64,000 nucleotides of DNA from Pseudomonas migulae (GTDB taxonomy: Bacteria > Pseudomonadota > Gammaproteobacteria > Pseudomonadales > Pseudomonadaceae). Positions 1 to 64,000 of the stretch are shown piece after piece. Each line of letters starts with the position of its first letter. Position 1 is the stretch's first letter. The notes beneath the pieces are model-generated. The model was not told the DNA's origin and searched no databases. It saw only the letters and a program-made list of their open reading frames with translations. The stretch covers positions 6,188,501-6,252,500 of the forward strand of contig NZ_JALJWR010000001.1 of assembly GCF_024169315.1 (NCBI RefSeq), given 5' to 3'. Position numbers and translations under genes: made by a program.

Positions 1-166
1 CTTTTTTGTTGCCTGCGTTTATACATCGTTTGCAAAGGCTCCCCGTCATTCCAGTCAGGTACCGCCCTCCGTACCAGATGCAAAGCTGAGGTGATGGCAA
101 TTTGGCATTGCTCAAGTTTACGGGTATTGTAGCGCCCGAGATCACCCCCACGGCATGGACGCGGTA

Positions 167-544
167 ATGACAACAGAGCCTTCAATCGTTACGAAGCAAG
201 AGACTCACTTGGGCTACCAAATCCAGGTTGCTACAGTCGGGCCGATCAAAACACAGCAGGACGAACCGGAAAACCTGAGCGCGCATCACAACGCCAGGAT
301 TTCGATTTGGTTCGACGGCAAAGAGATCAGCGAGGCAAGTGAAGCGCCTTCGATGCGTTTTGTGTCGCGTGAAGATGCCGCTGAGTTTGGTTTCGAAATC
401 GGCCGAATGATTGTCGCGCAGCGTCGCAAATCTACTGCTTTCCAGCTTATCGATCGTGCGTGCGAACTCTTCAAGTTGCCGCGATTGCTGTTCCGTCCTC
501 AGGATTTCAGGTCGCGTCAGGGGCGCGAAGTGGGCGGACTCTGA
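167..544 (+). CDS. hypothetical protein, possibly 3'-disrupted
   Basis: I do not recognise a named family. The first 85 or so residues look like a genuine small soluble protein: the segment around residues 45-85 (NARISIWFDGKEI, then SREDAAEFGFEIGRMIVAQ) has a beta-strand/helix pattern and normal composition. The last 40 residues are rich in Arg and look like read-through, so an original stop may have been lost or a frameshift may lie near position 430. An ATG also exists at 155; neither start has a clear ribosome binding site. It lies upstream of a DUF2214 gene on the same strand with a 216-base gap and no obvious link. Confidence 0.4.
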   Translation: MTTEPSIVTKQETHLGYQIQVATVGPIKTQQDEPENLSAHHNARISIWFDGKEISEASEAPSMRFVSREDAAEFGFEIGRMIVAQRRKSTAFQLIDRACELFKLPRLLFRPQDFRSRQGREVGGL

Positions 545-760
545 TTCACTTTCGTTTACTGATCTCAGCCGTGAGCGCATCACCGAGGACGTGACCCGGG
601 TGATTGCCTCATTCAGTACTGCGCGCAAGCATTCCCGGCAGCCGTACGAGTGTTGGCAGTTCTGAGCGATTCACGTCTTCCATCCTTGGCGCAGGCAAGC
701 TCCTGCTTTTTGGGCTACTACTTCAGGCCAATCCGAATGTTGGCTTGAGGGAGTATTTCG

Positions 761-1216
761 ATGCTTGTGCACTGGTTTCTTGCTGCGATCCATCTCTTGG
801 CGTTTGCCCTGGGTTTTTGGGCGGTCCTGTCCCGCGGTACGGCTTTTCGGCGCCTGGCCAAAGGCGTGGGGGACGCTCGCAGCGTATTGATAGCGGATAA
901 CCTATGGGGCATTTCTGCAGTCATCCTGTTAGTGACCGGTGGGATGCGTGCCTTCGGCGGGTACGAAAAAGGCACTGACTACTATCTTCATCAGCCGCTG
1001 TTCCATCTCAAGATGACGCTGTTCGTCCTCATTCTGCTGCTTGAAGTCGCGCCGATGGTGACGCTGATCAAATGGCGGATTGCGCAGGCGCGGGGTGCAT
1101 CCATCAATTCCGGCCGTGCAACGCTGTTTGCACGGATCAGTCATATCGAAGCGCTGCTGGTGCTGCTAATGGTCGTGGCGGCTACGGGTATGGCGCGGGG
1201 TGTGACGTTTGGTTAG
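761..1216 (+). CDS. DUF2214 family integral membrane protein
   Basis: A 151-residue inner-membrane protein with four hydrophobic segments (about residues 3-23, 43-63, 80-103 and 128-147). The spacing and the motifs GFWAVLSRG, ADNLWGISA and HPLF-like HQPLFHLKMTLF match DUF2214, a family of predicted four-helix membrane proteins of unknown function. The ATG is preceded by GAGGGAG at a good distance. It appears monocistronic, converging on rsmE. No biochemical role can be assigned from sequence. Confidence 0.8.
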   Translation: MLVHWFLAAIHLLAFALGFWAVLSRGTAFRRLAKGVGDARSVLIADNLWGISAVILLVTGGMRAFGGYEKGTDYYLHQPLFHLKMTLFVLILLLEVAPMVTLIKWRIAQARGASINSGRATLFARISHIEALLVLLMVVAATGMARGVTFG

Positions 1217-1347
1217 GCGGGTGCGATTGCGCTCTTCCCCCGGGATTTATCCGAAACGTCCGACAGCCATGACGTGAGACATGCCGCTAGTATCGGCTTC
1301 ACGTTGTGTGTGGGTGACTGCGGTGATGATGGCGACGCTTGAATCTT

Positions 1348-1382
1348 AGCCAGCCGTGGTTCCGGGGCGAACGGGCTGGCTA
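1348..1382. terminator. imperfect hairpin between convergent DUF2214 and rsmE
   Basis: TAGCCAGCC pairs with GGCTGGCTA around a 17-base loop. The hairpin sits between the convergent 3' ends. There is no T-run on either side, so it is at best a weak terminator or a transcript-end stabiliser. Confidence 0.3.
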
Positions 1383-1398
1383 CTGATTGCAGCAGGAT

Positions 1399-1590
1399 TC
1401 AGGATTGTGGCTTGTCCGGGGCGGTCAGGCCGGCCTGAATGCGCTGATAGATTTCTTCGCGGTGCACCGCAACGTCTTTCGGGGCGTTGATGCCAATTCT
1501 GACTTGCTGACCGCTTACGCCCAGAATGGTGATCGTAATGTCATCGCCAATGTTTATGCTTTCACCGACTTTGCGGGTGAGTATCAGCAT
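1399..1590 (-). CDS. rsmE: RsmE, CsrA-family post-transcriptional regulator
   Basis: A 63-residue CsrA/RsmA-family RNA-binding protein. The start [12 protein letters not shown], the central [16 protein letters not shown] and the basic [13 protein letters not shown] carry the RNA-contacting Leu4/Arg6 and Arg44 region of the family. The tail TAPDKPQS matches RsmE rather than RsmA as I remember them from P. fluorescens. RsmE dimers bind GGA motifs over ribosome binding sites and are titrated by the Gac-controlled small RNAs RsmX/Y/Z. The ATG at 1590 is chosen over an in-frame codon at 1620 because GGAG precedes it; that AAGGAGA is itself a GGA motif, consistent with autoregulation. It is monocistronic. 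Confidence 0.93.
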
Positions 1591-1840
1591 GGTCTTCTCC
1601 TTGATTGCTTTATAGGGCACCTGATTCGGACAGTGCAGAGGTCGGTGGTATGTATAGATTAGTGCGAAGTCTCACGGTTTGGGTGCCTCTTTCTGACGCG
1701 CAGATGCTGCATTAATTCCCAAGGCGTAACTATACAGAGGCCGCATCCATCATTCTCGTTGTTTTGAGCCCATTTTGCGGCACTCGGGAAGTATTCATGA
1801 ATGTTAAAATCCCCGCTTTCAGCATTCAGAGGGAAGCGTT

Positions 1841-2206
1841 GTGCGCAAAATGGCCTTGGTAATCGCAGTACTGGCATTGGCGGGATGTGGTGAAGGCAAG
1901 AGCGTAGATGCGCAAAAGCCGCAGCCGGCAGCGACTGCCGCGCCGGTGGTGGCCTCCGCACCCCAGTGGGATCTGGAAGTGCGAGGTGAAATAACTCAGG
2001 CGGTCAGCGATCTTAGTGGCTGGCTGATCGAGCACAGTTTCGTTGCCAGCGTGATCAAGGAAAATGGCAAGACCCGCATCCTGATGGGCCCATACAGTTC
2101 GAAAGCCGAGGCTGAAGCCAAGCAGGCGGAAGTGCGCGCGGCGTTGACCCGGGCGAAAAAACAGAACATTGAATTGCTGGTCATCGAGCGTCCGGTGACT
2201 CAGTAA
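1841..2206 (+). CDS. lipoprotein with SPOR-like domain
   Basis: A 121-residue predicted lipoprotein. The lipobox LAGC puts the acylated cysteine at residue 16. An Ala/Pro-rich linker (about 22-42) is followed by a compact domain (43-115) whose pattern ...SFVASVIKENGKTRILMGPYSSKAEAEAKQAE resembles SPOR domains that bind denuded septal peptidoglycan. The start is GTG with AGAGGGAAG upstream; no better ATG exists that keeps the signal peptide. Its 3' end faces the endonuclease I gene across a bidirectional terminator. A role at the cell wall is an inference from the domain only. Confidence 0.7.
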   Translation: MRKMALVIAVLALAGCGEGKSVDAQKPQPAATAAPVVASAPQWDLEVRGEITQAVSDLSGWLIEHSFVASVIKENGKTRILMGPYSSKAEAEAKQAEVRAALTRAKKQNIELLVIERPVTQ

Positions 2207-2246
2207 CGGCGATTGACCACCCTGGTAAAGCGAGCGCGGTTAAAAC

Positions 2247-2284
2247 AAAAAAAGGCCTTGGGATTCAACCCAAGGCCTTTTTTC
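2247..2284. terminator. bidirectional Rho-independent terminator
   Basis: AAAGGCCTTGGG and CCCAAGGCCTTT form a 12-bp stem with a 6-base loop at 2251-2280. It is flanked by an A-run on the left and a T-run on the right, so it can end transcripts of the SPOR-like lipoprotein gene (+) and the endonuclease gene (-). Confidence 0.9.
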
Positions 2285-2297
2285 GTTTAGTCAGCGT

Positions 2298-2987
2298 TTA
2301 ACCGCACGCTTTCATGTCGACCGGCCCGACAAACTCGTTACCGCGCCCCATCACGCACGCCACGCTTTGGTTGCGTTGCCGTTCCCAGGCTTGCACCGGG
2401 TAGGTTTTGTTCCAGGCTTCGTACAGTTGCCGATCCTGCTTCGACAGGCGCAAACCGTACTGCTTGCTCATGTAGAAGTAAGTCCGGGCGATCATGCCGC
2501 GAATGGAAGGGCGGGGCATGACCTTCTTCGCCTTGAAATCAACTTGGGTCAGGCACGAGCCGTATTGACCGGATTGCTCCGGCAGCCAGCCAAAACTGAA
2601 ATTGCTGCGATCACCATTCACTTCGCCGATGCTCGGCACCAGGTTATGCAAATCGGCTTCAGCTTTCTGATAGGTCGGGTCGTAGCGCGTGCAATTCTTG
2701 CGTCCACCTTCCTGCCAGCACTGACGCTGGTGGCCGATCTGCCAGGCGGGGACGATGTGCTCCCATTCGATGCGGGAGGCCCTCTTGGCATTTTTACGCG
2801 GTACATAACCGCACGCGGAGAGGTTCACCTTGTTGCCGGTGTACTTGCACCCGCAGTAGAACTCGGTGGATTGCGGTGCGTACAGCTTCCAGGCGACTTT
2901 CTTGGCTTCACTGAAGGTGCGCGGGGCGTCAGCCTGGGCGCCCATCGCGAAGAACAGAAACAGCAAAACAAAACAACGGACACTCAT
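2298..2987 (-). CDS. secreted endonuclease I family nuclease (EndA-like)
   Basis: A 229-residue protein beginning with a signal peptide (MSVRCFVLLFLFFAMGAQA, cleavage near residue 19). The mature part has the endonuclease I (His-Me finger) pattern: RIEWEHIVPAW holds the catalytic histidine, followed by DLHNLVPSIGEVNGDRSNF with the metal-binding Asn. EndA-type enzymes cut DNA non-specifically in the periplasm or outside the cell. GGAAGA precedes the ATG at 2987, which lies 4 bases after the stop of the DUF1654 gene, so the two are probably translationally coupled. A longer frame to 3101 runs through the upstream gene and is rejected. The shared SOS box is discussed under the operator. Confidence 0.88.
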   Translation of the reverse strand: MSVRCFVLLFLFFAMGAQADAPRTFSEAKKVAWKLYAPQSTEFYCGCKYTGNKVNLSACGYVPRKNAKRASRIEWEHIVPAWQIGHQRQCWQEGGRKNCTRYDPTYQKAEADLHNLVPSIGEVNGDRSNFSFGWLPEQSGQYGSCLTQVDFKAKKVMPRPSIRGMIARTYFYMSKQYGLRLSKQDRQLYEAWNKTYPVQAWERQRNQSVACVMGRGNEFVGPVDMKACG

Positions 2988-2991
2988 TGAC

Positions 2992-3231
2992 TCAGTCTTC
3001 CTTCGGCACAACCCAGAAAATCTGCACGCCGCCATCGTCGCGGTAGGCGAGGGTGACGTTGTCGTTCTCATCGATTTCTTCGAGCAATTGTTCCCACTCA
3101 TCCACAGGTTCGTCGGGAAGACGAAAGATCAGCGCAGCTTTGGCTTTCTGGGCGGTGGGGGAATTGATGATTTTTTGAACGCGCATGCCCATGCGTTGAT
3201 AGGCGTCGGGAGAGGCAGAGGTGGTGGCCAC
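2992..3231 (-). CDS. DUF1654 family protein
   Basis: A 79-residue cytoplasmic protein. The pattern YQRMGMRVQKIINSP, then RLPDEPVDEWEQLLEEI and a C-terminal DDGGVQIFW, fits DUF1654, a family I know mainly from Pseudomonas and of unknown function. I choose GTG at 3231 because AAGGA stands 8 bases upstream and because upstream in-frame ATG codons (3261, 3282) lie inside or beyond the LexA box. It is the first gene of a two-gene unit with the secreted nuclease. DNA-damage control is inferred from the operator. Confidence 0.75.
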   Translation of the reverse strand: MATTSASPDAYQRMGMRVQKIINSPTAQKAKAALIFRLPDEPVDEWEQLLEEIDENDNVTLAYRDDGGVQIFWVVPKED

Positions 3232-3249
3232 GGAATTATCCTTATTAAG

Positions 3250-3265
3250 CTGTACGTGCATACAG
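3250..3265 (-). promoter_or_regulatory. LexA (SOS) box upstream of DUF1654-endonuclease operon
   Basis: CTGTATGCACGTACAG (read on the minus strand) matches the gamma-proteobacterial LexA consensus CTGT-N8-ACAG in both half-sites. It ends about 18 bases before the GTG start and just upstream of the AAGGA ribosome binding site, a normal place for a repressor. A second, overlapping palindrome (ACAGT-N5-ACTGT, 3262-3276) has the half-sites in the opposite order and is not a LexA site. Confidence 0.75.
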
Positions 3266-3408
3266 TATTTAACTGTAGGCATTTTCGCAACTGCTTAAAA
3301 TTCAAGAAAATCCTCTGACAGCAGTTTTTTCCGTTTGGTGTAGGAAGAGGGGAATTTTTTTATCAGAGAAGAGAGCTCTCGCCGGGGATGGCGAGTGGTA
3401 ACAGCGGT

Positions 3409-3430
3409 GCCCGACCGGAACCGGTCGGGC
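3409..3430 (-). terminator. GC-rich hairpin after ansB
   Basis: GCCCGACC and GGTCGGGC form an 8-bp stem with a 6-base loop, 10 bases beyond the ansB stop. No T-run follows on the minus strand, so it may be a weak or Rho-assisted terminator. Confidence 0.45.
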
Positions 3431-3439
3431 GAGGGCGAA

Positions 3440-4567
<1,128 letters not shown>

Positions 4568-4618
4568 TCATCTAGATGCGCCCCAGGCTGATCTGTACGC
4601 CTGGGGTGGAGGAGAGGG

Positions 4619-4634
4619 AGCAGGATCTGTACCA
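4619..4634 (-). promoter_or_regulatory. candidate sigma-54 promoter of ansB
   Basis: On the minus strand TGGTACAGATCCTGCT matches the -24/-12 consensus TGGCAC-N5-TTGCT with two changes, and keeps the essential GG and GC doublets ten bases apart. It lies about 90 bases upstream of the ansB start, between that start and the AauR-like sites. Confidence 0.6.
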
Positions 4635-4723
4635 GTCATATTCAGAATTGAAAAAATGCCTTTAACTTCATGATTTGTATCAATTATGTGGTTTTTATCA
4701 ACGTGACTTTAAACAGCTTGTTG

Positions 4724-4768
4724 TCCGGATTTCCGAATATGTTTGGCATTTGCGTTCGGCTCTCCGAA
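4724..4768. promoter_or_regulatory. two AauR-like activator sites for ansB
   Basis: TTCGG-CTCT-CCGAA (4755-4768) is an exact match to the inverted repeat TTCGG-N4-CCGAA reported for AauR, the response regulator for acidic amino acid use in Pseudomonas. TCCGG-ATTT-CCGAA (4724-4737) is a one-mismatch copy 31 bases away. They lie about 90-150 bases upstream of the sigma-54 element, a normal distance for an enhancer-binding protein. The rest of 4529-4880 is AT-rich and shows no gene. Confidence 0.65.
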
Positions 4769-4880
4769 AAGGGCTACGGCTCCTGTCGAACAAGTCGTCT
4801 TGCCAGACGGCAAATCGGTACTAAAGAAAATCAATTGCAGGTCGATGCCCTTCAAAGGATCTTTTTCTCCAGGAGTTCAC

Positions 4881-5330
4881 ATGTCATTTTCGGTTGGCTT
4901 TCCCAATGCAGGCGCAATCACCATTGGTGGCAAGTCCACGGCGACGATCAACGCTTTGAGCGAGTCGACTTCCGAAGCGTCGGCACTGGCGTTGGGTACT
5001 GAGGACGCGGCTGACGAAACCAAGGTCCGCACCGGTGGCGGGGCCCCGGCCGAAGCCAAAGCCGAAAGCGGCGGCGACCAGAGCATCGCAGTAAAAATGT
5101 TGCTCAAACGCATGCAGGAACTGCAGCAGCAACTGCGCGAGCAACAGCAGCAATTGGCGGCAGCCCAGGCTGCGTCTTATCCGACACCGGAAGCCAAGGC
5201 TGCGGTGGTCATGTCGATTCAGGGGCAAGTCGCCGACACCAACGGCGCGCTGCTGGAAGTTACCGGCAATCTGGTCAAGGAACTGGCCAAGGGGTCCAAC
5301 GCAGGTGGTATTGTCAGCACCACGGCGTAA
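4881..5330 (+). CDS. hypothetical protein with Gln-rich coiled coil (FlxA-like)
   Basis: A 149-residue protein. Residues 1-65 are Gly/Ser/Ala-rich and probably disordered. A strong heptad region (about residues 70-98: MLLKRMQELQQQLREQQQQLAA is a clear amphipathic Gln/Leu coil) is followed by a helical C-terminus. This resembles FlxA-like small coiled-coil proteins, but I cannot confirm membership. AGGAG stands upstream of the ATG. The frame is open back to a TTG at 4743, but that stretch overlaps the AauR-like sites and has no ribosome binding site. No function is assigned; it is followed by the rbs promoter. Confidence 0.7.
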   Translation: MSFSVGFPNAGAITIGGKSTATINALSESTSEASALALGTEDAADETKVRTGGGAPAEAKAESGGDQSIAVKMLLKRMQELQQQLREQQQQLAAAQAASYPTPEAKAAVVMSIQGQVADTNGALLEVTGNLVKELAKGSNAGGIVSTTA

Positions 5331-5371
5331 AGAGACACTCGCTGCAAGCACAAAAACGGTTTTTTCGGTCG

Positions 5372-5422
5372 TTGACAAATGACGACAGGGTTCGCATAGT
5401 TCGGTCTACGCAAACGTTTGCG
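5372..5422 (+). promoter_or_regulatory. rbs operon promoter and RbsR operator
   Basis: A perfect -35 TTGACA (5372-5377) and a -10 CATAGT (5395-5400) are separated by 17 bases. A perfect 14-base palindrome CGCAAACGTTTGCG (5409-5422) follows at the expected transcription start and has the central CG step typical of LacI-family operators. The adjacent rbsR makes RbsR the natural ligand, with repression relieved by ribose. Confidence 0.8.
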
Positions 5423-5515
5423 CGGCTCCGCCGATGGCTTGTCCCTCGGCGAATGCGGTGAAGCTTATGCCAGCGCAAGCGTTGCTCAGAATAATCATAA
5501 GATCGGAGTGAACCC

Positions 5516-6469
5516 ATGAAGCTGCCATTCGCTGGACGTCTTCTCGCTGTCGCTATGCTGGCTGCCGCATCCGCCGCGTTGCCTGTCTCCTCGGCCTTCG
5601 CCGACACTGAAAAACCCAAAGTCGCACTGGTCATGAAATCCCTGGCCAACGAATTCTTCCTGACCATGGAAGACGGCGCCAAGGCGTACCAGAAAGACCA
5701 CTCGGCCGATTTCGACCTGATCTCCAACGGCATCAAGGACGAAACGGACACGGCAGGCCAGACACGCATCGTCGAGCAAATGATTCTGGCCAAGGTCAAT
5801 GCGCTGGTCATCGCCCCCGCTGACTCGAAGGCCATGGTCCCGGTGATCAAGAAAGCCATCGACGCCGGCATCACCGTGGTCAACATCGATAACCAGCTGG
5901 ATCCAGCGGTCGTCAAAAGTAAAAATATCAATGTTCCGTTCGTAGGTCCCGACAACCGCAAGGGTGCGCGACTGGTCGGTGAATACCTGGCCAAACAACT
6001 GAAGGCCGGTGACGAAGTCGGCATCATCGAAGGTGTGTCCACCACCACTAACGCCCAGGCCCGCACTGCAGGTTTCAAGGATGCGATGGAAGCGGCGCAG
6101 ATCAAGGTCGTGTCCCTCCAATCCGGCGATTGGGAAATCGACAAAGGCAACAAGGTCGCCGCATCGATCCTCAGCGAATACCCGCAAGTCAAAGCCCTGC
6201 TGGCCGGCAACGACAGCATGGCCGTCGGCGCCGTGTCTGCCGTGCGTGCCGCAGGCAAGGCCGGCAAGGTGCAAGTGGTCGGCTACGACAACATCAATGC
6301 CATCAAGCCAATGCTCAAGGATGGCCGTGTCCTGGCCACCGCTGACCAGTTTGCTGCCCGCCAGGCCGTGTTCGGTATCGAGACGGCGCTGAAAATCGTC
6401 AAGGGCGAGAAGGTCGACAGCGGCACCAACGGTGTCATCGAAACTCCGGTAGAGCTGGTAACCAAGTAG
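5516..6469 (+). CDS. rbsB: ribose ABC transporter periplasmic binding protein
   Basis: A 317-residue sugar-binding protein of the peripla_BP_4/LacI fold that delivers D-ribose to RbsAC. Residues 1-29 form a signal peptide ending SAFA. The mature part shows the N-lobe VALVMKSLANEFF, the ligand-contacting NIDNQLDP region and the hinge/C-lobe motif LLAGNDSMAVGA followed by VVGYDN. GGAG precedes the ATG. It is the first gene of a ribose operon; a stable hairpin follows before rbsA, which would favour high RbsB expression. Confidence 0.93.
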   Translation: MKLPFAGRLLAVAMLAAASAALPVSSAFADTEKPKVALVMKSLANEFFLTMEDGAKAYQKDHSADFDLISNGIKDETDTAGQTRIVEQMILAKVNALVIAPADSKAMVPVIKKAIDAGITVVNIDNQLDPAVVKSKNINVPFVGPDNRKGARLVGEYLAKQLKAGDEVGIIEGVSTTTNAQARTAGFKDAMEAAQIKVVSLQSGDWEIDKGNKVAASILSEYPQVKALLAGNDSMAVGAVSAVRAAGKAGKVQVVGYDNINAIKPMLKDGRVLATADQFAARQAVFGIETALKIVKGEKVDSGTNGVIETPVELVTK

Positions 6470-6488
6470 TTCTTCTGGCGACACAACG

Positions 6489-6512
6489 GTGCTCGTCCGT
6501 CCGGGCGAGCAC
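6489..6512 (+). other. intercistronic hairpin between rbsB and rbsA
   Basis: GTGCTCG and CGAGCAC pair around a 10-base loop, with no T-run. Such hairpins after a binding-protein gene often protect the upstream mRNA and allow an excess of binding protein over the ATPase; that role is inferred. Confidence 0.5.
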
Positions 6513-6525
6513 ATGGAGAGTTTTT

Positions 6526-8079
6526 ATGTCAGTTTCCGCTCCGAACGCTGTCCTCTCGGTCAGCGGTATCGGCAAGACCTATGCGCAACCTGTCCTGACC
6601 GGCATCGACCTGACGCTGATGCGCGGTGAAGTGCTGGCGCTGACCGGCGAGAATGGCGCCGGTAAAAGCACGCTGTCGAAGATCATTGGCGGGCTGGTCA
6701 CGCCGACCACCGGCCAGATGCAATTCCAGGGTCAGGATTACCGCCCCGGCAGCCGCACCCAGGCTGAAGACCTGGGCATTCGCATGGTCATGCAAGAACT
6801 CAATCTGCTGCCGACGCTGTCAGTGGCGGAAAACCTGTTTCTCGATAACCTGCCCAGCAACGGCGGCTGGATCAGCCGCAAGCAATTGCGCAAGGCCGCG
6901 CTTGAAGCCATGGCTCAGGTCGGGCTCGACGCGATCGATCCGGACACCCTGGTCGGCGAGCTGGGTATCGGTCACCAGCAAATGGTCGAGATCGCCCGTA
7001 ACCTGATCGGCGATTGCCACGTGCTGATCCTCGACGAACCGACCGCGATGCTGACGGCCCGTGAAGTCGAGATGCTGTTCGAGCAGATCACCCGTCTGCA
7101 GGCTCGCGGCGTGTCGATCATCTATATCTCGCACCGCCTCGAAGAGCTGGCGCGTGTCGCTCAACGCATTGCGGTGTTGCGCGACGGCAACCTGGTCTGC
7201 GTCGAGCCGATGGCCAATTACAACAGCGAGCAACTGGTCACCCTGATGGTCGGCCGTGAACTCGGTGAACACATCGACATGGGCCCGCGCAAGATCGGCG
7301 CTCCGGCGTTGACGGTCACGGGGCTGACCCGCTCGGACAAGGTGCGCGACGTGTCCTTCGAAGTGCGCGCCGGCGAGATCTTCGGGGTTTCCGGTTTGAT
7401 CGGGGCAGGGCGCACCGAGTTGCTGCGCCTGATCTTCGGCGCCGACACGGCGGACAGCGGCACGGTTGCGCTGGGGTCGCCGGCAAAAGTCGTCAGTATT
7501 CGTTCACCGGCTGACGCGGTCGGTCACGGCATTGCCCTGATCACCGAAGACCGCAAGGGCGAGGGATTGCTGCTGACGCAATCGATCAGCGCGAATATTG
7601 CCTTGGGCAATATGCCGGAGATTTCCAGCGGTGGCTTCGTCAATAACGGCGACGAGATGTCCCTGGCCCAGCGCCAGATCGACGCCATGCACATCCGCAG
7701 CTCCAGCCCGACGCAATTGGTCTCGGAGCTGTCCGGCGGCAACCAGCAGAAGGTCGTGATCGGCCGTTGGCTGGAGCGCGATTGTTCGGTGTTGCTGTTC
7801 GACGAGCCGACTCGCGGCATCGACGTCGGCGCCAAATTCGACATCTATGCACTGCTCGGTGAACTGACCCGTCAGGGCAAGGCGCTGGTGGTGGTGTCCA
7901 GCGACCTGCGCGAACTGATGCTGATCTGTGACCGCATCGGCGTGCTGTCGGCGGGGCGTCTGATCGAGACGTTCGAGCGCGACAGCTGGACCCAGGATGA
8001 CTTGCTTGCCGCCGCTTTTGCCGGCTACCAGAAACGTGATGCGTTGCTCAATGAAGCAGCGCCTAGGGATCCCCAATGA
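6526..8079 (+). CDS. rbsA: ribose ABC transporter ATP-binding protein
   Basis: A 517-residue fusion of two ABC ATPase domains, as usual for RbsA. The first domain has a canonical Walker A (GENGAGKST, residues 41-49), signature-like region and Walker B (VLILDEPTAML). The second has the degenerate Walker A (GLIGAGRTEL) and the LSGGNQQKV signature typical of the family. It energises ribose import from the inner face of the membrane. GGAGAG lies before the ATG, and the end overlaps rbsC by 4 bases (ATGA), indicating coupling. Confidence 0.95.
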   Translation: MSVSAPNAVLSVSGIGKTYAQPVLTGIDLTLMRGEVLALTGENGAGKSTLSKIIGGLVTPTTGQMQFQGQDYRPGSRTQAEDLGIRMVMQELNLLPTLSVAENLFLDNLPSNGGWISRKQLRKAALEAMAQVGLDAIDPDTLVGELGIGHQQMVEIARNLIGDCHVLILDEPTAMLTAREVEMLFEQITRLQARGVSIIYISHRLEELARVAQRIAVLRDGNLVCVEPMANYNSEQLVTLMVGRELGEHIDMGPRKIGAPALTVTGLTRSDKVRDVSFEVRAGEIFGVSGLIGAGRTELLRLIFGADTADSGTVALGSPAKVVSIRSPADAVGHGIALITEDRKGEGLLLTQSISANIALGNMPEISSGGFVNNGDEMSLAQRQIDAMHIRSSSPTQLVSELSGGNQQKVVIGRWLERDCSVLLFDEPTRGIDVGAKFDIYALLGELTRQGKALVVVSSDLRELMLICDRIGVLSAGRLIETFERDSWTQDDLLAAAFAGYQKRDALLNEAAPRDPQ

Positions 8080-9053
8080 AAACTGCAACGTCTGCCGGTA
8101 AACGTAGTGGCAATTTTTACGGCCTCGGCACCTATCTGGGCCTGGCCGGTGCCTTGCTGGCGATGGTCGCGCTGTTCTCGGTCCTGAGCAGCCATTTCCT
8201 GTCCTATGACACCTTCAGCACCCTGGCCAACCAGATTCCGGACTTGATGGTGCTCGCGGTCGGCATGACATTCGTGTTGATCATCGGCGGCATCGACCTG
8301 TCGGTGGGCTCGGTGCTGGCACTCGCGGCGTCGACGGTCAGCGTGGCGATTCTCGGCTGGGGCTGGAGCGTACTTCCGGCAGCGTTGCTCGGCATGGCGG
8401 CGGCAGCGCTGGCCGGGACCATCACCGGTTCGATCACCGTGGCCTGGCGGATTCCGTCGTTCATCGTGTCCCTCGGCGTGCTGGAAATGGCACGCGGTGT
8501 GGCGTATCAGATGACCGGTTCGCGCACGGCCTACATCGGTGATGCCTTTGCCTGGCTGTCCAACCCGATCGCCTTCGGCATCTCGCCTTCGTTCATCATT
8601 GCCTTGCTGATTATCTTCATTGCCCAGGCGGTGTTGACCCGCACGGTGTTCGGGCGTTACCTGATCGGCATCGGCACCAACGAAGAGGCGGTACGTCTGG
8701 CAGGGATCAATCCAAAGCCCTACAAGATCCTGGTGTTCAGTCTGATGGGGCTGCTGGCCGGTATCGCCGCGCTGTTCCAGATTTCGCGCCTGGAAGCGGC
8801 GGACCCGAATGCCGGGTCCGGCCTGGAGCTGCAAGTGATTGCTGCCGTGGTGATCGGCGGCACCAGTCTGATGGGCGGGCGCGGTTCGGTCATCAGCACC
8901 TTCTTCGGGGTCCTGATCATTTCCGTGCTGGCGGCTGGTCTGGCGCAGATCGGCGCAACCGAGCCGACCAAGCGCATCATCACCGGCGCGGTCATCGTGG
9001 TGGCGGTGGTGCTTGATACCTATCGCAGTCAGCGCGCAAGCCGGCGGACCTGA
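8076..9053 (+). CDS. rbsC: ribose ABC transporter permease
   Basis: A 325-residue integral membrane protein with about eight to ten hydrophobic segments. The motif GGIDLSVGSVLALAA and the C-terminal AADPNAGSGLELQVIAAVVIGG are hallmarks of the carbohydrate permeases of this family (RbsC/XylH/AraH). It forms the ribose channel with RbsA and RbsB. It overlaps rbsA by 4 bases and is followed 3 bases later by rbsR. Confidence 0.95.
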   Translation: MKTATSAGKRSGNFYGLGTYLGLAGALLAMVALFSVLSSHFLSYDTFSTLANQIPDLMVLAVGMTFVLIIGGIDLSVGSVLALAASTVSVAILGWGWSVLPAALLGMAAAALAGTITGSITVAWRIPSFIVSLGVLEMARGVAYQMTGSRTAYIGDAFAWLSNPIAFGISPSFIIALLIIFIAQAVLTRTVFGRYLIGIGTNEEAVRLAGINPKPYKILVFSLMGLLAGIAALFQISRLEAADPNAGSGLELQVIAAVVIGGTSLMGGRGSVISTFFGVLIISVLAAGLAQIGATEPTKRIITGAVIVVAVVLDTYRSQRASRRT

Positions 9054-9056
9054 GTC

Positions 9057-10076
9057 ATGGCAACAATCAAGGATGTGGCAGCGCTTGCGGGAATTTCCTA
9101 CACCACGGTTTCCCACGTGGTGAACAAGACCCGGCCGGTCAGTGAAGAGGTACGGGTCAAGGTCGAAGCCGCGATTAAAACTCTCGACTACGTGCCCAGC
9201 GCCGTGGCTCGTTCATTGAAGGCCAAGACCACGGCGACCATTGGCTTGCTGGTGCCCAACAGTCTCAACCCGTACTTCGCCGAACTGGCGCGGGGCATCG
9301 AGGATTACTGCGAGAGAAATGGCTATTGCGTGATTCTCTGCAACTCCGACGACAACCCGGAAAAGCAACGCAGTTACCTGCGCGTGTTGCTGGAAAAGCG
9401 CATTGACGGGCTGATCGTGGCATCGGCCGGCGGTGATGCGGGTCTGGCAGAAGGTCTGGCAGGTGTGCGCACGCCGATGGTCATCGTCGACCGCGGGCTG
9501 GAAGGCGTGAATGCCGACCTGGTGCGCATCGATCACGAGTACGGTGCCTATCTGGCGACCCGCCACCTTTTGGAACTGGGGCATCGGGACATCGCCACCA
9601 TTGGCGGGCCGGCCAGTACCAGCGTGGCGCAGATGCGTCTGGCGGGTTATTGCCGCGCCTTGAAAGAGGCGGGCGTCGAAGTGCCACGCGAACGCATGCT
9701 GGAAAGCGATTTCACCAGCACCGGTGGTTACAGCGCCGCCGCAATCCTGTTGGAGAAGAACCCGCCCAGCGCGATTTTTGCCGGCAACGACATGATCGGC
9801 ATCGGCGTGTTGCGAGCGGCCGCCGAGCGCAATATTCGTGTGCCGAGCGAGCTGTCGGTAATCGGTTTCGACGATATCCAGATGAGCCGTTATGTCTATC
9901 CGGCGCTGACCACCGTGGGCCAGTCGATCCTGCAGCTCGGCGAGATGGCGGCCGGCGTGCTGTTGCGCAGGATCGCCACACCGGACATGGCCACCGATCA
10001 ACGGATCGTGACGCCCAGTATTGTCCTGCGGGAATCGACCGCGCCGCTGGCCGGTGTGTTTGATCACTTCCGTTGA
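9057..10076 (+). CDS. rbsR: LacI-family ribose operon repressor
   Basis: A 339-residue regulator. The N-terminus (ATIKDVAALAGISYTTVSH, residues 2-20) is a LacI-type helix-turn-helix with a hinge helix near residues 48-58; the rest is a periplasmic-binding-protein-like sensor domain with VIGFDDIQMSRYVYPALTTV near the end. Its likely target is the palindrome at 5409-5422. Placement inside the ribose operon means the repressor is co-expressed with transport genes. Confidence 0.92.
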   Translation: MATIKDVAALAGISYTTVSHVVNKTRPVSEEVRVKVEAAIKTLDYVPSAVARSLKAKTTATIGLLVPNSLNPYFAELARGIEDYCERNGYCVILCNSDDNPEKQRSYLRVLLEKRIDGLIVASAGGDAGLAEGLAGVRTPMVIVDRGLEGVNADLVRIDHEYGAYLATRHLLELGHRDIATIGGPASTSVAQMRLAGYCRALKEAGVEVPRERMLESDFTSTGGYSAAAILLEKNPPSAIFAGNDMIGIGVLRAAAERNIRVPSELSVIGFDDIQMSRYVYPALTTVGQSILQLGEMAAGVLLRRIATPDMATDQRIVTPSIVLRESTAPLAGVFDHFR

Positions 10077-10134
10077 AAATCGAAAGCCGATAAACCAAAA
10101 GCACCACTGAAATAGAAATGATGAGTAGCAATGT

Positions 10135-11052
10135 ATGCCAGCAAAAGTAGTGGTGATAGGCAGCCTGAATATGGATCTGGTGACTCGCGCGTCGCGGTTG
10201 CCCCGTGGCGGTGAAACGCTGATCGGCGAATCGTTTGCCACAGTATCCGGCGGCAAGGGCGCCAATCAGGCGGTGGCTGCGGCGCGACTGGGGGCGCAGG
10301 TGTCGATGGTCGGTTGCGTGGGCAGCGACGCCTATGGCGTGGAACTGCGCGAGGCATTGTTGGCCGACCGCATCGATTGCCAGGCAGTCAGCATCGTCGA
10401 CGGTGCCAGCGGCGTGGCGTTGATCGTGGTGGATGACAACAGCCAGAACGCAATCGTCATCGTCGCCGGTGCCAATGGGGCGCTGACACCCGAAGTGATC
10501 GATCGCTTTGACGCGGTACTGCAGGCGGCAGATGTGATCATCTGTCAGTTGGAAGTGCCGGATGCCACGGTCGGACATGCGCTCAAGCGCGGTCGAGCAC
10601 TGGGCAAAACCGTGATTCTCAACCCGGCGCCAGCCAGTCGTCCGTTGCCGGCAGATTGGTACGCCGCCATCGATTACCTGATCCCGAACGAAAGCGAAGC
10701 CACGGCGCTGAGCGGTTTGCCGGTGGATTCCCTGGCAACTGCCGAAACCGCGGCGACCCGGCTGATTGCCATGGGCGCGGGTAAAGTCATCATCACCCTG
10801 GGCGCCCAGGGCTCACTGTTTGCCAATGGCAAAAGCTTCGAGCATTTTCCGGCGCCGAAGGTAAAAGCGGTCGATACCACGGCGGCTGGCGACACCTTTG
10901 TCGGTGGTTTCGCCGCCGCGCTGGCGGCCGGCGAAAACGAGGGTGAAGCGATTCGTTTCGGTCAGGTGGCTGCCGCACTGTCGGTGACCCGTGCAGGCGC
11001 GCAACCCTCGATTCCTGATTTGTCCGATGTACAGGCCTTTAAAACCCCATGA
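10135..11052 (+). CDS. rbsK: ribokinase
   Basis: A 305-residue PfkB-family kinase that phosphorylates D-ribose at O5. It shows the N-terminal signature [17 protein letters not shown] (about 38-54) and the C-terminal signature with the catalytic base, [16 protein letters not shown] (about 245-260; the Asp of AGDT). Length is typical. The ATG at 10135 has only a weak GAG upstream. It overlaps rbsD by 4 bases. Confidence 0.95.
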
Positions 11053-11453
11053 AGAAGACACCACTGCTCAACGTCGCGCTGTCGCGACTGATTGCTTCCC
11101 TGGGCCACGGCGACATGGTCGTGATTGGCGACGCCGGTCTGCCGGTGCCGCCGGGCGTCGAACTGATCGATCTGGCGCTGACTCACGGTATTCCGGATTT
11201 CATCAGCACGTTGAATGTCGTGCTCAGCGAAATGCAGGTCGAAAGCCACGTGTTGGCCCGGGAGATCCTGGACAAGCAACCGTCGGCGCTGGTCACGCTG
11301 GACGAACTGAATACCGAAGGCGCACTGGGGCAGCGTGAGCTGCTCAGTCATGATCAATTCAAGGTTTTGAGCCGACAGGCGCGGGCGATTGTTCGTACAG
11401 GCGAATGCCAGCCGTACTGCAACATCGTGCTGGTGGCCGGGGTCACGTTCTGA
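11049..11453 (+). CDS. rbsD: D-ribose pyranase
   Basis: A 134-residue protein that interconverts pyranose and furanose forms of ribose so that RbsK receives the furanose. The catalytic histidine is His20 in [15 protein letters not shown], and the C-terminal EFxx-type region ends [17 protein letters not shown], where the Tyr (YCNI) is the conserved active-site tyrosine. The start overlaps rbsK (ATGA). It completes a full rbsBACRKD unit. Confidence 0.94.
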
Positions 11454-11496
11454 TTCGCCATTGTCTCTCTGTTTTCCCACGCACAAGGAGTGCGCT

Positions 11497-12525
11497 ATGC
11501 ACCGCTATGCTCAGAAACTGCACCACCTGCTCCGGAGTCTGCTGCTTTTGTCCTTGATAACCGCAACAAGCGCCCAGGCGGCGGAAAAGATCGACCTGAT
11601 CATCGACACCGACCCAGGTGCCGATGACGTGGTGGCCTTGCTGTTTGCCCTGGCATCGCCGGAAGAATTGAACATCCGCGCGCTGACCACCGTCGCGGGT
11701 AACGTTCGCCTGGACAAGACGTCGCGTAATGCGCGGTTGGCCCGCGAATGGGCAGGGCGCGAAGACGTGCCGGTGTATGCCGGTGCGCCGAAACCGCTGA
11801 TGCGCACGCCGATCTATGCCGAGAACATTCATGGCAAGGAAGGTCTGTCGGGCGTCGCCGTGCATGAGCCGAAGAAAGGCCTGGCCAAGGGTAATGCAGT
11901 CAATTACCTGATCGATACCTTGAAAGCCGCCAAGCCCCACAGCATCACCATTGCCATGCTCGGTCCGCAGACCAACCTGGCCCTGGCGCTGATCCAGGAA
12001 CCTGACATCGTCCAGGGCATCAAGGAAGTGGTGATCATGGGTGGTGCGCACTTCAATGGCGGCAACATCACCCCTGTGGCTGAATTCAACCTGTTCGCTG
12101 ACCCGCAGGCGGCGGAAGTGGTGCTGAAAAGTGGCGTCAAACTGACGTATCTGCCGCTGGACGTGACCCACAAGGTTCTCACCAGCGAAGCGCGCCTGAA
12201 GCAGATCGCCGCGCTGAACAACAACGCCAGCAAGCTGGTGAGCGATATTCTCAACGAATACGTCAAAGGCGACATGGAGCACTACGGTCTTCCGGGAGGC
12301 CCGGTGCATGACGCGACGGTCATTGCCTACCTGCTCAAGCCCGAGCTGTTCACTGGCCGCTCGGTCAATGTGGTGGTTGATAGCCGCGAGGGCCCGACAT
12401 TCGGTCAAACCATCGTCGACTGGTATGACGGCCTGAAAGCGCCGAAGAACGCTTTCTGGGTTGAAAGCGGCGACGCCCAGGGTTTCTTCGACCTGCTGAC
12501 CCAGCGTCTGGCACGCCTGAAGTAA
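11497..12525 (+). CDS. secreted (periplasmic) nucleoside hydrolase
   Basis: A 342-residue inosine/uridine-preferring nucleoside hydrolase. A signal peptide (residues 1-28, ending AQA) precedes the calcium-site motif IIDTDPGADDVVAL (Asp37, Asp39, Asp43, Asp44). The conserved GPQTNLALAL and the C-terminal HDATVIAYLL-type histidine motif are also present. It would release free ribose from nucleosides outside the cytoplasm. AAGGAG precedes the ATG at 11497; a longer frame from 11389 overlaps rbsD and would bury the signal peptide. It follows rbsD by 43 bases with no terminator, so it probably feeds the ribose transporter. Confidence 0.9.
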   Translation: MHRYAQKLHHLLRSLLLLSLITATSAQAAEKIDLIIDTDPGADDVVALLFALASPEELNIRALTTVAGNVRLDKTSRNARLAREWAGREDVPVYAGAPKPLMRTPIYAENIHGKEGLSGVAVHEPKKGLAKGNAVNYLIDTLKAAKPHSITIAMLGPQTNLALALIQEPDIVQGIKEVVIMGGAHFNGGNITPVAEFNLFADPQAAEVVLKSGVKLTYLPLDVTHKVLTSEARLKQIAALNNNASKLVSDILNEYVKGDMEHYGLPGGPVHDATVIAYLLKPELFTGRSVNVVVDSREGPTFGQTIVDWYDGLKAPKNAFWVESGDAQGFFDLLTQRLARLK

Positions 12526-12558
12526 GATTCACGCCCGCAGGTGCCAGCCTGCGGGATT

Positions 12559-12771
12559 TCACTCCCTTTCGTTGTATTCGGCGCCCTTGTAGTCGGCCGG
12601 GTACTTCTCGAACACCTGCGCGATGAAGGATTGCGCCGCTTCAGTCCCCAGCTCCTTGACCAATAGATCGATACCAATGATTGCCAACTCTTCCGGGCTG
12701 CCCGGGCTGTAGGAGCTATGACCTTGCGGCCATTTGGCTTTGATGTCGGCGTCGATGCTTACGGTGGTCAT
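12559..12771 (-). CDS. small hypothetical protein
   Basis: A 70-residue acidic, probably helical protein (MTTVSIDADIKAKWPQ at the N-terminus, ELAIIGIDLLVKEL in the middle). I do not recognise it. The frame remains open upstream to 12987 but that part overlaps the divergent gene. It is convergent with the nucleoside hydrolase gene. Confidence 0.55.
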   Translation of the reverse strand: MTTVSIDADIKAKWPQGHSSYSPGSPEELAIIGIDLLVKELGTEAAQSFIAQVFEKYPADYKGAEYNERE

Positions 12772-12861
12772 GATGGCGCTCGTGAATTCGGGAAAGTCTG
12801 AGTGTGAGTTAACCATTTTGCCGGACGTTTGGCACTCCGACTTAGGCATGAGGGGAGGGCT

Positions 12862-13209
12862 ATGCGACACTTGGTCTTTGATGGATTTTTCAAGGACAGC
12901 GCTGTGCAGATCGATTTGAACACCCCTGACGGCTTGACCCTTGAAGCGGTGCGCCAGTTGCTGGCCAGTGCCAGCGATGATGAGCACACTCAGTTGCGGG
13001 TCACTAAGGGCGGCATCGCTTACATTTCATCGGGCGTCGTGGGCGGCACCGACATCGGTGGTCTGCTGTTTCGTCTGGAGACATGGGCCAAGGGGTCTGG
13101 ATATGTAGGATTGGTCGCGGCCAGTGACGAGGTCTGGGTCATGCAGATCTTCAATGCGCTTAAAGAAAATTGGCCGACACCACCGTTCGACTACATCGAC
13201 ATTTATTGA
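12862..13209 (+). CDS. hypothetical protein
   Basis: A 115-residue soluble protein with regular alpha/beta alternation: a Leu-rich helix near residues 25-45, then ISSGVVGGTDIGGLLFRLETW, and a C-terminal strand-helix ending FDYIDIY. It has no signal peptide or membrane segment, and I cannot name a family. AGGGGAGGG directly upstream supports ATG 12862. It is divergent from the small gene at 12559-12771 with about 90 bases between them. Confidence 0.65.
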   Translation: MRHLVFDGFFKDSAVQIDLNTPDGLTLEAVRQLLASASDDEHTQLRVTKGGIAYISSGVVGGTDIGGLLFRLETWAKGSGYVGLVAASDEVWVMQIFNALKENWPTPPFDYIDIY

Positions 13210-13374
13210 GTGCTGTTCATATTCAGTCACGATTGAGGGATGAACGGCCGGGAATGCTCAGGCAAACTCGCCGATTGTGCGGATCGAGGGTAGGGTGAAA
13301 GCGCTGCCTGTGAAACCAAATGCCAGATTGGCGGTCGCACGATCTCAGCTTAACTATTGAAAAAAGGAGGCTTC

Positions 13375-13695
13375 ATGCCTTGGAAGCTCGCGTCATTGGG
13401 TACTTTGTTGGCCGCTAGCCTGCTGGCAGGTTGCAGCAGTACGTCCACCGAGTCGGCAACAGACCCTGTCACGACGACTGATACCGGTCACAGCCGCTGC
13501 GAAGCAAAGGCTGCCGAATTCACCATTGGCAAAAAGGCTTCGCCTGAACTGCTGGAGCAGGCGCGCGTTCGCGCTGGCGCGCAGAATGCCCGTATCCTCA
13601 AGCCGAACGATATGGTGACCCTGGAGTACCGTTCCGATCGCCTGAACCTGAACACCGATGACAAGCTGGTGATCACGCGCGTCAACTGCGGCTGA
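13375..13695 (+). CDS. I78-type peptidase inhibitor lipoprotein
   Basis: A 106-residue lipoprotein. The lipobox LAGC gives the acylated Cys at residue 20. After a Ser/Thr-rich linker come CEAKAAEFTIGKKASPELLEQAR and the C-terminal VTLEYRSDRLNLNTDDKLVITRVNCG. The ARxxxGAxxxRxxxPxxxxTxxYRxDRLNxxxD pattern with two flanking cysteines is the peptidase inhibitor I78 family (aspergillus elastase inhibitor type). AAGGAGG precedes the ATG. It is monocistronic, ending at a bidirectional terminator. Confidence 0.82.
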   Translation: MPWKLASLGTLLAASLLAGCSSTSTESATDPVTTTDTGHSRCEAKAAEFTIGKKASPELLEQARVRAGAQNARILKPNDMVTLEYRSDRLNLNTDDKLVITRVNCG

Positions 13696-13721
13696 GGCCG
13701 CCAGGCTTTTGCTTCACCCAT

Positions 13722-13753
13722 AAAAAACCCCGTCACATGGACGGGGTTTTTTT
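13722..13753. terminator. bidirectional Rho-independent terminator
   Basis: AAAAAACCCCGTC pairs with GACGGGGTTTTTT around a 5-base loop. A-run and T-run on opposite sides serve the inhibitor gene (+) and the cold-shock gene (-). Confidence 0.92.
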
Positions 13754-13767
13754 AGTGCGCCTGGAAA

Positions 13768-13980
13768 TTACTCTGGGCGAACTTGAGCAGCTTGCATACC
13801 CTTTTGGCCTTTCTCAGCCACGAAGGAAACGGTCTGGCCTTCTTTCAGGCTTTTGAAACCGTCGCTTTCGATAGCTTTGAAGTGTACGAACAGGTCGTCA
13901 CCGCCACCTTGAGGAGTGATGAAGCCGAAGCCTTTTTCATCGTTGAACCATTTAACGGTGCCGGTTTGGCGATTAGACAT
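13768..13980 (-). CDS. cold-shock protein (CspA family, CapB-like)
   Basis: A 70-residue cold-shock domain protein that binds single-stranded nucleic acid and acts as an RNA chaperone. RNP1 (KGFGFITP) and RNP2 (DLFVHFKAI) are intact. The sequence is close to CapB of Pseudomonas as I remember it. The ATG at 13980 fits the usual N-terminus [12 protein letters not shown]; the frame upstream to 14109 is unrelated. A leader of more than 150 bases precedes it. Confidence 0.93.
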
Positions 13981-14130
13981 GGTGTATCTCCAAGAAACAT
14001 ATATTTTCAGTAGTACTGTGCTGCTCAGGCCAACTGGGCACACCGGGGTATCATAGTCGAAATGTTCGCTTTGGGAGCCCCCCGGACGTGCTGTTTGCCT
14101 TGCAGTCACGCTTTCTTTGTTGCTTGATGT

Positions 14131-14163
14131 GGCTGAAAGCCCCGTTTTAAAAGGCTTTCAGCC
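14131..14163. other. perfect hairpin upstream of the cold-shock gene
   Basis: GGCTGAAAGCC and GGCTTTCAGCC form an 11-bp perfect stem with an 11-base loop, about 150 bases upstream of the cold-shock start. It could be part of the structured 5' leader common to cold-shock mRNAs, or a second terminator for the gene at 14273-14575. Confidence 0.45.
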
Positions 14164-14174
14164 GAAAGTAAAGA

Positions 14175-14224
14175 CGATAAAAAAAGCTGTAAAACCTGCA
14201 TAAATTGTACGAAAAACAGCTTTT
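14175..14224 (-). terminator. candidate terminator of the 14273-14575 gene
   Basis: On the minus strand AAAAGCTGT pairs with ACAGCTTTT around a 25-base loop and is followed by further T residues. It lies about 50 bases beyond the stop codon. Confidence 0.5.
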
Positions 14225-14272
14225 CGGGGGCTTTTCATCGGCTGTCGGGGCCTTCAAAGCGTCCTTTCGGGC

Positions 14273-14575
14273 TTATTTTTTCGCTTTGGGATCGGCTTTG
14301 CAGGACGCGATTTGGGTCAGTGCTTTTTGTTTCAGGGCGTCGCTGGCCTTGTTGTCCATCAATGCCTGAATGTCGCTGGCCGGGTACGACTTGATCGCAT
14401 CGGCGCCGCAAGCGCAGTGGGATTTTGCCGCCGCTGCGCCAATCTGCGGAGTCGCGGCCTGGGTGCATTGAGCCATGTATTTCTCGCGCTCGCCCTTCGG
14501 CCAATCGGCATGGGCGGCCAGCGGCAGCAGCAGGACGATGGGGGCGACTACTGCGAACAAACGATTCAGACGCAT
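14273..14575 (-). CDS. hypothetical periplasmic protein
   Basis: A 100-residue protein with a signal peptide (residues 1-24, ending AAHA). The mature part has four cysteines (AQCTQAAT, SHCACGAD, ASCKAD) spaced as two possible disulfides in a helical bundle and ends in a Lys-rich tail. I recognise the pattern from small exported proteins of pseudomonads but not a function. AAGGAG stands 9 bases before the ATG. The gene is divergent from thrS. Confidence 0.72.
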   Translation of the reverse strand: MRLNRLFAVVAPIVLLLPLAAHADWPKGEREKYMAQCTQAATPQIGAAAAKSHCACGADAIKSYPASDIQALMDNKASDALKQKALTQIASCKADPKAKK

Positions 14576-14835
14576 GCTGGGATGCTCCTTGTGGGTCAAT
14601 GTCTTGTTATCTGAGGGGTAAAACCGGGTTCAAGTTCATCACTCTGGCATAAAAACACCTGATTTGCCCTCGCGGAAAACCCGGCACGGCGACGACCGTT
14701 CATCTGTGCTAGCATGCCCCGCTCGGGTATTTGCAAGCTCCGGATGACCTTCAGTCCCGGCGGCGGCAGATGTTCGAATAACCCTGATTTGAATCCCAGT
14801 CACTCTGGTTCGGTTTTCCGGTTGGCCGCAAGGCT

Positions 14836-14929
14836 CCTGCCGCTGTAAGGCAGGCGTTCGTCATTGAATGGCCTGGACCGGATCTTGTACTGGCTCATCC
14901 CAACCCACGTGACCTTTGGTAGGGGTCAC
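14836..14929 (+). promoter_or_regulatory. thrS leader with two anticodon-arm-like hairpins
   Basis: Hairpin 1 (14836-14854) has the stem CCTGCC/GGCAGG with a 7-base loop GCUGUAA, so UGU sits at the anticodon position followed by AA. Hairpin 2 (14909-14929) has the stem GTGACC/GGTCAC with loop UUUGGUAGG, so GGU follows a U and precedes an A. UGU and GGU are both threonine anticodons. Hairpin 2 ends just before AGGAGAGGAGG and the thrS start. In E. coli, ThrRS represses its own mRNA through two anticodon-like arms in the leader; this arrangement is similar. Residues 14576-14835 show no gene. Confidence 0.55.
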
Positions 14930-14948
14930 CACTAGGAGAGGAGGCGCC

Positions 14949-16871
14949 ATGCCAACTATTACTCTTCCCGACGGCAGTCAACGTTCATTCGATCACCCGG
15001 TTTCCGTAGCCGAGGTCGCCGCATCCATTGGTGCAGGTCTGGCCAAGGCCACCGTGGCCGGCAAGGTCGATGGCAAGCTGGTCGACGCCAGTGACATCAT
15101 CAGCGCCGACGCTACGCTGCAAATCATCACGCCAAAGGATGAAGAGGGGCTGGAGATCATTCGCCACTCTTGCGCCCACCTGGTTGGCCACGCGGTCAAG
15201 CAGCTGTACCCTACCGCCAAAATGGTCATCGGTCCGGTCATTGACGAAGGCTTCTATTACGACATCGCCTTCGAGCGTCCTTTTACTCCGGACGACCTGG
15301 CCGCCATCGAACAGCGCATGCAGCAGCTGATCGAAAAAGATTACGACGTGATCAAGAAAGTCACTCCGCGCGCGGAAGTGATAGAAGTGTTCAAGGCTCG
15401 CGGCGAAGACTACAAGCTGCGCCTGGTCGAGGACATGCCGAACGAGCAGGCCATGGGCCTGTACTATCACGAAGAATACGTCGACATGTGCCGCGGTCCG
15501 CACGTGCCGAACACGCGTTTCCTGAAATCCTTCAAGCTGACCAAGTTGTCCGGCGCCTACTGGCGCGGCGATGCCAAGAACGAGCAATTGCAGCGCGTCT
15601 ACGGCACCGCATGGGCTGACAAAAAGCAGCTGGCGGCTTACATCCAGCGCATCGAAGAAGCTGAAAAGCGCGATCACCGCAAGATCGGCAAGCGCCTGGG
15701 CCTGTTCCACACCCAGGAAGAGTCGCCGGGCATGGTGTTCTGGCACCCGAACGGCTGGACGTTGTACCAGGTGCTCGAGCAGTACATGCGCAAGGTTCAG
15801 CGTGACCACGGCTACCTGGAGATCAAGACTCCACAAGTCGTTGACCGAAGCCTGTGGGAGAAATCCGGGCACTGGGCCAACTACGCCGACAACATGTTCA
15901 CCACTCAGTCGGAAAACCGCGACTACGCCATCAAGCCGATGAACTGCCCTTGCCACGTGCAAGTGTTCAATCAGGGCCTGAAAAGCTACCGCGAGTTGCC
16001 GATGCGCCTGGCGGAATTCGGTGCCTGCCACCGTAACGAGCCATCGGGTGCGCTGCACGGCATCATGCGTGTGCGTGCGTTCACTCAGGATGACGCCCAC
16101 ATCTTCTGCACCGAAGAGCAGATGCAGGCCGAATCCGCTGCATTCATCAAGCTGACCATGGACGTCTACGCCGACTTCGGCTTCAAAGACGTCGAGATGA
16201 AGCTGTCCACTCGTCCGGAAAAACGCGTCGGTTCCGACGAGCTGTGGGATCGCGCCGAAGCTGCATTGGCTGCAGCCCTTGACAGCGCTGGCCTGCCGTA
16301 CGATCTGCAGCCGGGCGAGGGTGCGTTCTACGGTCCGAAGATCGAGTTCTCGCTGAAAGATTGCCTCGGTCGCGTCTGGCAGTGTGGTACCCTGCAGCTC
16401 GATTTTAACCTGCCTGTCCGTCTGGGAGCCGAATACGTCTCCGAAGACAACAGTCGCAAGCACCCGGTTATGTTGCACCGGGCGATCCTCGGATCCTTCG
16501 AACGTTTCGTCGGCATCCTGATCGAGCACTACGAGGGTGCATTCCCTGCGTGGCTGGCTCCGACCCAGGCAGTGATCATGAACATCACTGACAAACAGGC
16601 CGATTTTGCCGCCGAGGTTGAAAAAACTCTCAACGAAAGCGGATTTCGTGCCAAGTCTGACTTGAGAAATGAAAAGATCGGCTTTAAAATCCGCGAGCAT
16701 ACTTTGCTCAAGGTTCCCTATCTCTTGGTTATCGGAGATCGGGAAGTCGAGATGCAGACTGTCGCTGTGCGTACTCGTGAAGGTGCTGACCAGGGCTCGA
16801 TGCCCGTCGCCCAGTTCGCTGAGTTTCTCGCGCAAGCGGTTTCCCGGCGTGGTCGCCCAGATTCGGAGTAA
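14949..16871 (+). CDS. thrS: threonyl-tRNA synthetase
   Basis: A 640-residue class II synthetase. It has the N-terminal TGS domain ([13 protein letters not shown], residues 2-60), the editing domain with [10 protein letters not shown] and a downstream Cys/His set, the catalytic core with [10 protein letters not shown] and [14 protein letters not shown], and a C-terminal anticodon-binding domain. Start ATG 14949 follows AGGAGAGGAGG; an in-frame codon at 14916 would disturb the leader hairpin. It heads the thrS-infC-rpmI-rplT cluster, and its stop overlaps the likely infC start. Confidence 0.97.
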
Positions 16872-17422
16872 TTATTATTAAGCGTGAAATGAGACAAGAT
16901 AAACGAGCTGCACCGAAAGCCCCGATCAACGAGAATATCTCGGCACGCGAGGTTCGGTTAATTGGGGCTGAAGGTGAACAGCTTGGGATTGTGTCAATTG
17001 AAGACGCGCTTCTTAAGGCTGAAGAGGCCAAGCTGGATTTGGTGGAGATTTCCGCCGATGCAGTACCCCCTGTTTGCAAACTGATGGACTACGGCAAATC
17101 GATCTTCGAAAAGAAGAAGCAGATTGCCGCGGCCAAGAAAAACCAGAAGCAGATTCAGGTTAAAGAAATCAAGTTTCGTCCAGGGACGGAGGAAGGGGAT
17201 TACCAGGTAAAACTGCGCAACCTGGTACGTTTCCTGAGTGATGGGGACAGGGCCAAGGTATCCTTGCGATTCCGCGGCCGTGAGATGGCCCACCAGGAGC
17301 TGGGGATGGAACTCCTCAAGCGAGTTGAAGGTGACTTGCTCGAGTACGGTTCGGTCGAACAGCATCCTAAGATGGAAGGACGCCAGCTGATCATGGTCAT
17401 CGCCCCGAAAAAGAAGAAGTAA
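16871..17422 (+). CDS. infC: translation initiation factor IF-3, non-AUG start
   Basis: IF-3 binds the 30S subunit and checks start-codon pairing. The protein has the N-domain ([19 protein letters not shown]), the basic linker ([17 protein letters not shown]) and the C-domain ([16 protein letters not shown] ... APKKKK). The first in-frame ATG (16889) lies within the conserved [12 protein letters not shown] region, so the start is probably one of three consecutive ATT codons at 16871, 16874 and 16877. GGAG at 16865-16868 best fits 16874 or 16877; 16871 gives the 183-residue form I remember for Pseudomonas. A rare AUU start underlies infC autoregulation in E. coli. Confidence 0.93.
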
Positions 17423-17482
17423 TCATCAGGGCACGGCAGGCCTTCTGATTATGTTTATCAACTGAATGCGGAGTATCCGAAC

Positions 17483-17677
17483 ATGCCAAAAATGAAAACG
17501 AAAAGTGGTGCTGCTAAGCGGTTTCTGAAAACTGCTAACGGTATCAAGCACAAGCACGCTTTCAAGAGCCACATCCTGACTAAAATGTCGACCAAGCGTA
17601 AGCGTCAACTGCGCGGTAGCAGCTTGCTGCATCCGTCTGACGTGGCAAAAGTCGAGCGCATGCTGCGCCTTCGTTAA
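17483..17677 (+). CDS. rpmI: 50S ribosomal protein L35
   Basis: A 64-residue, very basic protein with the typical [19 protein letters not shown] start and the [15 protein letters not shown] region. It lies 60 bases after infC and 28 before rplT, the conserved order. Expression is usually co-regulated by L20. Confidence 0.97.
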
Positions 17678-17705
17678 TTTTAGTCAAGAATAGAGGAAGT
17701 AACTC

Positions 17706-18062
17706 ATGGCTCGTGTAAAGCGTGGCGTCATTGCCCGTAAACGTCACAAAAAAATTCTGAAACTTGCTAAAGGCTACTACGGCGCTCGCTCGCGCGTATT
17801 CCGTGTTGCCAAGCAAGCGGTAATCAAGGCAGGCCAATACGCCTACCGTGACCGTCGTCAGAAAAAACGTCAGTTCCGCGCTCTGTGGATCGCTCGTATC
17901 AACGCTGGTGCACGTATCAACGGTCTGTCCTACAGCCGTTTCATCGCCGGCCTGAAAAAAGCGTCCATCGAGATCGACCGTAAGGTTCTGGCTGATCTGG
18001 CAGTGAACGAAAAAGCGGCGTTTGCTGCGATTGTCGAGAAAGCTAAAGCCACCTTGGCTTAA
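17706..18062 (+). CDS. rplT: 50S ribosomal protein L20
   Basis: A 118-residue basic ribosomal protein ([18 protein letters not shown] at the N-terminus, globular C-domain with [13 protein letters not shown]). It is an early 23S rRNA assembly protein and in E. coli represses rpmI-rplT translation. GAGGAAGT precedes the ATG. Confidence 0.97.
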
Positions 18063-18120
18063 GTACCCCCGACAGTCACCCGGCCTCACCTCTGTGGGGC
18101 CAGGTGTTAAACGTCATAAA

Positions 18121-19188
<1,068 letters not shown>

Positions 19189-19214
19189 TCGTAACGAATT
19201 CTTAGGAGAGCAGG

Positions 19215-21596
19215 ATGAAATTCAGTGAACAATGGCTGCGTGGCTGGGTAAGCCCGCAGGTAAGTCGCGACGAGCTGGTTGCTCGTCTGTCGATGGCCGG
19301 TCTTGAGGTCGATAGCGTTACGCTGGCCGCCGGCGAATTCACCGGTGTGGTGGTGGGCGAGGTGCTGAGCACCGAGCAGCATCCGGACGCCGACAAGTTG
19401 CGTGTTTGCCAGGTCAGCAATGGCTCGGAGACCTTCCAGGTAGTCTGCGGCGCGCCAAACGTGCGCCCGGGCCTGAAGATCCCGTTCGCCATGATCGGTG
19501 CCGAACTGCCAGGCGACTTCAAAATCAAGAAAGCCAAGCTGCGTGGCGTTGAGTCCAACGGCATGCTGTGCTCGCAAGCCGAGCTGCAAGTCGGCGAAGG
19601 CAACGACGGCCTGATGGAATTGCCGGCCGATGCACCAGTGGGCAAGGACATTCGTGAATACCTGAGTCTGGACGACGCCAGCATCGAGGTCGACCTGACC
19701 CCGAACCGTGGCGACTGCCTGTCCCTGGCCGGTCTGGCCCGTGAAGTGGGCGCGCTGTATGACGCTAAAGTCACTCGTCCGATCGTTCCAGTCGTGCCAG
19801 CCGTGCATGACGAAGTGCGTTCGATTGAAGTCCTGGCGCCGGCTGCTTGCCCGCGTTACCTGGGCCGTGTGATCCGTAACGTCGACCTGTCCAAGCCTAC
19901 GCCGCTGTGGATGGTCGAGCGCCTGCGTCGTGGCGATGTGCGCAGCATCGACGCTGCCGTCGACATTACCAACTACGTGATGCTGGAGCTGGGCCAACCG
20001 CTGCACGCGTTCGATCTCGCCGAAATCAATGGCGGCATCCGTGTGCGCATGGCTGAAGAAGGCGAGAAGCTGGTTCTGCTCGACGGTCAGGAAGTCAGCT
20101 TGCGTAGCGATACGCTGGTGATTGCCGACCACACTCGCGCCCTGGCCATCGCCGGCGTGATGGGTGGCGAGCACAGCGGCGTCGACACTGCGACCACCCG
20201 CGACGTATTCCTTGAAAGCGCGTTCTTCGATCAGATTGCCGTTGCTGGCAAGGCTCGTTCGTACGGCCTGCACACCGACGCTTCGCACCGCTACGAGCGT
20301 GGCGTGGACTGGCAACTGGCCCGTGAAGCCATGGAGCGCGCCACTGGCCTGCTGCTGGAAATCACTGGCGGCGAAGCCGGCCCGATCATCGAAACCGTGA
20401 GTGAGCAGCACCTGCCGAAAATCGCGCCGGTTACCCTGCGCGCGCAACGCATCTCCCAGATGCTGGGCATGGAAATGGAAGCGTCCGAAGTCGAGCGTTT
20501 GCTCAACGGCTTGGGCCTGACCGTTTCGGCCGACGGGGCAGGGCAGTGGCGCGTTGAAGTACCAAGCCATCGCTTCGACATCAGCCTCGAAGTTGACCTG
20601 ATCGAAGAGCTGGCCCGTCTGTACGGCTACAACCGTCTGCCGGTTCGTTACCCGCAAGCCCGTCTGGCGCCGCAAGCCAAGGCGGAAGCGCGCAGTGACC
20701 TGCCTGAGTTGCGTCGTCTGCTGGTGGCCCGTGGTTATCAGGAAGCGATCACCTACAGCTTCATCGATCCGAAACAGTTCGAGTTGTTCAATCCGGGTGT
20801 CGAGCCGCTGCTGCTGGCCAACCCGATTTCCAACGACATGGCGGCCATGCGCTCGTCCCTGTGGCCTGGTCTGGTCAAGGCGCTTCAGCACAACCTGAAT
20901 CGTCAACAGGATCGCGTCCGTCTGTTCGAAAGCGGTCTGCGTTTTGTCGGTCAGCTGGAAGGTTTGAAGCAAGAGCCGATGCTGGCTGGCGTCGTGTGCG
21001 GTAGCCGTCTGCCGGAAGGCTGGGCACAAGGTCGCGATGTCGTGGATTTCTTCGACGTCAAAGCCGATGTGGAAGCGGTGCTGGGCTTCGCCGGTGCGCT
21101 GGATTCGTTCACGTTCGTGCCGGGTAAACACCCGGCATTGCATCCGGGTCAGACCGCGCGCATCGAACGTGAAGGTCGTTTGGTAGGTTTCGTTGGCGCG
21201 ATCCACCCTGAATTGTCGAAAACCCTCGGTCTCGATCGTCCGGTCTTCGTATTCGAGCTGGTTCTGGCTGAAGTGGCGTTGGGCAAAATGCCTAAATTCC
21301 AGGAGTTATCGCGCTTTCCTGAAGTGCGACGTGACCTTGCACTGATCGCCCAAAAAGACGTCGCGGCCAGCGCTGTACTGGACGTAATCCGTGAAAATGC
21401 AGGGGAATGGCTGACGGACCTCAGGCTATTTGACGTATATCAGGGTAAAGGCATTGATCCTGATAGAAAAAGCCTTGCAGTCGGCTTGACCTGGCAGCAT
21501 CCATCGCGCACTCTTAATGACGATGAGGTGAATACCACGACGCAAAACATCCTCACCTCGCTCGAACAAAGGTTGAACGCCACGTTAAGGAAGTGA
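19215..21596 (+). CDS. pheT: phenylalanyl-tRNA synthetase beta subunit
   Basis: A 793-residue subunit with the tRNA-binding OB domain (residues 40-150), the B3/B4 editing domain (around 210-400), B5 and the C-terminal anticodon-binding domain (from about 700: FPEVRRDLALIAQKDVAA). Length is typical. AGGAG stands before the ATG. It is followed 3 bases later by ihfA. Confidence 0.97.
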   Translation: MKFSEQWLRGWVSPQVSRDELVARLSMAGLEVDSVTLAAGEFTGVVVGEVLSTEQHPDADKLRVCQVSNGSETFQVVCGAPNVRPGLKIPFAMIGAELPGDFKIKKAKLRGVESNGMLCSQAELQVGEGNDGLMELPADAPVGKDIREYLSLDDASIEVDLTPNRGDCLSLAGLAREVGALYDAKVTRPIVPVVPAVHDEVRSIEVLAPAACPRYLGRVIRNVDLSKPTPLWMVERLRRGDVRSIDAAVDITNYVMLELGQPLHAFDLAEINGGIRVRMAEEGEKLVLLDGQEVSLRSDTLVIADHTRALAIAGVMGGEHSGVDTATTRDVFLESAFFDQIAVAGKARSYGLHTDASHRYERGVDWQLAREAMERATGLLLEITGGEAGPIIETVSEQHLPKIAPVTLRAQRISQMLGMEMEASEVERLLNGLGLTVSADGAGQWRVEVPSHRFDISLEVDLIEELARLYGYNRLPVRYPQARLAPQAKAEARSDLPELRRLLVARGYQEAITYSFIDPKQFELFNPGVEPLLLANPISNDMAAMRSSLWPGLVKALQHNLNRQQDRVRLFESGLRFVGQLEGLKQEPMLAGVVCGSRLPEGWAQGRDVVDFFDVKADVEAVLGFAGALDSFTFVPGKHPALHPGQTARIEREGRLVGFVGAIHPELSKTLGLDRPVFVFELVLAEVALGKMPKFQELSRFPEVRRDLALIAQKDVAASAVLDVIRENAGEWLTDLRLFDVYQGKGIDPDRKSLAVGLTWQHPSRTLNDDEVNTTTQNILTSLEQRLNATLRK

Positions 21597-21599
21597 CGT

Positions 21600-21902
21600 A
21601 TGGGGGCTCTGACGAAAGCTGAAATGGCGGAACGTCTTTATGAAGAGCTGGGCCTGAATAAACGGGAGGCCAAGGAATTGGTCGAACTGTTTTTTGAAGA
21701 AATCAGGCACGCTCTTGAAGACAACGAACAAGTCAAATTGTCCGGTTTCGGCAATTTCGACCTTCGGGACAAACGCCAGCGGCCTGGCCGCAATCCGAAA
21801 ACGGGTGAAGAAATCCCGATCACGGCTCGCCGTGTGGTCACCTTTCGTCCAGGGCAGAAGTTGAAGGCCCGAGTTGAGGCTTATGCTGGAACCAAGTCAT
21901 AA
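21600..21902 (+). CDS. ihfA: integration host factor alpha subunit
   Basis: A 100-residue DNA-bending protein of the HU/IHF family. The flexible arm motif [23 protein letters not shown] is intact, with the intercalating Pro. It partners IhfB in nucleoid structure and in sigma-54 promoter activation, which would matter for ansB in this window. Its end overlaps the next gene by 20 bases. Confidence 0.96.
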
Positions 21903-22239
21903 CGACGAGCTACCCGTCATCCCAGGCAAACGCTACTTCACCATTGGTGAAGTCAGCGAGCTGTGTGCGGTAAAACCGCACGTGCTGCGCTATTGGGAGC
22001 AGGAGTTTCCTCAACTCAACCCCGTCAAACGCCGCGGAAACCGCCGGTATTATCAGCGACAAGACGTGCTGATGATCCGGCAGATCCGCGCGCTTCTTTA
22101 CGATCAAGGGTTCACCATCGGCGGCGCGCGCTTGCGTTTGTCCGGCGATGAAGCCAAAGACGACACCACTCAATACAAGCAGATGATTCGGCAGATGATT
22201 GCCGAACTGGAAGATGTGCTGGTGGTGCTCAAGAAATAA
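21883..22239 (+). CDS. MerR-family transcriptional regulator
   Basis: A 118-residue protein with an N-terminal MerR helix-turn-helix ([32 protein letters not shown]) and the wing [17 protein letters not shown] short helical C-terminus lacks metal-binding cysteines, so it is not a metal sensor. The gene overlaps ihfA and sits before tRNA-Pro in the order usual for this locus in Pseudomonas. ATG 21883 is preferred over a TTG at 21874. Confidence 0.9.
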
Positions 22240-22328
22240 ATTCATGCGTTTGAATACTTCCAGTTTTCAAAAGCTTGCGATATATTCTTGAGCGTTCTTC
22301 GAGGTGAAGAACGAGTTTCACGCCTAGT

Positions 22329-22405
22329 CGGGGCGTAGCGCAGTCCGGTAGCGCACTAGCATGGGGTGCTAGGGGTCGAGTGTTCGAATCACTCCGTCCC
22401 GACCA
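22329..22405 (+). tRNA. tRNA-Pro (anticodon GGG)
   Basis: A 77-base cloverleaf: acceptor CGGGGCG/CGTCCCG (one G-U pair), D arm, anticodon stem CTAGC/GCTAG with loop ATGGGGT (anticodon GGG), T arm GAGTG-TTCGAAT-CACTC, discriminator A and encoded CCA. Its 3' half is the attachment core of two tandem insertions. Confidence 0.97.
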
Positions 22406-22408
22406 TAT
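22361..22408 (+). repeat. att-like direct repeat, copy 1 (tRNA-Pro 3' end)
   Basis: The 48 bases from the tRNA anticodon loop through CCA plus TAT recur at 23671-23718 with one mismatch and at 28674-28721 with a few. This is the copy inside the functional tRNA gene, the usual attB position for tyrosine recombinases. Confidence 0.88.
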
Positions 22409-22413
22409 TTCGT

Positions 22414-22448
22414 AAGGGGATCAAGTGCTTAACGGGCTTGATCCCTTT
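22414..22448 (+). terminator. terminator after tRNA-Pro
   Basis: GGGATCAAG pairs with CTTGATCCC around an 11-base loop and is followed by TTTCTC. The tRNA transcript can end here. Confidence 0.8.
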
Positions 22449-22480
22449 CTCATTTCAGGTCTGCACAAACCCGCGCAAAA

Positions 22481-22636
22481 CTACCCGGTGATTTCGCTGA
22501 TATTCGGGTCAGGAATCGCCTCGGAGCAGACGATTTCCTGGTCCCGCTGGTAGTTTTTGGCCATGCCTTCGTTCGCATGTCCTGCAATTTTCTGCCCATC
22601 TTTCCTGACAATGACCGAGACATCCTCGCCCGCACC
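22481..22636 (-). pseudogene. tyrosine recombinase (integrase) C-terminal remnant
   Basis: An open stretch of 51 codons without a start, between two stops, encodes GQKIAGHANEGMAKNYQRD. The GH-x8-Y spacing is that of the tyrosine recombinase active site (box II His and nucleophile Tyr), and the following QEIVCSEA resembles phage-integrase tails. The N-terminal four-fifths of the gene are missing. The C-terminus points at the tRNA attachment site, so this is probably the integrase of the first inserted element after decay. Confidence 0.7.
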
Positions 22637-22722
22637 TTACGTGGTGAGGCCCAATGCCACCTGTGGACGCCTCAAGCTCACAGGTTCATCCTTGCCATCT
22701 GTGAAAAGATCGGGACAGTTGA

Positions 22723-23412
22723 ATGAATGGTTTGTGGGCCAAGGCTCTGTTTGCTGGAATGTTACTTTCGTTAAGCGCGGCCAGCTTTGCTGGTCAGGAA
22801 AGCGACCTGTATTCAAACCTAGATGCTGGCAAGGCGCAGACCGTCGTAGCTTATGGTACGAGCTTGACGGCCTCTGGCGCCTGGGTGCAGCAGCTTGGGG
22901 ATGATCTGAATCAGCGATACCCAGGACGTGCCACGGTTATAAATAGTGGCAAGGGTTCGATGTGGTCGGGATGGGGTGTTGAAAATCTCGAAAGTCGAGT
23001 TATCTCCAAAAGCCCGGATACGGTGTTTATCGAATTCGCGATCAACGACGCTTTCCTTCCCCACAAAACCACCGTCGAACAAGCGCGGAAAAACCTCGAG
23101 TTAATGATTGACCGGATCAAGGCTGCCAAGTCATCGACGGAGATCATTTTAATGGTGACGAATCCAGTGATTGGAGGCTCTGGAGTGGAGAGACCGAAGT
23201 TAAGGGATTACTTCCAGATGTACCGGGATGTCGCAAAAGCCAGGGGGCTTCGTTTGATCGACAATTTTCCAAGGTGGCAGGCGGTCTTGAAATCAAATCC
23301 GGATCTTTTTAATCAGTATGTTGCGGATGGATTGCACCCAAATGCGGATGGATATCGCGCAGTGGTGACCCCGTCATTGATTGAAAATTTGAGTGGCGCC
23401 TCGCCAAACTGA
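22723..23412 (+). CDS. secreted SGNH/GDSL hydrolase
   Basis: A 229-residue predicted periplasmic or secreted esterase. A signal peptide (residues 1-23, ending SFA) precedes block I with the nucleophile VVAYGTSLT (Ser47), block II Gly in NSGKGSMWSG, block III FAINDA, and block V DGLHPN with the catalytic Asp/His pair. The GTSLT variant of GDSL is found in polysaccharide-deacetylating SGNH enzymes. It is the only intact gene of the first insert and ends at a TTCG-loop terminator. Confidence 0.88.
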   Translation: MNGLWAKALFAGMLLSLSAASFAGQESDLYSNLDAGKAQTVVAYGTSLTASGAWVQQLGDDLNQRYPGRATVINSGKGSMWSGWGVENLESRVISKSPDTVFIEFAINDAFLPHKTTVEQARKNLELMIDRIKAAKSSTEIILMVTNPVIGGSGVERPKLRDYFQMYRDVAKARGLRLIDNFPRWQAVLKSNPDLFNQYVADGLHPNADGYRAVVTPSLIENLSGASPN

Positions 23413-23425
23413 CCTGGACATAGAT

Positions 23426-23452
23426 GAAAAAACGCTTCGGCGGGTTTTTTTC
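23426..23452 (+). terminator. terminator of the SGNH hydrolase gene
   Basis: AAAAAACGC, a TTCG tetraloop, and GCGGG followed by seven T residues form a compact hairpin. From here to 23670 I see no gene. Confidence 0.75.
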
Positions 23453-23670
23453 GCCTGGAGACCTGGAAAAAAGCAGTGGTGTGGCCCGTATCGCCTGAGC
23501 ACACTGGATGACCATGCGCATCACTCAGTGTGTCGGCTTTTTCACGGTTACCCCTACTTTTCCCCCATAAAACGTCGGCTGTTGATAGACGTTGCTGGAC
23601 CCCCGTGAATACTAGCTTCTAAGAGTTCAGAGCAGAATTTTCGAAGCTATCAAGAAGTATAAAAAAGAAG

Positions 23671-23718
23671 ATGGGGTGCTAGGGGGCGAGTGTTCGAATC
23701 ACTCCGTCCCGACCATAT
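23671..23718 (+). repeat. att-like direct repeat, copy 2 (tRNA-Pro 3' end)
   Basis: Identical to 22361-22408 except one base (T to G at 23686). Only the 3' half of the tRNA is present, so it is not a functional tRNA. It marks the junction between the first insert (about 1.3 kb) and the second. Confidence 0.88.
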
Positions 23719-23725
23719 AATTCAA

Positions 23726-23758
23726 GGGGTTGCGAGATTTTATCTTGCGACCCTTTTT
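23726..23758 (+). terminator. terminator following att copy 2
   Basis: GGGTTGCGAGA pairs with TCTTGCGACCC around TTTTA and is followed by TTTTT. It is unlike the hairpin after copy 1, showing that each insert brought its own tRNA end and terminator. Confidence 0.88.
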
Positions 23759-23817
23759 ATTTTCAGGCGTTTTACCCCTGCAAAACGACTGGCTCTCAGT
23801 AGAATCCTCACCGCTTG

Positions 23818-23849
23818 CCGGTTGAATCCACAACCCATAGCAGACGTTG
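23818..23849 (+). repeat. 32-bp inverted repeat, left copy
   Basis: CCGGTTGAATCCACAACCCA at its left end continues to TTG at 23849. The whole 32 bases match the reverse complement of 26140-26171 at 29 positions. The two copies face each other around lysR-MFS. Confidence 0.75.
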
Positions 23850-23871
23850 CAGCACGTCGAATACAGAAAGC

Positions 23872-24765
23872 TCAGCGTCTATATTTCAGCGCCTCGACCA
23901 GTGCAGAAAAGGCGGGAGACGTCTGGCGTCTGTTGGGGTAATACAAATGGTAACCCTGAAACACAGGACACCAGTCGGCCAGGACTTCTTTGAGGCGGCC
24001 GTCGGCCAGATACGGTGCGACCAATTCCTCTGGTACATAAGCCAGACCAATGCCATCAACGGCGGCATTGAGGACATGCATGATGCTGTTGAAAACAAGT
24101 TGCCCATCTGCCTTGACCGTAAACGCCTCGCCATTTCGTTCAAACTCCCAGGCGTAAATTGCCCCTGATGGCCTGTGTCGAATATTGACGCACTCATGGG
24201 CAGTCAACTCATGGGGCGTCGCTGGTGCCGGTTTGCGTTCGAAATACGCCGGAGATCCCACCACCGCCAACCGCCAATCCGGTCCTATGCGAACCGCAAT
24301 CATGTCCTTGCTGATCGATTCACCCATGCGAATGCCGGCATCGAAGCGTTCCTCGACCACGTTGGTGAATCCATAGTCGACGTAGAACTCCAGTGTGATA
24401 TCCGGGTAACTCTTCAAGAACTCTGCAAGCATCGGTCGAATGCACAACTCAATCTGATCGTCAGTGCAGGAAATACGAATCGTGCCACTCGGCTTGTCCC
24501 GTAATTCGCTCAACGCTTCAAGCTCAACAGTGATCTGCTCGAAAAGCGGGGCGATCGAGCGCATCAATCTTTCTCCCGCCTCTGTCGGCGACACATTGCG
24601 TGTCGTGCGGGCCAGCAGACGTATCCCCAGTCTTTGTTCAAGTGCCCGGATTGTATGACTCAGCGCAGAAGGCGTAACGCCCAGTTTGGCGGCAGCTTTG
24701 GTAAAGCTTTGATCGCGCGCCACCGCCAGAAAAGCCTGGAGATCGTTGACTTTGGTATTGGACAT
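23872..24765 (-). CDS. LysR-family transcriptional regulator
   Basis: A 297-residue regulator with an N-terminal winged helix (LQAFLAVARDQSFTKAAAKLGVTPSALSHTIRALE, split by no indel) and a substrate-binding domain of the small-molecule effector type (from about residue 90). It is divergent from an MFS gene across 96 bases and probably controls it. The subgroup (MRxGESISKDMIAVRI) is common among regulators of efflux or oxidoreductase genes. Confidence 0.92.
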   Translation of the reverse strand: MSNTKVNDLQAFLAVARDQSFTKAAAKLGVTPSALSHTIRALEQRLGIRLLARTTRNVSPTEAGERLMRSIAPLFEQITVELEALSELRDKPSGTIRISCTDDQIELCIRPMLAEFLKSYPDITLEFYVDYGFTNVVEERFDAGIRMGESISKDMIAVRIGPDWRLAVVGSPAYFERKPAPATPHELTAHECVNIRHRPSGAIYAWEFERNGEAFTVKADGQLVFNSIMHVLNAAVDGIGLAYVPEELVAPYLADGRLKEVLADWCPVFQGYHLYYPNRRQTSPAFSALVEALKYRR

Positions 24766-24861
24766 TGCTGAATTTTTCTCAAAACCACATGAAGATTACG
24801 CCTACTAATCAGGGTATCTCGAATCCGTCAAGCTTTGTCACGTATCTGGAACGGAGTACTT

Positions 24862-26079
24862 ATGATGAGCGAGACACCTGTATTCGACACCCCGACAGGT
24901 GATGCCCTCGGCACGCCGGGGACAGAGGAGCAGCCGGCTTACTGGAGTGGCATCTTTGCGATGACACTGTGCGTATTCGCGCTGATCGCATCGGAGTTCA
25001 TGCCGGTCAGTTTGCTCACGCCGATTGCATCGGATCTGCAAATCAGTGAAGGACTGGCCGGGTATGGGATCGCCATCTCCGGCGCCTTTGCGGTGCTGAC
25101 AAGCCTTTCGATTTCCAGGCTTGCGGGCTCAATGGACCGCAAGACGCTGTTGCTTCTACTGACCGGGATTATGTGCGTGTCGGGACTGGTGGTCGGTCTG
25201 GCGCCAAACTATACGGTGTACATGATGGGGCGTGCGCTGATCGGCGTGGTGATCGGCGGGTTCTGGTCGATGTCGGCGGCAATGGCCATGCGCCTGGTAC
25301 CGTCCCATAGCGTGCCCAAGGCATTGGCAATCTTCAACGGCGGCAATGCTTTGGCAACCGTAGTGGCCGCACCACTGGGAAGCTATCTGGGGAGTGTCAT
25401 CGGTTGGCGAGGTGCTTTTTTCTGCTTGATTCCGGTAGCGATCATCGCGTTGATCTGGCAGTGGATCAGCCTGCCAGCCATGACGACGGCGCCGCGCAAT
25501 GCGGGCAATGGCAATGTCTTTCGATTGTTCAAGAGCCGATTGGTCAGTTTCGGCATGTTGAGTGTGGGCATTTTCTTCATGGGGCAGTTTGTCTTGTTCA
25601 CCTATCTGCGCCCGTTTCTGGAGACCGTCACTGGTGTAGATGTCTCCCTGTTGTCGATGATCCTGCTGGTCATCGGCGTGGCGGGTTTTGCAGGGACCAT
25701 CCTGATCGGCGCTTTCCTGAAAACCGGCCTGTACCAGGTCCTGATCGGCATTCCACTGTTGATGGCCGCCATTGCACTTTCCTTGATTATCCTTGGCGGC
25801 GGAGTCGTGGCAGCTTTTGTATTGCTGGGGCTGTGGGGACTGATCGCGACGGCAGCACCTGTGGGGTGGTGGTCGTGGTTGGCCAAGGCGTTACCCAAGG
25901 ATGCTGAGGCCGGTGGCGGCCTGATGGTGGCAGTCATTCAGCTTTCCATTGCAATGGGGTCTACCCTCGGCGGGTTGCTGTTCGACGGGAGCGGTTATCG
26001 TATGACGTTTCTCGCAAGCTCCATTTTGTTGGTTCTCGCCGCAGTGATGGCCTTTTTCACATCGCGAAACCAGGCTTGA
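24862..26079 (+). CDS. MFS transporter, drug/arabinose efflux type
   Basis: A 405-residue membrane protein with 12 predicted helices after a hydrophilic N-terminus. SEFMPVSLLTPIASDLQ in helix 1 and the helix 4-5 GFWSMSAAMAMRLVP region resemble the AraJ/YdhP/NepI group of drug:H+ antiporters. GGAG lies 6 bases before ATG 24862; a codon at 24835 has none. The divergent LysR is the likely regulator. The substrate is unknown. Confidence 0.88.
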   Translation: MMSETPVFDTPTGDALGTPGTEEQPAYWSGIFAMTLCVFALIASEFMPVSLLTPIASDLQISEGLAGYGIAISGAFAVLTSLSISRLAGSMDRKTLLLLLTGIMCVSGLVVGLAPNYTVYMMGRALIGVVIGGFWSMSAAMAMRLVPSHSVPKALAIFNGGNALATVVAAPLGSYLGSVIGWRGAFFCLIPVAIIALIWQWISLPAMTTAPRNAGNGNVFRLFKSRLVSFGMLSVGIFFMGQFVLFTYLRPFLETVTGVDVSLLSMILLVIGVAGFAGTILIGAFLKTGLYQVLIGIPLLMAAIALSLIILGGGVVAAFVLLGLWGLIATAAPVGWWSWLAKALPKDAEAGGGLMVAVIQLSIAMGSTLGGLLFDGSGYRMTFLASSILLVLAAVMAFFTSRNQA

Positions 26080-26139
26080 CAGAAGGCAGATTCGAGTAAG
26101 TCAGGCAGCAGTCCGTAATTTGCCAGATCGGATTTGATC

Positions 26140-26171
26140 CAATGTCTGCTATTGGCTGTGGATTCAACCGG
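26140..26171 (-). repeat. 32-bp inverted repeat, right copy
   Basis: This is the reverse-complement partner of 23818-23849 (29 of 32 bases). The sequence from here to 26323 has no gene. Confidence 0.75.
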
Positions 26172-26323
26172 TCGATGCAACAGATTGGCTAAACCGTTCA
26201 GCGGTCAGTACCGATGCAATCAGGTGGTCAAGTGAAGTGCAATTTCGCAACAGCTACGCCGCTTCGCATTGAACGCGAATGCGACGAAGCCGCCCGTTCG
26301 CTGAACCGAGTCGCAGTCAGTTG

Positions 26324-26887
26324 CTAAGTCGGCAGAGGTCCGAACGCGCGGTATGAATCGACCAGGGCATCGAAAAGCGAGATATCCGAGCGACTTCTAG
26401 CTAAGAGCTGGGCACCGACAATAGCTGCGAAAATTGCACGTGCTCTAGATTCACTCTCACTTGATTTGCACACCTTCGCAGCCACTAGAAGCTTGCTTAG
26501 CCATGCAATGTTGACATCCGCAAAGGTCTGAATTTCTTTTGTCATTTCAATGGGTAAAGTATCGGTTTCAGCACCCATGAAACTGCCCAGGCAGAGACGA
26601 TTGTCGGCCTCAAGCGATCTTCGGAAGATTTCAGGAAAGCGACGCAGAGCGTCAATCGGAGAGGGGCTTTCTGATTCGATCATCTCGAGCGCGAGCGCAC
26701 CGTCCTCCCAATATCGTTTGGCAACGGCAATACCCAGATCGGCTTTGCTTGGAAAATGGTAGTAAATACTCGCCGCTTTGATACCAACATCTTGCGCAAG
26801 GTCGCGGAAATTCAAACCATTGTAGCCCTGCGATTGGGCAATTTTCTTGGCCGCCAACAAGATGGCTTCCTTGGAGTTGACGCTCAT
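26324..26887 (-). CDS. TetR-family regulator
   Basis: A 187-residue repressor-type protein. The N-terminal helix-turn-helix is LNFRDLAQDVGIKAASIYYHFPSK (about residues 24-48); the C-terminal ligand domain carries LCLGSFMGAE, seen in a TetR group with one conserved Cys. It lies downstream of and in the same direction as the GST gene. Likely targets are the palindromes upstream of that gene, but no copy lies in front of tetR itself. Confidence 0.9.
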   Translation of the reverse strand: MSVNSKEAILLAAKKIAQSQGYNGLNFRDLAQDVGIKAASIYYHFPSKADLGIAVAKRYWEDGALALEMIESESPSPIDALRRFPEIFRRSLEADNRLCLGSFMGAETDTLPIEMTKEIQTFADVNIAWLSKLLVAAKVCKSSESESRARAIFAAIVGAQLLARSRSDISLFDALVDSYRAFGPLPT

Positions 26888-27136
26888 CTTGGTGCCTTTC
26901 GTCTTGGGACGATCGCTTAAATAGGGAAAGCTAATTTACAGCAAAGGCCTACCGTGTGACAGGTAGATTGTCAGTGAGAGCAGTGAGTTCAATGCGACTT
27001 GGGTGCTCAGGCTGAAGCCGTTCCATCATGGTTCAGCAAGCGGCACCGCCAGCCGACACTGGCGAGATTACTACGGTCACCGAGAAAGCCAGGGGCGTGG
27101 CGATCTCGGCGCGCCGGAGTTTCCATTGAGAAGCTG

Positions 27137-27838
27137 TTACTGGGCTGGCGAATCCAGCTCAGGAATGCCGCTGTTGTGATCAGCGTAGGCAGCCTGGAAG
27201 CTTGGACGTTTTGTCCAGCGCTGCCAGTACGCATCCAGGAACTCAAACCGCTCGTCCAGTGGAGTGGCATTGACCGGGAATTTCGAGAAGGCGATCGCGG
27301 TTGCCAGGGTAATGTCCGAGAAGGTCGGGGCATCGCCGCCGAGCAGCCATTCGCGGCCGTCTGACAGATGACGATTGACCAGTGCAGCGTGAGCCAAAGC
27401 TTCCTTACGGCAGTGTTCGCCCCAAGCCTCATTCTTGGTCAGTTCTAGCTTGAAGCCGAGTCCGGTGTGCAACACGTGGAACGCTGTAACGATGCGGTAC
27501 AGGATGTGCACCCACACCCGGTTATCCCACATGTTATCCAGACCCTGTTCCAGTGCGGTCTCTCCCATGATCTTGCGACCGGGATACTCTTGGTCAAGAT
27601 AACGAACGATGGCAGCCGTTTCGGAAATGTAGCTACCGTCAGCCAGTTGAAGGGTGGGAGTTTCGCCCCACGAGTTCATATTCAAATGACGCCAGCCACG
27701 CTGTTCTCCTACAGGGGACATGTCATAGATAGTCTCGGCAAATTGGTCAGCGATGCCTTTTTCGTGCATGAACAGACGCAGACGCTGTGGGTTCGGAAAG
27801 GCCGAAGGCGAAGTGAAAAGCTGAAGTTTAGTAGTCAT
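27137..27838 (-). CDS. glutathione S-transferase family protein
   Basis: A 233-residue protein with an N-terminal thioredoxin-like domain (KLQLFTSPSAFPNPQRLRLFMHEKG; Ser at the position that activates glutathione; GETPTLQLADGSYISETAAIVRYL gives the cis-Pro and the SET glutathione-binding motif) and an all-helical C-domain with WLLGGDAPTFSDITLATAI. It probably conjugates or reduces an electrophile. The promoter region has two strong TetR-type palindromes. It is not followed by a visible terminator before tetR. Confidence 0.92.
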   Translation of the reverse strand: MTTKLQLFTSPSAFPNPQRLRLFMHEKGIADQFAETIYDMSPVGEQRGWRHLNMNSWGETPTLQLADGSYISETAAIVRYLDQEYPGRKIMGETALEQGLDNMWDNRVWVHILYRIVTAFHVLHTGLGFKLELTKNEAWGEHCRKEALAHAALVNRHLSDGREWLLGGDAPTFSDITLATAIAFSKFPVNATPLDERFEFLDAYWQRWTKRPSFQAAYADHNSGIPELDSPAQ

Positions 27839-27865
27839 GGTCGATCCTGCAGATTGGTGGCTGGG

Positions 27866-27944
27866 CTACCTAACTGTCGTTAGGTAGCCAAACCTTAGCG
27901 GGTGATTCGACGCGCGTCAACACCTATCTAACACTTGTTAGGTA
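27866..27944. promoter_or_regulatory. two tandem TetR-type operators upstream of the GST gene
   Basis: CTACCTAAC-TGTC-GTTAGGTAG (27866-27887) is a perfect 22-base palindrome. TATCTAAC-ACTT-GTTAGGTA (27925-27944) is a near-perfect second copy, 58 bases away centre to centre. Both lie within 110 bases of the GST start. The half-site GTTAGGTA and 4-base spacer suit a TetR-family dimer. Confidence 0.75.
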
Positions 27945-28359
27945 AAAGTTTTTTGCTGGAATTTTCTGGCTGTATTGGCTCGATTGAGGTGAATCGCTCG
28001 CTTCAGCGGGAAAGGGCGCGCAACCTAACATCGGTCGCGAGGCTCACTCGCTTTATCCCAGCGGCGTAATTGCATGGACTTGACCACCCACCGCAACCGT
28101 CAACAAGGGCGCCTTGCTCACGCCGTCGCCCTAAGATGAATTCGTCAAGACGTGTCTACCGGACGGTTATCTATTTGAGTCATTTCCGTTGATTATTCGA
28201 CAGTCAGCTATTGGCCGTTGTCTGCCGGTCACGACCGACTGCTTCTGGCCGACGGCTGCCTATAGTTCGAGGTCCAAAGCAGACTATTGCAGGCCTACTC
28301 CCGAGCAGCGGATTACAGCCGAAACCCGCTGCGCGGAATGGTGCCAGTGCCGACCTCCA
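27945..28359. other. non-coding remnant DNA of the second insert
   Basis: No intact gene is visible. Short open stretches carry no recognisable motif. A segment near 28225-28300 (CGACTGCTTCTGGCC followed by an imperfect inverted copy) resembles an intergenic repeat I associate with Pseudomonas, but I cannot confirm this. Confidence 0.4.
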
Positions 28360-28662
28360 GGGTTTGCGACAACACTGTCATGGCCCGCGGTTGCGCTGGT
28401 CATTGAACACGTTGGTTGGCGCACGACGTGCGTGGCTTATGGCGTGTTATTGGTCATTGGCGTTGCGCCGCTTTATCGCTGGGTGCTGACGCGGGGCACG
28501 GGACCACTCATAAAAAGCCAGGCAGTGGGTGGCGAAAGTTTCTCAATCGACCGGCGGATCTACCTGTTGCAGACCTGGGGCGCTGGCGGTGTGCTTGCGG
28601 GCCTGAGTGCGCTGGCCGTATTGAACGTGCTCTTGGTCTTGATGCTCATTCGACTGGTATGA
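28360..28662 (+). pseudogene. MFS transporter C-terminal fragment
   Basis: About 100 codons encode GFATTLSWPAVALVIEHVGW followed by hydrophobic helices and a final LNVLLVLMLIRLV, the pattern of helices 5 to 6 joined to the last helix of a major facilitator. The frame is open back to 28189, but that part is not transporter-like. It ends 11 bases before att copy 3, so it is probably trimmed cargo. Confidence 0.55.
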
Positions 28663-28673
28663 AAAGAAAGGCG

Positions 28674-28721
28674 ATGGGGTGCCAGGGGGCGAGTGTTCGA
28701 ATCACTCCGCCCTGACCATAT
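28674..28721 (+). repeat. att-like direct repeat, copy 3 (tRNA-Pro 3' end)
   Basis: Third copy of the tRNA-Pro 3' end. It differs from copy 2 at a few positions (for example CGCCCTG in place of CGTCCCG, still able to pair with the acceptor 5' strand). It is the outer end of the second insert (about 5 kb) and probably the original chromosomal junction. Confidence 0.82.
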
Positions 28722-28734
28722 TCTTCAATGACTC

Positions 28735-28763
28735 AGGCCAATGTTCACAGCATTGGCCTTTTT
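28735..28763 (+). terminator. terminator following att copy 3
   Basis: AGGCCAATG pairs with CATTGGCCT around a 7-base loop and is followed by TTTTTC. It is probably the ancestral terminator of tRNA-Pro, now displaced about 6.3 kb. Confidence 0.88.
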
Positions 28764-29045
28764 CATGTGCGCGACATTTGCGGGGAATGCTGAGAGTGGG
28801 TATCAGGGAAAAGCTGATATACGCGAAAGCCTCACTCGAATAAGGTGCAGTAGTTCGCCCTGCCAGCTGTTTCAGAGAAATGCTGAGTGGCCGCAACTGG
28901 TCAGGGTGGGCTTACTTTCTTGACTGCCCGGCCACTTGCCGGGTTTTTCGTTTTCGCCATTCGTCCAATGCCGGGCACTCGAGCGCGGTGTGGCCCTCTC
29001 ACGTTTAAGCACGGATTCACCCGGGCATGAGAGCGGAGAGTCACC
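28764..29045. other. intergenic region with one further hairpin
   Basis: No convincing gene. CCCGGC pairs with GCCGGG around CACTT at 28927-28943 and is followed by TTTTT, a plus-strand terminator with no obvious gene to serve; it may belong to a lost gene. Confidence 0.5.
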
Positions 29046-29333
29046 ATGGACATTGACGAGAATGCACCTGGCAACAGATCGCAGCAGAACGTGACGCGCA
29101 CGGCGGATAACGAAGCCGGTCATGACCCAAAACGGGATGAACCAGAGATTCCGTTGCAGTCGGACGACGAAGCCCCTGTTGATCAAGATATGACAGACGT
29201 GGAAGCCAACAACTCGGTATCGAGTGAACATCCCGACGCTGGAAAGAGCGGTCGCGTCGATAATTCGGATCAGGATGAAGATGACAAGGAGGCTCGCGGC
29301 ATGCCTGCGAGCGATCCTGAGTCAGGCGCCTGA
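29046..29333 (+). CDS. small acidic, probably disordered hypothetical protein
   Basis: A 95-residue protein made almost wholly of Asp, Glu, Asn, Ser, Gly and Lys, with no hydrophobic core. GGAG precedes the ATG and a strong terminator follows 20 bases after the stop, which supports a real gene. I do not recognise it; disordered acidic proteins of this kind are often stress-related, but that is not shown here. Confidence 0.6.
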   Translation: MDIDENAPGNRSQQNVTRTADNEAGHDPKRDEPEIPLQSDDEAPVDQDMTDVEANNSVSSEHPDAGKSGRVDNSDQDEDDKEARGMPASDPESGA

Positions 29334-29353
29334 ACACGTTCGGATCATTTCAA

Positions 29354-29378
29354 TAGCCCGCACAGCGCGGGCTTTTTT
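29354..29378 (+). terminator. Rho-independent terminator
   Basis: AGCCCGC pairs with GCGGGCT around a 5-base loop and is followed by six T residues, just after the acidic protein gene. Confidence 0.9.
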
Positions 29379-29433
29379 ACGCTTCGAATTTAACGGTGGC
29401 TAGGGCCGCTCTCGGGAAAAACCGCACACCTGT

Positions 29434-29859
29434 TCAGGCCGTCTCGACAGACACCGAAAGCCGTTTGCCGAGCGCAGCCAAAGCGTTTTCCAGTTGTTCC
29501 ATTTTTGATGTGTGCAGGAAATCGACCAGGCGATCGCCCTGGGCCTGGTGCACGCCGAGCAACCGACACAGGTCAGCCTTGCGCATATCCCGCTCCATCA
29601 TGGCGTTCCATAGCGCGATCTTCGCCACGATGACCGCTGGCAAATGAACGACGTGCTCGCCGTCCTGAACGGGTGTTGCCTCTGGAATGACGCGGCGCTG
29701 ATCGACGTAGAGGGACAGAGTGGTCTCGATGGCATCCAGTGCCTCACTGATCGCGTGAGCCCTGTCATCGCCGTAACTGTTCAGCTCCGGAAGATCCCGG
29801 CAGAACACGGCCAGCCCTGGACTGGCATCCGCCTCAAAGCGAATTGCGTAATCGTACAT
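29434..29859 (-). CDS. HicB-family antitoxin-like protein, no HicA partner
   Basis: A 141-residue protein. Residues 1-75 form a HicB-type partial RNase H fold (MYDYAIRFEADASPGLAVF, LPELNSYGDDRAHAISEALDAIE). Residues 85-141 form a DNA-binding domain (MMERDMRKADLCRLLGVHQAQGDRLVDFLHTSK). GGGGGAAG stands before ATG 29859. In TA pairs hicA lies just upstream of hicB; the 160 bases upstream here contain no HicA-like frame. It may be a solitary regulator. Confidence 0.8.
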   Translation of the reverse strand: MYDYAIRFEADASPGLAVFCRDLPELNSYGDDRAHAISEALDAIETTLSLYVDQRRVIPEATPVQDGEHVVHLPAVIVAKIALWNAMMERDMRKADLCRLLGVHQAQGDRLVDFLHTSKMEQLENALAALGKRLSVSVETA

Positions 29860-30021
29860 GGTCACTTCCCCCGTGCAGCGGGTTAATGCCCGCAGCCATC
29901 TGTCATGAAATGAAAAGCCATTGTCGTCTGATGAGAAGCGACTCGCCAGACGGCGTCCTACAGTCCAATCAGCGCAATTCGACGCAGCACGCCCCAACTT
30001 GAGACTGGAGAATAAGAAAAA

Positions 30022-30444
30022 ATGGCCCACGCCGTACGCTTCTACGAAACCGGTGGTCCCGAAGTCCTTCGTTATGAAGAGGTCGAAGTCGGCGATCCCG
30101 GTCCAGGCCAGGTTCGTCTTCGTCATGTGGCGGTGGGCCTGAACTATGCCGATACCTACTTTCGCAATGGCACTTACCCGATTCCGATGCCCAATGGCAT
30201 GGGGGTTGAGGCCTCTGGTGTGGTCCAGGCCATCGGCGGCGAGCGGCCGATGGCGCTGGTGGTGTGCGAGCCAGGGCAATACCTCGACCGCAAGATGCTG
30301 GAGGTGCACCTGCAAGGGTTTGTCGAGCGTGGCCGGATCAATAAATGGGCGATCCCCAAGCAGTTCAAGTTCGTCCCCGAGATCCCTAAAACCAGCGTCG
30401 GGAAGATTAACAAGAAGCTCATCCGGGAAAGCGAATTGGGCTAA
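30022..30444 (+). CDS. in-frame chimera: quinone oxidoreductase N-terminus plus acyl-CoA ligase C-terminus
   Basis: A 140-residue frame made of two unrelated parts. Residues 1-72 (AHAVRFYETGGPEVLRYEEV ... GLNYADTYFRNGTYP) are the N-terminus of an NADPH:quinone oxidoreductase of the zinc-less MDR family. Residues 73-140 (GERPMALVVCEPGQ ... IPKTSVGKINKKLIRE) are the C-terminal AMP-binding subdomain of a fatty-acyl-CoA ligase with the catalytic Lys of SVGKINKK. The junction at about 30240 is in frame. Neither half has its cofactor or catalytic core, so it is probably a deletion relic, although it could still be translated. Confidence 0.8.
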   Translation: MAHAVRFYETGGPEVLRYEEVEVGDPGPGQVRLRHVAVGLNYADTYFRNGTYPIPMPNGMGVEASGVVQAIGGERPMALVVCEPGQYLDRKMLEVHLQGFVERGRINKWAIPKQFKFVPEIPKTSVGKINKKLIRESELG

Positions 30445-30498
30445 AAGGCGCGGCGGAGGCTACATCAACCCTCACCATTCATCGCGAGGTTTTCTATT

Positions 30499-30699
30499 TC
30501 ATATCAGTCCGATTTCGACTTTCAGTCCCTCGATGGTATGGCGCTTGCGTTGGTTCTTCTCGATGCGGTTGATGGCGCTGGCCGCAGGGTTGTCCGGGCA
30601 CAGACCCGCGGCCGCGGCGTGGTTGAAAATGTCGATTAGGAGGGCGCGGCATTGGTTCGCTGTGCGCGGTGTTAGAGGGTCCAGCCGTTCTGCGACCAT
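30499..30699 (-). pseudogene. integrase core-binding domain fragment
   Basis: Sixty-six codons encode LDPLTPRTANQCRALLIDIF followed by NHAAAAGLCPDNPAASAINR and KNQRKRHTIEGLK. This is the SAM-like core-binding segment of a phage-type tyrosine recombinase just before its catalytic domain. No catalytic domain follows and no N-terminal domain precedes it. It is mobile-element debris. Confidence 0.7.
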
Positions 30700-30806
30700 C
30701 CGTATCGGCGTTGACGGCGGAGGCTGACTTTGAAGGGGGCGGGAGTAGAGCTTCGCGCAGCGATTCAGTTACTCTCGAGCGAATCGACTCACGTATTGAA
30801 GCGCAG

Positions 30807-31085
30807 ATGTTTAACGATACGGATACCGTCGAATACGCATTCAAGCGAGCCTTCTATCGAGTCGACGGCGTGACGATGTATGTCTGTTGGCTGATATGGG
30901 CCGGGATATTGATCTGGGCCATGTTTGACGCTGAAGCATCGAGAATAGAAGTGCTCGTCAAGCTGATGATCGGTTTGATGAGTCCGTTTCTGTATGTGTT
31001 GCTCGGGCTGATGCGTATACCTGGCTTGCTAAGCGCGGTGATAATTGCTGCGATAAACATCTGGTTTTTGTCGGTTTACTTTTAA
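30807..31085 (+). CDS. small integral membrane protein
   Basis: A 92-residue protein with three hydrophobic segments (about residues 23-41, 50-67 and 71-90) and a charged N-terminus. I cannot name a family. The frame is open upstream to 30669 through integrase-fragment DNA; ATG 30807 is the first that gives a compact protein, but its ribosome binding site is weak. Its stop lies 19 bases before an operator-like palindrome of the next gene. Confidence 0.5.
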   Translation: MFNDTDTVEYAFKRAFYRVDGVTMYVCWLIWAGILIWAMFDAEASRIEVLVKLMIGLMSPFLYVLLGLMRIPGLLSAVIIAAINIWFLSVYF

Positions 31086-31103
31086 GGTCCGAGTATTCGA
31101 TTC

Positions 31104-31127
31104 GTGACCATGCTTGCTATTGGTCAC
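31104..31127. promoter_or_regulatory. operator-like palindrome 1 (upstream of tetR)
   Basis: GTGACC-N12-GGTCAC lies about 40 bases before the tetR start. Three related copies occur at 31893-31916, 33587-33610 and 33708-33731, which points to a shared regulator and autoregulation. Confidence 0.72.
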
Positions 31128-31165
31128 AATTTGTAAGTCCTCGATAGGGTGAGTAAGCTATTCCA

Positions 31166-31786
31166 ATGAATCAGCCATCAATATCTTCGCCCAGCTTCCG
31201 TGGCCCAGCCGATCACGACATTCGAGACCAGATTGTCGCGGCGGCCAACGAGCACTTCAGTCAATACGGCTATGCCAAAACCACGGTTTCCGACCTGGCC
31301 AAGGCCATCGGGTTTTCCAAGGCTTACATCTACAAGTTCTTTGATTCCAAGCAAGCAATCGGTGAGGCCATCTGCGCTAATTGTCTGGCAGAAATCGTCG
31401 CGACTGTGGAGCAGGCTATCAATGTGGAAGGCCTGTCTCCTACGGAGCGTTTTCGACGTTTGGTCAAAACTGTTATCGCCACAGGTGTGAATCTGTTCTT
31501 TAACGATCGAAAACTCTATGACATTGCAGCGTTCGCGGCGTCGGAAAGCTGGCCCAGTACGCAGGCTTATGACGCACAGATCAAAAACTTCGTGTCGCAA
31601 ATCGTTCGGGAGGGGCGAGAGATTGGCGAATTTGAACGCAAGACTCCGCTGGATGAAACAGTAGAAGCGATACATCTCGCGCTGCGACCCTTCGTCAACC
31701 CTTTGCTGCTGCAGTACAATCTCGATTTTGTCGAGGAGGCGCCCATGCTCACCTCCAACCTCATCTTGCGTAGCCTCATGCCTTGA
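31166..31786 (+). CDS. TetR-family regulator of the RND efflux genes
   Basis: A 206-residue regulator with an N-terminal helix-turn-helix (TTVSDLAKAIGFSKAYIYKFF, about residues 38-58 with flanking helices) and a C-terminal ligand domain of the TetR_C_7/AefR-like type. Repeated palindromes around it and in the RND promoter region suggest it controls both itself and the efflux genes downstream. The frame starts with ATG 31166. Confidence 0.9.
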   Translation: MNQPSISSPSFRGPADHDIRDQIVAAANEHFSQYGYAKTTVSDLAKAIGFSKAYIYKFFDSKQAIGEAICANCLAEIVATVEQAINVEGLSPTERFRRLVKTVIATGVNLFFNDRKLYDIAAFAASESWPSTQAYDAQIKNFVSQIVREGREIGEFERKTPLDETVEAIHLALRPFVNPLLLQYNLDFVEEAPMLTSNLILRSLMP

Positions 31787-32102
31787 CCTTCGACTAAAGC
31801 TTTACGGCATCCCCGGGCAAGCAACAGTTCATCAAACGGTTTTTCACTTGGCCCTTCTGCCATCCGGCGAAGGGCATTTATTTATCCGTGTTGTGACCAT
31901 TTACTGAGTTGGTTACATGAGTAAATATGGTGGTCCGTCGTATCTACTGCGTCATCTCAGTGATCCCATAGCGTTCGAACAGTGAAAAAAAATAGTGCTC
32001 AAGAGCCCATTTGGCCTTGCTGTCGTACTTGCATCCTTACTGAACAAAAAGCCTTGCCTCCCGACTTTCAAGAACACATCTCGAGCCTTCCCCCCTCAAG
32101 CT
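31787..32102. other. intergenic region between tetR and the outer-membrane efflux gene
   Basis: No gene is visible. It holds the fourth palindrome GTGACC-N12-GGTTAC at 31893-31916 (one mismatch) without an obvious gene start next to it, so it may be an auxiliary operator or relic. Confidence 0.5.
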
Positions 32103-33560
32103 TCATCGACTCGTCACCGTGACATCCCAAGGTTGCCAGCCGCCACCGAGTGACTTGAATACCGCAACCGCCGCTCGAGCAGATTCCGTTCGCGCTTGCG
32201 CCCGAGCATCGGAAGCCTGCAGCATCGTCTCGTCAGCGTGCAGGACATCGATCAGGCTGGCCGTACCTTTTTCATAAGCAATGAACGACGATTGTCGAGC
32301 CTGTGTCAGAGACGCCTCTCCCCCAGCGAGGGTGGTTGCTTGAGCTTCGCGATTCACCAGAGAGGAGAGCGCGTTCTCGACATCCTCGGTAGCACGCAGA
32401 ACAGACTGACGGTAAGCGGCCAGGGCTTCGGCTTCCTGTCCCTTGGCTTGGTCGATCTGGGCGTTTATGCGACCGAAGTCGAAGAGTCTCCAGCGCAGTC
32501 CCAGTACGCCCGCCGATTGGCTGGCACCGCCGGTAAAAAGATTGCCTGCGGATACAGCGGTGGCACTCCCCAGCAATGCGCTAAGGGAGAACTTCGGGTA
32601 ATACTCGGCAATAGCCTCCCCGATGCGTGCGTTTGAGGCCGCAAGACGGCGCTCAGCCACGATGAGATCTGGCCTGCGGCGAAGCAAATCAGCCGGCGTT
32701 CCCATCGCCTTTAACTGCGGCGCTACAGGAATGTTCCCCGTATTTGCCAATCGCGTGCGGTGAGTGCCAGGCGGCGTGCCGAGCATGACATCCAGCGCAT
32801 TCATGGCCGCATCCAGACCGGTCTGCAGGACTGGCACAGTCGCCTGGACCTGCGATAGCGCCCCCTCCGTCTGACGAACCTGATAGTTGGCGGCGAGCCC
32901 CTTGCTGTAGAGCAATTGGACTTTCTCTAGTAACTCCTGCTGCGTTTTGACTTGTCGATTCGCTATGTCCAGCCGGGCCTGCAGTCCGCGGACAGTGATG
33001 TAGATATCGGCGATCTGCGCAGCGATAGCCAATCGTGTGGCCGCGACGCCCGCCCGGGATGCTTGATACTCGGCGAGAGCGGCCTCGCGTCCACGTCGCA
33101 GGCCGCCAAAGACATCCGCCTCCCAGCTGGCATCGAGGTTGACCTCGTAGGAACTTCCGTACCGATCATAGCCAGGTGTTGAATTCAACACCTGGCCGAG
33201 TGGCGTCTCAATTGACTGGTAGGAACGCGCGGCCTGGCCGCTGATGTTTCCCGAGGGCAGTAACGCGGCATTTGCTGCTCCTAGTCCGGCCCGCGCCTGA
33301 GTGACTCGCGCCGAAGCCTGCGCCAGGTCCAGATTCTGCTCAAGTGCCTTGGAGATGAAGTCGGTCAGCACGGGATCACCAAAGCCTTCCCACCAGGTGA
33401 CAAGGCTGGTCGGTGTCGCGCCAGGCCGCTGTTCGACAGAAGGCTGGCCCAAGTAACGATCCGAAAGCGGAGCGTCTGGACGATGGTAATTCGGACCGAC
33501 CGCGCAGCCTGCCATCAAGCCGGTGCTGACCCAGAGAGCTATTGGACGGAGGGGAGGCAT
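32103..33560 (-). CDS. RND efflux outer-membrane lipoprotein (NodT/OprM family)
   Basis: A 485-residue outer-membrane factor. The lipobox LMAGC places the lipid on Cys19. CAVGPNYHRP right after it, two repeated outer_membrane_efflux domains, and motifs such as LEASWEADVFGGLRRGREAA (its Asp-Ala-Ser-Trp-Glu-x-Asp element) and LRWRLFDFGRI are typical. It forms the trimeric tunnel for the divergently transcribed adaptor and pump. The 217 bases between them hold two GTGAC-N14-GTCAC palindromes. Confidence 0.94.
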   Translation of the reverse strand: MPPLRPIALWVSTGLMAGCAVGPNYHRPDAPLSDRYLGQPSVEQRPGATPTSLVTWWEGFGDPVLTDFISKALEQNLDLAQASARVTQARAGLGAANAALLPSGNISGQAARSYQSIETPLGQVLNSTPGYDRYGSSYEVNLDASWEADVFGGLRRGREAALAEYQASRAGVAATRLAIAAQIADIYITVRGLQARLDIANRQVKTQQELLEKVQLLYSKGLAANYQVRQTEGALSQVQATVPVLQTGLDAAMNALDVMLGTPPGTHRTRLANTGNIPVAPQLKAMGTPADLLRRRPDLIVAERRLAASNARIGEAIAEYYPKFSLSALLGSATAVSAGNLFTGGASQSAGVLGLRWRLFDFGRINAQIDQAKGQEAEALAAYRQSVLRATEDVENALSSLVNREAQATTLAGGEASLTQARQSSFIAYEKGTASLIDVLHADETMLQASDARAQARTESARAAVAVFKSLGGGWQPWDVTVTSR

Positions 33561-33586
33561 TGATATTCCTTCAACAGGGGATGTTT

Positions 33587-33610
33587 GTGACTATATTACT
33601 TATTGGTCAC
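33587..33610. promoter_or_regulatory. operator-like palindrome 3 (outer-membrane factor promoter)
   Basis: GTGAC-N14-GTCAC with the right side GGTCAC, about 27 bases upstream of the outer-membrane factor start on the minus strand. Confidence 0.7.
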
Positions 33611-33707
33611 ATCCTGTCAATTGACGTGATTTGAGCTGGTTCCGGCTATTTTCAATGATATATGCGGATTTTAATGTCGCAGGGAGAAGCTGGATGCTTG
33701 GCGGGTT

Positions 33708-33731
33708 GTGACCATTGACACATGTAGTCAC
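33708..33731. promoter_or_regulatory. operator-like palindrome 4 (adaptor-pump promoter)
   Basis: GTGACC on the left and GTCAC on the right with the same 14-base gap, about 47 bases upstream of the adaptor gene. Confidence 0.7.
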
Positions 33732-33777
33732 TTGTCTGAGAATATGACGGTCGTCCTATTTTTAAGTAAGGGAACCT

Positions 33778-34887
33778 ATGCTCCGGCTTCGACTCATCTC
33801 CATTGCCGCTTGCTTGTTGCCTCTCGTCCTGACGGCGTGCGGTGATTCATCCACCGTTGAAGATCCGCGCACGCATGTTCCTCTGGTCAGGTCCGCAGCG
33901 GTTCAGGGGGCCTCCGACGCCTCACGTTCTTTCACGGGAGTGGTGGCTGCCCGCGTCCAGGGCGACCTGGGTTTTCGGGTAGCAGGCAAGGTGCTTGAGC
34001 GTCTGGTTGATACCGGTCAAACCGTTAAGCGTGGTCAGCCACTTATGCGCCTCGATCCCATCGACCTCGGGTTGCAGGCGCGTGCACAGCAAGAGTCGGT
34101 CATAGCCGCTCGGGCCCGAGCCAAGCAGACAGCGGATGACGAGGCTCGATATCGCAACCTGGTCGCGGCAGGCGCTATTTCCGCATCGGCCTACGACCAG
34201 ATCAAAGCCGCAGCGGATACCGCAAAGGCGCAGCTCAGCGCCGCTGAAGCGCAGGCTGATGTAGCCCGCAATGCTTCTGGTTATGCGGTGTTGTTTGCCG
34301 ATTCCGACGGCGTTGTGGTGGAGACGCTCGCCGAGCCCGGGCAAGTCGTCAGCCCGGGGGAGCCTGTGGTTCGACTGGCGCGGGCAGGTCAGCGCGAAGC
34401 GATCGTGCATCTGCCCGAGACGTTGCGTCCCGCAGCAGGATCCACTGCGCAGGCGACGCTTTATGGCAATGCCACCGGCGCAGTTACAGCGAGGCTGAGG
34501 CTGCTTTCTGATTCGGCTGACCGTATGACGCGCACCTTTGAGGCGCGGTATGTGCTTGAGGGTGCGTTGGCCAATGCACCGATAGGTTCGACGGTCACAC
34601 TTCGGATCGCTGAAGGCGCCACGCAGGGGAATTCAATGCAGGTGCCGATTGCTGCCATTTATGACCCGGGTAAAGGCACTGGCGTGTGGGTCATCGTCGG
34701 CGCACCTGCGAAGGTGGCTTGGCAACCTGTTCAAGTCTTGGGCTTGAGCGACGACTCAGCGCGAGTCGCAGGCGATCTCAAGGTCGGCGAGCAGATCGTA
34801 GCGTTAGGTGCGCATCTGTTGCGCGAGGGTGAAGAGGTGAGACTGCCTCAACAGGATGACGCCAAAGTTGCCGGGGGGCGTCCATGA
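33778..34887 (+). CDS. RND efflux periplasmic adaptor (HlyD/MFP family)
   Basis: A 369-residue membrane-fusion lipoprotein. Lipobox LTAC gives Cys21. It has a lipoyl half-motif (GDLGFRVAGKVLERLVDTGQTVKRGQPLMRLD), an alpha hairpin rich in Ala/Gln (about residues 100-165), the second lipoyl half (DGVVVETLAEPGQVVSPGEPVVRLAR) and a C-terminal beta domain. It links pump to outer-membrane factor. It overlaps the pump gene by 4 bases (ATGA). Confidence 0.94.
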   Translation: MLRLRLISIAACLLPLVLTACGDSSTVEDPRTHVPLVRSAAVQGASDASRSFTGVVAARVQGDLGFRVAGKVLERLVDTGQTVKRGQPLMRLDPIDLGLQARAQQESVIAARARAKQTADDEARYRNLVAAGAISASAYDQIKAAADTAKAQLSAAEAQADVARNASGYAVLFADSDGVVVETLAEPGQVVSPGEPVVRLARAGQREAIVHLPETLRPAAGSTAQATLYGNATGAVTARLRLLSDSADRMTRTFEARYVLEGALANAPIGSTVTLRIAEGATQGNSMQVPIAAIYDPGKGTGVWVIVGAPAKVAWQPVQVLGLSDDSARVAGDLKVGEQIVALGAHLLREGEEVRLPQQDDAKVAGGRP

Positions 34888-37800
34888 GCGAGGGTCGCTT
34901 CAATCTTTCCGCGATCGCCGTTCGTGAGCGTTCCATCACGGTGTTTCTGATCTTCCTGATTGCCGTCGCGGGCATCTTGTCGTTCTTTCAACTGGGGCGT
35001 GCGGAAGATCCTCCGTTTACGGTCAAGCAGTTGACGGTCATTACCGCCTGGCCGGGCGCCACGGCGCAGGAGATGCAGGATCAGGTCGCAGAGCCACTCG
35101 AAAAACGCCTGCAAGAACTGAAATGGTACGACCGCACGGAAACCTACACCCGTCCCGGCCTCGCCTTCACGATGGTGTCACTGCTCGATAGCACGCCGCC
35201 CTCGCAAGTGCAGGAGGAGTTCTATCAGGCGCGTAAAAAGCTCGACGATGAGGCCCGGAAGCTACCAGCGGGAGTCATCGGGCCAATGGTCAACGACGAA
35301 TTTTCGGACGTGACCTTTGCGCTGTTCGCCTTGAAAGCCAAAGGCGAGCCGCAGCGACGTTTGGTGCGTGATGCGGAGTCGTTGCGCCAACAACTGTTAC
35401 ATGTGCCGGGTGTGAGGAAGGTCAACATCATTGGGGAGCAGCCCGAACGTATCTTTGTTTCCTTTTCCCATGATCGGCTGGCTACCTTGGGCATTTCTCC
35501 ACAGGACATTTTTGCTGCGCTGAATAATCAAAACGTGCTCACGCCCGCCGGTTCCATCGAAACCAATGGGCCTCAGGTCTTCCTGCGACTGGATGGCGCC
35601 TTCGATAAGGTGCAGAAGATTCGTGACACGCCCATTGCCGTTCAGGGGCGCACGCTCAAACTCTCTGACGTGGCTACGATTGAGCGTGGGTATGAAGATC
35701 CCGCAACCTTTCTTGTGCGCAATAACGGTGAGGAGGCCTTGTTGCTGGGGATTGTAATGCGTGAGGGCTGGAACGGCCTTGACCTCGGCAAAGCGTTGGA
35801 CGCGGAGACGACCAAGATAAATGAAGGCATGCCGCTGGGCATGACGCTCTCCAAGGTCACCGATCAATCTGTGAATATCAGTTCGGCAGTCGGCGAGTTT
35901 ATGGTCAAATTCTTCGTCGCGTTGCTTGTGGTGATGCTTGTCTGCTTTCTCAGCATGGGCTGGCGTGTAGGCGTAGTGGTCGCCGCGGCTGTGCCGTTGA
36001 CATTGGCCGTGGTGTTTGTGGTGATGGCGGCCACTGGGAAGAACTTTGACCGTATTACCCTCGGCTCGTTGATTCTGGCGCTTGGACTGCTGGTGGACGA
36101 CGCCATCATTGCTATCGAAATGATGGTAGTGAAAATGGAGGAGGGCTACGACCGCATCAAAGCTTCCGCGTATGCCTGGAGTCATACCGCCGCGCCGATG
36201 CTCTCCGGTACGTTGGTGACCGCTATCGGCTTTATGCCCAACGGCTTCGCGCAGTCGACAGCCGGCGAGTACACCAGCAACATGTTCTGGATCGTGGGCA
36301 TCGCCCTGATTGCCTCCTGGGTAGTTGCGGTAGCTTTTACCCCTTACCTGGGGGTGAAAATGTTGCCGAACATCAAGAAGGTCGAGGGTGGTCACGCGGC
36401 TATTTACAACACTCCTAACTACAACCGTTTCCGCCGGATTTTGACGCGGGTCATCGCTCGCAAATGGCTGGTGGCCGGTACTGTTATCGCGTCGTTTGTC
36501 GTGGCAATCCTGGGCATGAGCCTGGTCAAAAAACAGTTCTTCCCTACCTCGGACCGTCCAGAGGTATTGATTGAAGTGCAAATGCCTTATGGGACGTCCA
36601 TTGAACAGACAAACGCCACCACTGCCAAGATAGAGGCCTGGCTGCAAAAGCAGAGTGAGGCAAAAATCGTCACCGCTTATATCGGGCAAGGCGCGCCGCG
36701 TTTCTATCTGGCTATGGCGCCGGAACTCCCTGATCCGTCTTTCGCGAAGATTGTGGTGCTGACGGACAGCCAAGAGGCGCGTGAGGCCCTCAAGTTTCGT
36801 ATCCGCGAGGCAGCAGCTGAGGGACTTGCCCCAGAAGCGCGGGTCAGGGTGACTCAGCTTGTGTTTGGTCCGTATTCGCCATTCCCTGTTGCCTATCGGG
36901 TAATGGGGCCCGATCCGTCAACGTTGCGCAAGATTGCGGGCCAGGTAGAGGACGTGTTGCAGTCGAGCCCGATGATGAGAACCGTCAACACCGATTGGGG
37001 ACCGTTGACGCCGACGCTGCATTTCGCGTTGGATCAGGATCGCCTCGAGGCGGTGGGGTTGACGTCAAATTCAGTCGCGCAGCAACTGCAGTTTCTGCTG
37101 GCCGGAGTGCCGATCACTGCGGTTCGTGAGGACATTCGCTCGGTCCAGGTGGTTGGTCGCGCAGCGGGTGATATCCGGCTCGATCCCGCCAAGATAGAAG
37201 GCTTGACGCTGGTCGGTACGGCGGGTCAGCGGATTCCGTTGTCTCAGGTGGGAGCGGTCGATGTGCGGATGGAGGATCCGATCCTGCGCCGTCGTGACCG
37301 CACACCGACTATCACCGTGCGCGGTGACATTGCCGAAGGTTTGCAGCCACCGGACGTCTCGAGCGTGATCATGAAGGAGTTGCAGCCGGTCATCGACAAG
37401 CTGCCTGGTGGGTACCGGATTGAGCAGGCGGGTGCAATCGAGGAGTCGGGCAAGGCGGGTAAAGCGATGTTGCCTTTATTCCCGATCATGATTGCCATGA
37501 CACTGCTGGTCATCATCCTGCAGGTTCGTTCGATCTCGGCAATGATCATGGTGTTCCTCACCTCGCCACTGGGGTTGATTGGAGTGGTGCCGACACTGCT
37601 CATCTTCCAGCAACCGTTTGGTATTAACGCTCTGGTCGGTCTAATCGCCCTTTCGGGCATTTTGATGCGCAATACGCTGATTCTGATTGGGCAAATCCAT
37701 CACAACGCGCGAGAAGGACTGGACCCGTTTCACGCAGTGGTCGAAGCCACGGTCCAACGTGCCCGCCCGGTACTGCTGACAGCACTCGCCGCAATCCTGG

Positions 37801-37973
37801 CGTTCATTCCCCTGACACACTCTGTCTTCTGGGGGACTCTGGCCTACACGCTGATCGGAGGCACGTTCGTCGGCACCATAATGACACTGGTGTTCTTGCC
37901 AGCGATGTACTCCATCTGGTTCAAGATCCGTCCTGTCAACAAAGGGGCAACTGAAACAGCGAAACTCGTGTAG
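34884..37973 (+). CDS. RND efflux pump permease (AcrB/NolG family)
   Basis: A 1029-residue inner-membrane proton antiporter. Transmembrane helix 1 (ITVFLIFLIAVAGILSFFQLG) is followed by the first periplasmic domain (DPPFTVKQLTVITAWPGATA), helix 4 with the proton-relay aspartates (LLVDDAIIAIEMMV, about residues 400-413) and a second half of the same design ending with helices 7-12. The EDPPF and WPGATA motifs place it with the shorter pumps that resemble TriC/VexF-type rather than AcrB. The substrate is not predictable. Confidence 0.95.
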   Translation: MSEGRFNLSAIAVRERSITVFLIFLIAVAGILSFFQLGRAEDPPFTVKQLTVITAWPGATAQEMQDQVAEPLEKRLQELKWYDRTETYTRPGLAFTMVSLLDSTPPSQVQEEFYQARKKLDDEARKLPAGVIGPMVNDEFSDVTFALFALKAKGEPQRRLVRDAESLRQQLLHVPGVRKVNIIGEQPERIFVSFSHDRLATLGISPQDIFAALNNQNVLTPAGSIETNGPQVFLRLDGAFDKVQKIRDTPIAVQGRTLKLSDVATIERGYEDPATFLVRNNGEEALLLGIVMREGWNGLDLGKALDAETTKINEGMPLGMTLSKVTDQSVNISSAVGEFMVKFFVALLVVMLVCFLSMGWRVGVVVAAAVPLTLAVVFVVMAATGKNFDRITLGSLILALGLLVDDAIIAIEMMVVKMEEGYDRIKASAYAWSHTAAPMLSGTLVTAIGFMPNGFAQSTAGEYTSNMFWIVGIALIASWVVAVAFTPYLGVKMLPNIKKVEGGHAAIYNTPNYNRFRRILTRVIARKWLVAGTVIASFVVAILGMSLVKKQFFPTSDRPEVLIEVQMPYGTSIEQTNATTAKIEAWLQKQSEAKIVTAYIGQGAPRFYLAMAPELPDPSFAKIVVLTDSQEAREALKFRIREAAAEGLAPEARVRVTQLVFGPYSPFPVAYRVMGPDPSTLRKIAGQVEDVLQSSPMMRTVNTDWGPLTPTLHFALDQDRLEAVGLTSNSVAQQLQFLLAGVPITAVREDIRSVQVVGRAAGDIRLDPAKIEGLTLVGTAGQRIPLSQVGAVDVRMEDPILRRRDRTPTITVRGDIAEGLQPPDVSSVIMKELQPVIDKLPGGYRIEQAGAIEESGKAGKAMLPLFPIMIAMTLLVIILQVRSISAMIMVFLTSPLGLIGVVPTLLIFQQPFGINALVGLIALSGILMRNTLILIGQIHHNAREGLDPFHAVVEATVQRARPVLLTALAAILAFIPLTHSVFWGTLAYTLIGGTFVGTIMTLVFLPAMYSIWFKIRPVNKGATETAKLV

Positions 37974-38217
37974 TACGCGAGCCCAGAAGAGAAGACGCCC
38001 CCGTCCGCGGGTTACGACCCGGAGCGCATCATTTTGGCCGAGCATCCGCGGCAGGCCTCACGCCCCACCCGCAGGACTACAGGTGAATGATGTCGTGCTG
38101 GTATGGTCGCGCTCATCGGGGTTGATGACACATTGCTCCAGTCCATGGCCTGCCGCTTCAATTCCGCAGATCGTATATTCAGCCGCGTCTGTCGTCGAGG
38201 CTGGCAAGTAACAGGAT

Positions 38218-39924
38218 TTACTGTGCGGTCGTTTGTACGGCGATGCTCATAACACCTCCAACCGCCGGTGTTATCACCCGGTATTCAATAGTGATATTCG
38301 TAGCGTCCACCACAGAGCAACGCATGAAGCCCAGGTCCAATGTTTTTACCGTAAGCCCTGTCAATGACGGTTTGATATCTTGACGTCTGGGCGTGTAAAG
38401 CAAGCCGTGAGGAATGATCATGGTCTTGACCCCGGCAGTATCCAGATCGCCGGCTAAAGTTGACTGCTCTTTGGAAAGAATCGTCGACTTGCTGCCGCCA
38501 CTCAAACCCGTGCCTTCGATATTGAAACGGTCCGAGTTAACCGCGGGCGCATTTCCTGTTGTGTAGGCACCTGAGGACGGAGATATGTCCAGGCTGATCC
38601 GGTTTCTGCCTCCGTGTGAGTCCACTGGAGTGATGTATTCAAAGCCTGACACCAACGTGTTCGCAACCCAGCCCCGGATTCTATTGCGGCTTGAAGTCAC
38701 TTTCAGGCCAGTCCTGGCCCCACGAATAAACAGATCTGCAATTGCAGTACCTACGCCACTGATAAAAACACCATTGGAAAATGCAGCGGCTTCTGAATTG
38801 TCGTAAATCTGCATAACGCCGATGCTGTTAAAGTCCCCTGTGATCCTGGCAACCCAGGCGTCGGGTGTGGCGGTAGATCCTGCCGCGCGAGCGAGGCCTC
38901 GCCACACGCCAATCATGTTGCGAGAGCCTGACATCGTAACCATGTCGCCACCCTGGCCACCGAAGTACTGGTTGAGATTGGAAATCAAGCACGAGTCCGC
39001 ATTAATTTCCAATGAGCCACCATCCACTGTGATCTGGCCGAATGAGCCATTAGTGCCGATATAGATGTTCTTGCGTTTGCGACCGCTCGCACTTGTCCAG
39101 CTCATGTCGCCTTGGAAGCAATGCAAAATCGTGCAGTAAGTGGGTGCTCCGTTGTACGTTCCGTCGAGAATTTCACTGAAATAGTTCCAGCCCTCATTTC
39201 GCATCCCAGTGATATTGTCCATGTGAACATTGTGCGGTCCACGGTTTGTCCAGCCGTCTCCGTTGTTGTCACGAACAATCAAGTCGCGAACAAAGCCTTC
39301 TTCTTGATCGGCAACCGAAGCATTGCTGGTGACATTCGTTGCGTATTCGGTGTATAGGCCGCCGTTAGCCCCCCATCCGATAACAACGTGATCAATGATG
39401 GTGTAGGCGCCATAGAAGCAACATGCTCGGCCAGTGCTGTTGTTTTCTCTATTGCCATTGACTTGAACGTTTCTTAGTCCGAACCAGGAAGGTACCCGGT
39501 TATCTGTTGCGACTGGCAAGCCCGTGCCGGTCAAAGCAGAGAAGTTTTCTGATGTCACAAAGTCTATGTTGGACCCCGCTTGCTGCAGCAGAATCGATAC
39601 CATGGGGTTCTCACCCTGGATAATTACCCCTCTTGGAATTACCAAGGTGCTGGCTACGTAAGTTCGTGCCCCCAGAAGTACGGTACCGCCGAGTGAGCCT
39701 AGAGCAGCAACCGCATTTGCCAGACCCTCTGTGTTGTCGACCAGCCCCGGCAGGCAGTAGTCGTCGGCGTGGACACTGCGCTGCAGTGCCGACTCCACGG
39801 TAGACAGTACCGAGCTTGCGCCGCGAGGTGCGAAAGGAATAGGGGAAGCCACCTGGTTGTGGTCAATCAGGTCCTTTGCATGTGGAATGATTTCAGTGGG
39901 TTGATCGAGTTCGCCAGTAGTCAT
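38218..39924 (-). CDS. right-handed beta-helix protein, pectate-lyase/tailspike-like
   Basis: A 568-residue protein. Residues 1-60 are polar; residues 65-125 contain GGTVLLGARTYVASTLVIPRGV, the entry of a pectate_lyase_3/tailspike beta-helix; residues 125-480 have repeated Asn/Gly-rich turns (VQVNGNRENNS, VRDNNGDGWTN, SSRNRIRGW). The final 80 residues look like a separate beta domain. There is no signal peptide. It could be a phage-derived tailspike-like depolymerase or a surface glycan lyase; no phage genes flank it. ATG 39924 is chosen over ATG 39957; neither has a strong ribosome binding site. Confidence 0.7.
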   Translation of the reverse strand: MTTGELDQPTEIIPHAKDLIDHNQVASPIPFAPRGASSVLSTVESALQRSVHADDYCLPGLVDNTEGLANAVAALGSLGGTVLLGARTYVASTLVIPRGVIIQGENPMVSILLQQAGSNIDFVTSENFSALTGTGLPVATDNRVPSWFGLRNVQVNGNRENNSTGRACCFYGAYTIIDHVVIGWGANGGLYTEYATNVTSNASVADQEEGFVRDLIVRDNNGDGWTNRGPHNVHMDNITGMRNEGWNYFSEILDGTYNGAPTYCTILHCFQGDMSWTSASGRKRKNIYIGTNGSFGQITVDGGSLEINADSCLISNLNQYFGGQGGDMVTMSGSRNMIGVWRGLARAAGSTATPDAWVARITGDFNSIGVMQIYDNSEAAAFSNGVFISGVGTAIADLFIRGARTGLKVTSSRNRIRGWVANTLVSGFEYITPVDSHGGRNRISLDISPSSGAYTTGNAPAVNSDRFNIEGTGLSGGSKSTILSKEQSTLAGDLDTAGVKTMIIPHGLLYTPRRQDIKPSLTGLTVKTLDLGFMRCSVVDATNITIEYRVITPAVGGVMSIAVQTTAQ

Positions 39925-39981
39925 ATTTATCTCAGTTTGTGTTAATCCCATATGCATGGGGTTTTATCAGGCTTCATTGGG

Positions 39982-40818
39982 TTAAATGGAACCAGCCTTG
40001 CCAAGTCGCTGCACATAAACCTTCGGCGAACACCCGGTCCGCTGTTTGAAGCACCGATAAAAAGTCGACAGCGAGTTAAACCCCGCAGCGCCCGCAATCT
40101 CATCCACTCGCGACGCATGCCGTTGCCCATTCAAGCGTTCGAGCGCCTCATCAAGCCGCAACTGATTGAGAAACGCATAAAACGTCTGCCCCCGAACCTG
40201 ATTGAGAAAAAACGAAATCTGGTTGCGCGTGTAACCCGTCGATGCCGCCACATGAGACAGGTCCAATCGTGGATCAAGATAAGGTTTCGACTGCTCAAAG
40301 TACTGCTGCAAATCATTGGAAAGCGCCCCGACCTGGCGCGCAGACAATCCCAGTCGGCTCACGGCATCGGCACTGTATGCCGGACGAATCACAGTGGGCG
40401 CCTGGCTGACCAGCACAGCATGTTCGTTGACCTTGACGATCAATCCTTCCTTCACCGTCAGCGCCTCGACAGTGCGAAATGAAACCAGGCCGTCGCTGCC
40501 ATTGAGTGTCACCCGGTACTGCAGGAACGCGGTGTCGCCGTCGATGCGCAAGCGATCGGTGTAGGTCTGCAACTCTTCTGATCCTACCGGCATGCTCGCC
40601 GCGAGATAGTCGCGCAGCTGCGCGTATTCGATGGTCCGGTTCTGGAAAAAATCGTTGTACTCGATCGCCGGGTGATAGAGCGCCATCACGCTGTCCAGGT
40701 CGCGTCTTTTCCAGGCCTGGTGGTAACGCACGGCAACTTCATGAGTCTGCACACTCGAAGGGTCCGCCAGGAAGGTGGGGGTGGTGTGTAAATCGGGTGC
40801 TTCCACGACGAACTCCAT
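39982..40818 (-). CDS. AraC-family regulator with N-terminal SnoaL/NTF2-like domain
   Basis: A 278-residue protein. Residues 25-140 (VAVRYHQAWKRRDLDSVMAL, then YHPAIEYND and a beta sheet) form a SnoaL-like NTF2 fold, while residues 175-275 form a double helix-turn-helix AraC domain (LSHVAASTGYTRNQISFFLN; VDEIAGAAGFNSLSTFYRCF). An NTF2 fold as the sensor in place of the usual cupin is unusual. ATG 40818 gives this architecture; the longer frame to 41052 overlaps the divergent oxidoreductase gene. It probably controls that gene. Confidence 0.85.
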   Translation of the reverse strand: MEFVVEAPDLHTTPTFLADPSSVQTHEVAVRYHQAWKRRDLDSVMALYHPAIEYNDFFQNRTIEYAQLRDYLAASMPVGSEELQTYTDRLRIDGDTAFLQYRVTLNGSDGLVSFRTVEALTVKEGLIVKVNEHAVLVSQAPTVIRPAYSADAVSRLGLSARQVGALSNDLQQYFEQSKPYLDPRLDLSHVAASTGYTRNQISFFLNQVRGQTFYAFLNQLRLDEALERLNGQRHASRVDEIAGAAGFNSLSTFYRCFKQRTGCSPKVYVQRLGKAGSI

Positions 40819-40964
40819 GGCGCAGATCAGGGCGAAGCCACGAGTATTCCAGATGCCGTGGTTTTCCGCCCGTGTCCGCTGCGAGGTTTGCCGCGTCGTT
40901 GTGCCTGTGAAAGCGCCGGCGATTGCTTTAGCGTCAGCCCATGATTTTTTCGGAGCATGAGTGC

Positions 40965-42362
40965 ATGACGCTTCACACCGCGAACCGATCCCTGGCAGAT
41001 GCCCGGCCTTATCCCGTCTGGCAGGAGACGCGAGTTTCTGCGCCTGCTGCACCGAGGCTCACCGGCGAAGTGCCGTGTGATATTGCGATAGTGGGCGGCG
41101 GATTCGTCGGGTTGTGGACGGCGCTGATAGCGCGTCAGCGTTGGCCTGATGCAACGATCGTTGTGCTTGAAGCCGGGCAATGCGGCGGTGAAGCCAGTGG
41201 GCGCAATGGCGGGTTCTGCGCGCCGAGTATCTCTCACGGTGTTTCCAATGCGCTGAAACGTTGGCCCGGGGAAGCGGAGCAACTGGTTCGACTCGGCAGG
41301 GAAAACCTCGTGGCGTTTGAAGAAGATCTTCAGCGCTACGGCATGGACGTAGCGTTCGAGCGCTCCGGCAAGTTGAACGTCGCGAGCCAGCCCTGGCAGG
41401 TTGAAGGGCTGAAGTCGATGCAGCGCAACTACGAGCGCTTTGGTATCGATTGCGACTATCTCGAAGGCGAGGCGCTCAAGTCCCACCTCGATTCACCGGC
41501 CTATGTCGCCGGTGTTTTCGAGCCCAACTATGCATTGCTGAACCCGGTCAAAATGGTCGCGGAATTGCGCCGCGTGTGTCTTGCGCATGGTGTGCAGCTG
41601 TTTGAGCATTCTCCGGTAACCGGCCTGCGTCAGGACGGAACTCATCAGGTTCTGGAGACGGGGCTGGGCATCGTCAAAGCGGCGAAAGTCGCCCTCGGCA
41701 CCAACATCGCGCCGCCGTTGCTGGCGGCGCTGAAGTCCAAGGTCATCCCCATTTATGACTATGCCCTGGCGACCCGGCCCCTCGACGATGCGCAGCTGCG
41801 CGCCATCGGGTGGGTCGGTCGCTACGGCATCGCCGACAGTGGCAACCAGTTTCATTACCTGCGCAAGACCGAGGACAACCGCATTCTCTGGGGGGGCTAC
41901 GACGCTATCTATCATTTTGGCAGCCGACGCGATGAGGCGTTGACCCAGCGTCCCGACAGCTTCGTGACACTGGCCCGGCAATTTCAATCAACCTTTCCGG
42001 CATTGGCGGACGTCACGTTCAGCCATGCCTGGGGCGGCATCATCGATACCTCTGCGCGCACCACCATGTTCTGCGGCACTTCGTCCGACGGCCGCATTGC
42101 CTATGCCCAAGGGTTCACGGGGCAGGGCGTGTCTGCCAGTCGTTTCGCAGCGTTGACCATGCTCGATTTGCTCGAAGGTCAATCGACCGAGCGCACGCAG
42201 TTGGCGATGACCTCGACGGCGCCTTTCCCGTTTCCACCCGAGCCCTTGCGATACGCGGGCGTCTCCCTGGCGCAGCGTTCGCTGGCTCGCGAAGACCTTA
42301 CCGGGCACCGCGACTGGCTGCTCAAGGGGTTTGATGCGTTGGGCATTGGCTTTGATTCTTGA
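40965..42362 (+). CDS. FAD-dependent amine/amino acid oxidoreductase (DAO family)
   Basis: A 465-residue flavoenzyme. After about 35 residues comes the Rossmann motif DIAIVGGGFVGLWTALIARQ, then VLEAGQCGGEASGRNGGFC, the glycine-rich FAD region of the DAO/PuuB class, and a C-terminal GFTGQGVSASRFAA that closes the flavin site. The family oxidises secondary amines such as gamma-glutamylputrescine, sarcosine or glycine-type substrates to aldehydes or imines. It is followed 18 bases later by a cupin. With the polyamine-type importer and aldehyde dehydrogenases nearby, an amine substrate is likely. The ATG at 40965 is preferred over 40941. Confidence 0.88.
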   Translation: MTLHTANRSLADARPYPVWQETRVSAPAAPRLTGEVPCDIAIVGGGFVGLWTALIARQRWPDATIVVLEAGQCGGEASGRNGGFCAPSISHGVSNALKRWPGEAEQLVRLGRENLVAFEEDLQRYGMDVAFERSGKLNVASQPWQVEGLKSMQRNYERFGIDCDYLEGEALKSHLDSPAYVAGVFEPNYALLNPVKMVAELRRVCLAHGVQLFEHSPVTGLRQDGTHQVLETGLGIVKAAKVALGTNIAPPLLAALKSKVIPIYDYALATRPLDDAQLRAIGWVGRYGIADSGNQFHYLRKTEDNRILWGGYDAIYHFGSRRDEALTQRPDSFVTLARQFQSTFPALADVTFSHAWGGIIDTSARTTMFCGTSSDGRIAYAQGFTGQGVSASRFAALTMLDLLEGQSTERTQLAMTSTAPFPFPPEPLRYAGVSLAQRSLAREDLTGHRDWLLKGFDALGIGFDS

Positions 42363-42380
42363 ACTGAAGGGAGCATGACC

Positions 42381-42740
42381 ATGAACAACCCCGATCACAT
42401 CATCGATTTCGCCAACCCCGAGTTGCCCGTCGTCGAACTGGAAACCAGCGATCCTGCGCTGGTCGACACCGCGTATCGCAGTCGCAGTTGGCGGCACTTT
42501 GTGGCGCCGGAGAAAAATGCTGTCGCAGGCATCTGGGAGGCCCCTGAGCACCTGGAGCGCTGTGAGTGTGATTACGACGAGCTTTGCCATTTGCTCGAAG
42601 GGCACGTTCGGTTGACCGACAGCAAGGGCGTCAGTCAGGAGTTCAAGGCGGGCGCCACGTTCGTGGTCGCCGCCGGATTCAAAGGGACCTGGGAGAACCT
42701 GACGCCGGTGCGCAAGGTATTCATGATCCTCAGGGGCTGA
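42381..42740 (+). CDS. cupin domain protein (cupin_3/DUF861 type)
   Basis: A 119-residue single-domain cupin. GIWEAPEHLERCECDYDELCHLLEGHVRLTD gives motif 1, and FKAGATFVVAAGFKGTWENLTPVRKVFMIL gives motif 2. It resembles the ureidoglycine aminohydrolase-like cupin_3 family, whose members often accompany amine or amino acid oxidation genes. The downstream ATG is used because GGGAG lies 7 bases before it. Two further cupins of the same type occur at 50.6 and 51.1 kb. Confidence 0.85.
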   Translation: MNNPDHIIDFANPELPVVELETSDPALVDTAYRSRSWRHFVAPEKNAVAGIWEAPEHLERCECDYDELCHLLEGHVRLTDSKGVSQEFKAGATFVVAAGFKGTWENLTPVRKVFMILRG

Positions 42741-42742
42741 TG

Positions 42743-42836
42743 CCTGTAGGCGCGAAGCTTGCTCGCGAAAGCGGTAGGTCAGTCGCAGCGTTGTTCACTG
42801 GAAATCGCCTTCGCGAGCAAGCTTCGCTCCTACAGG
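42743..42836. repeat. REPIN (two REP elements in inverted orientation)
   Basis: CCTGTAGGCGCGAAGCTTGC at the left and its near-perfect inverted copy ending CTCCTACAGG at the right flank a 30-base spacer. This is the REP doublet of fluorescent pseudomonads. It sits between the convergent cupin and glycosyltransferase genes. Confidence 0.93.
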
Positions 42837-42847
42837 GTGGCGTTCGC

Positions 42848-44131
42848 TTAAGTGTTGGGCAGCGCCATGATCGCCTTTGCGGCAATGTCAGTGCCGCGAG
42901 TCGCCTGCATATTCTTGCTTAACGATTCGAGACGTTGCTGCATCGCCTGATCCGCCAGCAGTCGTTCGAGAGCCGCAGGTAGCGCGGCCAGCGGATCGGC
43001 AAACCGTGGCAAGTAGCGACCAACGCCGACTTCCTCGGCGCGTGCGGCATTGTCGTGGCCGTCCCAGCAATAAGGAATGATCAACGACGGCAAGCCGAAG
43101 TACAGCGCTTCGCAGAAGCTGTTGTTGCCGCCGTGGTGGATGAACAGCTGACATTCCTTGAGCACGGCCGGCTGTGGAAACCAGCTGTCCAGATACACGT
43201 TGTCCGGGACGGTGGTGTACATGTCCCGATAGGCGCCAACGTTGATGAGGAAGCGATAGGGCAGATGTTCGATGGTGCCGATGAGGCGCTTCATCATGTC
43301 GGTGTCGGCAGCCCCAAGACTGCCGAAGCTGATGTAAATCAGCGGTGCGTCGTTGTGCCTTGGGAAGTCGGGAACGATGTAGGGTGCTTCGCGACGCACG
43401 CAGCCGTCGAGGTACACATAGCGTTTCGGGTCCAGCGGTGGCTGGCGGTCATAACGCACCGGCGTTGGTGACAGCAACAGGTTGAGCCACGGTGAATCGA
43501 CGAGGAACTGGCCGGGCGGGCAGGGGGCGGTGCCGTTGTTGGCGAGAAACTGCGAAAAGCGTTCATGGGCCGGTGCGACGGCGTTGCGGTAATGCTCGGT
43601 AAACCGTTCGCGGGCCTCTTTGTCGCCAGCCAGGCAGCCTGACAAGTACGGCGGTACGGCGGCATCCGGCAATTCGGTTTCAGCGCAGGAAACCATCCGC
43701 ACCCACGGGCATCCGGCATTGGCGATGGCGGGGAACATGACCACGTTGTCGAGGACGATGACGTCCGGTTTAAGGCGGGCGAGCAACTGTTGCAGTGGCT
43801 TTTCCGCTTCGATCGCGGTGTCGATGATCGCTTCCCAGGCCGGCGCCACATAGCTGTCGATCTGTGCCAGTGGAGTCTGGTCGAAGTAGGGAATGTTGCG
43901 CTCGATAAAGCGCTCCCAGTAATGCTGGTGCTCCGCTGCCGACAGTGGACTGGCTTGCGGAATCGGATACTCGTCGAAGCCGTATTCGGCGAAGAGTCCC
44001 TGGAAATGTTCGTGGCAGATAAAGACCGGTTTTGCTCCCAGTTCACGCAGCGACTGGGCAATACCAATACAGTTCAAGGCCGCGCCGAAACTGGCTTCCG
44101 GAAACAAGGCGATCAGTTTGTGTGGGTGCAT
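42848..44131 (-). CDS. GT1-family (UDP-dependent) glycosyltransferase A
   Basis: A 427-residue GT-B enzyme. The N-terminal domain starts KLIALFPEASFGAALNCIGIAQSL; the C-terminal donor domain has IYISFGSLG, WFPQPAVL and LFIHHGGNNSFCEALYFGLPSL, the UDPGT signature region (HGG-x-N with downstream Pro). Such enzymes glycosylate small molecules (macrolides, flavonoids, toxins). It is about the same length as, and clearly paralogous to, the protein at 49279-50562. It is in the same direction as the GntR gene just upstream. Confidence 0.9.
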   Translation of the reverse strand: MHPHKLIALFPEASFGAALNCIGIAQSLRELGAKPVFICHEHFQGLFAEYGFDEYPIPQASPLSAAEHQHYWERFIERNIPYFDQTPLAQIDSYVAPAWEAIIDTAIEAEKPLQQLLARLKPDVIVLDNVVMFPAIANAGCPWVRMVSCAETELPDAAVPPYLSGCLAGDKEARERFTEHYRNAVAPAHERFSQFLANNGTAPCPPGQFLVDSPWLNLLLSPTPVRYDRQPPLDPKRYVYLDGCVRREAPYIVPDFPRHNDAPLIYISFGSLGAADTDMMKRLIGTIEHLPYRFLINVGAYRDMYTTVPDNVYLDSWFPQPAVLKECQLFIHHGGNNSFCEALYFGLPSLIIPYCWDGHDNAARAEEVGVGRYLPRFADPLAALPAALERLLADQAMQQRLESLSKNMQATRGTDIAAKAIMALPNT

Positions 44132-44227
44132 GGCGAAGAAAGTCCATGGCGGGTAAAGCCCGCCGTGCCTGAGATGACTGGATGCTGTCTTATTTTATAA
44201 AAAAAATCATCCTGTTTTTTGTGGTGT

Positions 44228-45160
44228 TCAGCGACGCCCGAACAAATGGCCCTGCGGAATCCCGCGATTGGCGGTTTGCGGGCGCTGGGCGGCGCTCATG
44301 CGCAGGTGCAGGCGCAGCAGGTCGGCGGCGATCTCCAGTTGTCCGCGCTCGATGTGCGCAATGATTTGCAGGTGCTCGCGCAGTGCTTCCTGCAGGCGGT
44401 GCACGCTGACGGTCGGCAACAGATTCGGCAGGCGCCGCAGGCTCTGATGCTGGAGCAGGGCGTCGCCGATAAATCGGTTGCCGCAGCTCTGGCCGATCAG
44501 TTCATGGAAGCTGATGTCCAGCTCGCGGAATTGCTGGATGTCGAAGTGTTCGACCGGGCTCGCGAGCAGGGTTTGCATGGCGCTGCGCAGCAGTGCCAAG
44601 CGTTGCGGATCGGCGTTGAAGTGGGGGCTGAGCAGCGCTTCCGGTTCCAGGATCAGGCGGAACTTGAGGCTTTCTTCGAGGGCGGCGAGGCTGTTCAGCG
44701 ATGGGCGAAACAGCCAGGACTGGCCGGGGCCGCGCTCTATCGCCTGGCTTTCGCTGAGTTGCTGCAGGGCTTTCTGCGCTGCCGGGCGGCCGATGTCGTA
44801 ACGACGCATCAACTCGCTGATGCTGATGCTGTCCCCGAGGCGTCCGGCCATGCGATCGCGCAATACCGAGGTCGCCAGTTCTTCTTCCTCGGCCTGTGGC
44901 AAGGCGGCGTTGAAGGCCTGGCCCCTCGGCGCGGCGAGCAGTCGATAGCCTTTGCCGGCTTCATGGCTCAGCAGGTTTTCTTCCAGCAGCACTTTCAGTG
45001 CGCCACGAATCAAGGTGCGGGACACCTGGAAGGTGCGCGACAACGCTTGCTCGGCAACCGGGTCGCCGGCCACCAGCCCGGTTTCCTGGGTGTGTTCCAG
45101 AATCCGGCGGGCGAGTTCCAGGTGATTGGTGCGAGGTTTTTTCTCGGGTGTCGTGCTCAA
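44228..45160 (-). CDS. GntR-family regulator, FCD subtype with two winged helices
   Basis: A 310-residue regulator. Residues 13-75 form one GntR-like winged helix (ARRILEHTQETGLVAGDPV, VSRTLIRGALKVLLEENLL). Residues 90-150 form a second, degenerate one (RYDIGRPAAQKALQQLSESQ). Residues 160-290 are an FCD-type ligand domain with FRELDISFHELI. Most FCD proteins have one winged helix. It is divergent from the ABC-transporter operon and upstream of glycosyltransferase A, so it probably controls both. Confidence 0.87.
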   Translation of the reverse strand: MSTTPEKKPRTNHLELARRILEHTQETGLVAGDPVAEQALSRTFQVSRTLIRGALKVLLEENLLSHEAGKGYRLLAAPRGQAFNAALPQAEEEELATSVLRDRMAGRLGDSISISELMRRYDIGRPAAQKALQQLSESQAIERGPGQSWLFRPSLNSLAALEESLKFRLILEPEALLSPHFNADPQRLALLRSAMQTLLASPVEHFDIQQFRELDISFHELIGQSCGNRFIGDALLQHQSLRRLPNLLPTVSVHRLQEALREHLQIIAHIERGQLEIAADLLRLHLRMSAAQRPQTANRGIPQGHLFGRR

Positions 45161-45243
45161 GCGTCTTATCTCTTTTGGTCGCTTTGGACTCAGGTGCTCA
45201 TCTTATGCCATGCACCGCTGAGTCGTCAGGCACGAAAAAAGCG

Positions 45244-45272
45244 TTGACAACTTTCAATGCTGGTCCTAATTT
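45244..45272 (+). promoter_or_regulatory. candidate sigma-70 promoter of the transporter-glycosylation operon
   Basis: TTGACA (45244-45249) is a perfect -35 box; TAATTT at 45267-45272 is a weak -10 box after 17 bases. The start of the binding-protein gene is about 80 bases downstream. The divergent GntR gene starts 84 bases upstream. Confidence 0.5.
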
Positions 45273-45354
45273 CTAAAAAAAAACACGTGCAACCGTTTCT
45301 CTTTTCGCCGTACTGCCTTCGAACACAACAATAATCAATCGTCGGGTGAGTATT

Positions 45355-46410
45355 ATGAGAAAGCTGAAAGGCCTTATGTGTCTGGGATTGAGCGTTTCCC
45401 TGGCGATCGCTTCACAGGCCGCAAGTGCAAAAGACATGGTGATTTCGATCTGGGACGGCTACATGGCCCCGGATGCGCTGGACAAGTTCAAAGCAGCCAG
45501 CGGCGTTGACGTCGACAAGGCTTTGCACGCGACCAACGAGGAAATCATGGGCAAGCTCATGGCGTCTGGCGGTGAAGGCTATGACGTTGTGTTTGTCTCC
45601 TCTCCTTTCGCCGAAGTCCTGCACAAGCAGGGTCTGCTGGCCGATATCGATCCCGTCAAAGTCCCCAACCTTAAAAACCTCTATCCCGAAGCCACCAAAC
45701 TGGAATACGACCCAGGCAACCATTTCTCGGTGCCGTACACCTGGGGCACGACCGGGATTTGCTACCGCTCCGACAAGGTCACGCCGGCACCGGTAAGCTG
45801 GAACGAACTGCTCAACCCGAGCGATGCGCTCAAAGGCAAAGTGACGATGCTCGCCACCGACCGCTGGATGCTCGGCGCCGGGTTCCTCGCCAAGGGCTGG
45901 TCGGTCAACGACAGCGATCCCAAACAGATCGCCGCCGTCCGCGATCAGTTGATCGCTACCAAGAAACGCATCCTCGCCTTCGACGACACCACCTTCTATT
46001 CCAAGCTCGCGTCCGGCGAGTCGCTGATGGCGCACGCGTGGGATGGCTGGTGCAACTACGGCACCCAGGCCAATGCGGCTATCAAGTTTGTCGTGCCCAA
46101 GGAAGGTTCCGACCTCTGGGTAGACACCATGGTCGTGCTGAAAAGCTCGAAGCATCAGGAGGAGGCGTTCAAGTTCGTCAACTTCATGCTCGCCAAGGAA
46201 AACCACGCCTGGGTGGCGGAAAACATCCTCTACAAAGTCCCGAACCAGGCCGCAATGGCCGGTTTGTCCGCTGACCTGCTCAAGCAATACCCGAACCTGA
46301 CGATCGCCCCGAGCGAGCTGTTGAAGATGGAGCAATTGCGCGATCTGGGCGGCACTACGCAAAAGGCCTACACCCGGGCTGTCACCGAAATCATGGCGGC
46401 GCAGAATTAA
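45355..46410 (+). CDS. ABC transporter substrate-binding protein (polyamine type)
   Basis: A 351-residue periplasmic binding protein of the PotD/PotF family. A signal peptide (residues 1-26, ending ASA) is followed by ISIWDGYMAPDALDKFKAAS, VVFVSSPFAEVLHKQGLLADID, and VPYTWGTTGICYRSDKV, all typical of the polyamine-binding fold (in PotD/PotF the W-x-GTTG-like loop faces the ligand). GGTGAG before ATG 45355 supports this start. It heads an apparent 11-gene operon. Polyamine-like or other cationic amine ligands are the best guess. Confidence 0.9.
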   Translation: MRKLKGLMCLGLSVSLAIASQAASAKDMVISIWDGYMAPDALDKFKAASGVDVDKALHATNEEIMGKLMASGGEGYDVVFVSSPFAEVLHKQGLLADIDPVKVPNLKNLYPEATKLEYDPGNHFSVPYTWGTTGICYRSDKVTPAPVSWNELLNPSDALKGKVTMLATDRWMLGAGFLAKGWSVNDSDPKQIAAVRDQLIATKKRILAFDDTTFYSKLASGESLMAHAWDGWCNYGTQANAAIKFVVPKEGSDLWVDTMVVLKSSKHQEEAFKFVNFMLAKENHAWVAENILYKVPNQAAMAGLSADLLKQYPNLTIAPSELLKMEQLRDLGGTTQKAYTRAVTEIMAAQN

Positions 46411-46508
46411 GCCCCGCAAAACGTAAGCCGCATCGATCACGAGGCATGCCCGGCATGCCTCGCCACGCTCGCAAGCCGCCTCTGTTCCGGGGCGGGAGGA
46501 TATGGGTA

Positions 46509-47369
46509 ATGAGTGCTTTGCATGCTGACAGGCGTCTGTCGGCCTGGCTTCTTGCGCCCGGCTTTGGCTGGCTGCTGATATTTCTGGTGGTGCCGTGCGT
46601 TCTGGTGCTGGTCTACAGCTTCGTCGAGCGCGGTGCTTACGGCGGCATCGACTGGCTGTTTACCTGGGAAAACTATCAGCGCGCATTCGATCCGCTGTAC
46701 CTCGGCATCCTGCTCAAATCGGCAAAAATCGCCGGACTGGCGACGCTGTTTGCGGTGCTGATCGGCTACCCGGCGGCGTATGCGATTGCCCGAGCACCGC
46801 GGCGCCATCAAGCGGTGTTCCTGTTTCTGGTGATGCTGCCGTTCTGGAGCAACTACCTGATCCGCACCTATGCCTGGATCGTCCTGCTCAACCGCGAAGG
46901 CCTGATCAACAAAATGCTGCAGATGTTCGGCTACAGCGGCGAACCGATCAGCCTGCTGTACACCGAGGCGTCGGTGGTGCTGGGGCTGGTCTACAACTAC
47001 ATCCCGTTTGTGATCCTGGCGATTTTCTCGTCGCTGTCACGCATTAACAACGAACTCTGGGACGCCTCGAAAGACCTCGGCGCCTCGGGCTGGATGACCT
47101 TTCGCCGGATCATCCTGCCGCTGAGCGTGCCCGGTGTCGCCGCCGGTGCCGTGTTTGTTTTCGTCCTGAGCATCGGCAACTTCATCACCGCCGACCTGTT
47201 GGGCGGCAAGCAGGTGCAGATGGTCGGCAACCTGATCTACTCGCAATTCCTCACGGCGCGGGACTGGCCGTTCGGTGCGGCGCTGAGCTTTTTCCTGATC
47301 GCGATCATGCTGATCCTGTTGTTCGTCCAGGCACTGGTGGCCCGTCGTGCAGAAGGGGGCCGCGCATGA
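46509..47369 (+). CDS. ABC transporter permease (PotB/PotH type)
   Basis: A 286-residue inner-membrane protein with six transmembrane segments. The cytoplasmic EAA loop reads LWDASKDLGASGWMTFRRIILPLSVPG, the site of ATPase contact. GGGAGGA lies 8 bases before ATG 46509; an upstream in-frame codon at 46446 is not needed. It overlaps the next permease by 4 bases. Confidence 0.93.
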   Translation: MSALHADRRLSAWLLAPGFGWLLIFLVVPCVLVLVYSFVERGAYGGIDWLFTWENYQRAFDPLYLGILLKSAKIAGLATLFAVLIGYPAAYAIARAPRRHQAVFLFLVMLPFWSNYLIRTYAWIVLLNREGLINKMLQMFGYSGEPISLLYTEASVVLGLVYNYIPFVILAIFSSLSRINNELWDASKDLGASGWMTFRRIILPLSVPGVAAGAVFVFVLSIGNFITADLLGGKQVQMVGNLIYSQFLTARDWPFGAALSFFLIAIMLILLFVQALVARRAEGGRA

Positions 47370-48172
47370 GTCAGTCTCGTTCGCTGGGCGGCACCGCACT
47401 CAATGCGCACCTGTGGCTGGTGTATGCCTTCCTGTATGTGCCGATCCTGGTGTTGATCCTGCTGTCGTTCAACAAGTCCGGATTACCGACGGCCTGGGGC
47501 GGCGTATCGCTGAAATGGTACGTGTCGCTGGCGCATAACTCGGCGATTCTCTCGGCAGCCCTCAATACCTTGATCGTGGCGCTGTCGGCGACGTTCATTG
47601 CCTGCGTGCTCGGGACGTTCCTTGCGCTGGGCATCGAGCTGCGCCGCAAGGGCAACGACAAGGGGCAAGTGGTCGACACCTTGTTGATGGCGCCGATGAT
47701 CATTCCCGACATCGTCCTGGCGATTGCGCTGCTGAGCTTTTTCAACCTGCTCAAGGTCGGACTGGGCCTGCACTCGATCATCATCAGCCACGCCGTGTTC
47801 AACATCGCGTTCGTCTGCGCGGTGGTGCGCACGCGGCTCAAACACTTTGACTATTCGATCCTCGAAGCCTCGATCGACCTGGGCGCGAGCTGGTTCACCA
47901 CCTTTCGCCGGGTGCTGTTGCCGGCGATTTTTCCCGGTGTGCTGGCGGGTGGCTTGCTCTCCTTCACGCTGTCGGTGGACGAATTCATCATCGCGTTTTT
48001 CAACTCCGGTTCCGGCCAGGCCTCCACCACGTTGCCGATGCAGATCTACGCCATGATCCGTTTTGGCGTCACCCCGGAAATCAATGCCCTGGCGACGCTG
48101 GTGATGCTGGTCAGCATCACCGCGCTGCTGGCTTCGCAGCGTCTCAACAAGGCTCCTCGCACCCATGAATAA
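47366..48172 (+). CDS. ABC transporter permease (PotC/PotI type)
   Basis: A 268-residue second permease with six transmembrane segments and the EAA loop ILEASIDLGASWFTTFRRVLLPAIFPG. Together with the preceding gene it forms the membrane heterodimer. It overlaps the ATPase gene by 8 bases. Confidence 0.93.
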   Translation: MSQSRSLGGTALNAHLWLVYAFLYVPILVLILLSFNKSGLPTAWGGVSLKWYVSLAHNSAILSAALNTLIVALSATFIACVLGTFLALGIELRRKGNDKGQVVDTLLMAPMIIPDIVLAIALLSFFNLLKVGLGLHSIIISHAVFNIAFVCAVVRTRLKHFDYSILEASIDLGASWFTTFRRVLLPAIFPGVLAGGLLSFTLSVDEFIIAFFNSGSGQASTTLPMQIYAMIRFGVTPEINALATLVMLVSITALLASQRLNKAPRTHE

Positions 48173-49244
48173 TTCATCTGCGGTACTGATCCTGGACAAG
48201 GTCAGCAAGTCTTATGGCAACGGTCTGGCGGTTGACGAGGTGTCGCTGAACATCCGCGAGAACGAGTTCTTTGCATTGCTGGGGCCGTCCGGCTGCGGCA
48301 AGACCACGCTGTTGCGCATGCTCGCCGGCTTCGAAACCCCCAGCGCCGGCTGCATTTACCTGGATGGCAAAGACATCTCGCCGCTGCCGGCCAACAAGCG
48401 TCCGTTGAATCTGATGTTCCAGTCCTATGCGCTGTTTCCCAACATGACCGTGCGCAAGAACATCGCCTACGGGCTGGAAATGGAACGCTTGCCCGAGGCG
48501 GAAATTCGTCGCCGGGTCGATGAAGTGCTGAGCACCGCGCAACTCGGTGAACTGGCCGAGCGCAAGCCGGATCAGCTCTCCGGTGGTCAGCGCCAACGCG
48601 TTGCGCTGGCGCGGGCGCTGGTGAAACGCCCTCGGGTGTTGCTGCTCGATGAGCCGCTGGGCGCACTGGACAAAAAACTCCGGGAAAAGATGCAGCTCGA
48701 ACTCAAGCGCCTGCAACTGGAGAGCGGCATCACCTTCATCATCGTCACCCACGATCAGGAAGAAGCGCTGGTGATGTCGGACCGCATGGCGGTGCTCGAC
48801 GGCGGCAAGGTCTGCCAGTGCGGCAGCCCCACCGAGCTCTACGAAAACCCCAACAGCCGTTTTGTCGCCAACTTCATCGGCGTCAGTAATCTGTTCGAGG
48901 GCGTGCGGTCGGGTGCGAACTCGGTGCGCGTCAATGGTCAGGAGCTGGCTGTCGAGACCGACGCGCCGCTGGTGCCGGGGCAAAAGGTCGCCGTCGTCGT
49001 GCGCCCTGAACGTCTGCAGGTGCTCGCGGAGGAGGGCGAGACCTGTGCCAATCAGGTCACCGGCAACATCGTCGAAATCGCCTATCACGGCCTCGACACC
49101 AACGTGCATGTGCAGACGGCACTCAGCGACAAGGCGTTGATTGTCCGGGTGCCGTCCTCGCAATTCGAATTTGCTCATTTTGCTATCGGTATGAGCGTCC
49201 ATCTCGGCTGGCAGGCTCGCCACGCCCGTGTATTGACGCGCTGA
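48165..49244 (+). CDS. ABC transporter ATPase (PotA/PotG type)
   Basis: A 359-residue ATPase. Walker A is GPSGCGKTT, the signature is LSGGQRQRVALARAL, Walker B is VLLLDEPLGALD, and the C-terminal third is a TOBE domain. It powers the polyamine-type importer. A 34-base gap separates it from glycosyltransferase B. Confidence 0.94.
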   Translation: MNNSSAVLILDKVSKSYGNGLAVDEVSLNIRENEFFALLGPSGCGKTTLLRMLAGFETPSAGCIYLDGKDISPLPANKRPLNLMFQSYALFPNMTVRKNIAYGLEMERLPEAEIRRRVDEVLSTAQLGELAERKPDQLSGGQRQRVALARALVKRPRVLLLDEPLGALDKKLREKMQLELKRLQLESGITFIIVTHDQEEALVMSDRMAVLDGGKVCQCGSPTELYENPNSRFVANFIGVSNLFEGVRSGANSVRVNGQELAVETDAPLVPGQKVAVVVRPERLQVLAEEGETCANQVTGNIVEIAYHGLDTNVHVQTALSDKALIVRVPSSQFEFAHFAIGMSVHLGWQARHARVLTR

Positions 49245-49278
49245 ACAATAAAAAAAGACCAGGCAGGAGTACCGCTCG

Positions 49279-50562
49279 ATGAAACAGAAAGTGATCGCCT
49301 TCTTTCCGGAAGCCGCTTATGGCCCGGCACTGAACTCGGTTGGCATCGCCCAGGCGTGCGAAGCCCTCGGCCACAAGGCGGTTTTCCTCACCGACCCCGG
49401 CATGAGCGGTGTGTATGCCGGCTACGGTTTTGAAGAACACATGGTCAACATGTCGGCGCCGATGCCCGCCGAAGAAATGGCCCGCTACTGGGTCGATTTC
49501 ATCAACGGCCACATTCCCAATTTCCGCAAATCCCCAATCGATCAAATCGACAACTACGTGAAGGAATGCTGGGCCGCCATCGTCGACACCGCGAAGTGGG
49601 CGCAGAAGGATCTGCCGGCGGTGCTGGACAAGGTCAAACCCGATCTGATCTGCGTCGATAACGTGATCCTGTTTCCCGCGATCAAGCAGTACGGCAAGCC
49701 TTGGGTGCGGATCATTTCCTGCTCGGAAAACGAGATCGAAGACCCGGATATCCCGCCGCACCTGTCGGGCATGAGCATTCACGACAAGGCGGGCCACGCG
49801 CAATTTCGCCAGCGTTTCGAAGAGGTGGTCGGGCCGATTCATGAGGACTTCAACCAGTTCCTGCAAGCCCATGGCGAGCAGCCGTACCCGCTCGGCACTT
49901 TCTTCGAAGCCTCGCCGTACATGAACCTGCTGCTGTACCCGGACGCGGTCAAGTTCGAGCGCCGTCACCCGTTGCCAGCCGAGCGTTTCCATTACCTGCA
50001 AGGGTGCGTTCGCCACGATACGGCCTACGACATTCCCGAGTTTCGCGCCAACAACGACAAGCCGTTGCTCTACGTCAGTTTCGGCAGCCTCGGTTCGGGC
50101 GACGTCGATCTGCTCCAGCGTCTGATCACCACCGTTGGCAAGTTGCCTTACCGCGCCTTGTTCAATGTCGGCGAGCACCTCGATGAGTACCCGGACCTGC
50201 CCGACAACGTGCTGATCTCCAACTGGTTCCCGCAGCCGTCGGTGATTGCCCAGGTCGATGCGGTGATCCATCACGGCGGCAACAACAGCTTCACCGAGTG
50301 CCTGTTTTTCGGTAAGCCGGCGATCGTCATGTCCTACGTCTGGGACGGTCACGACAACGCCATGCGCGCCGAAGAAAGCGGTCACGGGTTCAAGCTCGAT
50401 CGCTACGAGTGGAGCGAAGCACAGCTCGCGGAGAAGCTCGCGGCGTGCCTCAACGACGAGGCAATGCGCCAACGTCTTCAGCGCACCAGCGCGCAGATGC
50501 AATCACGCAAAGGGCCAGCGGACGCGGCCGCCATTCTCGACAAGGTGCTGAACAATGCCTGA
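49279..50562 (+). CDS. GT1-family (UDP-dependent) glycosyltransferase B
   Basis: A 427-residue GT-B enzyme paralogous to that at 42848-44131: the two share VIAFFPEA/LIALFPEA starts, CVRHD/CVRRE, LYVSFGSLG, WFPQPSVIAQVDAVIHHGGN and WDGHDNAMRAEE motifs throughout. The donor-binding region is intact. GGAG precedes the ATG. Location inside a transport operon suggests it modifies the imported compound or a derivative. The 3' end overlaps a cupin gene by 8 bases. Confidence 0.92.
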   Translation: MKQKVIAFFPEAAYGPALNSVGIAQACEALGHKAVFLTDPGMSGVYAGYGFEEHMVNMSAPMPAEEMARYWVDFINGHIPNFRKSPIDQIDNYVKECWAAIVDTAKWAQKDLPAVLDKVKPDLICVDNVILFPAIKQYGKPWVRIISCSENEIEDPDIPPHLSGMSIHDKAGHAQFRQRFEEVVGPIHEDFNQFLQAHGEQPYPLGTFFEASPYMNLLLYPDAVKFERRHPLPAERFHYLQGCVRHDTAYDIPEFRANNDKPLLYVSFGSLGSGDVDLLQRLITTVGKLPYRALFNVGEHLDEYPDLPDNVLISNWFPQPSVIAQVDAVIHHGGNNSFTECLFFGKPAIVMSYVWDGHDNAMRAEESGHGFKLDRYEWSEAQLAEKLAACLNDEAMRQRLQRTSAQMQSRKGPADAAAILDKVLNNA

Positions 50563-50923
50563 GCAAAACACCACGGCGGGTATCACGCCGTACCTCGAAG
50601 CCGTCAGCAGTCGCACCGACCTGGTGGACTGGGGCGTGCAGAGCGACGCCGTCGAAGGCGTCTCGCATTCCAGCGGCCGGCTGCTGTTCAAAGGCCCGAA
50701 TAACAGTCCCGAAACCGGGCTCTGGGTTTGCACGCCCGGCCGCTGGCGGCTGTCGATTCCCCGTGACGAGTTGTGCCACTTCATCGCCGGCGTCGCCACT
50801 TATCGCAATGACAACGGCGAAGTGATCGACATTCGCCCGAACACCCTGGTGCTGTTCCCGGCCGGCTGGACCGGCGAATGCCACGTCCGGGAAACCCTGC
50901 GCAACGTTTACATGCTGGCCTGA
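50555..50923 (+). CDS. cupin domain protein (cupin_3 type)
   Basis: A 122-residue single cupin. GLWVCTPGRWRLSIPRDELCHFIAG, then the GEVIDIRPNTLVLFPAGWTG segment, match the other two cupins. Start overlaps glycosyltransferase B, so it is coupled. A REPIN separates it from the next cupin. Confidence 0.85.
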   Translation: MPEQNTTAGITPYLEAVSSRTDLVDWGVQSDAVEGVSHSSGRLLFKGPNNSPETGLWVCTPGRWRLSIPRDELCHFIAGVATYRNDNGEVIDIRPNTLVLFPAGWTGECHVRETLRNVYMLA

Positions 50924-50934
50924 ACCTCAATACC

Positions 50935-51034
50935 TGTAGGAGTGAGCTTGCAAGCGAAAAACGTCAATACAACGCGGTCATCCAGACAGTACGCGTCATC
51001 GTTGACGTCCATCGCGAGCAAGCTCGCTCCTACA
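50935..51034. repeat. REPIN inside the operon
   Basis: TGTAGGAGTGAGCTTGCAAG on the left and the inverted TCGCGAGCAAGCTCGCTCCT plus ACA on the right, around a spacer of about 50 bases. It lies between two co-directional cupin genes, so it is probably transcribed and forms a large hairpin in the mRNA. Confidence 0.92.
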
Positions 51035-51062
51035 ACACCTCGATTCTTTTGGAGAGCAACAC

Positions 51063-51407
51063 ATGACTACCCCGTTTCTGTACGACCCGCTGAGCATCAC
51101 TGACGTCAAGGATTGGGGCGTGATCCCGACCATGCTCGAAGGTGAATCCCGTGTTTCCGGCGTGGTGCTGCACAAAGGCCCCGAAGGCCAGTCCGAGTGT
51201 GGTGTGTGGATCTGCACGCCGGGCAAATGGTTTTGCCATGTCACCAGTGATGAGTTCTGCCATTTCCTCGAAGGCCGCTGCACCTACGTCCACGAATCCG
51301 GCGAAGTGATCGAGATCAAACCCGACACCGCAGCTTTTTTTCGCAAGGACTGGAAAGGCGTGTGCACCGTCCATGAGACGGTGAAAAAGGTCTACATGAT
51401 CCGGTGA
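51063..51407 (+). CDS. cupin domain protein (cupin_3 type)
   Basis: A 114-residue cupin. GVWICTPGKWFCHVTSDEFCHFLEG and KPDTAAFFRKDWKGVCTVHE give the two cupin motifs and align residue by residue with the preceding cupin, suggesting duplication. TTTGGAGAG stands before the ATG. Its stop overlaps the kinase gene region. Confidence 0.86.
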   Translation: MTTPFLYDPLSITDVKDWGVIPTMLEGESRVSGVVLHKGPEGQSECGVWICTPGKWFCHVTSDEFCHFLEGRCTYVHESGEVIEIKPDTAAFFRKDWKGVCTVHETVKKVYMIR

Positions 51408-51412
51408 TTGCC

Positions 51413-52486
51413 ATGACTGAGACACGTGCGTCATCGCCTACCCGTGAGGACCAGCGCGCAGCCTTTCTGGCGCGCGCCGGCTTCGCCGAGGCGCAACTGG
51501 TCGCGCTGCCGGCGGATGCCTCGACCCGGCGCTATTTCCGCTTGAGCGGTGAAGGCCTGCTGTTGATGGATTCGTCACCGCACAGCGAGCCAATCGGCCC
51601 GTTTGTCCAGGTTGCCCGGCACTTGCACGGACTGGGGCTTTCCGCGCCGGCCATGCTGCAGGTCGACGAGGAAGCAGGGCTGGCGTTGATCGAGGATTTC
51701 GGTCACGACACCTACACCCGATTGTTGGCAGCCGGGCATCCGGAAACGGCGCTGTATCGCTTGGCGATCGACGCGCTGGTGGCGTTGCACCGCGCGCCAC
51801 CGACGGCGGAAATGGCGCCTTACGATGCCCGACAACTGAGTGACGAGTGTGCGCTGTTTATCGATTGGTACGTGCCGTTGCTGATTGGCAAGGAAGCGGC
51901 GCTGGACCTGCGCGAGTCGTTTTTGACGCTGTTCGCCGAGGCCTGTAGCGATGTCGCGCAACGTCGTGAAGCGCTGGTATTGCGCGACTTCCACGTCGAC
52001 AACCTGATGCTGCTCGAAGGCCGCGAAGGCGTTGCGGCCTGCGGTCTGCTGGATTTTCAGGACGCACTGATCGGTGCAGCGGCGTACGACTTGATGTCGC
52101 TGCTCGAAGACGCGCGCCGGGACGTGCCCGAAGCGTTGCGCGTGGCGCTGCTGACGCATTACCTGATGCAACGCCCGGAACTCGATGCACCGCGTTTTCT
52201 CGAGGATTACCGGCGGCTGGCCGCCCAGCGTCACGCCAAGGTGCTGGGAATTTTTGTGCGCCTGGCGGGCCGCGATGGCAAGCACGGTTACCTGGCGCAT
52301 CTGCCGCGCACCCTGGGTTTGTTTGTTCGGGCGCTGGAGGCCGAGGCATTTGCAACACTGCGCGCCTGGCTCAATGGGCATGTACCGGGCTGGCGCGATG
52401 AGCTACCGCCCGCGACCCTCGCGGCGTTGCGCGAAACCCCTTATCGATTGGTTCAAGGATTACCCCATGGCCACGTTCAACACTGA
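51413..52486 (+). CDS. phosphotransferase, AmgK-like anomeric sugar kinase
   Basis: A 357-residue APH/choline-kinase-fold protein. It resembles AmgK, the N-acetylmuramate/N-acetylglucosamine 1-kinase, across its length: ASTRRYFRL near the N-terminus, LVLRDFHVDNLML with catalytic Asp and Asn (Leu replaces the usual His of HRD), LLDFQDALIGAAAYDLMSLL with the metal Asp, and KVLGIFVRLAGRDGKHGYL. I infer phosphorylation of a sugar at C1. ATG 51413 is preferred over GTG 51404. The end overlaps the aldehyde dehydrogenase by 20 bases. Confidence 0.8.
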   Translation: MTETRASSPTREDQRAAFLARAGFAEAQLVALPADASTRRYFRLSGEGLLLMDSSPHSEPIGPFVQVARHLHGLGLSAPAMLQVDEEAGLALIEDFGHDTYTRLLAAGHPETALYRLAIDALVALHRAPPTAEMAPYDARQLSDECALFIDWYVPLLIGKEAALDLRESFLTLFAEACSDVAQRREALVLRDFHVDNLMLLEGREGVAACGLLDFQDALIGAAAYDLMSLLEDARRDVPEALRVALLTHYLMQRPELDAPRFLEDYRRLAAQRHAKVLGIFVRLAGRDGKHGYLAHLPRTLGLFVRALEAEAFATLRAWLNGHVPGWRDELPPATLAALRETPYRLVQGLPHGHVQH

Positions 52487-53975
52487 CACTGCACTGCGTT
52501 TCATCAACTCCGAGTACCTGCCGCTTTCGAATGCCCGCACCCGCGAAGTGCTTGATCCGGCCAACTTGCAACCTGTCGGACAGGTCGGCTTCGGCGACCA
52601 AAGCGATGTGCAGGCTGCCGTCGATGCCGCCACCGCTGCGCAAAAACAGTGGCGGCTGATCGACGCGAAAAGCCGCGCCGCGCTTTTGCACAAACTGGCC
52701 AATGCCATCGAGCAGGACATTGCCTGCAACCGTGAAGTCGCGCGGCTGATGACCCTGGAAATGGGCAAGCCGTTTCCCGAAGCCATGGGCGAACTCGCCA
52801 ACTGCGCGCCGATCTTTCGCTACTACGCGGAAATGGCCCGGGACGATGCCGGCAAGGTTGCCGGTACCACGCAGATCGGCTCGTTCCAGCATGTGCGCTA
52901 TGAACCGTATGGCGTCAGCGTGCACATCATGCCGTTCAACTTTCCGATCCTGTTGATGTGCTGGACGGTCGCTGCCTCGTTGGCCGCGGGCAATGCCTGC
53001 ATCGTCAAACCGGCGGAAGCCACGACCCTGTGCACGCTCAAGTTCATGGAGCATTTCACCTCGCTGCTGCCGGGCCTGGTGTCTTGCGTGCCGGGCGATG
53101 CGGTGACAGCGCAGTTGCTGGTGAAGTCGACTGGCACTCACGCGGTGGCCTTTACCGGCAGCGTGGCGGCGGGCAAAGCGGTGGCGGTGGCGTGTGCCGA
53201 ACAGATGAAACCGTGCGTGATCGAGGCCGGTGGCAGCGACCCGCTGATCATCTCCAGACATGCGCCGCTGGATGTCGCCGCAGCAGGCGCGGTGACCGCC
53301 GCGTTCCACCTGAGCGGGCAGATTTGCACCTCGGCGGAGCGCTTTTACGTGGTCGATGACATCCACGATGAGTTCGTCGCAAAATTCGCCGAGCGCACCC
53401 GCGCCTTGCGCATCGGCCATGGCCTGGAACATACGGAAATCGGGCCGATGGTCAGCGAGGCCGCGCGCAATAAAGTCATGCGCCTGGTCGACGACGCCGT
53501 GGCCAAAGGCGCGACGCTGGTCTGTGGTGGGCGGATTCCGCCGCAGCACAACGTGGGCTGGTTCTATGAGCCGACCATCCTCACCGGCGTGACCGCTGAC
53601 ATGGCGATTCTCCAGGAAGAGTGTTTCGGCCCCGTCGCGGCGATCTGTCGTGTCAGCGATTTCGACGAAGCGGTGCGACTGGCCAATGATTCGCCGTTCG
53701 GTTTGGGTGCGTCGCTGTTTTCCACCGACCTTGCCGAGGCCATGGAAGCCGCCGAGCGTCTTGAAGCCGGAATGGTCTGGGTCAACAACCCGCTGATCGA
53801 CAACGACGCGCTGCCGTTTGGCGGCTGGAAGATGTCCGGCCTGGGACGCGAACTCGGACGTCAGGGCCTTGAAGCGTTCCGGCGCTCGAAAATGGTCATC
53901 ATCGATCACCAGCCGAAGATTCAGGACTGGTGGTATCCGTATGCCGACGACGTGTTCTATCGCGATCAGGCTTGA
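52467..53975 (+). CDS. NAD(P)-dependent aldehyde dehydrogenase 1
   Basis: A 502-residue ALDH superfamily enzyme. The catalytic Cys lies in GQICTSAERF (about residue 286) and the base Glu in VIEAGGSDP (about 252); the NAD site motif is FTGSVAAGK. The IEAGGSDP variant differs from the usual LELGGKSP and occurs in succinate-semialdehyde-like enzymes. AGGAT before ATG 52467. It is translationally coupled to the kinase, and probably oxidises the aldehyde made by the oxidoreductase. Confidence 0.92.
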   Translation: MATFNTDTALRFINSEYLPLSNARTREVLDPANLQPVGQVGFGDQSDVQAAVDAATAAQKQWRLIDAKSRAALLHKLANAIEQDIACNREVARLMTLEMGKPFPEAMGELANCAPIFRYYAEMARDDAGKVAGTTQIGSFQHVRYEPYGVSVHIMPFNFPILLMCWTVAASLAAGNACIVKPAEATTLCTLKFMEHFTSLLPGLVSCVPGDAVTAQLLVKSTGTHAVAFTGSVAAGKAVAVACAEQMKPCVIEAGGSDPLIISRHAPLDVAAAGAVTAAFHLSGQICTSAERFYVVDDIHDEFVAKFAERTRALRIGHGLEHTEIGPMVSEAARNKVMRLVDDAVAKGATLVCGGRIPPQHNVGWFYEPTILTGVTADMAILQEECFGPVAAICRVSDFDEAVRLANDSPFGLGASLFSTDLAEAMEAAERLEAGMVWVNNPLIDNDALPFGGWKMSGLGRELGRQGLEAFRRSKMVIIDHQPKIQDWWYPYADDVFYRDQA

Positions 53976-53993
53976 CTCATTGGGAGGGTCGCA

Positions 53994-54959
53994 ATGAGCG
54001 ACAACATTTCCTGGCCGACCCTGGCGGTGATTCTCGCCGCCGGGCAGGGCACCCGCATGCGTTCGCAGCTGCCGAAAGTCATGCATCCGGTGGGCAACCG
54101 GCCGTTGCTCGGCCATGTACTGGCGGCGGTCGAGGCGGCGGATATCGATCAATGCGCGGTGGTGTTGGGCGCAGGCAGTCGGGCGGTTGCCGATTACTTG
54201 AAACAGGCAGCGCCGACTGCGCGAACGTTTACCCAGCAAGAGCAGTTGGGAACGGCCCATGCGTTGCTTGCCGCCCGGCCCGCATTGCAGGCCCATGAGC
54301 AGGGTTGCGTGCTGGTGCTGTTCGGCGATTCGCCATTGATCAGCGCGCAAACCTTGTTGCAATTACGTCAGGCGCTGATCGACGGTGCCGCCGTGGCGGT
54401 CGCGGGATTTCACACCGCACAGCCGGGGCCTTACGGACGATTGCTGGTGGAAGAGGGCCGCTTGCTGGCCATTCGCGAAGCCAGGGACGCCAGCCCGAAA
54501 GAGCTTCAGGTCAACTTCTGCAATGGCGGCGTCATGGGTTTGCGTGCCGACACCTGCCTGTGGCTGCTGGACCGGATCGGCAACCAGAACGCACAAGGCG
54601 AGTTTTATCTCACCGATGCAGTGGCGGTGGCCAACAGCGCCGGTCTGCCGGTCACGGCGGTGGAGGTGGATGAAGACGACGTGCTCGGGGTCAATGACCG
54701 CGAGCAATTGCATGCCGCCGAACAACTTTTTCAGCAGCGCCGACGACGTTCAGTCATGCAGTCTGGTGTCAGCCTGGTGGCGGCGGAGACGGTGTTTTTC
54801 AGTGCCGATACGCAACTGGCCACGGACGTGCACATCGAGCCTTGCGTGGTGTTCGGGCCGGGGGTGAGCGTGGGCAGCGGGGTGCGGGTGGATGCGTTCA
54901 GTCGCCTGGAAAATGTTCGGCTGGAGCAGCCGGTGAATGAAGGAGTGTGTCATGCGTGA
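53994..54959 (+). CDS. GlmU-like uridylyltransferase, truncated C-terminal domain
   Basis: A 321-residue protein. Residues 8-250 are a GlmU-type nucleotidyltransferase: VILAAGQGTRMRSQLPKVMH, QQEQLGTAHALLAARPAL, VLVLFGDSPLI, GPYGRLLVEEG and NAQGEFYLTD all match UDP-GlcNAc pyrophosphorylase. From 260 a few left-handed beta-helix turns begin (VHIEPCVVFGPGVSVGSGV) and then stop, so the acetyltransferase half (about 130 residues) is missing. It would make a UDP-sugar from the product of the kinase. GGGAGG precedes the ATG. Confidence 0.88.
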   Translation: MSDNISWPTLAVILAAGQGTRMRSQLPKVMHPVGNRPLLGHVLAAVEAADIDQCAVVLGAGSRAVADYLKQAAPTARTFTQQEQLGTAHALLAARPALQAHEQGCVLVLFGDSPLISAQTLLQLRQALIDGAAVAVAGFHTAQPGPYGRLLVEEGRLLAIREARDASPKELQVNFCNGGVMGLRADTCLWLLDRIGNQNAQGEFYLTDAVAVANSAGLPVTAVEVDEDDVLGVNDREQLHAAEQLFQQRRRRSVMQSGVSLVAAETVFFSADTQLATDVHIEPCVVFGPGVSVGSGVRVDAFSRLENVRLEQPVNEGVCHA

Positions 54960-56430
54960 CTATCAACGGCTGTACATCGGCGGCGAGTGGATCGCGCCAG
55001 TGCAGCGTGGTGTTTTTGAAACGTTTGACCCCAGCGATGAATCGGTGCTGGCACAGGTCGCGGCCGCCACGGCGGAAGACATCGACCTGGCCGTCGCCGC
55101 CGCGCGCAAGGCGTTCGACGAAGGTGACTGGCCGCGCTGGACGGGTGCGCAGCGAGCGCAGGTTCTGCGGCGAATCGCTGACGGTATTCGTGCGCGTCAG
55201 GGCGAACTGGCCGCCATCGAAGTGCGCGACAACGGCAAGCCGCTGCCGGAAGCGCTGTGGGACATCGCCGACACCGCGGGTTGTTTCGATTTCTATGCCG
55301 GGCTCGCCGAAGGCTCGGACCCACACAGCGAGCAGTCGATCAGCGTACCCGATGAACGCTTCAATTCCTCGGTGATCAAGGAACCGGTCGGCGTGGTCGC
55401 CGCGATCATTCCCTGGAATTTTCCGATGCTGATGGCGTCGTGGAAAGTCGCACCGGCGCTGGCGGCGGGCTGCACGGTCGTGCTCAAACCGTCGGAACTG
55501 ACGCCGCTGACCGCCCTTGAATTGGCAACTATTGCCGATCAGGCTGGCTTGCCGGCGGGGGTGTTGAACGTCGTCAGCGGACTGGGGCGTGAGGCCGGCG
55601 CGCCGCTGGCCGAGCACCCGGACGTCGACAAAATCGCCTTCACCGGCAGCGTGCCGACCGGGCGCAAGATCATGCAAGCGGCGGCGGCCGAGATCAAAAA
55701 CATCAGCCTGGAGCTGGGCGGCAAGTCGCCGTTCGTGATCTTCGCCGACAGTGACCTCGATGCCGCGGTGGAGTGGATTCTGTTCGGGATTTTCTGGAAC
55801 CAGGGCCAGGTCTGTTCGGCCACGTCGCGAGTGTTGGTGGAGCGCGCGTTGTATCCGGCACTGTTGGGGCGATTGATCGAAGCCACCGAGCAAATTCGTA
55901 TCGGCCAAGGCTTTACCGAGGGTGTGAAACTCGGGCCGCTGGTCAGTCAGGGGCAACTGGACAAGGTGCTCGACGCCATTGCCGCCGGTCAGCAAGAGGG
56001 TGCGCGACTGGTGTCCGGCGGCACACGTCCGGCCCATCTGCAGAAAGGTTATTACCTGACCCCGGCGATCTTCGCCGATGTGCCGGAGCACAGTTCGGTG
56101 TGGCGCGAGGAGATCTTCGGCCCGGTGGTCTGCCTGCGGGCCTTCGACACAGAAGCCGAAGCGATTCGCCTGGCCAACGATTCACCATTCGGTCTGGCGG
56201 CCGCGGTCATGTCCCGCGATATCCCGCGTTGCGAACGAGTGGCCCGACGCTTTCGCGCCGGGATCGTCTGGGTCAACTGCTCGCAACCGACTTTTGTCGA
56301 GGCCCCTTGGGGCGGTTACAAGCAGAGCGGTATCGGGCGTGAGCTGGGTGAGTGGGGCTACAACAATTACCTCGAGACCAAGCAAATCACTCGATACAAC
56401 GGCGGACCCTGGGGGAGGTATTTGAGCTGA
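54952..56430 (+). CDS. NAD(P)-dependent aldehyde dehydrogenase 2 (betaine-aldehyde type)
   Basis: A 492-residue enzyme. LELGGKSPFV and GQVCSATSRV hold the base Glu (about 254) and nucleophile Cys (about 287). IIPWNFPMLMASWKVAPALAAG is typical of betaine- or aminoaldehyde dehydrogenases. AAGGAG supports ATG 54952, which overlaps the GlmU-like gene by 8 bases. It is the last gene of the operon. Confidence 0.93.
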   Translation: MRDYQRLYIGGEWIAPVQRGVFETFDPSDESVLAQVAAATAEDIDLAVAAARKAFDEGDWPRWTGAQRAQVLRRIADGIRARQGELAAIEVRDNGKPLPEALWDIADTAGCFDFYAGLAEGSDPHSEQSISVPDERFNSSVIKEPVGVVAAIIPWNFPMLMASWKVAPALAAGCTVVLKPSELTPLTALELATIADQAGLPAGVLNVVSGLGREAGAPLAEHPDVDKIAFTGSVPTGRKIMQAAAAEIKNISLELGGKSPFVIFADSDLDAAVEWILFGIFWNQGQVCSATSRVLVERALYPALLGRLIEATEQIRIGQGFTEGVKLGPLVSQGQLDKVLDAIAAGQQEGARLVSGGTRPAHLQKGYYLTPAIFADVPEHSSVWREEIFGPVVCLRAFDTEAEAIRLANDSPFGLAAAVMSRDIPRCERVARRFRAGIVWVNCSQPTFVEAPWGGYKQSGIGRELGEWGYNNYLETKQITRYNGGPWGRYLS

Positions 56431-56436
56431 GACGGC

Positions 56437-56643
56437 TCAGGGCAGATAGCCACCAGTGTGGACGAGGTGGTTGTCCTGGCCGGCAACGATGAGATGCATG
56501 GGCACATGGGGTTGCTCATCCACTGAAGTGACCTCAAACCCACCCACCACCAGCGGCTGTCGCTCACACATTTCGGTCGACTCTCCCGCCAGTTTTTTCG
56601 CCATTTTCGCGTGGTTCGCTGCGATTTCATTGAGAGTTGACAC
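56437..56643 (-). CDS. small hypothetical protein
   Basis: A 68-residue protein starting STLNEIAANHAKMAKKLAGE with an amphipathic helix, then beta-like segments. The start is GTG with GGAG 7 bases upstream. Its stop lies 7 bases from the end of the aldehyde dehydrogenase operon (convergent). I do not recognise a family. Confidence 0.6.
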   Translation of the reverse strand: MSTLNEIAANHAKMAKKLAGESTEMCERQPLVVGGFEVTSVDEQPHVPMHLIVAGQDNHLVHTGGYLP

Positions 56644-56878
56644 GTTACATCTCCGGGTACCGGACCCAGCGTATTGCTGGTGCCCATAAATATTGATTGA
56701 TTGGCCGCCACGTCAGAATTCCGTCGTTCCGGGGCGGCTACGGCCAGCGTTTGCAAAGCCTGCGCCAGAGGTCGTTACAATTTCTTGACGGGCGTTTTCA
56801 GGCGACGAATGGTGGTCCTTTGCCTGTTATGAATCGGGCGTAAATTGGCAGGGCTACTTCATCAAAAGGAGCCGCACT

Positions 56879-57073
56879 ATGACTGCCGACCGAACGACCG
56901 CACAGGCGTCCGCGGACAAAGCTGTCTGGGATCAATATTTCTGCGCTGCGCTGATTGCGGAAAGCAATCTGACGGCGCCGGTTGTAGGAGGGGCCACTCA
57001 TGAGGACAGGCAGAATCTGTTGATTGAAAGAGCCAAGGCGCTCGCTGACAAAATGATGGAAACCCGCCAGTAA
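56879..57073 (+). CDS. small hypothetical protein
   Basis: A 64-residue, mostly helical protein (YFCAALIAESNLTA; RAKALADKMMETRQ). AAAGGAG lies before the ATG and a terminator begins right after the stop. Unknown family; similar short proteins are common in pseudomonads. Confidence 0.65.
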   Translation: MTADRTTAQASADKAVWDQYFCAALIAESNLTAPVVGGATHEDRQNLLIERAKALADKMMETRQ

Positions 57074-57074
57074 A

Positions 57075-57110
57075 TGAAAAAGCCTGACCTGTTGGGGTTG
57101 GGCTTTTTCA
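57075..57110. terminator. bidirectional terminator
   Basis: TGAAAAAGCC pairs with GGCTTTTTCA around a 16-base loop, between the convergent small gene and the DUF6124 gene. Confidence 0.85.
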
Positions 57111-57127
57111 TGGGCGTCCAGGCTCGG

Positions 57128-57415
57128 CTATGTCGGGCTGTCGAGTTGATCCAGCGCCCGGTTCACATTGAGTTCGCCGAGCATGATCACTTGGGCAATG
57201 CCCAGCAGGGTATTGCGACTCGGCCCGTGCGTACGGTCCGCCAGATCCATGGTCATGACATGGGCCGAGGCCAGTGATTCGCAAGCGTGTCCCAAAAGGT
57301 CTTCGGTGTTGATGTGTGGATCGAGGGTGTACATCGTGCTTGGTGTTCGTGGGGTGGCGTGGATGTCGGCGACGGAGGGGGCAGCTTCCGGTGGGTTGGG
57401 TGTTGGTTTGATCAT
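57128..57415 (-). CDS. DUF6124 (DUF3077-like) family protein
   Basis: A 95-residue protein that starts with MIKPTPNPPE and contains TMYTLDPHINTEDLLGHACESL followed by a helical C-terminus with DRTHGPSRNTLLGIAQVIMLGELNVNRALDQL. This is the pattern of DUF6124, small Pseudomonas proteins of unknown function. A long structured leader precedes it. Confidence 0.82.
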   Translation of the reverse strand: MIKPTPNPPEAAPSVADIHATPRTPSTMYTLDPHINTEDLLGHACESLASAHVMTMDLADRTHGPSRNTLLGIAQVIMLGELNVNRALDQLDSPT

Positions 57416-57429
57416 TGATGAAACTCCCG

Positions 57430-57621
57430 GGATGTAAATGAGGAACCATCACCCCTCGCTACCAAACGATGGGTGGCAGCCATACGCAGGTTGGTAGACC
57501 GGTCCAGGAACCCGGCGCGTCCGAAGACGCCCCGCGCATGGCCACCATAAAGGAGCAGAGATGAAGCAGCTCTGCAAAAGGTGGCGCAATGCGCCTGGAC
57601 AATCCGGGCTACCAAACCCGA
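57430..57621 (-). ncRNA. structured leader resembling P4-phage antisense-immunity RNA
   Basis: Read on the minus strand, GGTTTGGTAGCCCGG (57618-57604) is followed by a nested hairpin (57585-57541: GCCACC/GGTGGC with inner GCAGAG/CTCTGC), then CCGGTCTACCAACC (57502-57489), then GTTTGGTAG (57467-57459). The middle segment is complementary to both outer ones. This is the seqA-seqB-seqC arrangement by which the P4 CI RNA terminates transcription. Identity with P4-like elements is from memory and needs comparison. Confidence 0.55.
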
Positions 57622-57762
57622 TCACTGATTTTCAGCGACCGACCAACGATAGAACCCGGGCCCAAGGCGCACAAGCCGGCGGATTCTGGCGTACCCGTAG
57701 GCAATGACGCAAGGCGCTGTAGCTTTCGCGAAGTAACCGGTGAGGCTTTTAAACACGGGCAT
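57622..57762 (-). CDS. short leader ORF
   Basis: A 46-residue frame beginning MPVFKSLTGYFAKATAPCV and ending FYRWSVAENQ, placed directly before the structured RNA. Similar short Arg-rich leader frames occur, as I recall, in the ash/icd regions of P4-like elements. Coding status is uncertain. Confidence 0.4.
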   Translation of the reverse strand: MPVFKSLTGYFAKATAPCVIAYGYARIRRLVRLGPGFYRWSVAENQ

Positions 57763-57796
57763 GTTTAACAGATCGAATCGATATCCAGCGTGTGCG

Positions 57797-58020
57797 GTGT
57801 TGCAGGACTTGCGGCTGCGCACCTTCATGCTCGATTCGGTCAGCAACCACAGGTCGTTCCATTCTTCGTCCGGATGTTCGGACAGCGGCAGCAAATGTCC
57901 GGAGAGCAGCATCGGTTGATCGCTTCTGCCTCGCGCCACCCGACACTTGGCGCCGTGACGTTCCTGTTCGCGTCGACTCAACAGCTTGCCGCGATCTCTC
58001 TGGGTAAAACGACCGGGTAC
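57797..58020 (-). pseudogene. VgrG (type VI secretion tip protein) fragment
   Basis: On the minus strand PGRFTQRDRGKLLSR, then QPMLLSGHLLPLSEHPDEEW and NDLWLLTE are followed, after a shift to another frame near 57836, by IEHEGAQPQVLQH. These are consecutive pieces of the VgrG gp27/gp44-like region. Another frame break lies near 58018 (YP/GRF). Only about 75 codons remain, so it is a remnant. Confidence 0.75.
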
Positions 58021-58160
58021 TGGTCACTCTGTAACGGGTCAGGCCATTATCGAGAGTGCCTTTGACCACGCCATGAATTTGGCCGTGATTGATGTCAGAC
58101 GGTTCCTGAACTGGCGTTACCTATCTGACAGACTTGCCTGCGAAGGGAGCTTTGAGAGGG

Positions 58161-58189
58161 CCATCGCCGGCAAGCCGGCTCCCACAGGT
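58161..58189. repeat. single REP element
   Basis: CCATCGCCGGCAAGCCGGCT followed by CCCACAGG is a REP of a different type from the REPIN arms seen elsewhere; no inverted partner lies nearby. Confidence 0.75.
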
Positions 58190-58330
58190 TTCGTGTAAGT
58201 CTCAGGACTCATATTTCTAAAAGGTATAAATAGATAATTATATATTCCTTTTAATGTTTTTCCGTGAGGTGCACTTTGAACGCCTGCCCATCCGTTCGGA
58301 TGCGTTCGACTTCACACAGGAAGCTTCAAC

Positions 58331-58546
58331 ATGACCATCAAAGCGATCAACGTCCGCAACCAGTTCAAGGGCGTCATCAAGGAAATCGTCGAAGGCGAAG
58401 TGGTCTCGGAAATCGATGTGCAAACCGCCTCCGGGATCGTCACTTCGGTGATCACGACGCGGTCGGTTCGAGACCTTGAATTGAAGGTGGGAAGCGAGGT
58501 GATCGCTTTCGTCAAATCCACCGAAGTCTCGATCGCGAAGCTCTGA
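58331..58546 (+). CDS. molbindin-like TOBE domain protein
   Basis: A 71-residue protein starting MTIKAINVRNQFKGVIKEI, with GIVTSVITTRSVRDLELKVG and VIAFVKSTEVSIAKL. This is a single TOBE/Mop domain, which binds molybdate or related oxyanions as an oligomer. AGGA stands before the ATG. No molybdate transporter lies next to it. Confidence 0.9.
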   Translation: MTIKAINVRNQFKGVIKEIVEGEVVSEIDVQTASGIVTSVITTRSVRDLELKVGSEVIAFVKSTEVSIAKL

Positions 58547-58734
58547 ATCGACCTTCAGGAAAAGGACAAGCCCAGCCCCGCGCGCGTCGCGGCGTTGGTG
58601 CTGATCAGGTTCGACGCCAGGCACGCCTGACGCCAGGGAATGTTCGCGCGTTCGCTGCGATACTATGAGGACTCAATGTACGGCTCAGTTATCAGAGCAG
58701 CGCCGAATCATCGGCCACTGGAAAGAACCGAATC

Positions 58735-59961
58735 ATGCAAGACCGCACCTATCAATTGCTGGAAGTCGCCAACGGCAAACCGATCAAGCTCTGGACCGAA
58801 GGCGTTCCGGTAGAAAACGAAGCCAGGCAGCAGCTGATCAACACCGCGAAGATGCCGTTCATCTTCAAACACCTGGCGGTGATGCCTGACGTGCACCTGG
58901 GCAAGGGCTCGACCATCGGCAGTGTGATTCCTACCGTGGGCGCGATCATCCCTGCCGCCGTCGGGGTAGATATTGGCTGCGGCATGATCGCCGCGCGCAC
59001 GTCGCTGACCGCCGCTGATCTGCCGGACAACCTGCATGGTTTGCGGTGCGCGATCGAGAAAGCGGTACCCCATGGCCGCACCGTTGGTCGTGGCGTCCGG
59101 GACACGGGGGCCTGGGACAGCGTTCCCAAACAGGCCGATCATGCCTGGGCTGCCTTGAACCCACGGTTCAAGGCGATCACCGACAAGTACCCGAAACTCG
59201 CCAGCACCAACAATCGCGCGCACCTGGGCACGTTGGGCAGCGGTAACCACTTCATCGAGGTGTGCCTGGATGAAGCCAACCGGGTCTGGTTCATGTTGCA
59301 CAGCGGTTCACGCGGGGTTGGCAACGCCATTGGCAACCTGTTCATTCAACTGGCTCAGGCCGATATGCGCCAACACATCGCCAATTTGCCGGACCGTGAC
59401 CTGGCGTACTTCGAAGAAGGCAGCCGGCATTTTGCTGATTACGTTGAAGCCGTCGGCTGGGCCCAGGATTTCGCCAGGCAGAACCGTGCGCTGATGATGC
59501 AATCGGTGATTCAGGCGACACGGAAAGTGATCAGCAAGCCGTTCGACGTCGCCCTGGAGGCGGTGAACTGCCACCACAACTACGTGCAGAAAGAGCGGCA
59601 TTTTGGTCAGGAGATTCTGGTCACCCGCAAAGGCGCGGTGTCGGCGCAGAAGGGTGAGCTGGGGATCATTCCAGGATCGATGGGCGCGAAAAGTTTCATC
59701 GTTCGCGGGCTCGGCAACGAGCAATCGTTCTGCTCCTGTAGCCACGGCGCTGGCCGCACCATGAGCCGCACCAAAGCGAAAAGCCTGTTCACCGTCGAAG
59801 ATCAGATCCGCGCCACCGCCCACGTCGAGTGCCGCAAGGATGCGGCGGTGATCGATGAAATACCGATGGCCTACAAAGACATCGACCACGTGATGCACGC
59901 CCAGCGCGAGCTGGTGGAAGTGCTGCATACCCTGCGTCAGGTGGTTTGCGTGAAGGGATAG
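58735..59961 (+). CDS. rtcB: RNA-splicing ligase RtcB
   Basis: A 408-residue RNA ligase that joins 2',3'-cyclic phosphate (or 3'-P) to 5'-OH ends with GTP and Mn2+. Conserved: GVDIGCGMIA (Cys and Asp metal ligands), GSGNHFIEV, HSGSRGVGN, and CSHGAGRTMSR with the histidine that becomes guanylylated. Length is in the short bacterial range. No rtcA or rtcR is next to it. GGAAAG lies upstream of the ATG. Confidence 0.95.
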   Translation: MQDRTYQLLEVANGKPIKLWTEGVPVENEARQQLINTAKMPFIFKHLAVMPDVHLGKGSTIGSVIPTVGAIIPAAVGVDIGCGMIAARTSLTAADLPDNLHGLRCAIEKAVPHGRTVGRGVRDTGAWDSVPKQADHAWAALNPRFKAITDKYPKLASTNNRAHLGTLGSGNHFIEVCLDEANRVWFMLHSGSRGVGNAIGNLFIQLAQADMRQHIANLPDRDLAYFEEGSRHFADYVEAVGWAQDFARQNRALMMQSVIQATRKVISKPFDVALEAVNCHHNYVQKERHFGQEILVTRKGAVSAQKGELGIIPGSMGAKSFIVRGLGNEQSFCSCSHGAGRTMSRTKAKSLFTVEDQIRATAHVECRKDAAVIDEIPMAYKDIDHVMHAQRELVEVLHTLRQVVCVKG

Positions 59962-59979
59962 GCACAGCCGCTACCCAGA

Positions 59980-60005
59980 ACGCCCAACTTTTTCAGGTTG
60001 GGCGT
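59980..60005. terminator. terminator between rtcB and VOC genes
   Basis: ACGCCCAAC pairs with GTTGGGCGT around an 8-base loop, between convergent rtcB and the VOC gene, with a TTT following on the plus strand. Confidence 0.8.
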
Positions 60006-60021
60006 TTGCTTGCCTGAACAG

Positions 60022-60435
60022 TCACTGATCCTTTTCGCAATTGACCATCCACGACACGCCAAACCGGTCGACCAGCATGCCGAAACGCGCGGCCCAGAAG
60101 GTCGCTTCCAGGGGCATTTGCACGCTGCCGTCTTCGGCCAATGCGTTGAAGACGCGTTCCGCCTCGGCAATGCTGTCGACGTTCAGCGAGACCGAACAAC
60201 CGGCCATGTCATCCGTGGGGCGATCAGGTGTGGTATCCGATCCCATGATCGCCTGGTCGCCCACCGACAGGCGGGTATGAATGATCAGGTTGTGCAGGTC
60301 TGGCGGAAAGTGCTCGCGCGCCGGGCTTTCACCGAAGGTCATCATCATTTCGATCTGGCCTTGCAGGGCTTGGGCATAAAAGGTGAACGCGGCTTTACAG
60401 TCGCCGTTGAAGATGAGGTAGGGATTGATTTTCAT
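60022..60435 (-). CDS. VOC family protein (PhnB/glyoxalase-like)
   Basis: A 137-residue protein with the two-module vicinal oxygen chelate fold of the PhnB-like group: KINPYLIFNGDCKAAFTFY at the start, AIMGSDTTPDR in the middle, and a final RFGMLVDRFGVSWMVN. GGGAG lies 6 bases before the ATG. Members are often annotated as 3-demethylubiquinone methyltransferase-like, without proof of activity. Confidence 0.88.
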   Translation of the reverse strand: MKINPYLIFNGDCKAAFTFYAQALQGQIEMMMTFGESPAREHFPPDLHNLIIHTRLSVGDQAIMGSDTTPDRPTDDMAGCSVSLNVDSIAEAERVFNALAEDGSVQMPLEATFWAARFGMLVDRFGVSWMVNCEKDQ

Positions 60436-60600
60436 GTTTTACTCCCGGTGATAAAGGAGACAGAGGGAGGCGCTATTCACCTGCGGCTCTGCAATGGTTG
60501 GGCTCCATCAGCAAAGCGTTAGAGGTGGTAATTCGCAACATTCGTTTAGATGTTTTTCCTATTGGGCCGACGCGGCTTATGGCTTTGCGCAACTGCGCTT

Positions 60601-61203
60601 TCAGGCCACTGCGCGTGGCAGCGAGGGGCGCAGTAAACGTTCAATGGCTCCACCCACGAGATTTTCCAGCATCTCGACCCGCTCATGTTCTTCCAGCGCC
60701 TGGTGCGCCAGCCAGCTCGGCGCACTGTTGAGCAGATTGGCGATGGCATGTGCGGCGGCGCGTTGTGCCTGTTCGCTGAGGCGGGGTCTGGTGCCGAGCA
60801 TCAGCAGCAATTTGCGTTCGTATTGTTCGCGTAACTGCCGAACGCGTGCCTGCTGCTCATCATTCAGGCAACCGCTGTCGCGTTCCGCCAGGCGGAAATG
60901 CCAGGGCATTTCCTGATGCAGATTCAGGTGTGCGCGGATCAGGTTTTGCAGTTTGTCGCGTTTCGCTGCAGTTTTTTGATCGATACGCCCAAGCGTCGAT
61001 AGCAGTTCTTCATAGAACTCTTCGATCAGGTCGAGCAGCAAGTGCTGCTTGCTGGGGTAGTGGTGATACAACGAGCCCGGGGAGAGCCCCAGGCACGTCG
61101 CGAGCTCACGCATGCCGACCTGGCCGAAACCCTTGCTGGCAAACAGCTCCAGCACCTTGTCCCGGTACTCGGCGAAACGTGAGCAACGCTCAGGCATAGG
61201 CAT
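60601..61203 (-). CDS. TetR-family regulator
   Basis: A 200-residue regulator with helix-turn-helix VGMRELATCLGLSPGSLYHHYPSK (about residues 29-52) and a TetR_C_33-like C-domain (DSGCLNDEQQARVRQLREQY). It overlaps the end of the dehydrogenase gene upstream, so the two are co-transcribed. It may sense an acyl-CoA; that is only inferred from context. Confidence 0.9.
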   Translation of the reverse strand: MPMPERCSRFAEYRDKVLELFASKGFGQVGMRELATCLGLSPGSLYHHYPSKQHLLLDLIEEFYEELLSTLGRIDQKTAAKRDKLQNLIRAHLNLHQEMPWHFRLAERDSGCLNDEQQARVRQLREQYERKLLLMLGTRPRLSEQAQRAAAHAIANLLNSAPSWLAHQALEEHERVEMLENLVGGAIERLLRPSLPRAVA

Positions 61204-62041
61204 GGAAGCCGCGCCCCGTCTTGCGTCCCAAGTAGCCGGCGGCGACCATTTCCTTGAGCAGTGGCGCGGGGCGATATTTGCTGTCGTTGAAACCGTCGTA
61301 GAAAGCTTCGAGAATTGCCAGCACGGTGTCCAGGCCGATCAGGTCTGCCAGCGCCAGCGGGCCGATCGGCTGGTTGCAACCCAGTCGCATGCCGGCGTCG
61401 ATGTCCTCGGCACTGGCCAGGCCTTCCTGGAACACCAGAATCGCTTCGTTGATCATTGGCACCAGAATCCGGTTGACCACAAAGCCCGGACGGTTGCCGG
61501 CGGTGATCGCGGTTTTGCCCAGGGTCGTGGCCATGTCCAGCGCCAGCGCGTGGGTTGCGTCGCTGGTTTGCAGGCCGCGAATGACTTCAATCAGGCCCAT
61601 CACCGGCACCGGGTTGAAGAAGTGCAGGCCGATGAAACGCTCAGGCTGGCTGACGCTGGCGGCGAGCTGGGTGATGGACAGCGACGACGTGTTGGAGGCG
61701 ATCACACACTCGGTGCTGACCTGCGCAGCGATCTGTTGCAGCACGCGCAGTTTCAGGTCGAGGTTTTCGGTGGCGGCTTCGATGACCAGTTGCGCGCTCT
61801 GCAAACTAGCGTAATCGGTGCTGGTGCGGATCTTGTCGAGGGCGGCGAGCTTTTGCTCCTGGGTCAGCGTGTCCTTGCTGACCTGCCTGTCGAGGTTTTT
61901 ACCGACGGTCGCGATGGCTTTTTGCAAAGCGCTCTCGGAGATGTCGATCAAGGTCACATTGAAACCCGCCAGGGCACAGACTTGCGCGATGCCGTTGCCC
62001 ATGGTGCCAGCGCCGATCACGCCAATGTTTTGCAGATTCAT
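61190..62041 (-). CDS. 3-hydroxyacyl/3-hydroxybutyryl-CoA dehydrogenase
   Basis: A 283-residue NAD-dependent enzyme. Rossmann motif GVIGAGTMGNGIAQV, catalytic region HFFNPVPVM with the catalytic His, and NRPGFVVNRILVPMINEA are all intact; the length is that of the short monofunctional enzymes. AAGGAC stands before ATG 62041. It is divergent from an AraC-family gene and followed by TetR. Confidence 0.93.
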   Translation of the reverse strand: MNLQNIGVIGAGTMGNGIAQVCALAGFNVTLIDISESALQKAIATVGKNLDRQVSKDTLTQEQKLAALDKIRTSTDYASLQSAQLVIEAATENLDLKLRVLQQIAAQVSTECVIASNTSSLSITQLAASVSQPERFIGLHFFNPVPVMGLIEVIRGLQTSDATHALALDMATTLGKTAITAGNRPGFVVNRILVPMINEAILVFQEGLASAEDIDAGMRLGCNQPIGPLALADLIGLDTVLAILEAFYDGFNDSKYRPAPLLKEMVAAGYLGRKTGRGFHAYA

Positions 62042-62209
62042 GTCGCACGTCCTTCCGGTCAAACCCTGCGATACCTTGGCCCAGGTAACGGCCGAAGGCG
62101 TACTATTGGCCGCGAGTCTAGAACCGGCGGGGCGGTTGTCCTATGCCGAAACTGTTCAATGGAGCTGGTGTTTTTTGCCATTCGGGTAATTGGGGAGCGA
62201 AGCGTTCAG

Positions 62210-63238
62210 ATGCGGGAAAAGGACTCGGTAGCCGCCTACTTCGTGCAGGCGATGATCCATGGGCTGGGGGACGATCCGCAACGGCGACGGGCTGCGCTGG
62301 AACAGGCAGGTATCGATCCGGTGCTGATCGAACAGCCCGTGGCACGGGTGCCAGCCAGTGCGTTTGCCGCACTCTGGTTGATCCAGATCCGCGAGCTCGA
62401 CGACGAGTTCTTCCGGCTCGACTCCCACGGCATGCCGCCGGGCAGCTTCGCCTTGATTTGCCGCGCCCTGATTCAGGAGCCCGATCTGCACAAAGCCCTG
62501 CGCCAGTGCCTGAACAACTTTTCGCTGTTCCTTCGCGATTTTCGCGGCACGCTGACGGTACGTGGCAAACGTGCGGTCATCAGCCTGGATACCTGCGCGC
62601 AAAACGATGATCTTGCGCGGTTGGGCGAAGAGACTTTTCTGGTGCTGATGATCAGCCTGCTGTGCTGGCTGGGCGGTCGGCGCATTCCCATCGATCGCGC
62701 AGATTTTCGTCATGAGCGCGTAGCCCTCAGCGATGACCGATTACTCTGGGGCCCCAATCTGACCTTCGGCACCGAACGCACCGAGATCGAATTCGCCAGC
62801 CACTACTTGCGCCTGCCGGTGGTTCAGGACCTCGCCTCGCTGAAAGTGTTTCTGCGCACCGCGCCACAATGGCTGGTGATCCGCTTCCGCAACCAGCATG
62901 GCCTGGCGTCGCAGGTTCATCAGCGTTTGCGCAACAGTCATTACAGCCAGTGGCCGACCTTGCAAGCCTTCGCCCTTGAACAACACCTCAGCCCCAGCAC
63001 CTTTCGCCGCAAGCTGGAGCGCGAAGGGTGTTCGTATCAGGAGATCAAGGACGAAGTGCGACGCGGCGTGGCGTTTGAACAGTTGCGTCAGAGCAAGGCG
63101 AGCATTGGCGACATTGCCGAGCAACTGGGTTTTCAGGAACCGAGTGCGTTTCATCGGGCGTTCAAGAAGTGGACGGGGGAGAGTCCGGGGCGGTATCGGG
63201 CGCGGTTTCAGGAGCAAATGACGTCGGATCCGGATTGA
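62210..63238 (+). CDS. AraC-family transcriptional regulator
   Basis: A 342-residue regulator. Residues 1-205 form an arabinose_bd-type N-terminal domain (GLGDDPQRRRAALEQAGIDP). The C-terminal AraC HTH comprises ALEQHLSPSTFRRKLEREG and IGDIAEQLGFQEPSAFHRAF, ending KKWTGESPGRYR. The frame is open back to 61112 over the dehydrogenase gene; that extension is rejected. It probably controls the divergent dehydrogenase. Confidence 0.88.
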   Translation: MREKDSVAAYFVQAMIHGLGDDPQRRRAALEQAGIDPVLIEQPVARVPASAFAALWLIQIRELDDEFFRLDSHGMPPGSFALICRALIQEPDLHKALRQCLNNFSLFLRDFRGTLTVRGKRAVISLDTCAQNDDLARLGEETFLVLMISLLCWLGGRRIPIDRADFRHERVALSDDRLLWGPNLTFGTERTEIEFASHYLRLPVVQDLASLKVFLRTAPQWLVIRFRNQHGLASQVHQRLRNSHYSQWPTLQAFALEQHLSPSTFRRKLEREGCSYQEIKDEVRRGVAFEQLRQSKASIGDIAEQLGFQEPSAFHRAFKKWTGESPGRYRARFQEQMTSDPD

Positions 63239-63408
63239 GTTTTTGTCCAACTGTTCTTTGTTAAATGTAGGAGGATTTTCCGTTTGTAGTCCCGCTTGTA
63301 GTCCCGAAATCTCTTGTGACGACCGCACTTCAGCAGTGGATGACACGGGCTGTAGAGGTGCTGTATTTATTTGCCCCGGGTCGAACTTTTCAATGGATTG
63401 GAAATGGC

Positions 63409-64000
63409 ATGGATGGCTTGGTCAAGGAAGTGATTCCGTTACTGCAGTATTTGCTCCCGGGGTTTTTGGCGGCCTGGATTTTTTACTCGCTCACGGCGTT
63501 CAAACGTCCGGATACCTTTGGACCGATCGTCCAGGCGCTGATTTTCACGTTTGTGATTCATTCACTGGTTGTCGGTTTGGGAGCGTTGCTGCTTTTAACG
63601 GGGGAACACGTTTTTTCAATTGGCGCCTGGGACAAGAAATCGGAGGCTTTATGGTCAGCGGTGATTGCGGTGGTGATGGGATTTCTTTCGTGCCACGTCG
63701 CGAACAGCGACAAGCTTCATGCGTTACTCAGGAAGCTGAAAGTCACCACAAAAAATTCGTTCCCCTGCGAGTGGTACAGTGCTTTTTTATCGAGACAGGG
63801 ATTCGTAATACTGCATTTGACCGGAGGGAAACGTCTGTTTGGCTGGCCAAGCGAATGGCCATCGGAGCCTGCACGCGGACAGTTTGTTCTCGAGTTTCCT
63901 CGCTGGATTGATAACCACGACAATCCGTTGCCTGTCAGGGCCAAGGTTATTGTTATTGATGCTTCAAAAGTACAGTGGGTCGAATTCGCAAAAACAATAG
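63409..64000 (+). CDS. membrane protein, DUF6338-like, truncated by window end
   Basis: At least 197 codons without a stop. After MDGLVKEVIPLLQYLLPG come three hydrophobic segments (about residues 8-24, 35-60 and 74-93), then a soluble region with VILHLTGGKRLFGWPSEWPS and a final strand-rich part. The Gly-Trp-Pro-x-Trp-Pro motif and layout suggest DUF6338. Start options at 63316 (GTG) and 63340 (ATG) exist; none has a good ribosome binding site. The 3' end lies outside the window. Confidence 0.65.
   Translation, partial: MDGLVKEVIPLLQYLLPGFLAAWIFYSLTAFKRPDTFGPIVQALIFTFVIHSLVVGLGALLLLTGEHVFSIGAWDKKSEALWSAVIAVVMGFLSCHVANSDKLHALLRKLKVTTKNSFPCEWYSAFLSRQGFVILHLTGGKRLFGWPSEWPSEPARGQFVLEFPRWIDNHDNPLPVRAKVIVIDASKVQWVEFAKTI

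Follow-up and report, generated by a model that had tools for sequence, protein, structure and literature searches.

Gene content and layout of the cluster

The window, by which we mean the whole stretch of 64,000 nucleotides analysed, lies on a Pseudomonas chromosome of 6.5 Mb and holds, in its second half, about 15 adjoining genes with predicted roles in the import of a nitrogen compound, amine and aldehyde oxidation, GT1-type glycosyl transfer and sugar activation. Family assignment with Pfam and NCBIfam returned the gene set as it had first been described, bearing out the earlier note. The features are as follows, the start codons being our choice.

39982..40910, minus strand: AraC-type regulator with an N-terminal SnoaL-like domain (Pfam HTH_18, SnoaL_2; start uncertain)
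40941..42362, plus strand: DAO-family FAD amine oxidoreductase, DAO (PF01266, E 2e-55; start maybe about 40965)
42375..42740, plus strand: EutQ-like cupin Cup3 (PF05899, Cupin_3)
42848..44131, minus strand: GT1-B, GT1-type glycosyltransferase paralogue (Pfam and NCBIfam, MGT-like)
44228..45160, minus strand: GntR/FCD regulator with two GntR-type HTH stretches (PF00392 in two stretches, PF07729)
45244..45272, plus strand: promoter-like block TTGACA-17-TAATTT ahead of the importer (intergenic alignment)
45355..46410, plus strand: Pot-type substrate-binding protein (PF13416; PDB matches PotD/PotF)
46446..47369, plus strand: ABC permease 1 (PF00528, synteny; start uncertain)
47366..48172, plus strand: ABC permease 2 (PF00528, synteny)
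48165..49244, plus strand: ABC ATPase of the PotA subfamily (TIGR01187, 400.7 bits, cut-off 355.6)
49279..50562, plus strand: GT1-A, core GT1-type glycosyltransferase lacking the catalytic His
50555..50923, plus strand: EutQ-like cupin Cup1 (PF05899)
51063..51407, plus strand: EutQ-like cupin Cup2, the core cupin (Cupin_3)
51413..52486, plus strand: AmgK-like anomeric-type sugar kinase of the APH superfamily (NF045698, 245 bits, cut-off 500)
52467..53975, plus strand: ALDH1, core aldehyde dehydrogenase (PF00171)
53994..54959, plus strand: nucleotidyltransferase resembling the GlmU N-terminal domain, 321 aa (NF010933, 379 bits, cut-off 505)
54952..56430, plus strand: ALDH2, resembling plant aminoaldehyde/betaine-aldehyde dehydrogenases (PF00171)

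From the importer to ALDH2 all genes share one strand and either overlap or are separated by fewer than about 100 bases, with the sole exception of 139 bases between Cup1 and Cup2, in agreement with the single-direction run up to 56.4 kb noted earlier. The adjacent AraC-type regulator is possibly linked to the cluster; a homologue adjoins DAO in five related loci (L008, L010, L011, L015 and L045).

Distribution and conservation of gene order

A relative of GT1-A was found at 449 loci, the best 80 of which were kept (38 from Pseudomonas, 42 from elsewhere), so that the sample is biased toward close relatives. Full flanks were available for 28 Pseudomonas and 25 other loci, 10 of the 38 Pseudomonas stretches being short, and presence in each of the 80 loci was counted under identity limits set by the analyst. 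The core consists of GT1-B, the GntR regulator, a PotDBCA-like importer, GT1-A, two EutQ-like cupins and ALDH1, and stands in the same order in four proteobacterial groups, namely Pseudomonas, Rhizobiales, Rhodobacterales and Aidingimonas (Halomonadaceae), and in most loci the regulator is transcribed away from the importer. Among the best 80 of 449 loci, those with full flanks contain the binding protein in 26/28 Pseudomonas and 24/25 other cases, GT1-B in 26/28 and 23/25 (33/38 and 35/42 overall) and ALDH1 in 28/28 and 23/25 (37/38 and 36/42 overall); Cup1 is present in 36/38 Pseudomonas and 36/42 other loci. In the same best 80 of 449, the AmgK-like kinase occurs in 36/38 Pseudomonas and 4/42 other loci, the GlmU-like gene in 20/38 and 1/42, DAO in 20/38 and 2/42, and Cup3, which adjoins DAO, in 19/38 Pseudomonas loci. 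ALDH2 and the window-type DAO are each absent from the fetched stretch in 18/38 Pseudomonas loci, where it must be borne in mind that 10 of the 38 stretches are short.

Beyond these groups, two haloarchaeal plasmids carry a reduced core of GT1-A, a cupin and an ALDH together with a ROK kinase and a phosphoglucomutase, while the Amorphus locus has a kinase and DAO, and that of Aidingimonas a kinase, a GlmU-like gene and DAO. The core glycosyltransferase of Pseudomonas is about 70% identical to that of Rhizobiales and about 60% to that of haloarchaea. In a relative from the gamma class (L118, 63%), the fetched 16 kb contain GT1-A but none of the remaining core genes. A relative on a Streptomyces plasmid (L006) and a remnant adjoining type VI secretion genes (L007) offered no functional context.

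Of 149 genomes sampled from the genus, 8 contain GT1-A, own genome counted. The AmgK-like kinase, at E 1e-50, is found in all 8 of these and in 0/141 others, and the GlmU-like gene in 6 of the 8 and in no other of the 149; these are raw genome numbers that ignore kinship, and some kinase and GlmU-like matches were flagged with one internal stop. In wider samples GT1-A occurs in 2/321 genomes of the class and 8/398 of the phylum, own genome included. The check that the earlier note had proposed, a search for the same gene set in other genomes, thus finds the core order recurring across classes, and the suspected clustering of GT1, AmgK-like and GlmU-like genes extends to a kinase confined, in the genus sample, to the very genomes that carry GT1-A. 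A merely accidental proximity of the genes, or their division into separate units, is highly improbable: the outer genes DAO, Cup3, ALDH2 and the GlmU-like gene do come and go among loci, but the core order is kept across classes and the kinase co-occurs exactly with GT1-A, and on this synteny and co-occurrence chance neighbourhood was rejected. The roughly 15 Pseudomonas genes are one real unit, patchy in occurrence and strongly conserved.

Importer and upstream region

What does the importer take up? Its ATPase belongs to the PotA subfamily by score, and the binding protein falls below the cut-offs for both PotD (157 vs 582) and PotF (144 vs 636). At the positions of PotD E36 and E171, which we take, in number and role, to be the polyamine-binding acids, it has Gly and Trp, within invariant W-x-G-Y and TDRW motifs (pairwise alignment and an alignment of 77 rows, in which the own genome counts twice, as window and as L001). 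Since the two acids held to bind polyamine are missing, a polyamine substrate is doubtful. Pot-type binding proteins accept diverse ligands. The polyamine-type importer of the earlier note therefore survives as a matter of family, but its binding-site residues make a true polyamine importer unlikely, and this candidate was set aside.

The promoter-like block is conserved among 36 Pseudomonas intergenic sequences, window included, and is missing from the output of a sigma-70 scan. Also before the importer lie a block conserved in Pseudomonas, CTTATG.CA, and in alphaproteobacteria a block TTGACGTATT. In an operator search of the window the 13-base version matched exactly only at its own place and looser matches were fewer than expected by chance; without an excess of such matches the block provides no link between DAO and the regulon.

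Amine and aldehyde oxidation

DAO scores 219 bits against TIGR03329 (cut-off 633). By raw occurrence, 20/38 Pseudomonas loci have a gene of the DAO family or for an amine oxidase close to the core, as do Amorphus, Aidingimonas, Mesorhizobium L077, L119, L121 and both haloarchaea. Moreover, a saccharopine-dehydrogenase-like (SDH-like) gene directly follows ALDH1 in 27/42 non-Pseudomonas loci and is never found together with a window-type DAO in the 80 loci. One or the other is thus present in 49/80 of the best 80 of 449; 13/42 non-Pseudomonas loci have neither, which together with the 18/38 Pseudomonas loci makes 31/80 without DAO or SDH-like gene. ALDH1 has no clear closest characterised relative. 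ALDH2 finds its best PDB match in the aminoaldehyde dehydrogenase 3iwj (615 bits) and scores 580-615 bits against the plant aminoaldehyde/betaine-aldehyde group, presumably ALDH10, far above the next group at about 443 bits, although it is itself the product of a bacterial operon. In a search with the predicted fold of Cup2, DUF861/EutQ-type proteins, mostly without known role, rank first.

Glycosyltransferases without the usual catalytic histidine

GT1-A, which is 47% identical to GT1-B, has a predicted GT-B fold near known GT1 enzymes, its highest-scoring PDB relatives being xenobiotic or natural-product transferases. The UDP-binding C-terminal motif HHGGNNS..E and the Asp of the PSPG motif are invariant or nearly so in alignments A1 and A3, the latter residue (D356) in 83/83 GT1-A rows, and the PSPG 'DQ' has become 'DG' with loss of the Gln. 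The N-terminal His is a catalytic residue of GT1 enzymes. Its place is taken by Tyr or Phe in 82/82 GT1-A rows (83 in total) and 71/71 GT1-B rows that have a letter there; the position aligns with a His of CalG1, in a weakly matching segment (E 9.8), and with a Phe of the mite enzyme UGT203A2. The enzymes that would carry out the glycosylation of an acceptor proposed earlier keep the UDP-binding motif and the PSPG Asp but lack the usual GT1 base. That GT1-A and GT1-B are GT-B-fold proteins serving some other purpose, such as sensing a ligand or catalysing another kind of transfer, would fit the loss of both His and PSPG Gln, but is improbable given the residues retained and a kinase (36/38) and a nucleotidyltransferase (20/38) in the Pseudomonas loci that could supply a donor.

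Which acceptor could such enzymes use? Glu11, Asp127, Glu150, Glu152 and Asp155 never vary among the letters present in the 83 GT1-A and 71 GT1-B rows. Uncharged residues occupy the last three of these positions in UGT203A2 and two of those three in the Streptomyces relative. The absence of the usual His base together with this invariant acidic N-terminal side suggests that the acceptor is probably a cationic amine, perhaps glycosylated on nitrogen. UGT2B10 and UGT1A4 N-glucuronidate amines without the His, UGT2B10 retaining the Asp, and UGT1A4 also performs O-glucuronidation, so that the precedent is not strict (PMC8781437, PMC5075577). Furthermore, Tyr or Phe at this position is shared with the mite UGT and the operon-less Streptomyces relative and is thus not specific to amines. 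The spider-mite UGT202/UGT203 enzymes, likewise of GT1, differ in that UGT203A2 has the PSPG DQ and uncharged residues at three positions where the cluster has DG and acids, and in being animal genes without an operon, whereas GT1-A sits in a bacterial one.

Sugar kinase and nucleotidyltransferase

The AmgK-like kinase lies below NCBIfam equivalog cut-offs (245 vs 500, 146 vs 550), a failure of little weight since the likely true AmgK of the genome, beside MurU, is also under its cut-off (329 vs 550). Its APH-type motifs rD.HvDN and LLdFQD are conserved among 39 rows (some positions at 90% or above rather than invariant). In the GlmU-like protein the uridylyltransferase motifs LAAGQG.RM.S..pKV.H and GDsPL are conserved among 21 rows; conservation stops past this domain, and the full C-terminal acetyltransferase domain is missing, the 321-aa protein matching to about position 308-315 of about 455. 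Hits whose translation contained an in-frame stop, or that had less than 60% coverage or fell short of the analyst's identity limits, were excluded before aligning.

The same genome has a separate amgK-murU pair and further GlmU-like copies elsewhere. Murein recycling was rejected as the role of the cluster on account of this pair. As in AmgK-MurU cell-wall sugar salvage, an anomeric-type kinase and a uridylyltransferase would lead to a UDP-sugar, but the paralogues found in the cluster are different ones that go with its glycosyltransferases, and in place of MurU there is a GlmU-like nucleotidyltransferase. A dedicated UDP-sugar supply, as the earlier note had it, is thus likely in Pseudomonas, beside the housekeeping copies, but such a supply does not belong to the core, as the 4/42 (AmgK-like) and 1/42 (GlmU-like) of other loci make plain.

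A possible pathway and its alternatives

How could these functions be joined? We tentatively propose, as a possibility that may well prove wrong, amine utilisation under GntR control via a glycosylated intermediate. The Pot-type importer would take up a compound of which probably only one amine is held as in PotD, and GT1-A, with GT1-B in most loci, would move a sugar from a UDP-sugar onto the cationic acceptor. The C-N bond would then be oxidised by DAO, or in other lineages by other amine oxidases or the SDH-like enzyme, and ALDH2 and ALDH1 would oxidise the resulting aldehyde. We infer that the AmgK-like kinase could turn the freed sugar into a sugar-1-phosphate, from which the GlmU-like enzyme would make a UDP-sugar that feeds the glycosyltransferase again; in the two haloarchaea the ROK kinase and phosphoglucomutase may stand at this step, and loci with neither set would draw on housekeeping UDP-sugar. 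A glycosidase able to free the sugar was not recognised in the analysis. The broader claim of a new amine catabolism that has passed between bacteria and archaea is unlikely. In it, N-glycosylation by His-less GT1 enzymes would be the protecting-group step, a counterpart of gamma-glutamylation in the Puu pathway, and a dedicated kinase and uridylyltransferase, or ROK kinase and phosphoglucomutase in haloarchaea, would re-activate the sugar once released.

In Puu/Pau polyamine catabolism the amine is gamma-glutamylated before oxidation. The cluster resembles it in the Pot-type importer, the DAO-family amine oxidase, the ALDH and, by our proposed order, conjugation before oxidation, but has GT1 proteins and UDP-sugar supply in place of gamma-glutamylpolyamine synthetase, which the Pfam/NCBIfam scan did not find among the cluster proteins. 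Mesorhizobium L077 and Natrialba L005 do carry a GS-like gene close to the core.

Two other readings have to be weighed. In the version of the earlier note, the dedicated UDP-sugar builds an end-product glycoside (stored, signalling or detoxified), for which amine oxidation prepares the acceptor. The xenobiotic and natural-product transferases among the top PDB relatives and the dedication of kinase and uridylyltransferase to the cluster speak for it; we nonetheless consider it somewhat unlikely, as an importer with its binding protein and two ALDHs form the centre of the unit, together with a GntR/FCD regulator, Pfam/NCBIfam revealed no exporter in the cluster, and most non-Pseudomonas loci lack UDP-sugar genes. 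Its picture of import, amine oxidation and GT1 proteins in one unit stands, but the UDP-sugar genes lie outside the core. Alternatively, a glycosylated amine or an opine-like secondary amine might be imported and split by DAO or the SDH-like enzyme, with the aglycone oxidised by the ALDHs, the sugar salvaged by the AmgK-like kinase and the glycosyltransferases running backwards, placing sugar onto UDP. DAO and SDH-like enzymes as classes act on secondary amines, AmgK handles free reducing sugars, and the invariant Trp of the binding protein may recall those often seen in sugar binders. Against this, we know of no reverse GT1 reaction that serves as a main pathway step, and the missing glycosidase counts here as well, making this reading decidedly unlikely.

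A literature search by combinations of gene names, judged on titles and abstract openings, found no description of the gene set among the hits listed, just as the earlier note knew of no such pathway. Amine utilisation via a glycosylated intermediate remains our preferred, tentative reading. The unit links GT1 chemistry with the uptake and oxidation of amines and places bacterial relatives of the mite UGTs in an operon setting, and GT1-A and GT1-B provide a testable case for the role of His-less GT1 enzymes.

Conserved gene order

A scan of genome contigs yielded 449 loci encoding relatives of the glycosyltransferase GT1-A, of which the best-scoring 80 were kept, so that close relatives are over-represented in the locus counts. 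One gene order, with GT1-B and the GntR gene on the minus strand followed by binding protein, permease, permease, ATPase, GT1-A, Cup1, Cup2, (kinase) and ALDH1, is shared by Pseudomonas, Rhizobium, Shinella, Mesorhizobium, Ruegeria, Amorphus and Aidingimonas; the Mesorhizobium version has one additional cupin, and Cup1 was not detected in the Aidingimonas version. Among those of the best 80 of 449 loci that have full flanks, Cup2 is found in 28/28 Pseudomonas and 25/25 other loci, ALDH1 in 28/28 and 23/25, the binding protein in 26/28 and 24/25, and GT1-B in 26/28 and 23/25. The earlier note had proposed looking for the same gene set in other genomes; the core order recurs in the genera listed above, every gene it named in the window is borne out by Pfam and NCBIfam, and the window genes, judged by this shared order, form one unit. 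Within the window (host genome 6.54 Mb, single contig) the importer operon is divergent from GT1-B and GntR, both on the minus strand, and the following features were recorded.

38218-39957: 579 aa protein, by appearance a repeat protein of phage tail-spike or pectate-lyase-like type
44228-45160, minus strand: FCD regulator with two GntR-type HTH stretches
45244-45272: promoter-like block TTGACA-17-TAATTT
50935-51034: REP-like inverted repeat TGTAGGAGTGAGCTTGC ... GCAAGCTCGCTCCTACA between Cup1 and Cup2

Aligning 36 Pseudomonas intergenic sequences showed the promoter-like block to be conserved, although it was not among the predictions of a generic promoter scan. Since the FCD regulator has two HTH stretches, its DNA-binding domain may be duplicated. 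The inverted repeat occupies the operon's longest gap. The 579 aa protein matched no Pfam family at E 1e-5.

A reduced module of GT1-A, Cup2 and ALDH1, lacking a dedicated importer, GT1-B, GntR and the kinase, occurs in Pseudomonas sp. Fl4BN1 (L035) and P. protegens (L038); an SSF transporter lies upstream of it in the former. A P. frederiksbergensis plasmid (L007) carries, at ~12000-13300 and next to type VI secretion genes, a degraded GT1-B-like remnant that contains in-frame stops; the first part of a DAO-like frame comes after it.

Candidate sugar-activating genes

In evenly drawn samples, each counting the own genome, GT1-A is rare and patchy, being present in 8/149 genomes of the genus, 2/321 of the class and 8/398 of the phylum. 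At E 1e-50 the AmgK-like kinase is found in exactly the 8 GT1-A-bearing genomes of the genus sample and in 0/141 others, and at 1e-60 the GlmU-like gene in 6 of these 8 and in no other (n=149), limits that exclude the genome's own separate paralogues (E 3e-41 and 2e-46, respectively). The other AmgK-like paralogue adjoins a MurU scoring above the NCBIfam cut-off. Because of this co-occurrence with GT1-A beside separate genomic paralogues, the cluster copies are read as extra and dedicated. Among the best 80 of 449 loci the kinase is present in 36/38 Pseudomonas versus 4/42 other loci and the GlmU-like gene in 20/38 versus 1/42, and both lie outside the core. The dedicated UDP-sugar making proposed earlier is likely for Pseudomonas, but its genes are missing from most loci elsewhere. 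The kinase, ALDH2 and DAO are all present in the Amorphus locus and, together with the GlmU-like gene, in that of Aidingimonas, both genera outside the Pseudomonas family. On both haloarchaeal plasmids examined, GT1-A, a cupin and ALDH1 lie ahead of genes for a ROK kinase and a phosphoglucomutase/phosphomannomutase, two enzymes that could provide an alternative route to sugar-1-phosphate.

Probable ligand and amine-oxidation genes

By sequence comparison the importer's binding protein is Pot-like, in agreement with the polyamine-type importer suggested before. However, the positions of the polyamine-binding acids E36 and E171 of PotD are Gly and Trp, invariant in a 77-row alignment, whereas the Asp aligned to PotD D257 is retained; the ligand is therefore probably not a di- or polyamine.

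The best PDB matches of ALDH2 are plant aminoaldehyde/betaine-aldehyde dehydrogenases (580-615 bits; next group ~443). A DAO-family or amine-oxidase protein is encoded close to the core in 20/38 of the Pseudomonas loci among the best 80 of 449, and also in Amorphus, Aidingimonas, Mesorhizobium L077, two further genomes (L119, L121) and both haloarchaea. In 27/42 non-Pseudomonas loci of the best 80, the gene immediately downstream of ALDH1, across a gap of 41-375 bases, is saccharopine-dehydrogenase-like. This gene and a window-type DAO share a locus in 0/80; in raw counts, one of the two is present at 49/80 loci and neither at 31/80. Glutamine-synthetase-family genes lie near the core in L077 (1802-3181; 188 bits against gamma-glutamylputrescine synthetase, below cut-off) and in the Natrialba locus L005 (3382-4743), so glutamylation and the glycosyltransferase system may operate in parallel.

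Proposed pathway

The simplest scheme using nearly every cluster gene would comprise uptake of a single-amine compound, sugar transfer, oxidation of the C-N bond, oxidation of the aldehyde and a step that re-activates the sugar once released; no part in it is given to the cupins. The cluster could possibly be biosynthetic or detoxifying, as first proposed, but the importer, the two ALDHs and the FCD-type regulator favor catabolism, if only moderately. Among the matches listed for gene-name combinations in the open-access literature, no description of the gene set was found.

The host genome is that of a Pseudomonas close to P. migulae: GT1-A of P. migulae NBRC 103157 (L045) is 99% identical to that of the window. 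For GT1-A, identity is ~70% between Pseudomonas and Rhizobiales and ~60% to haloarchaea. The solved proteins closest to the operon glycosyltransferase are spider-mite UGTs (PDB 7lvy/7mco, 6pnt). A bacterial origin of the spider-mite UGTs has been reported in the literature, and GT1-A could help to place their donor lineage.
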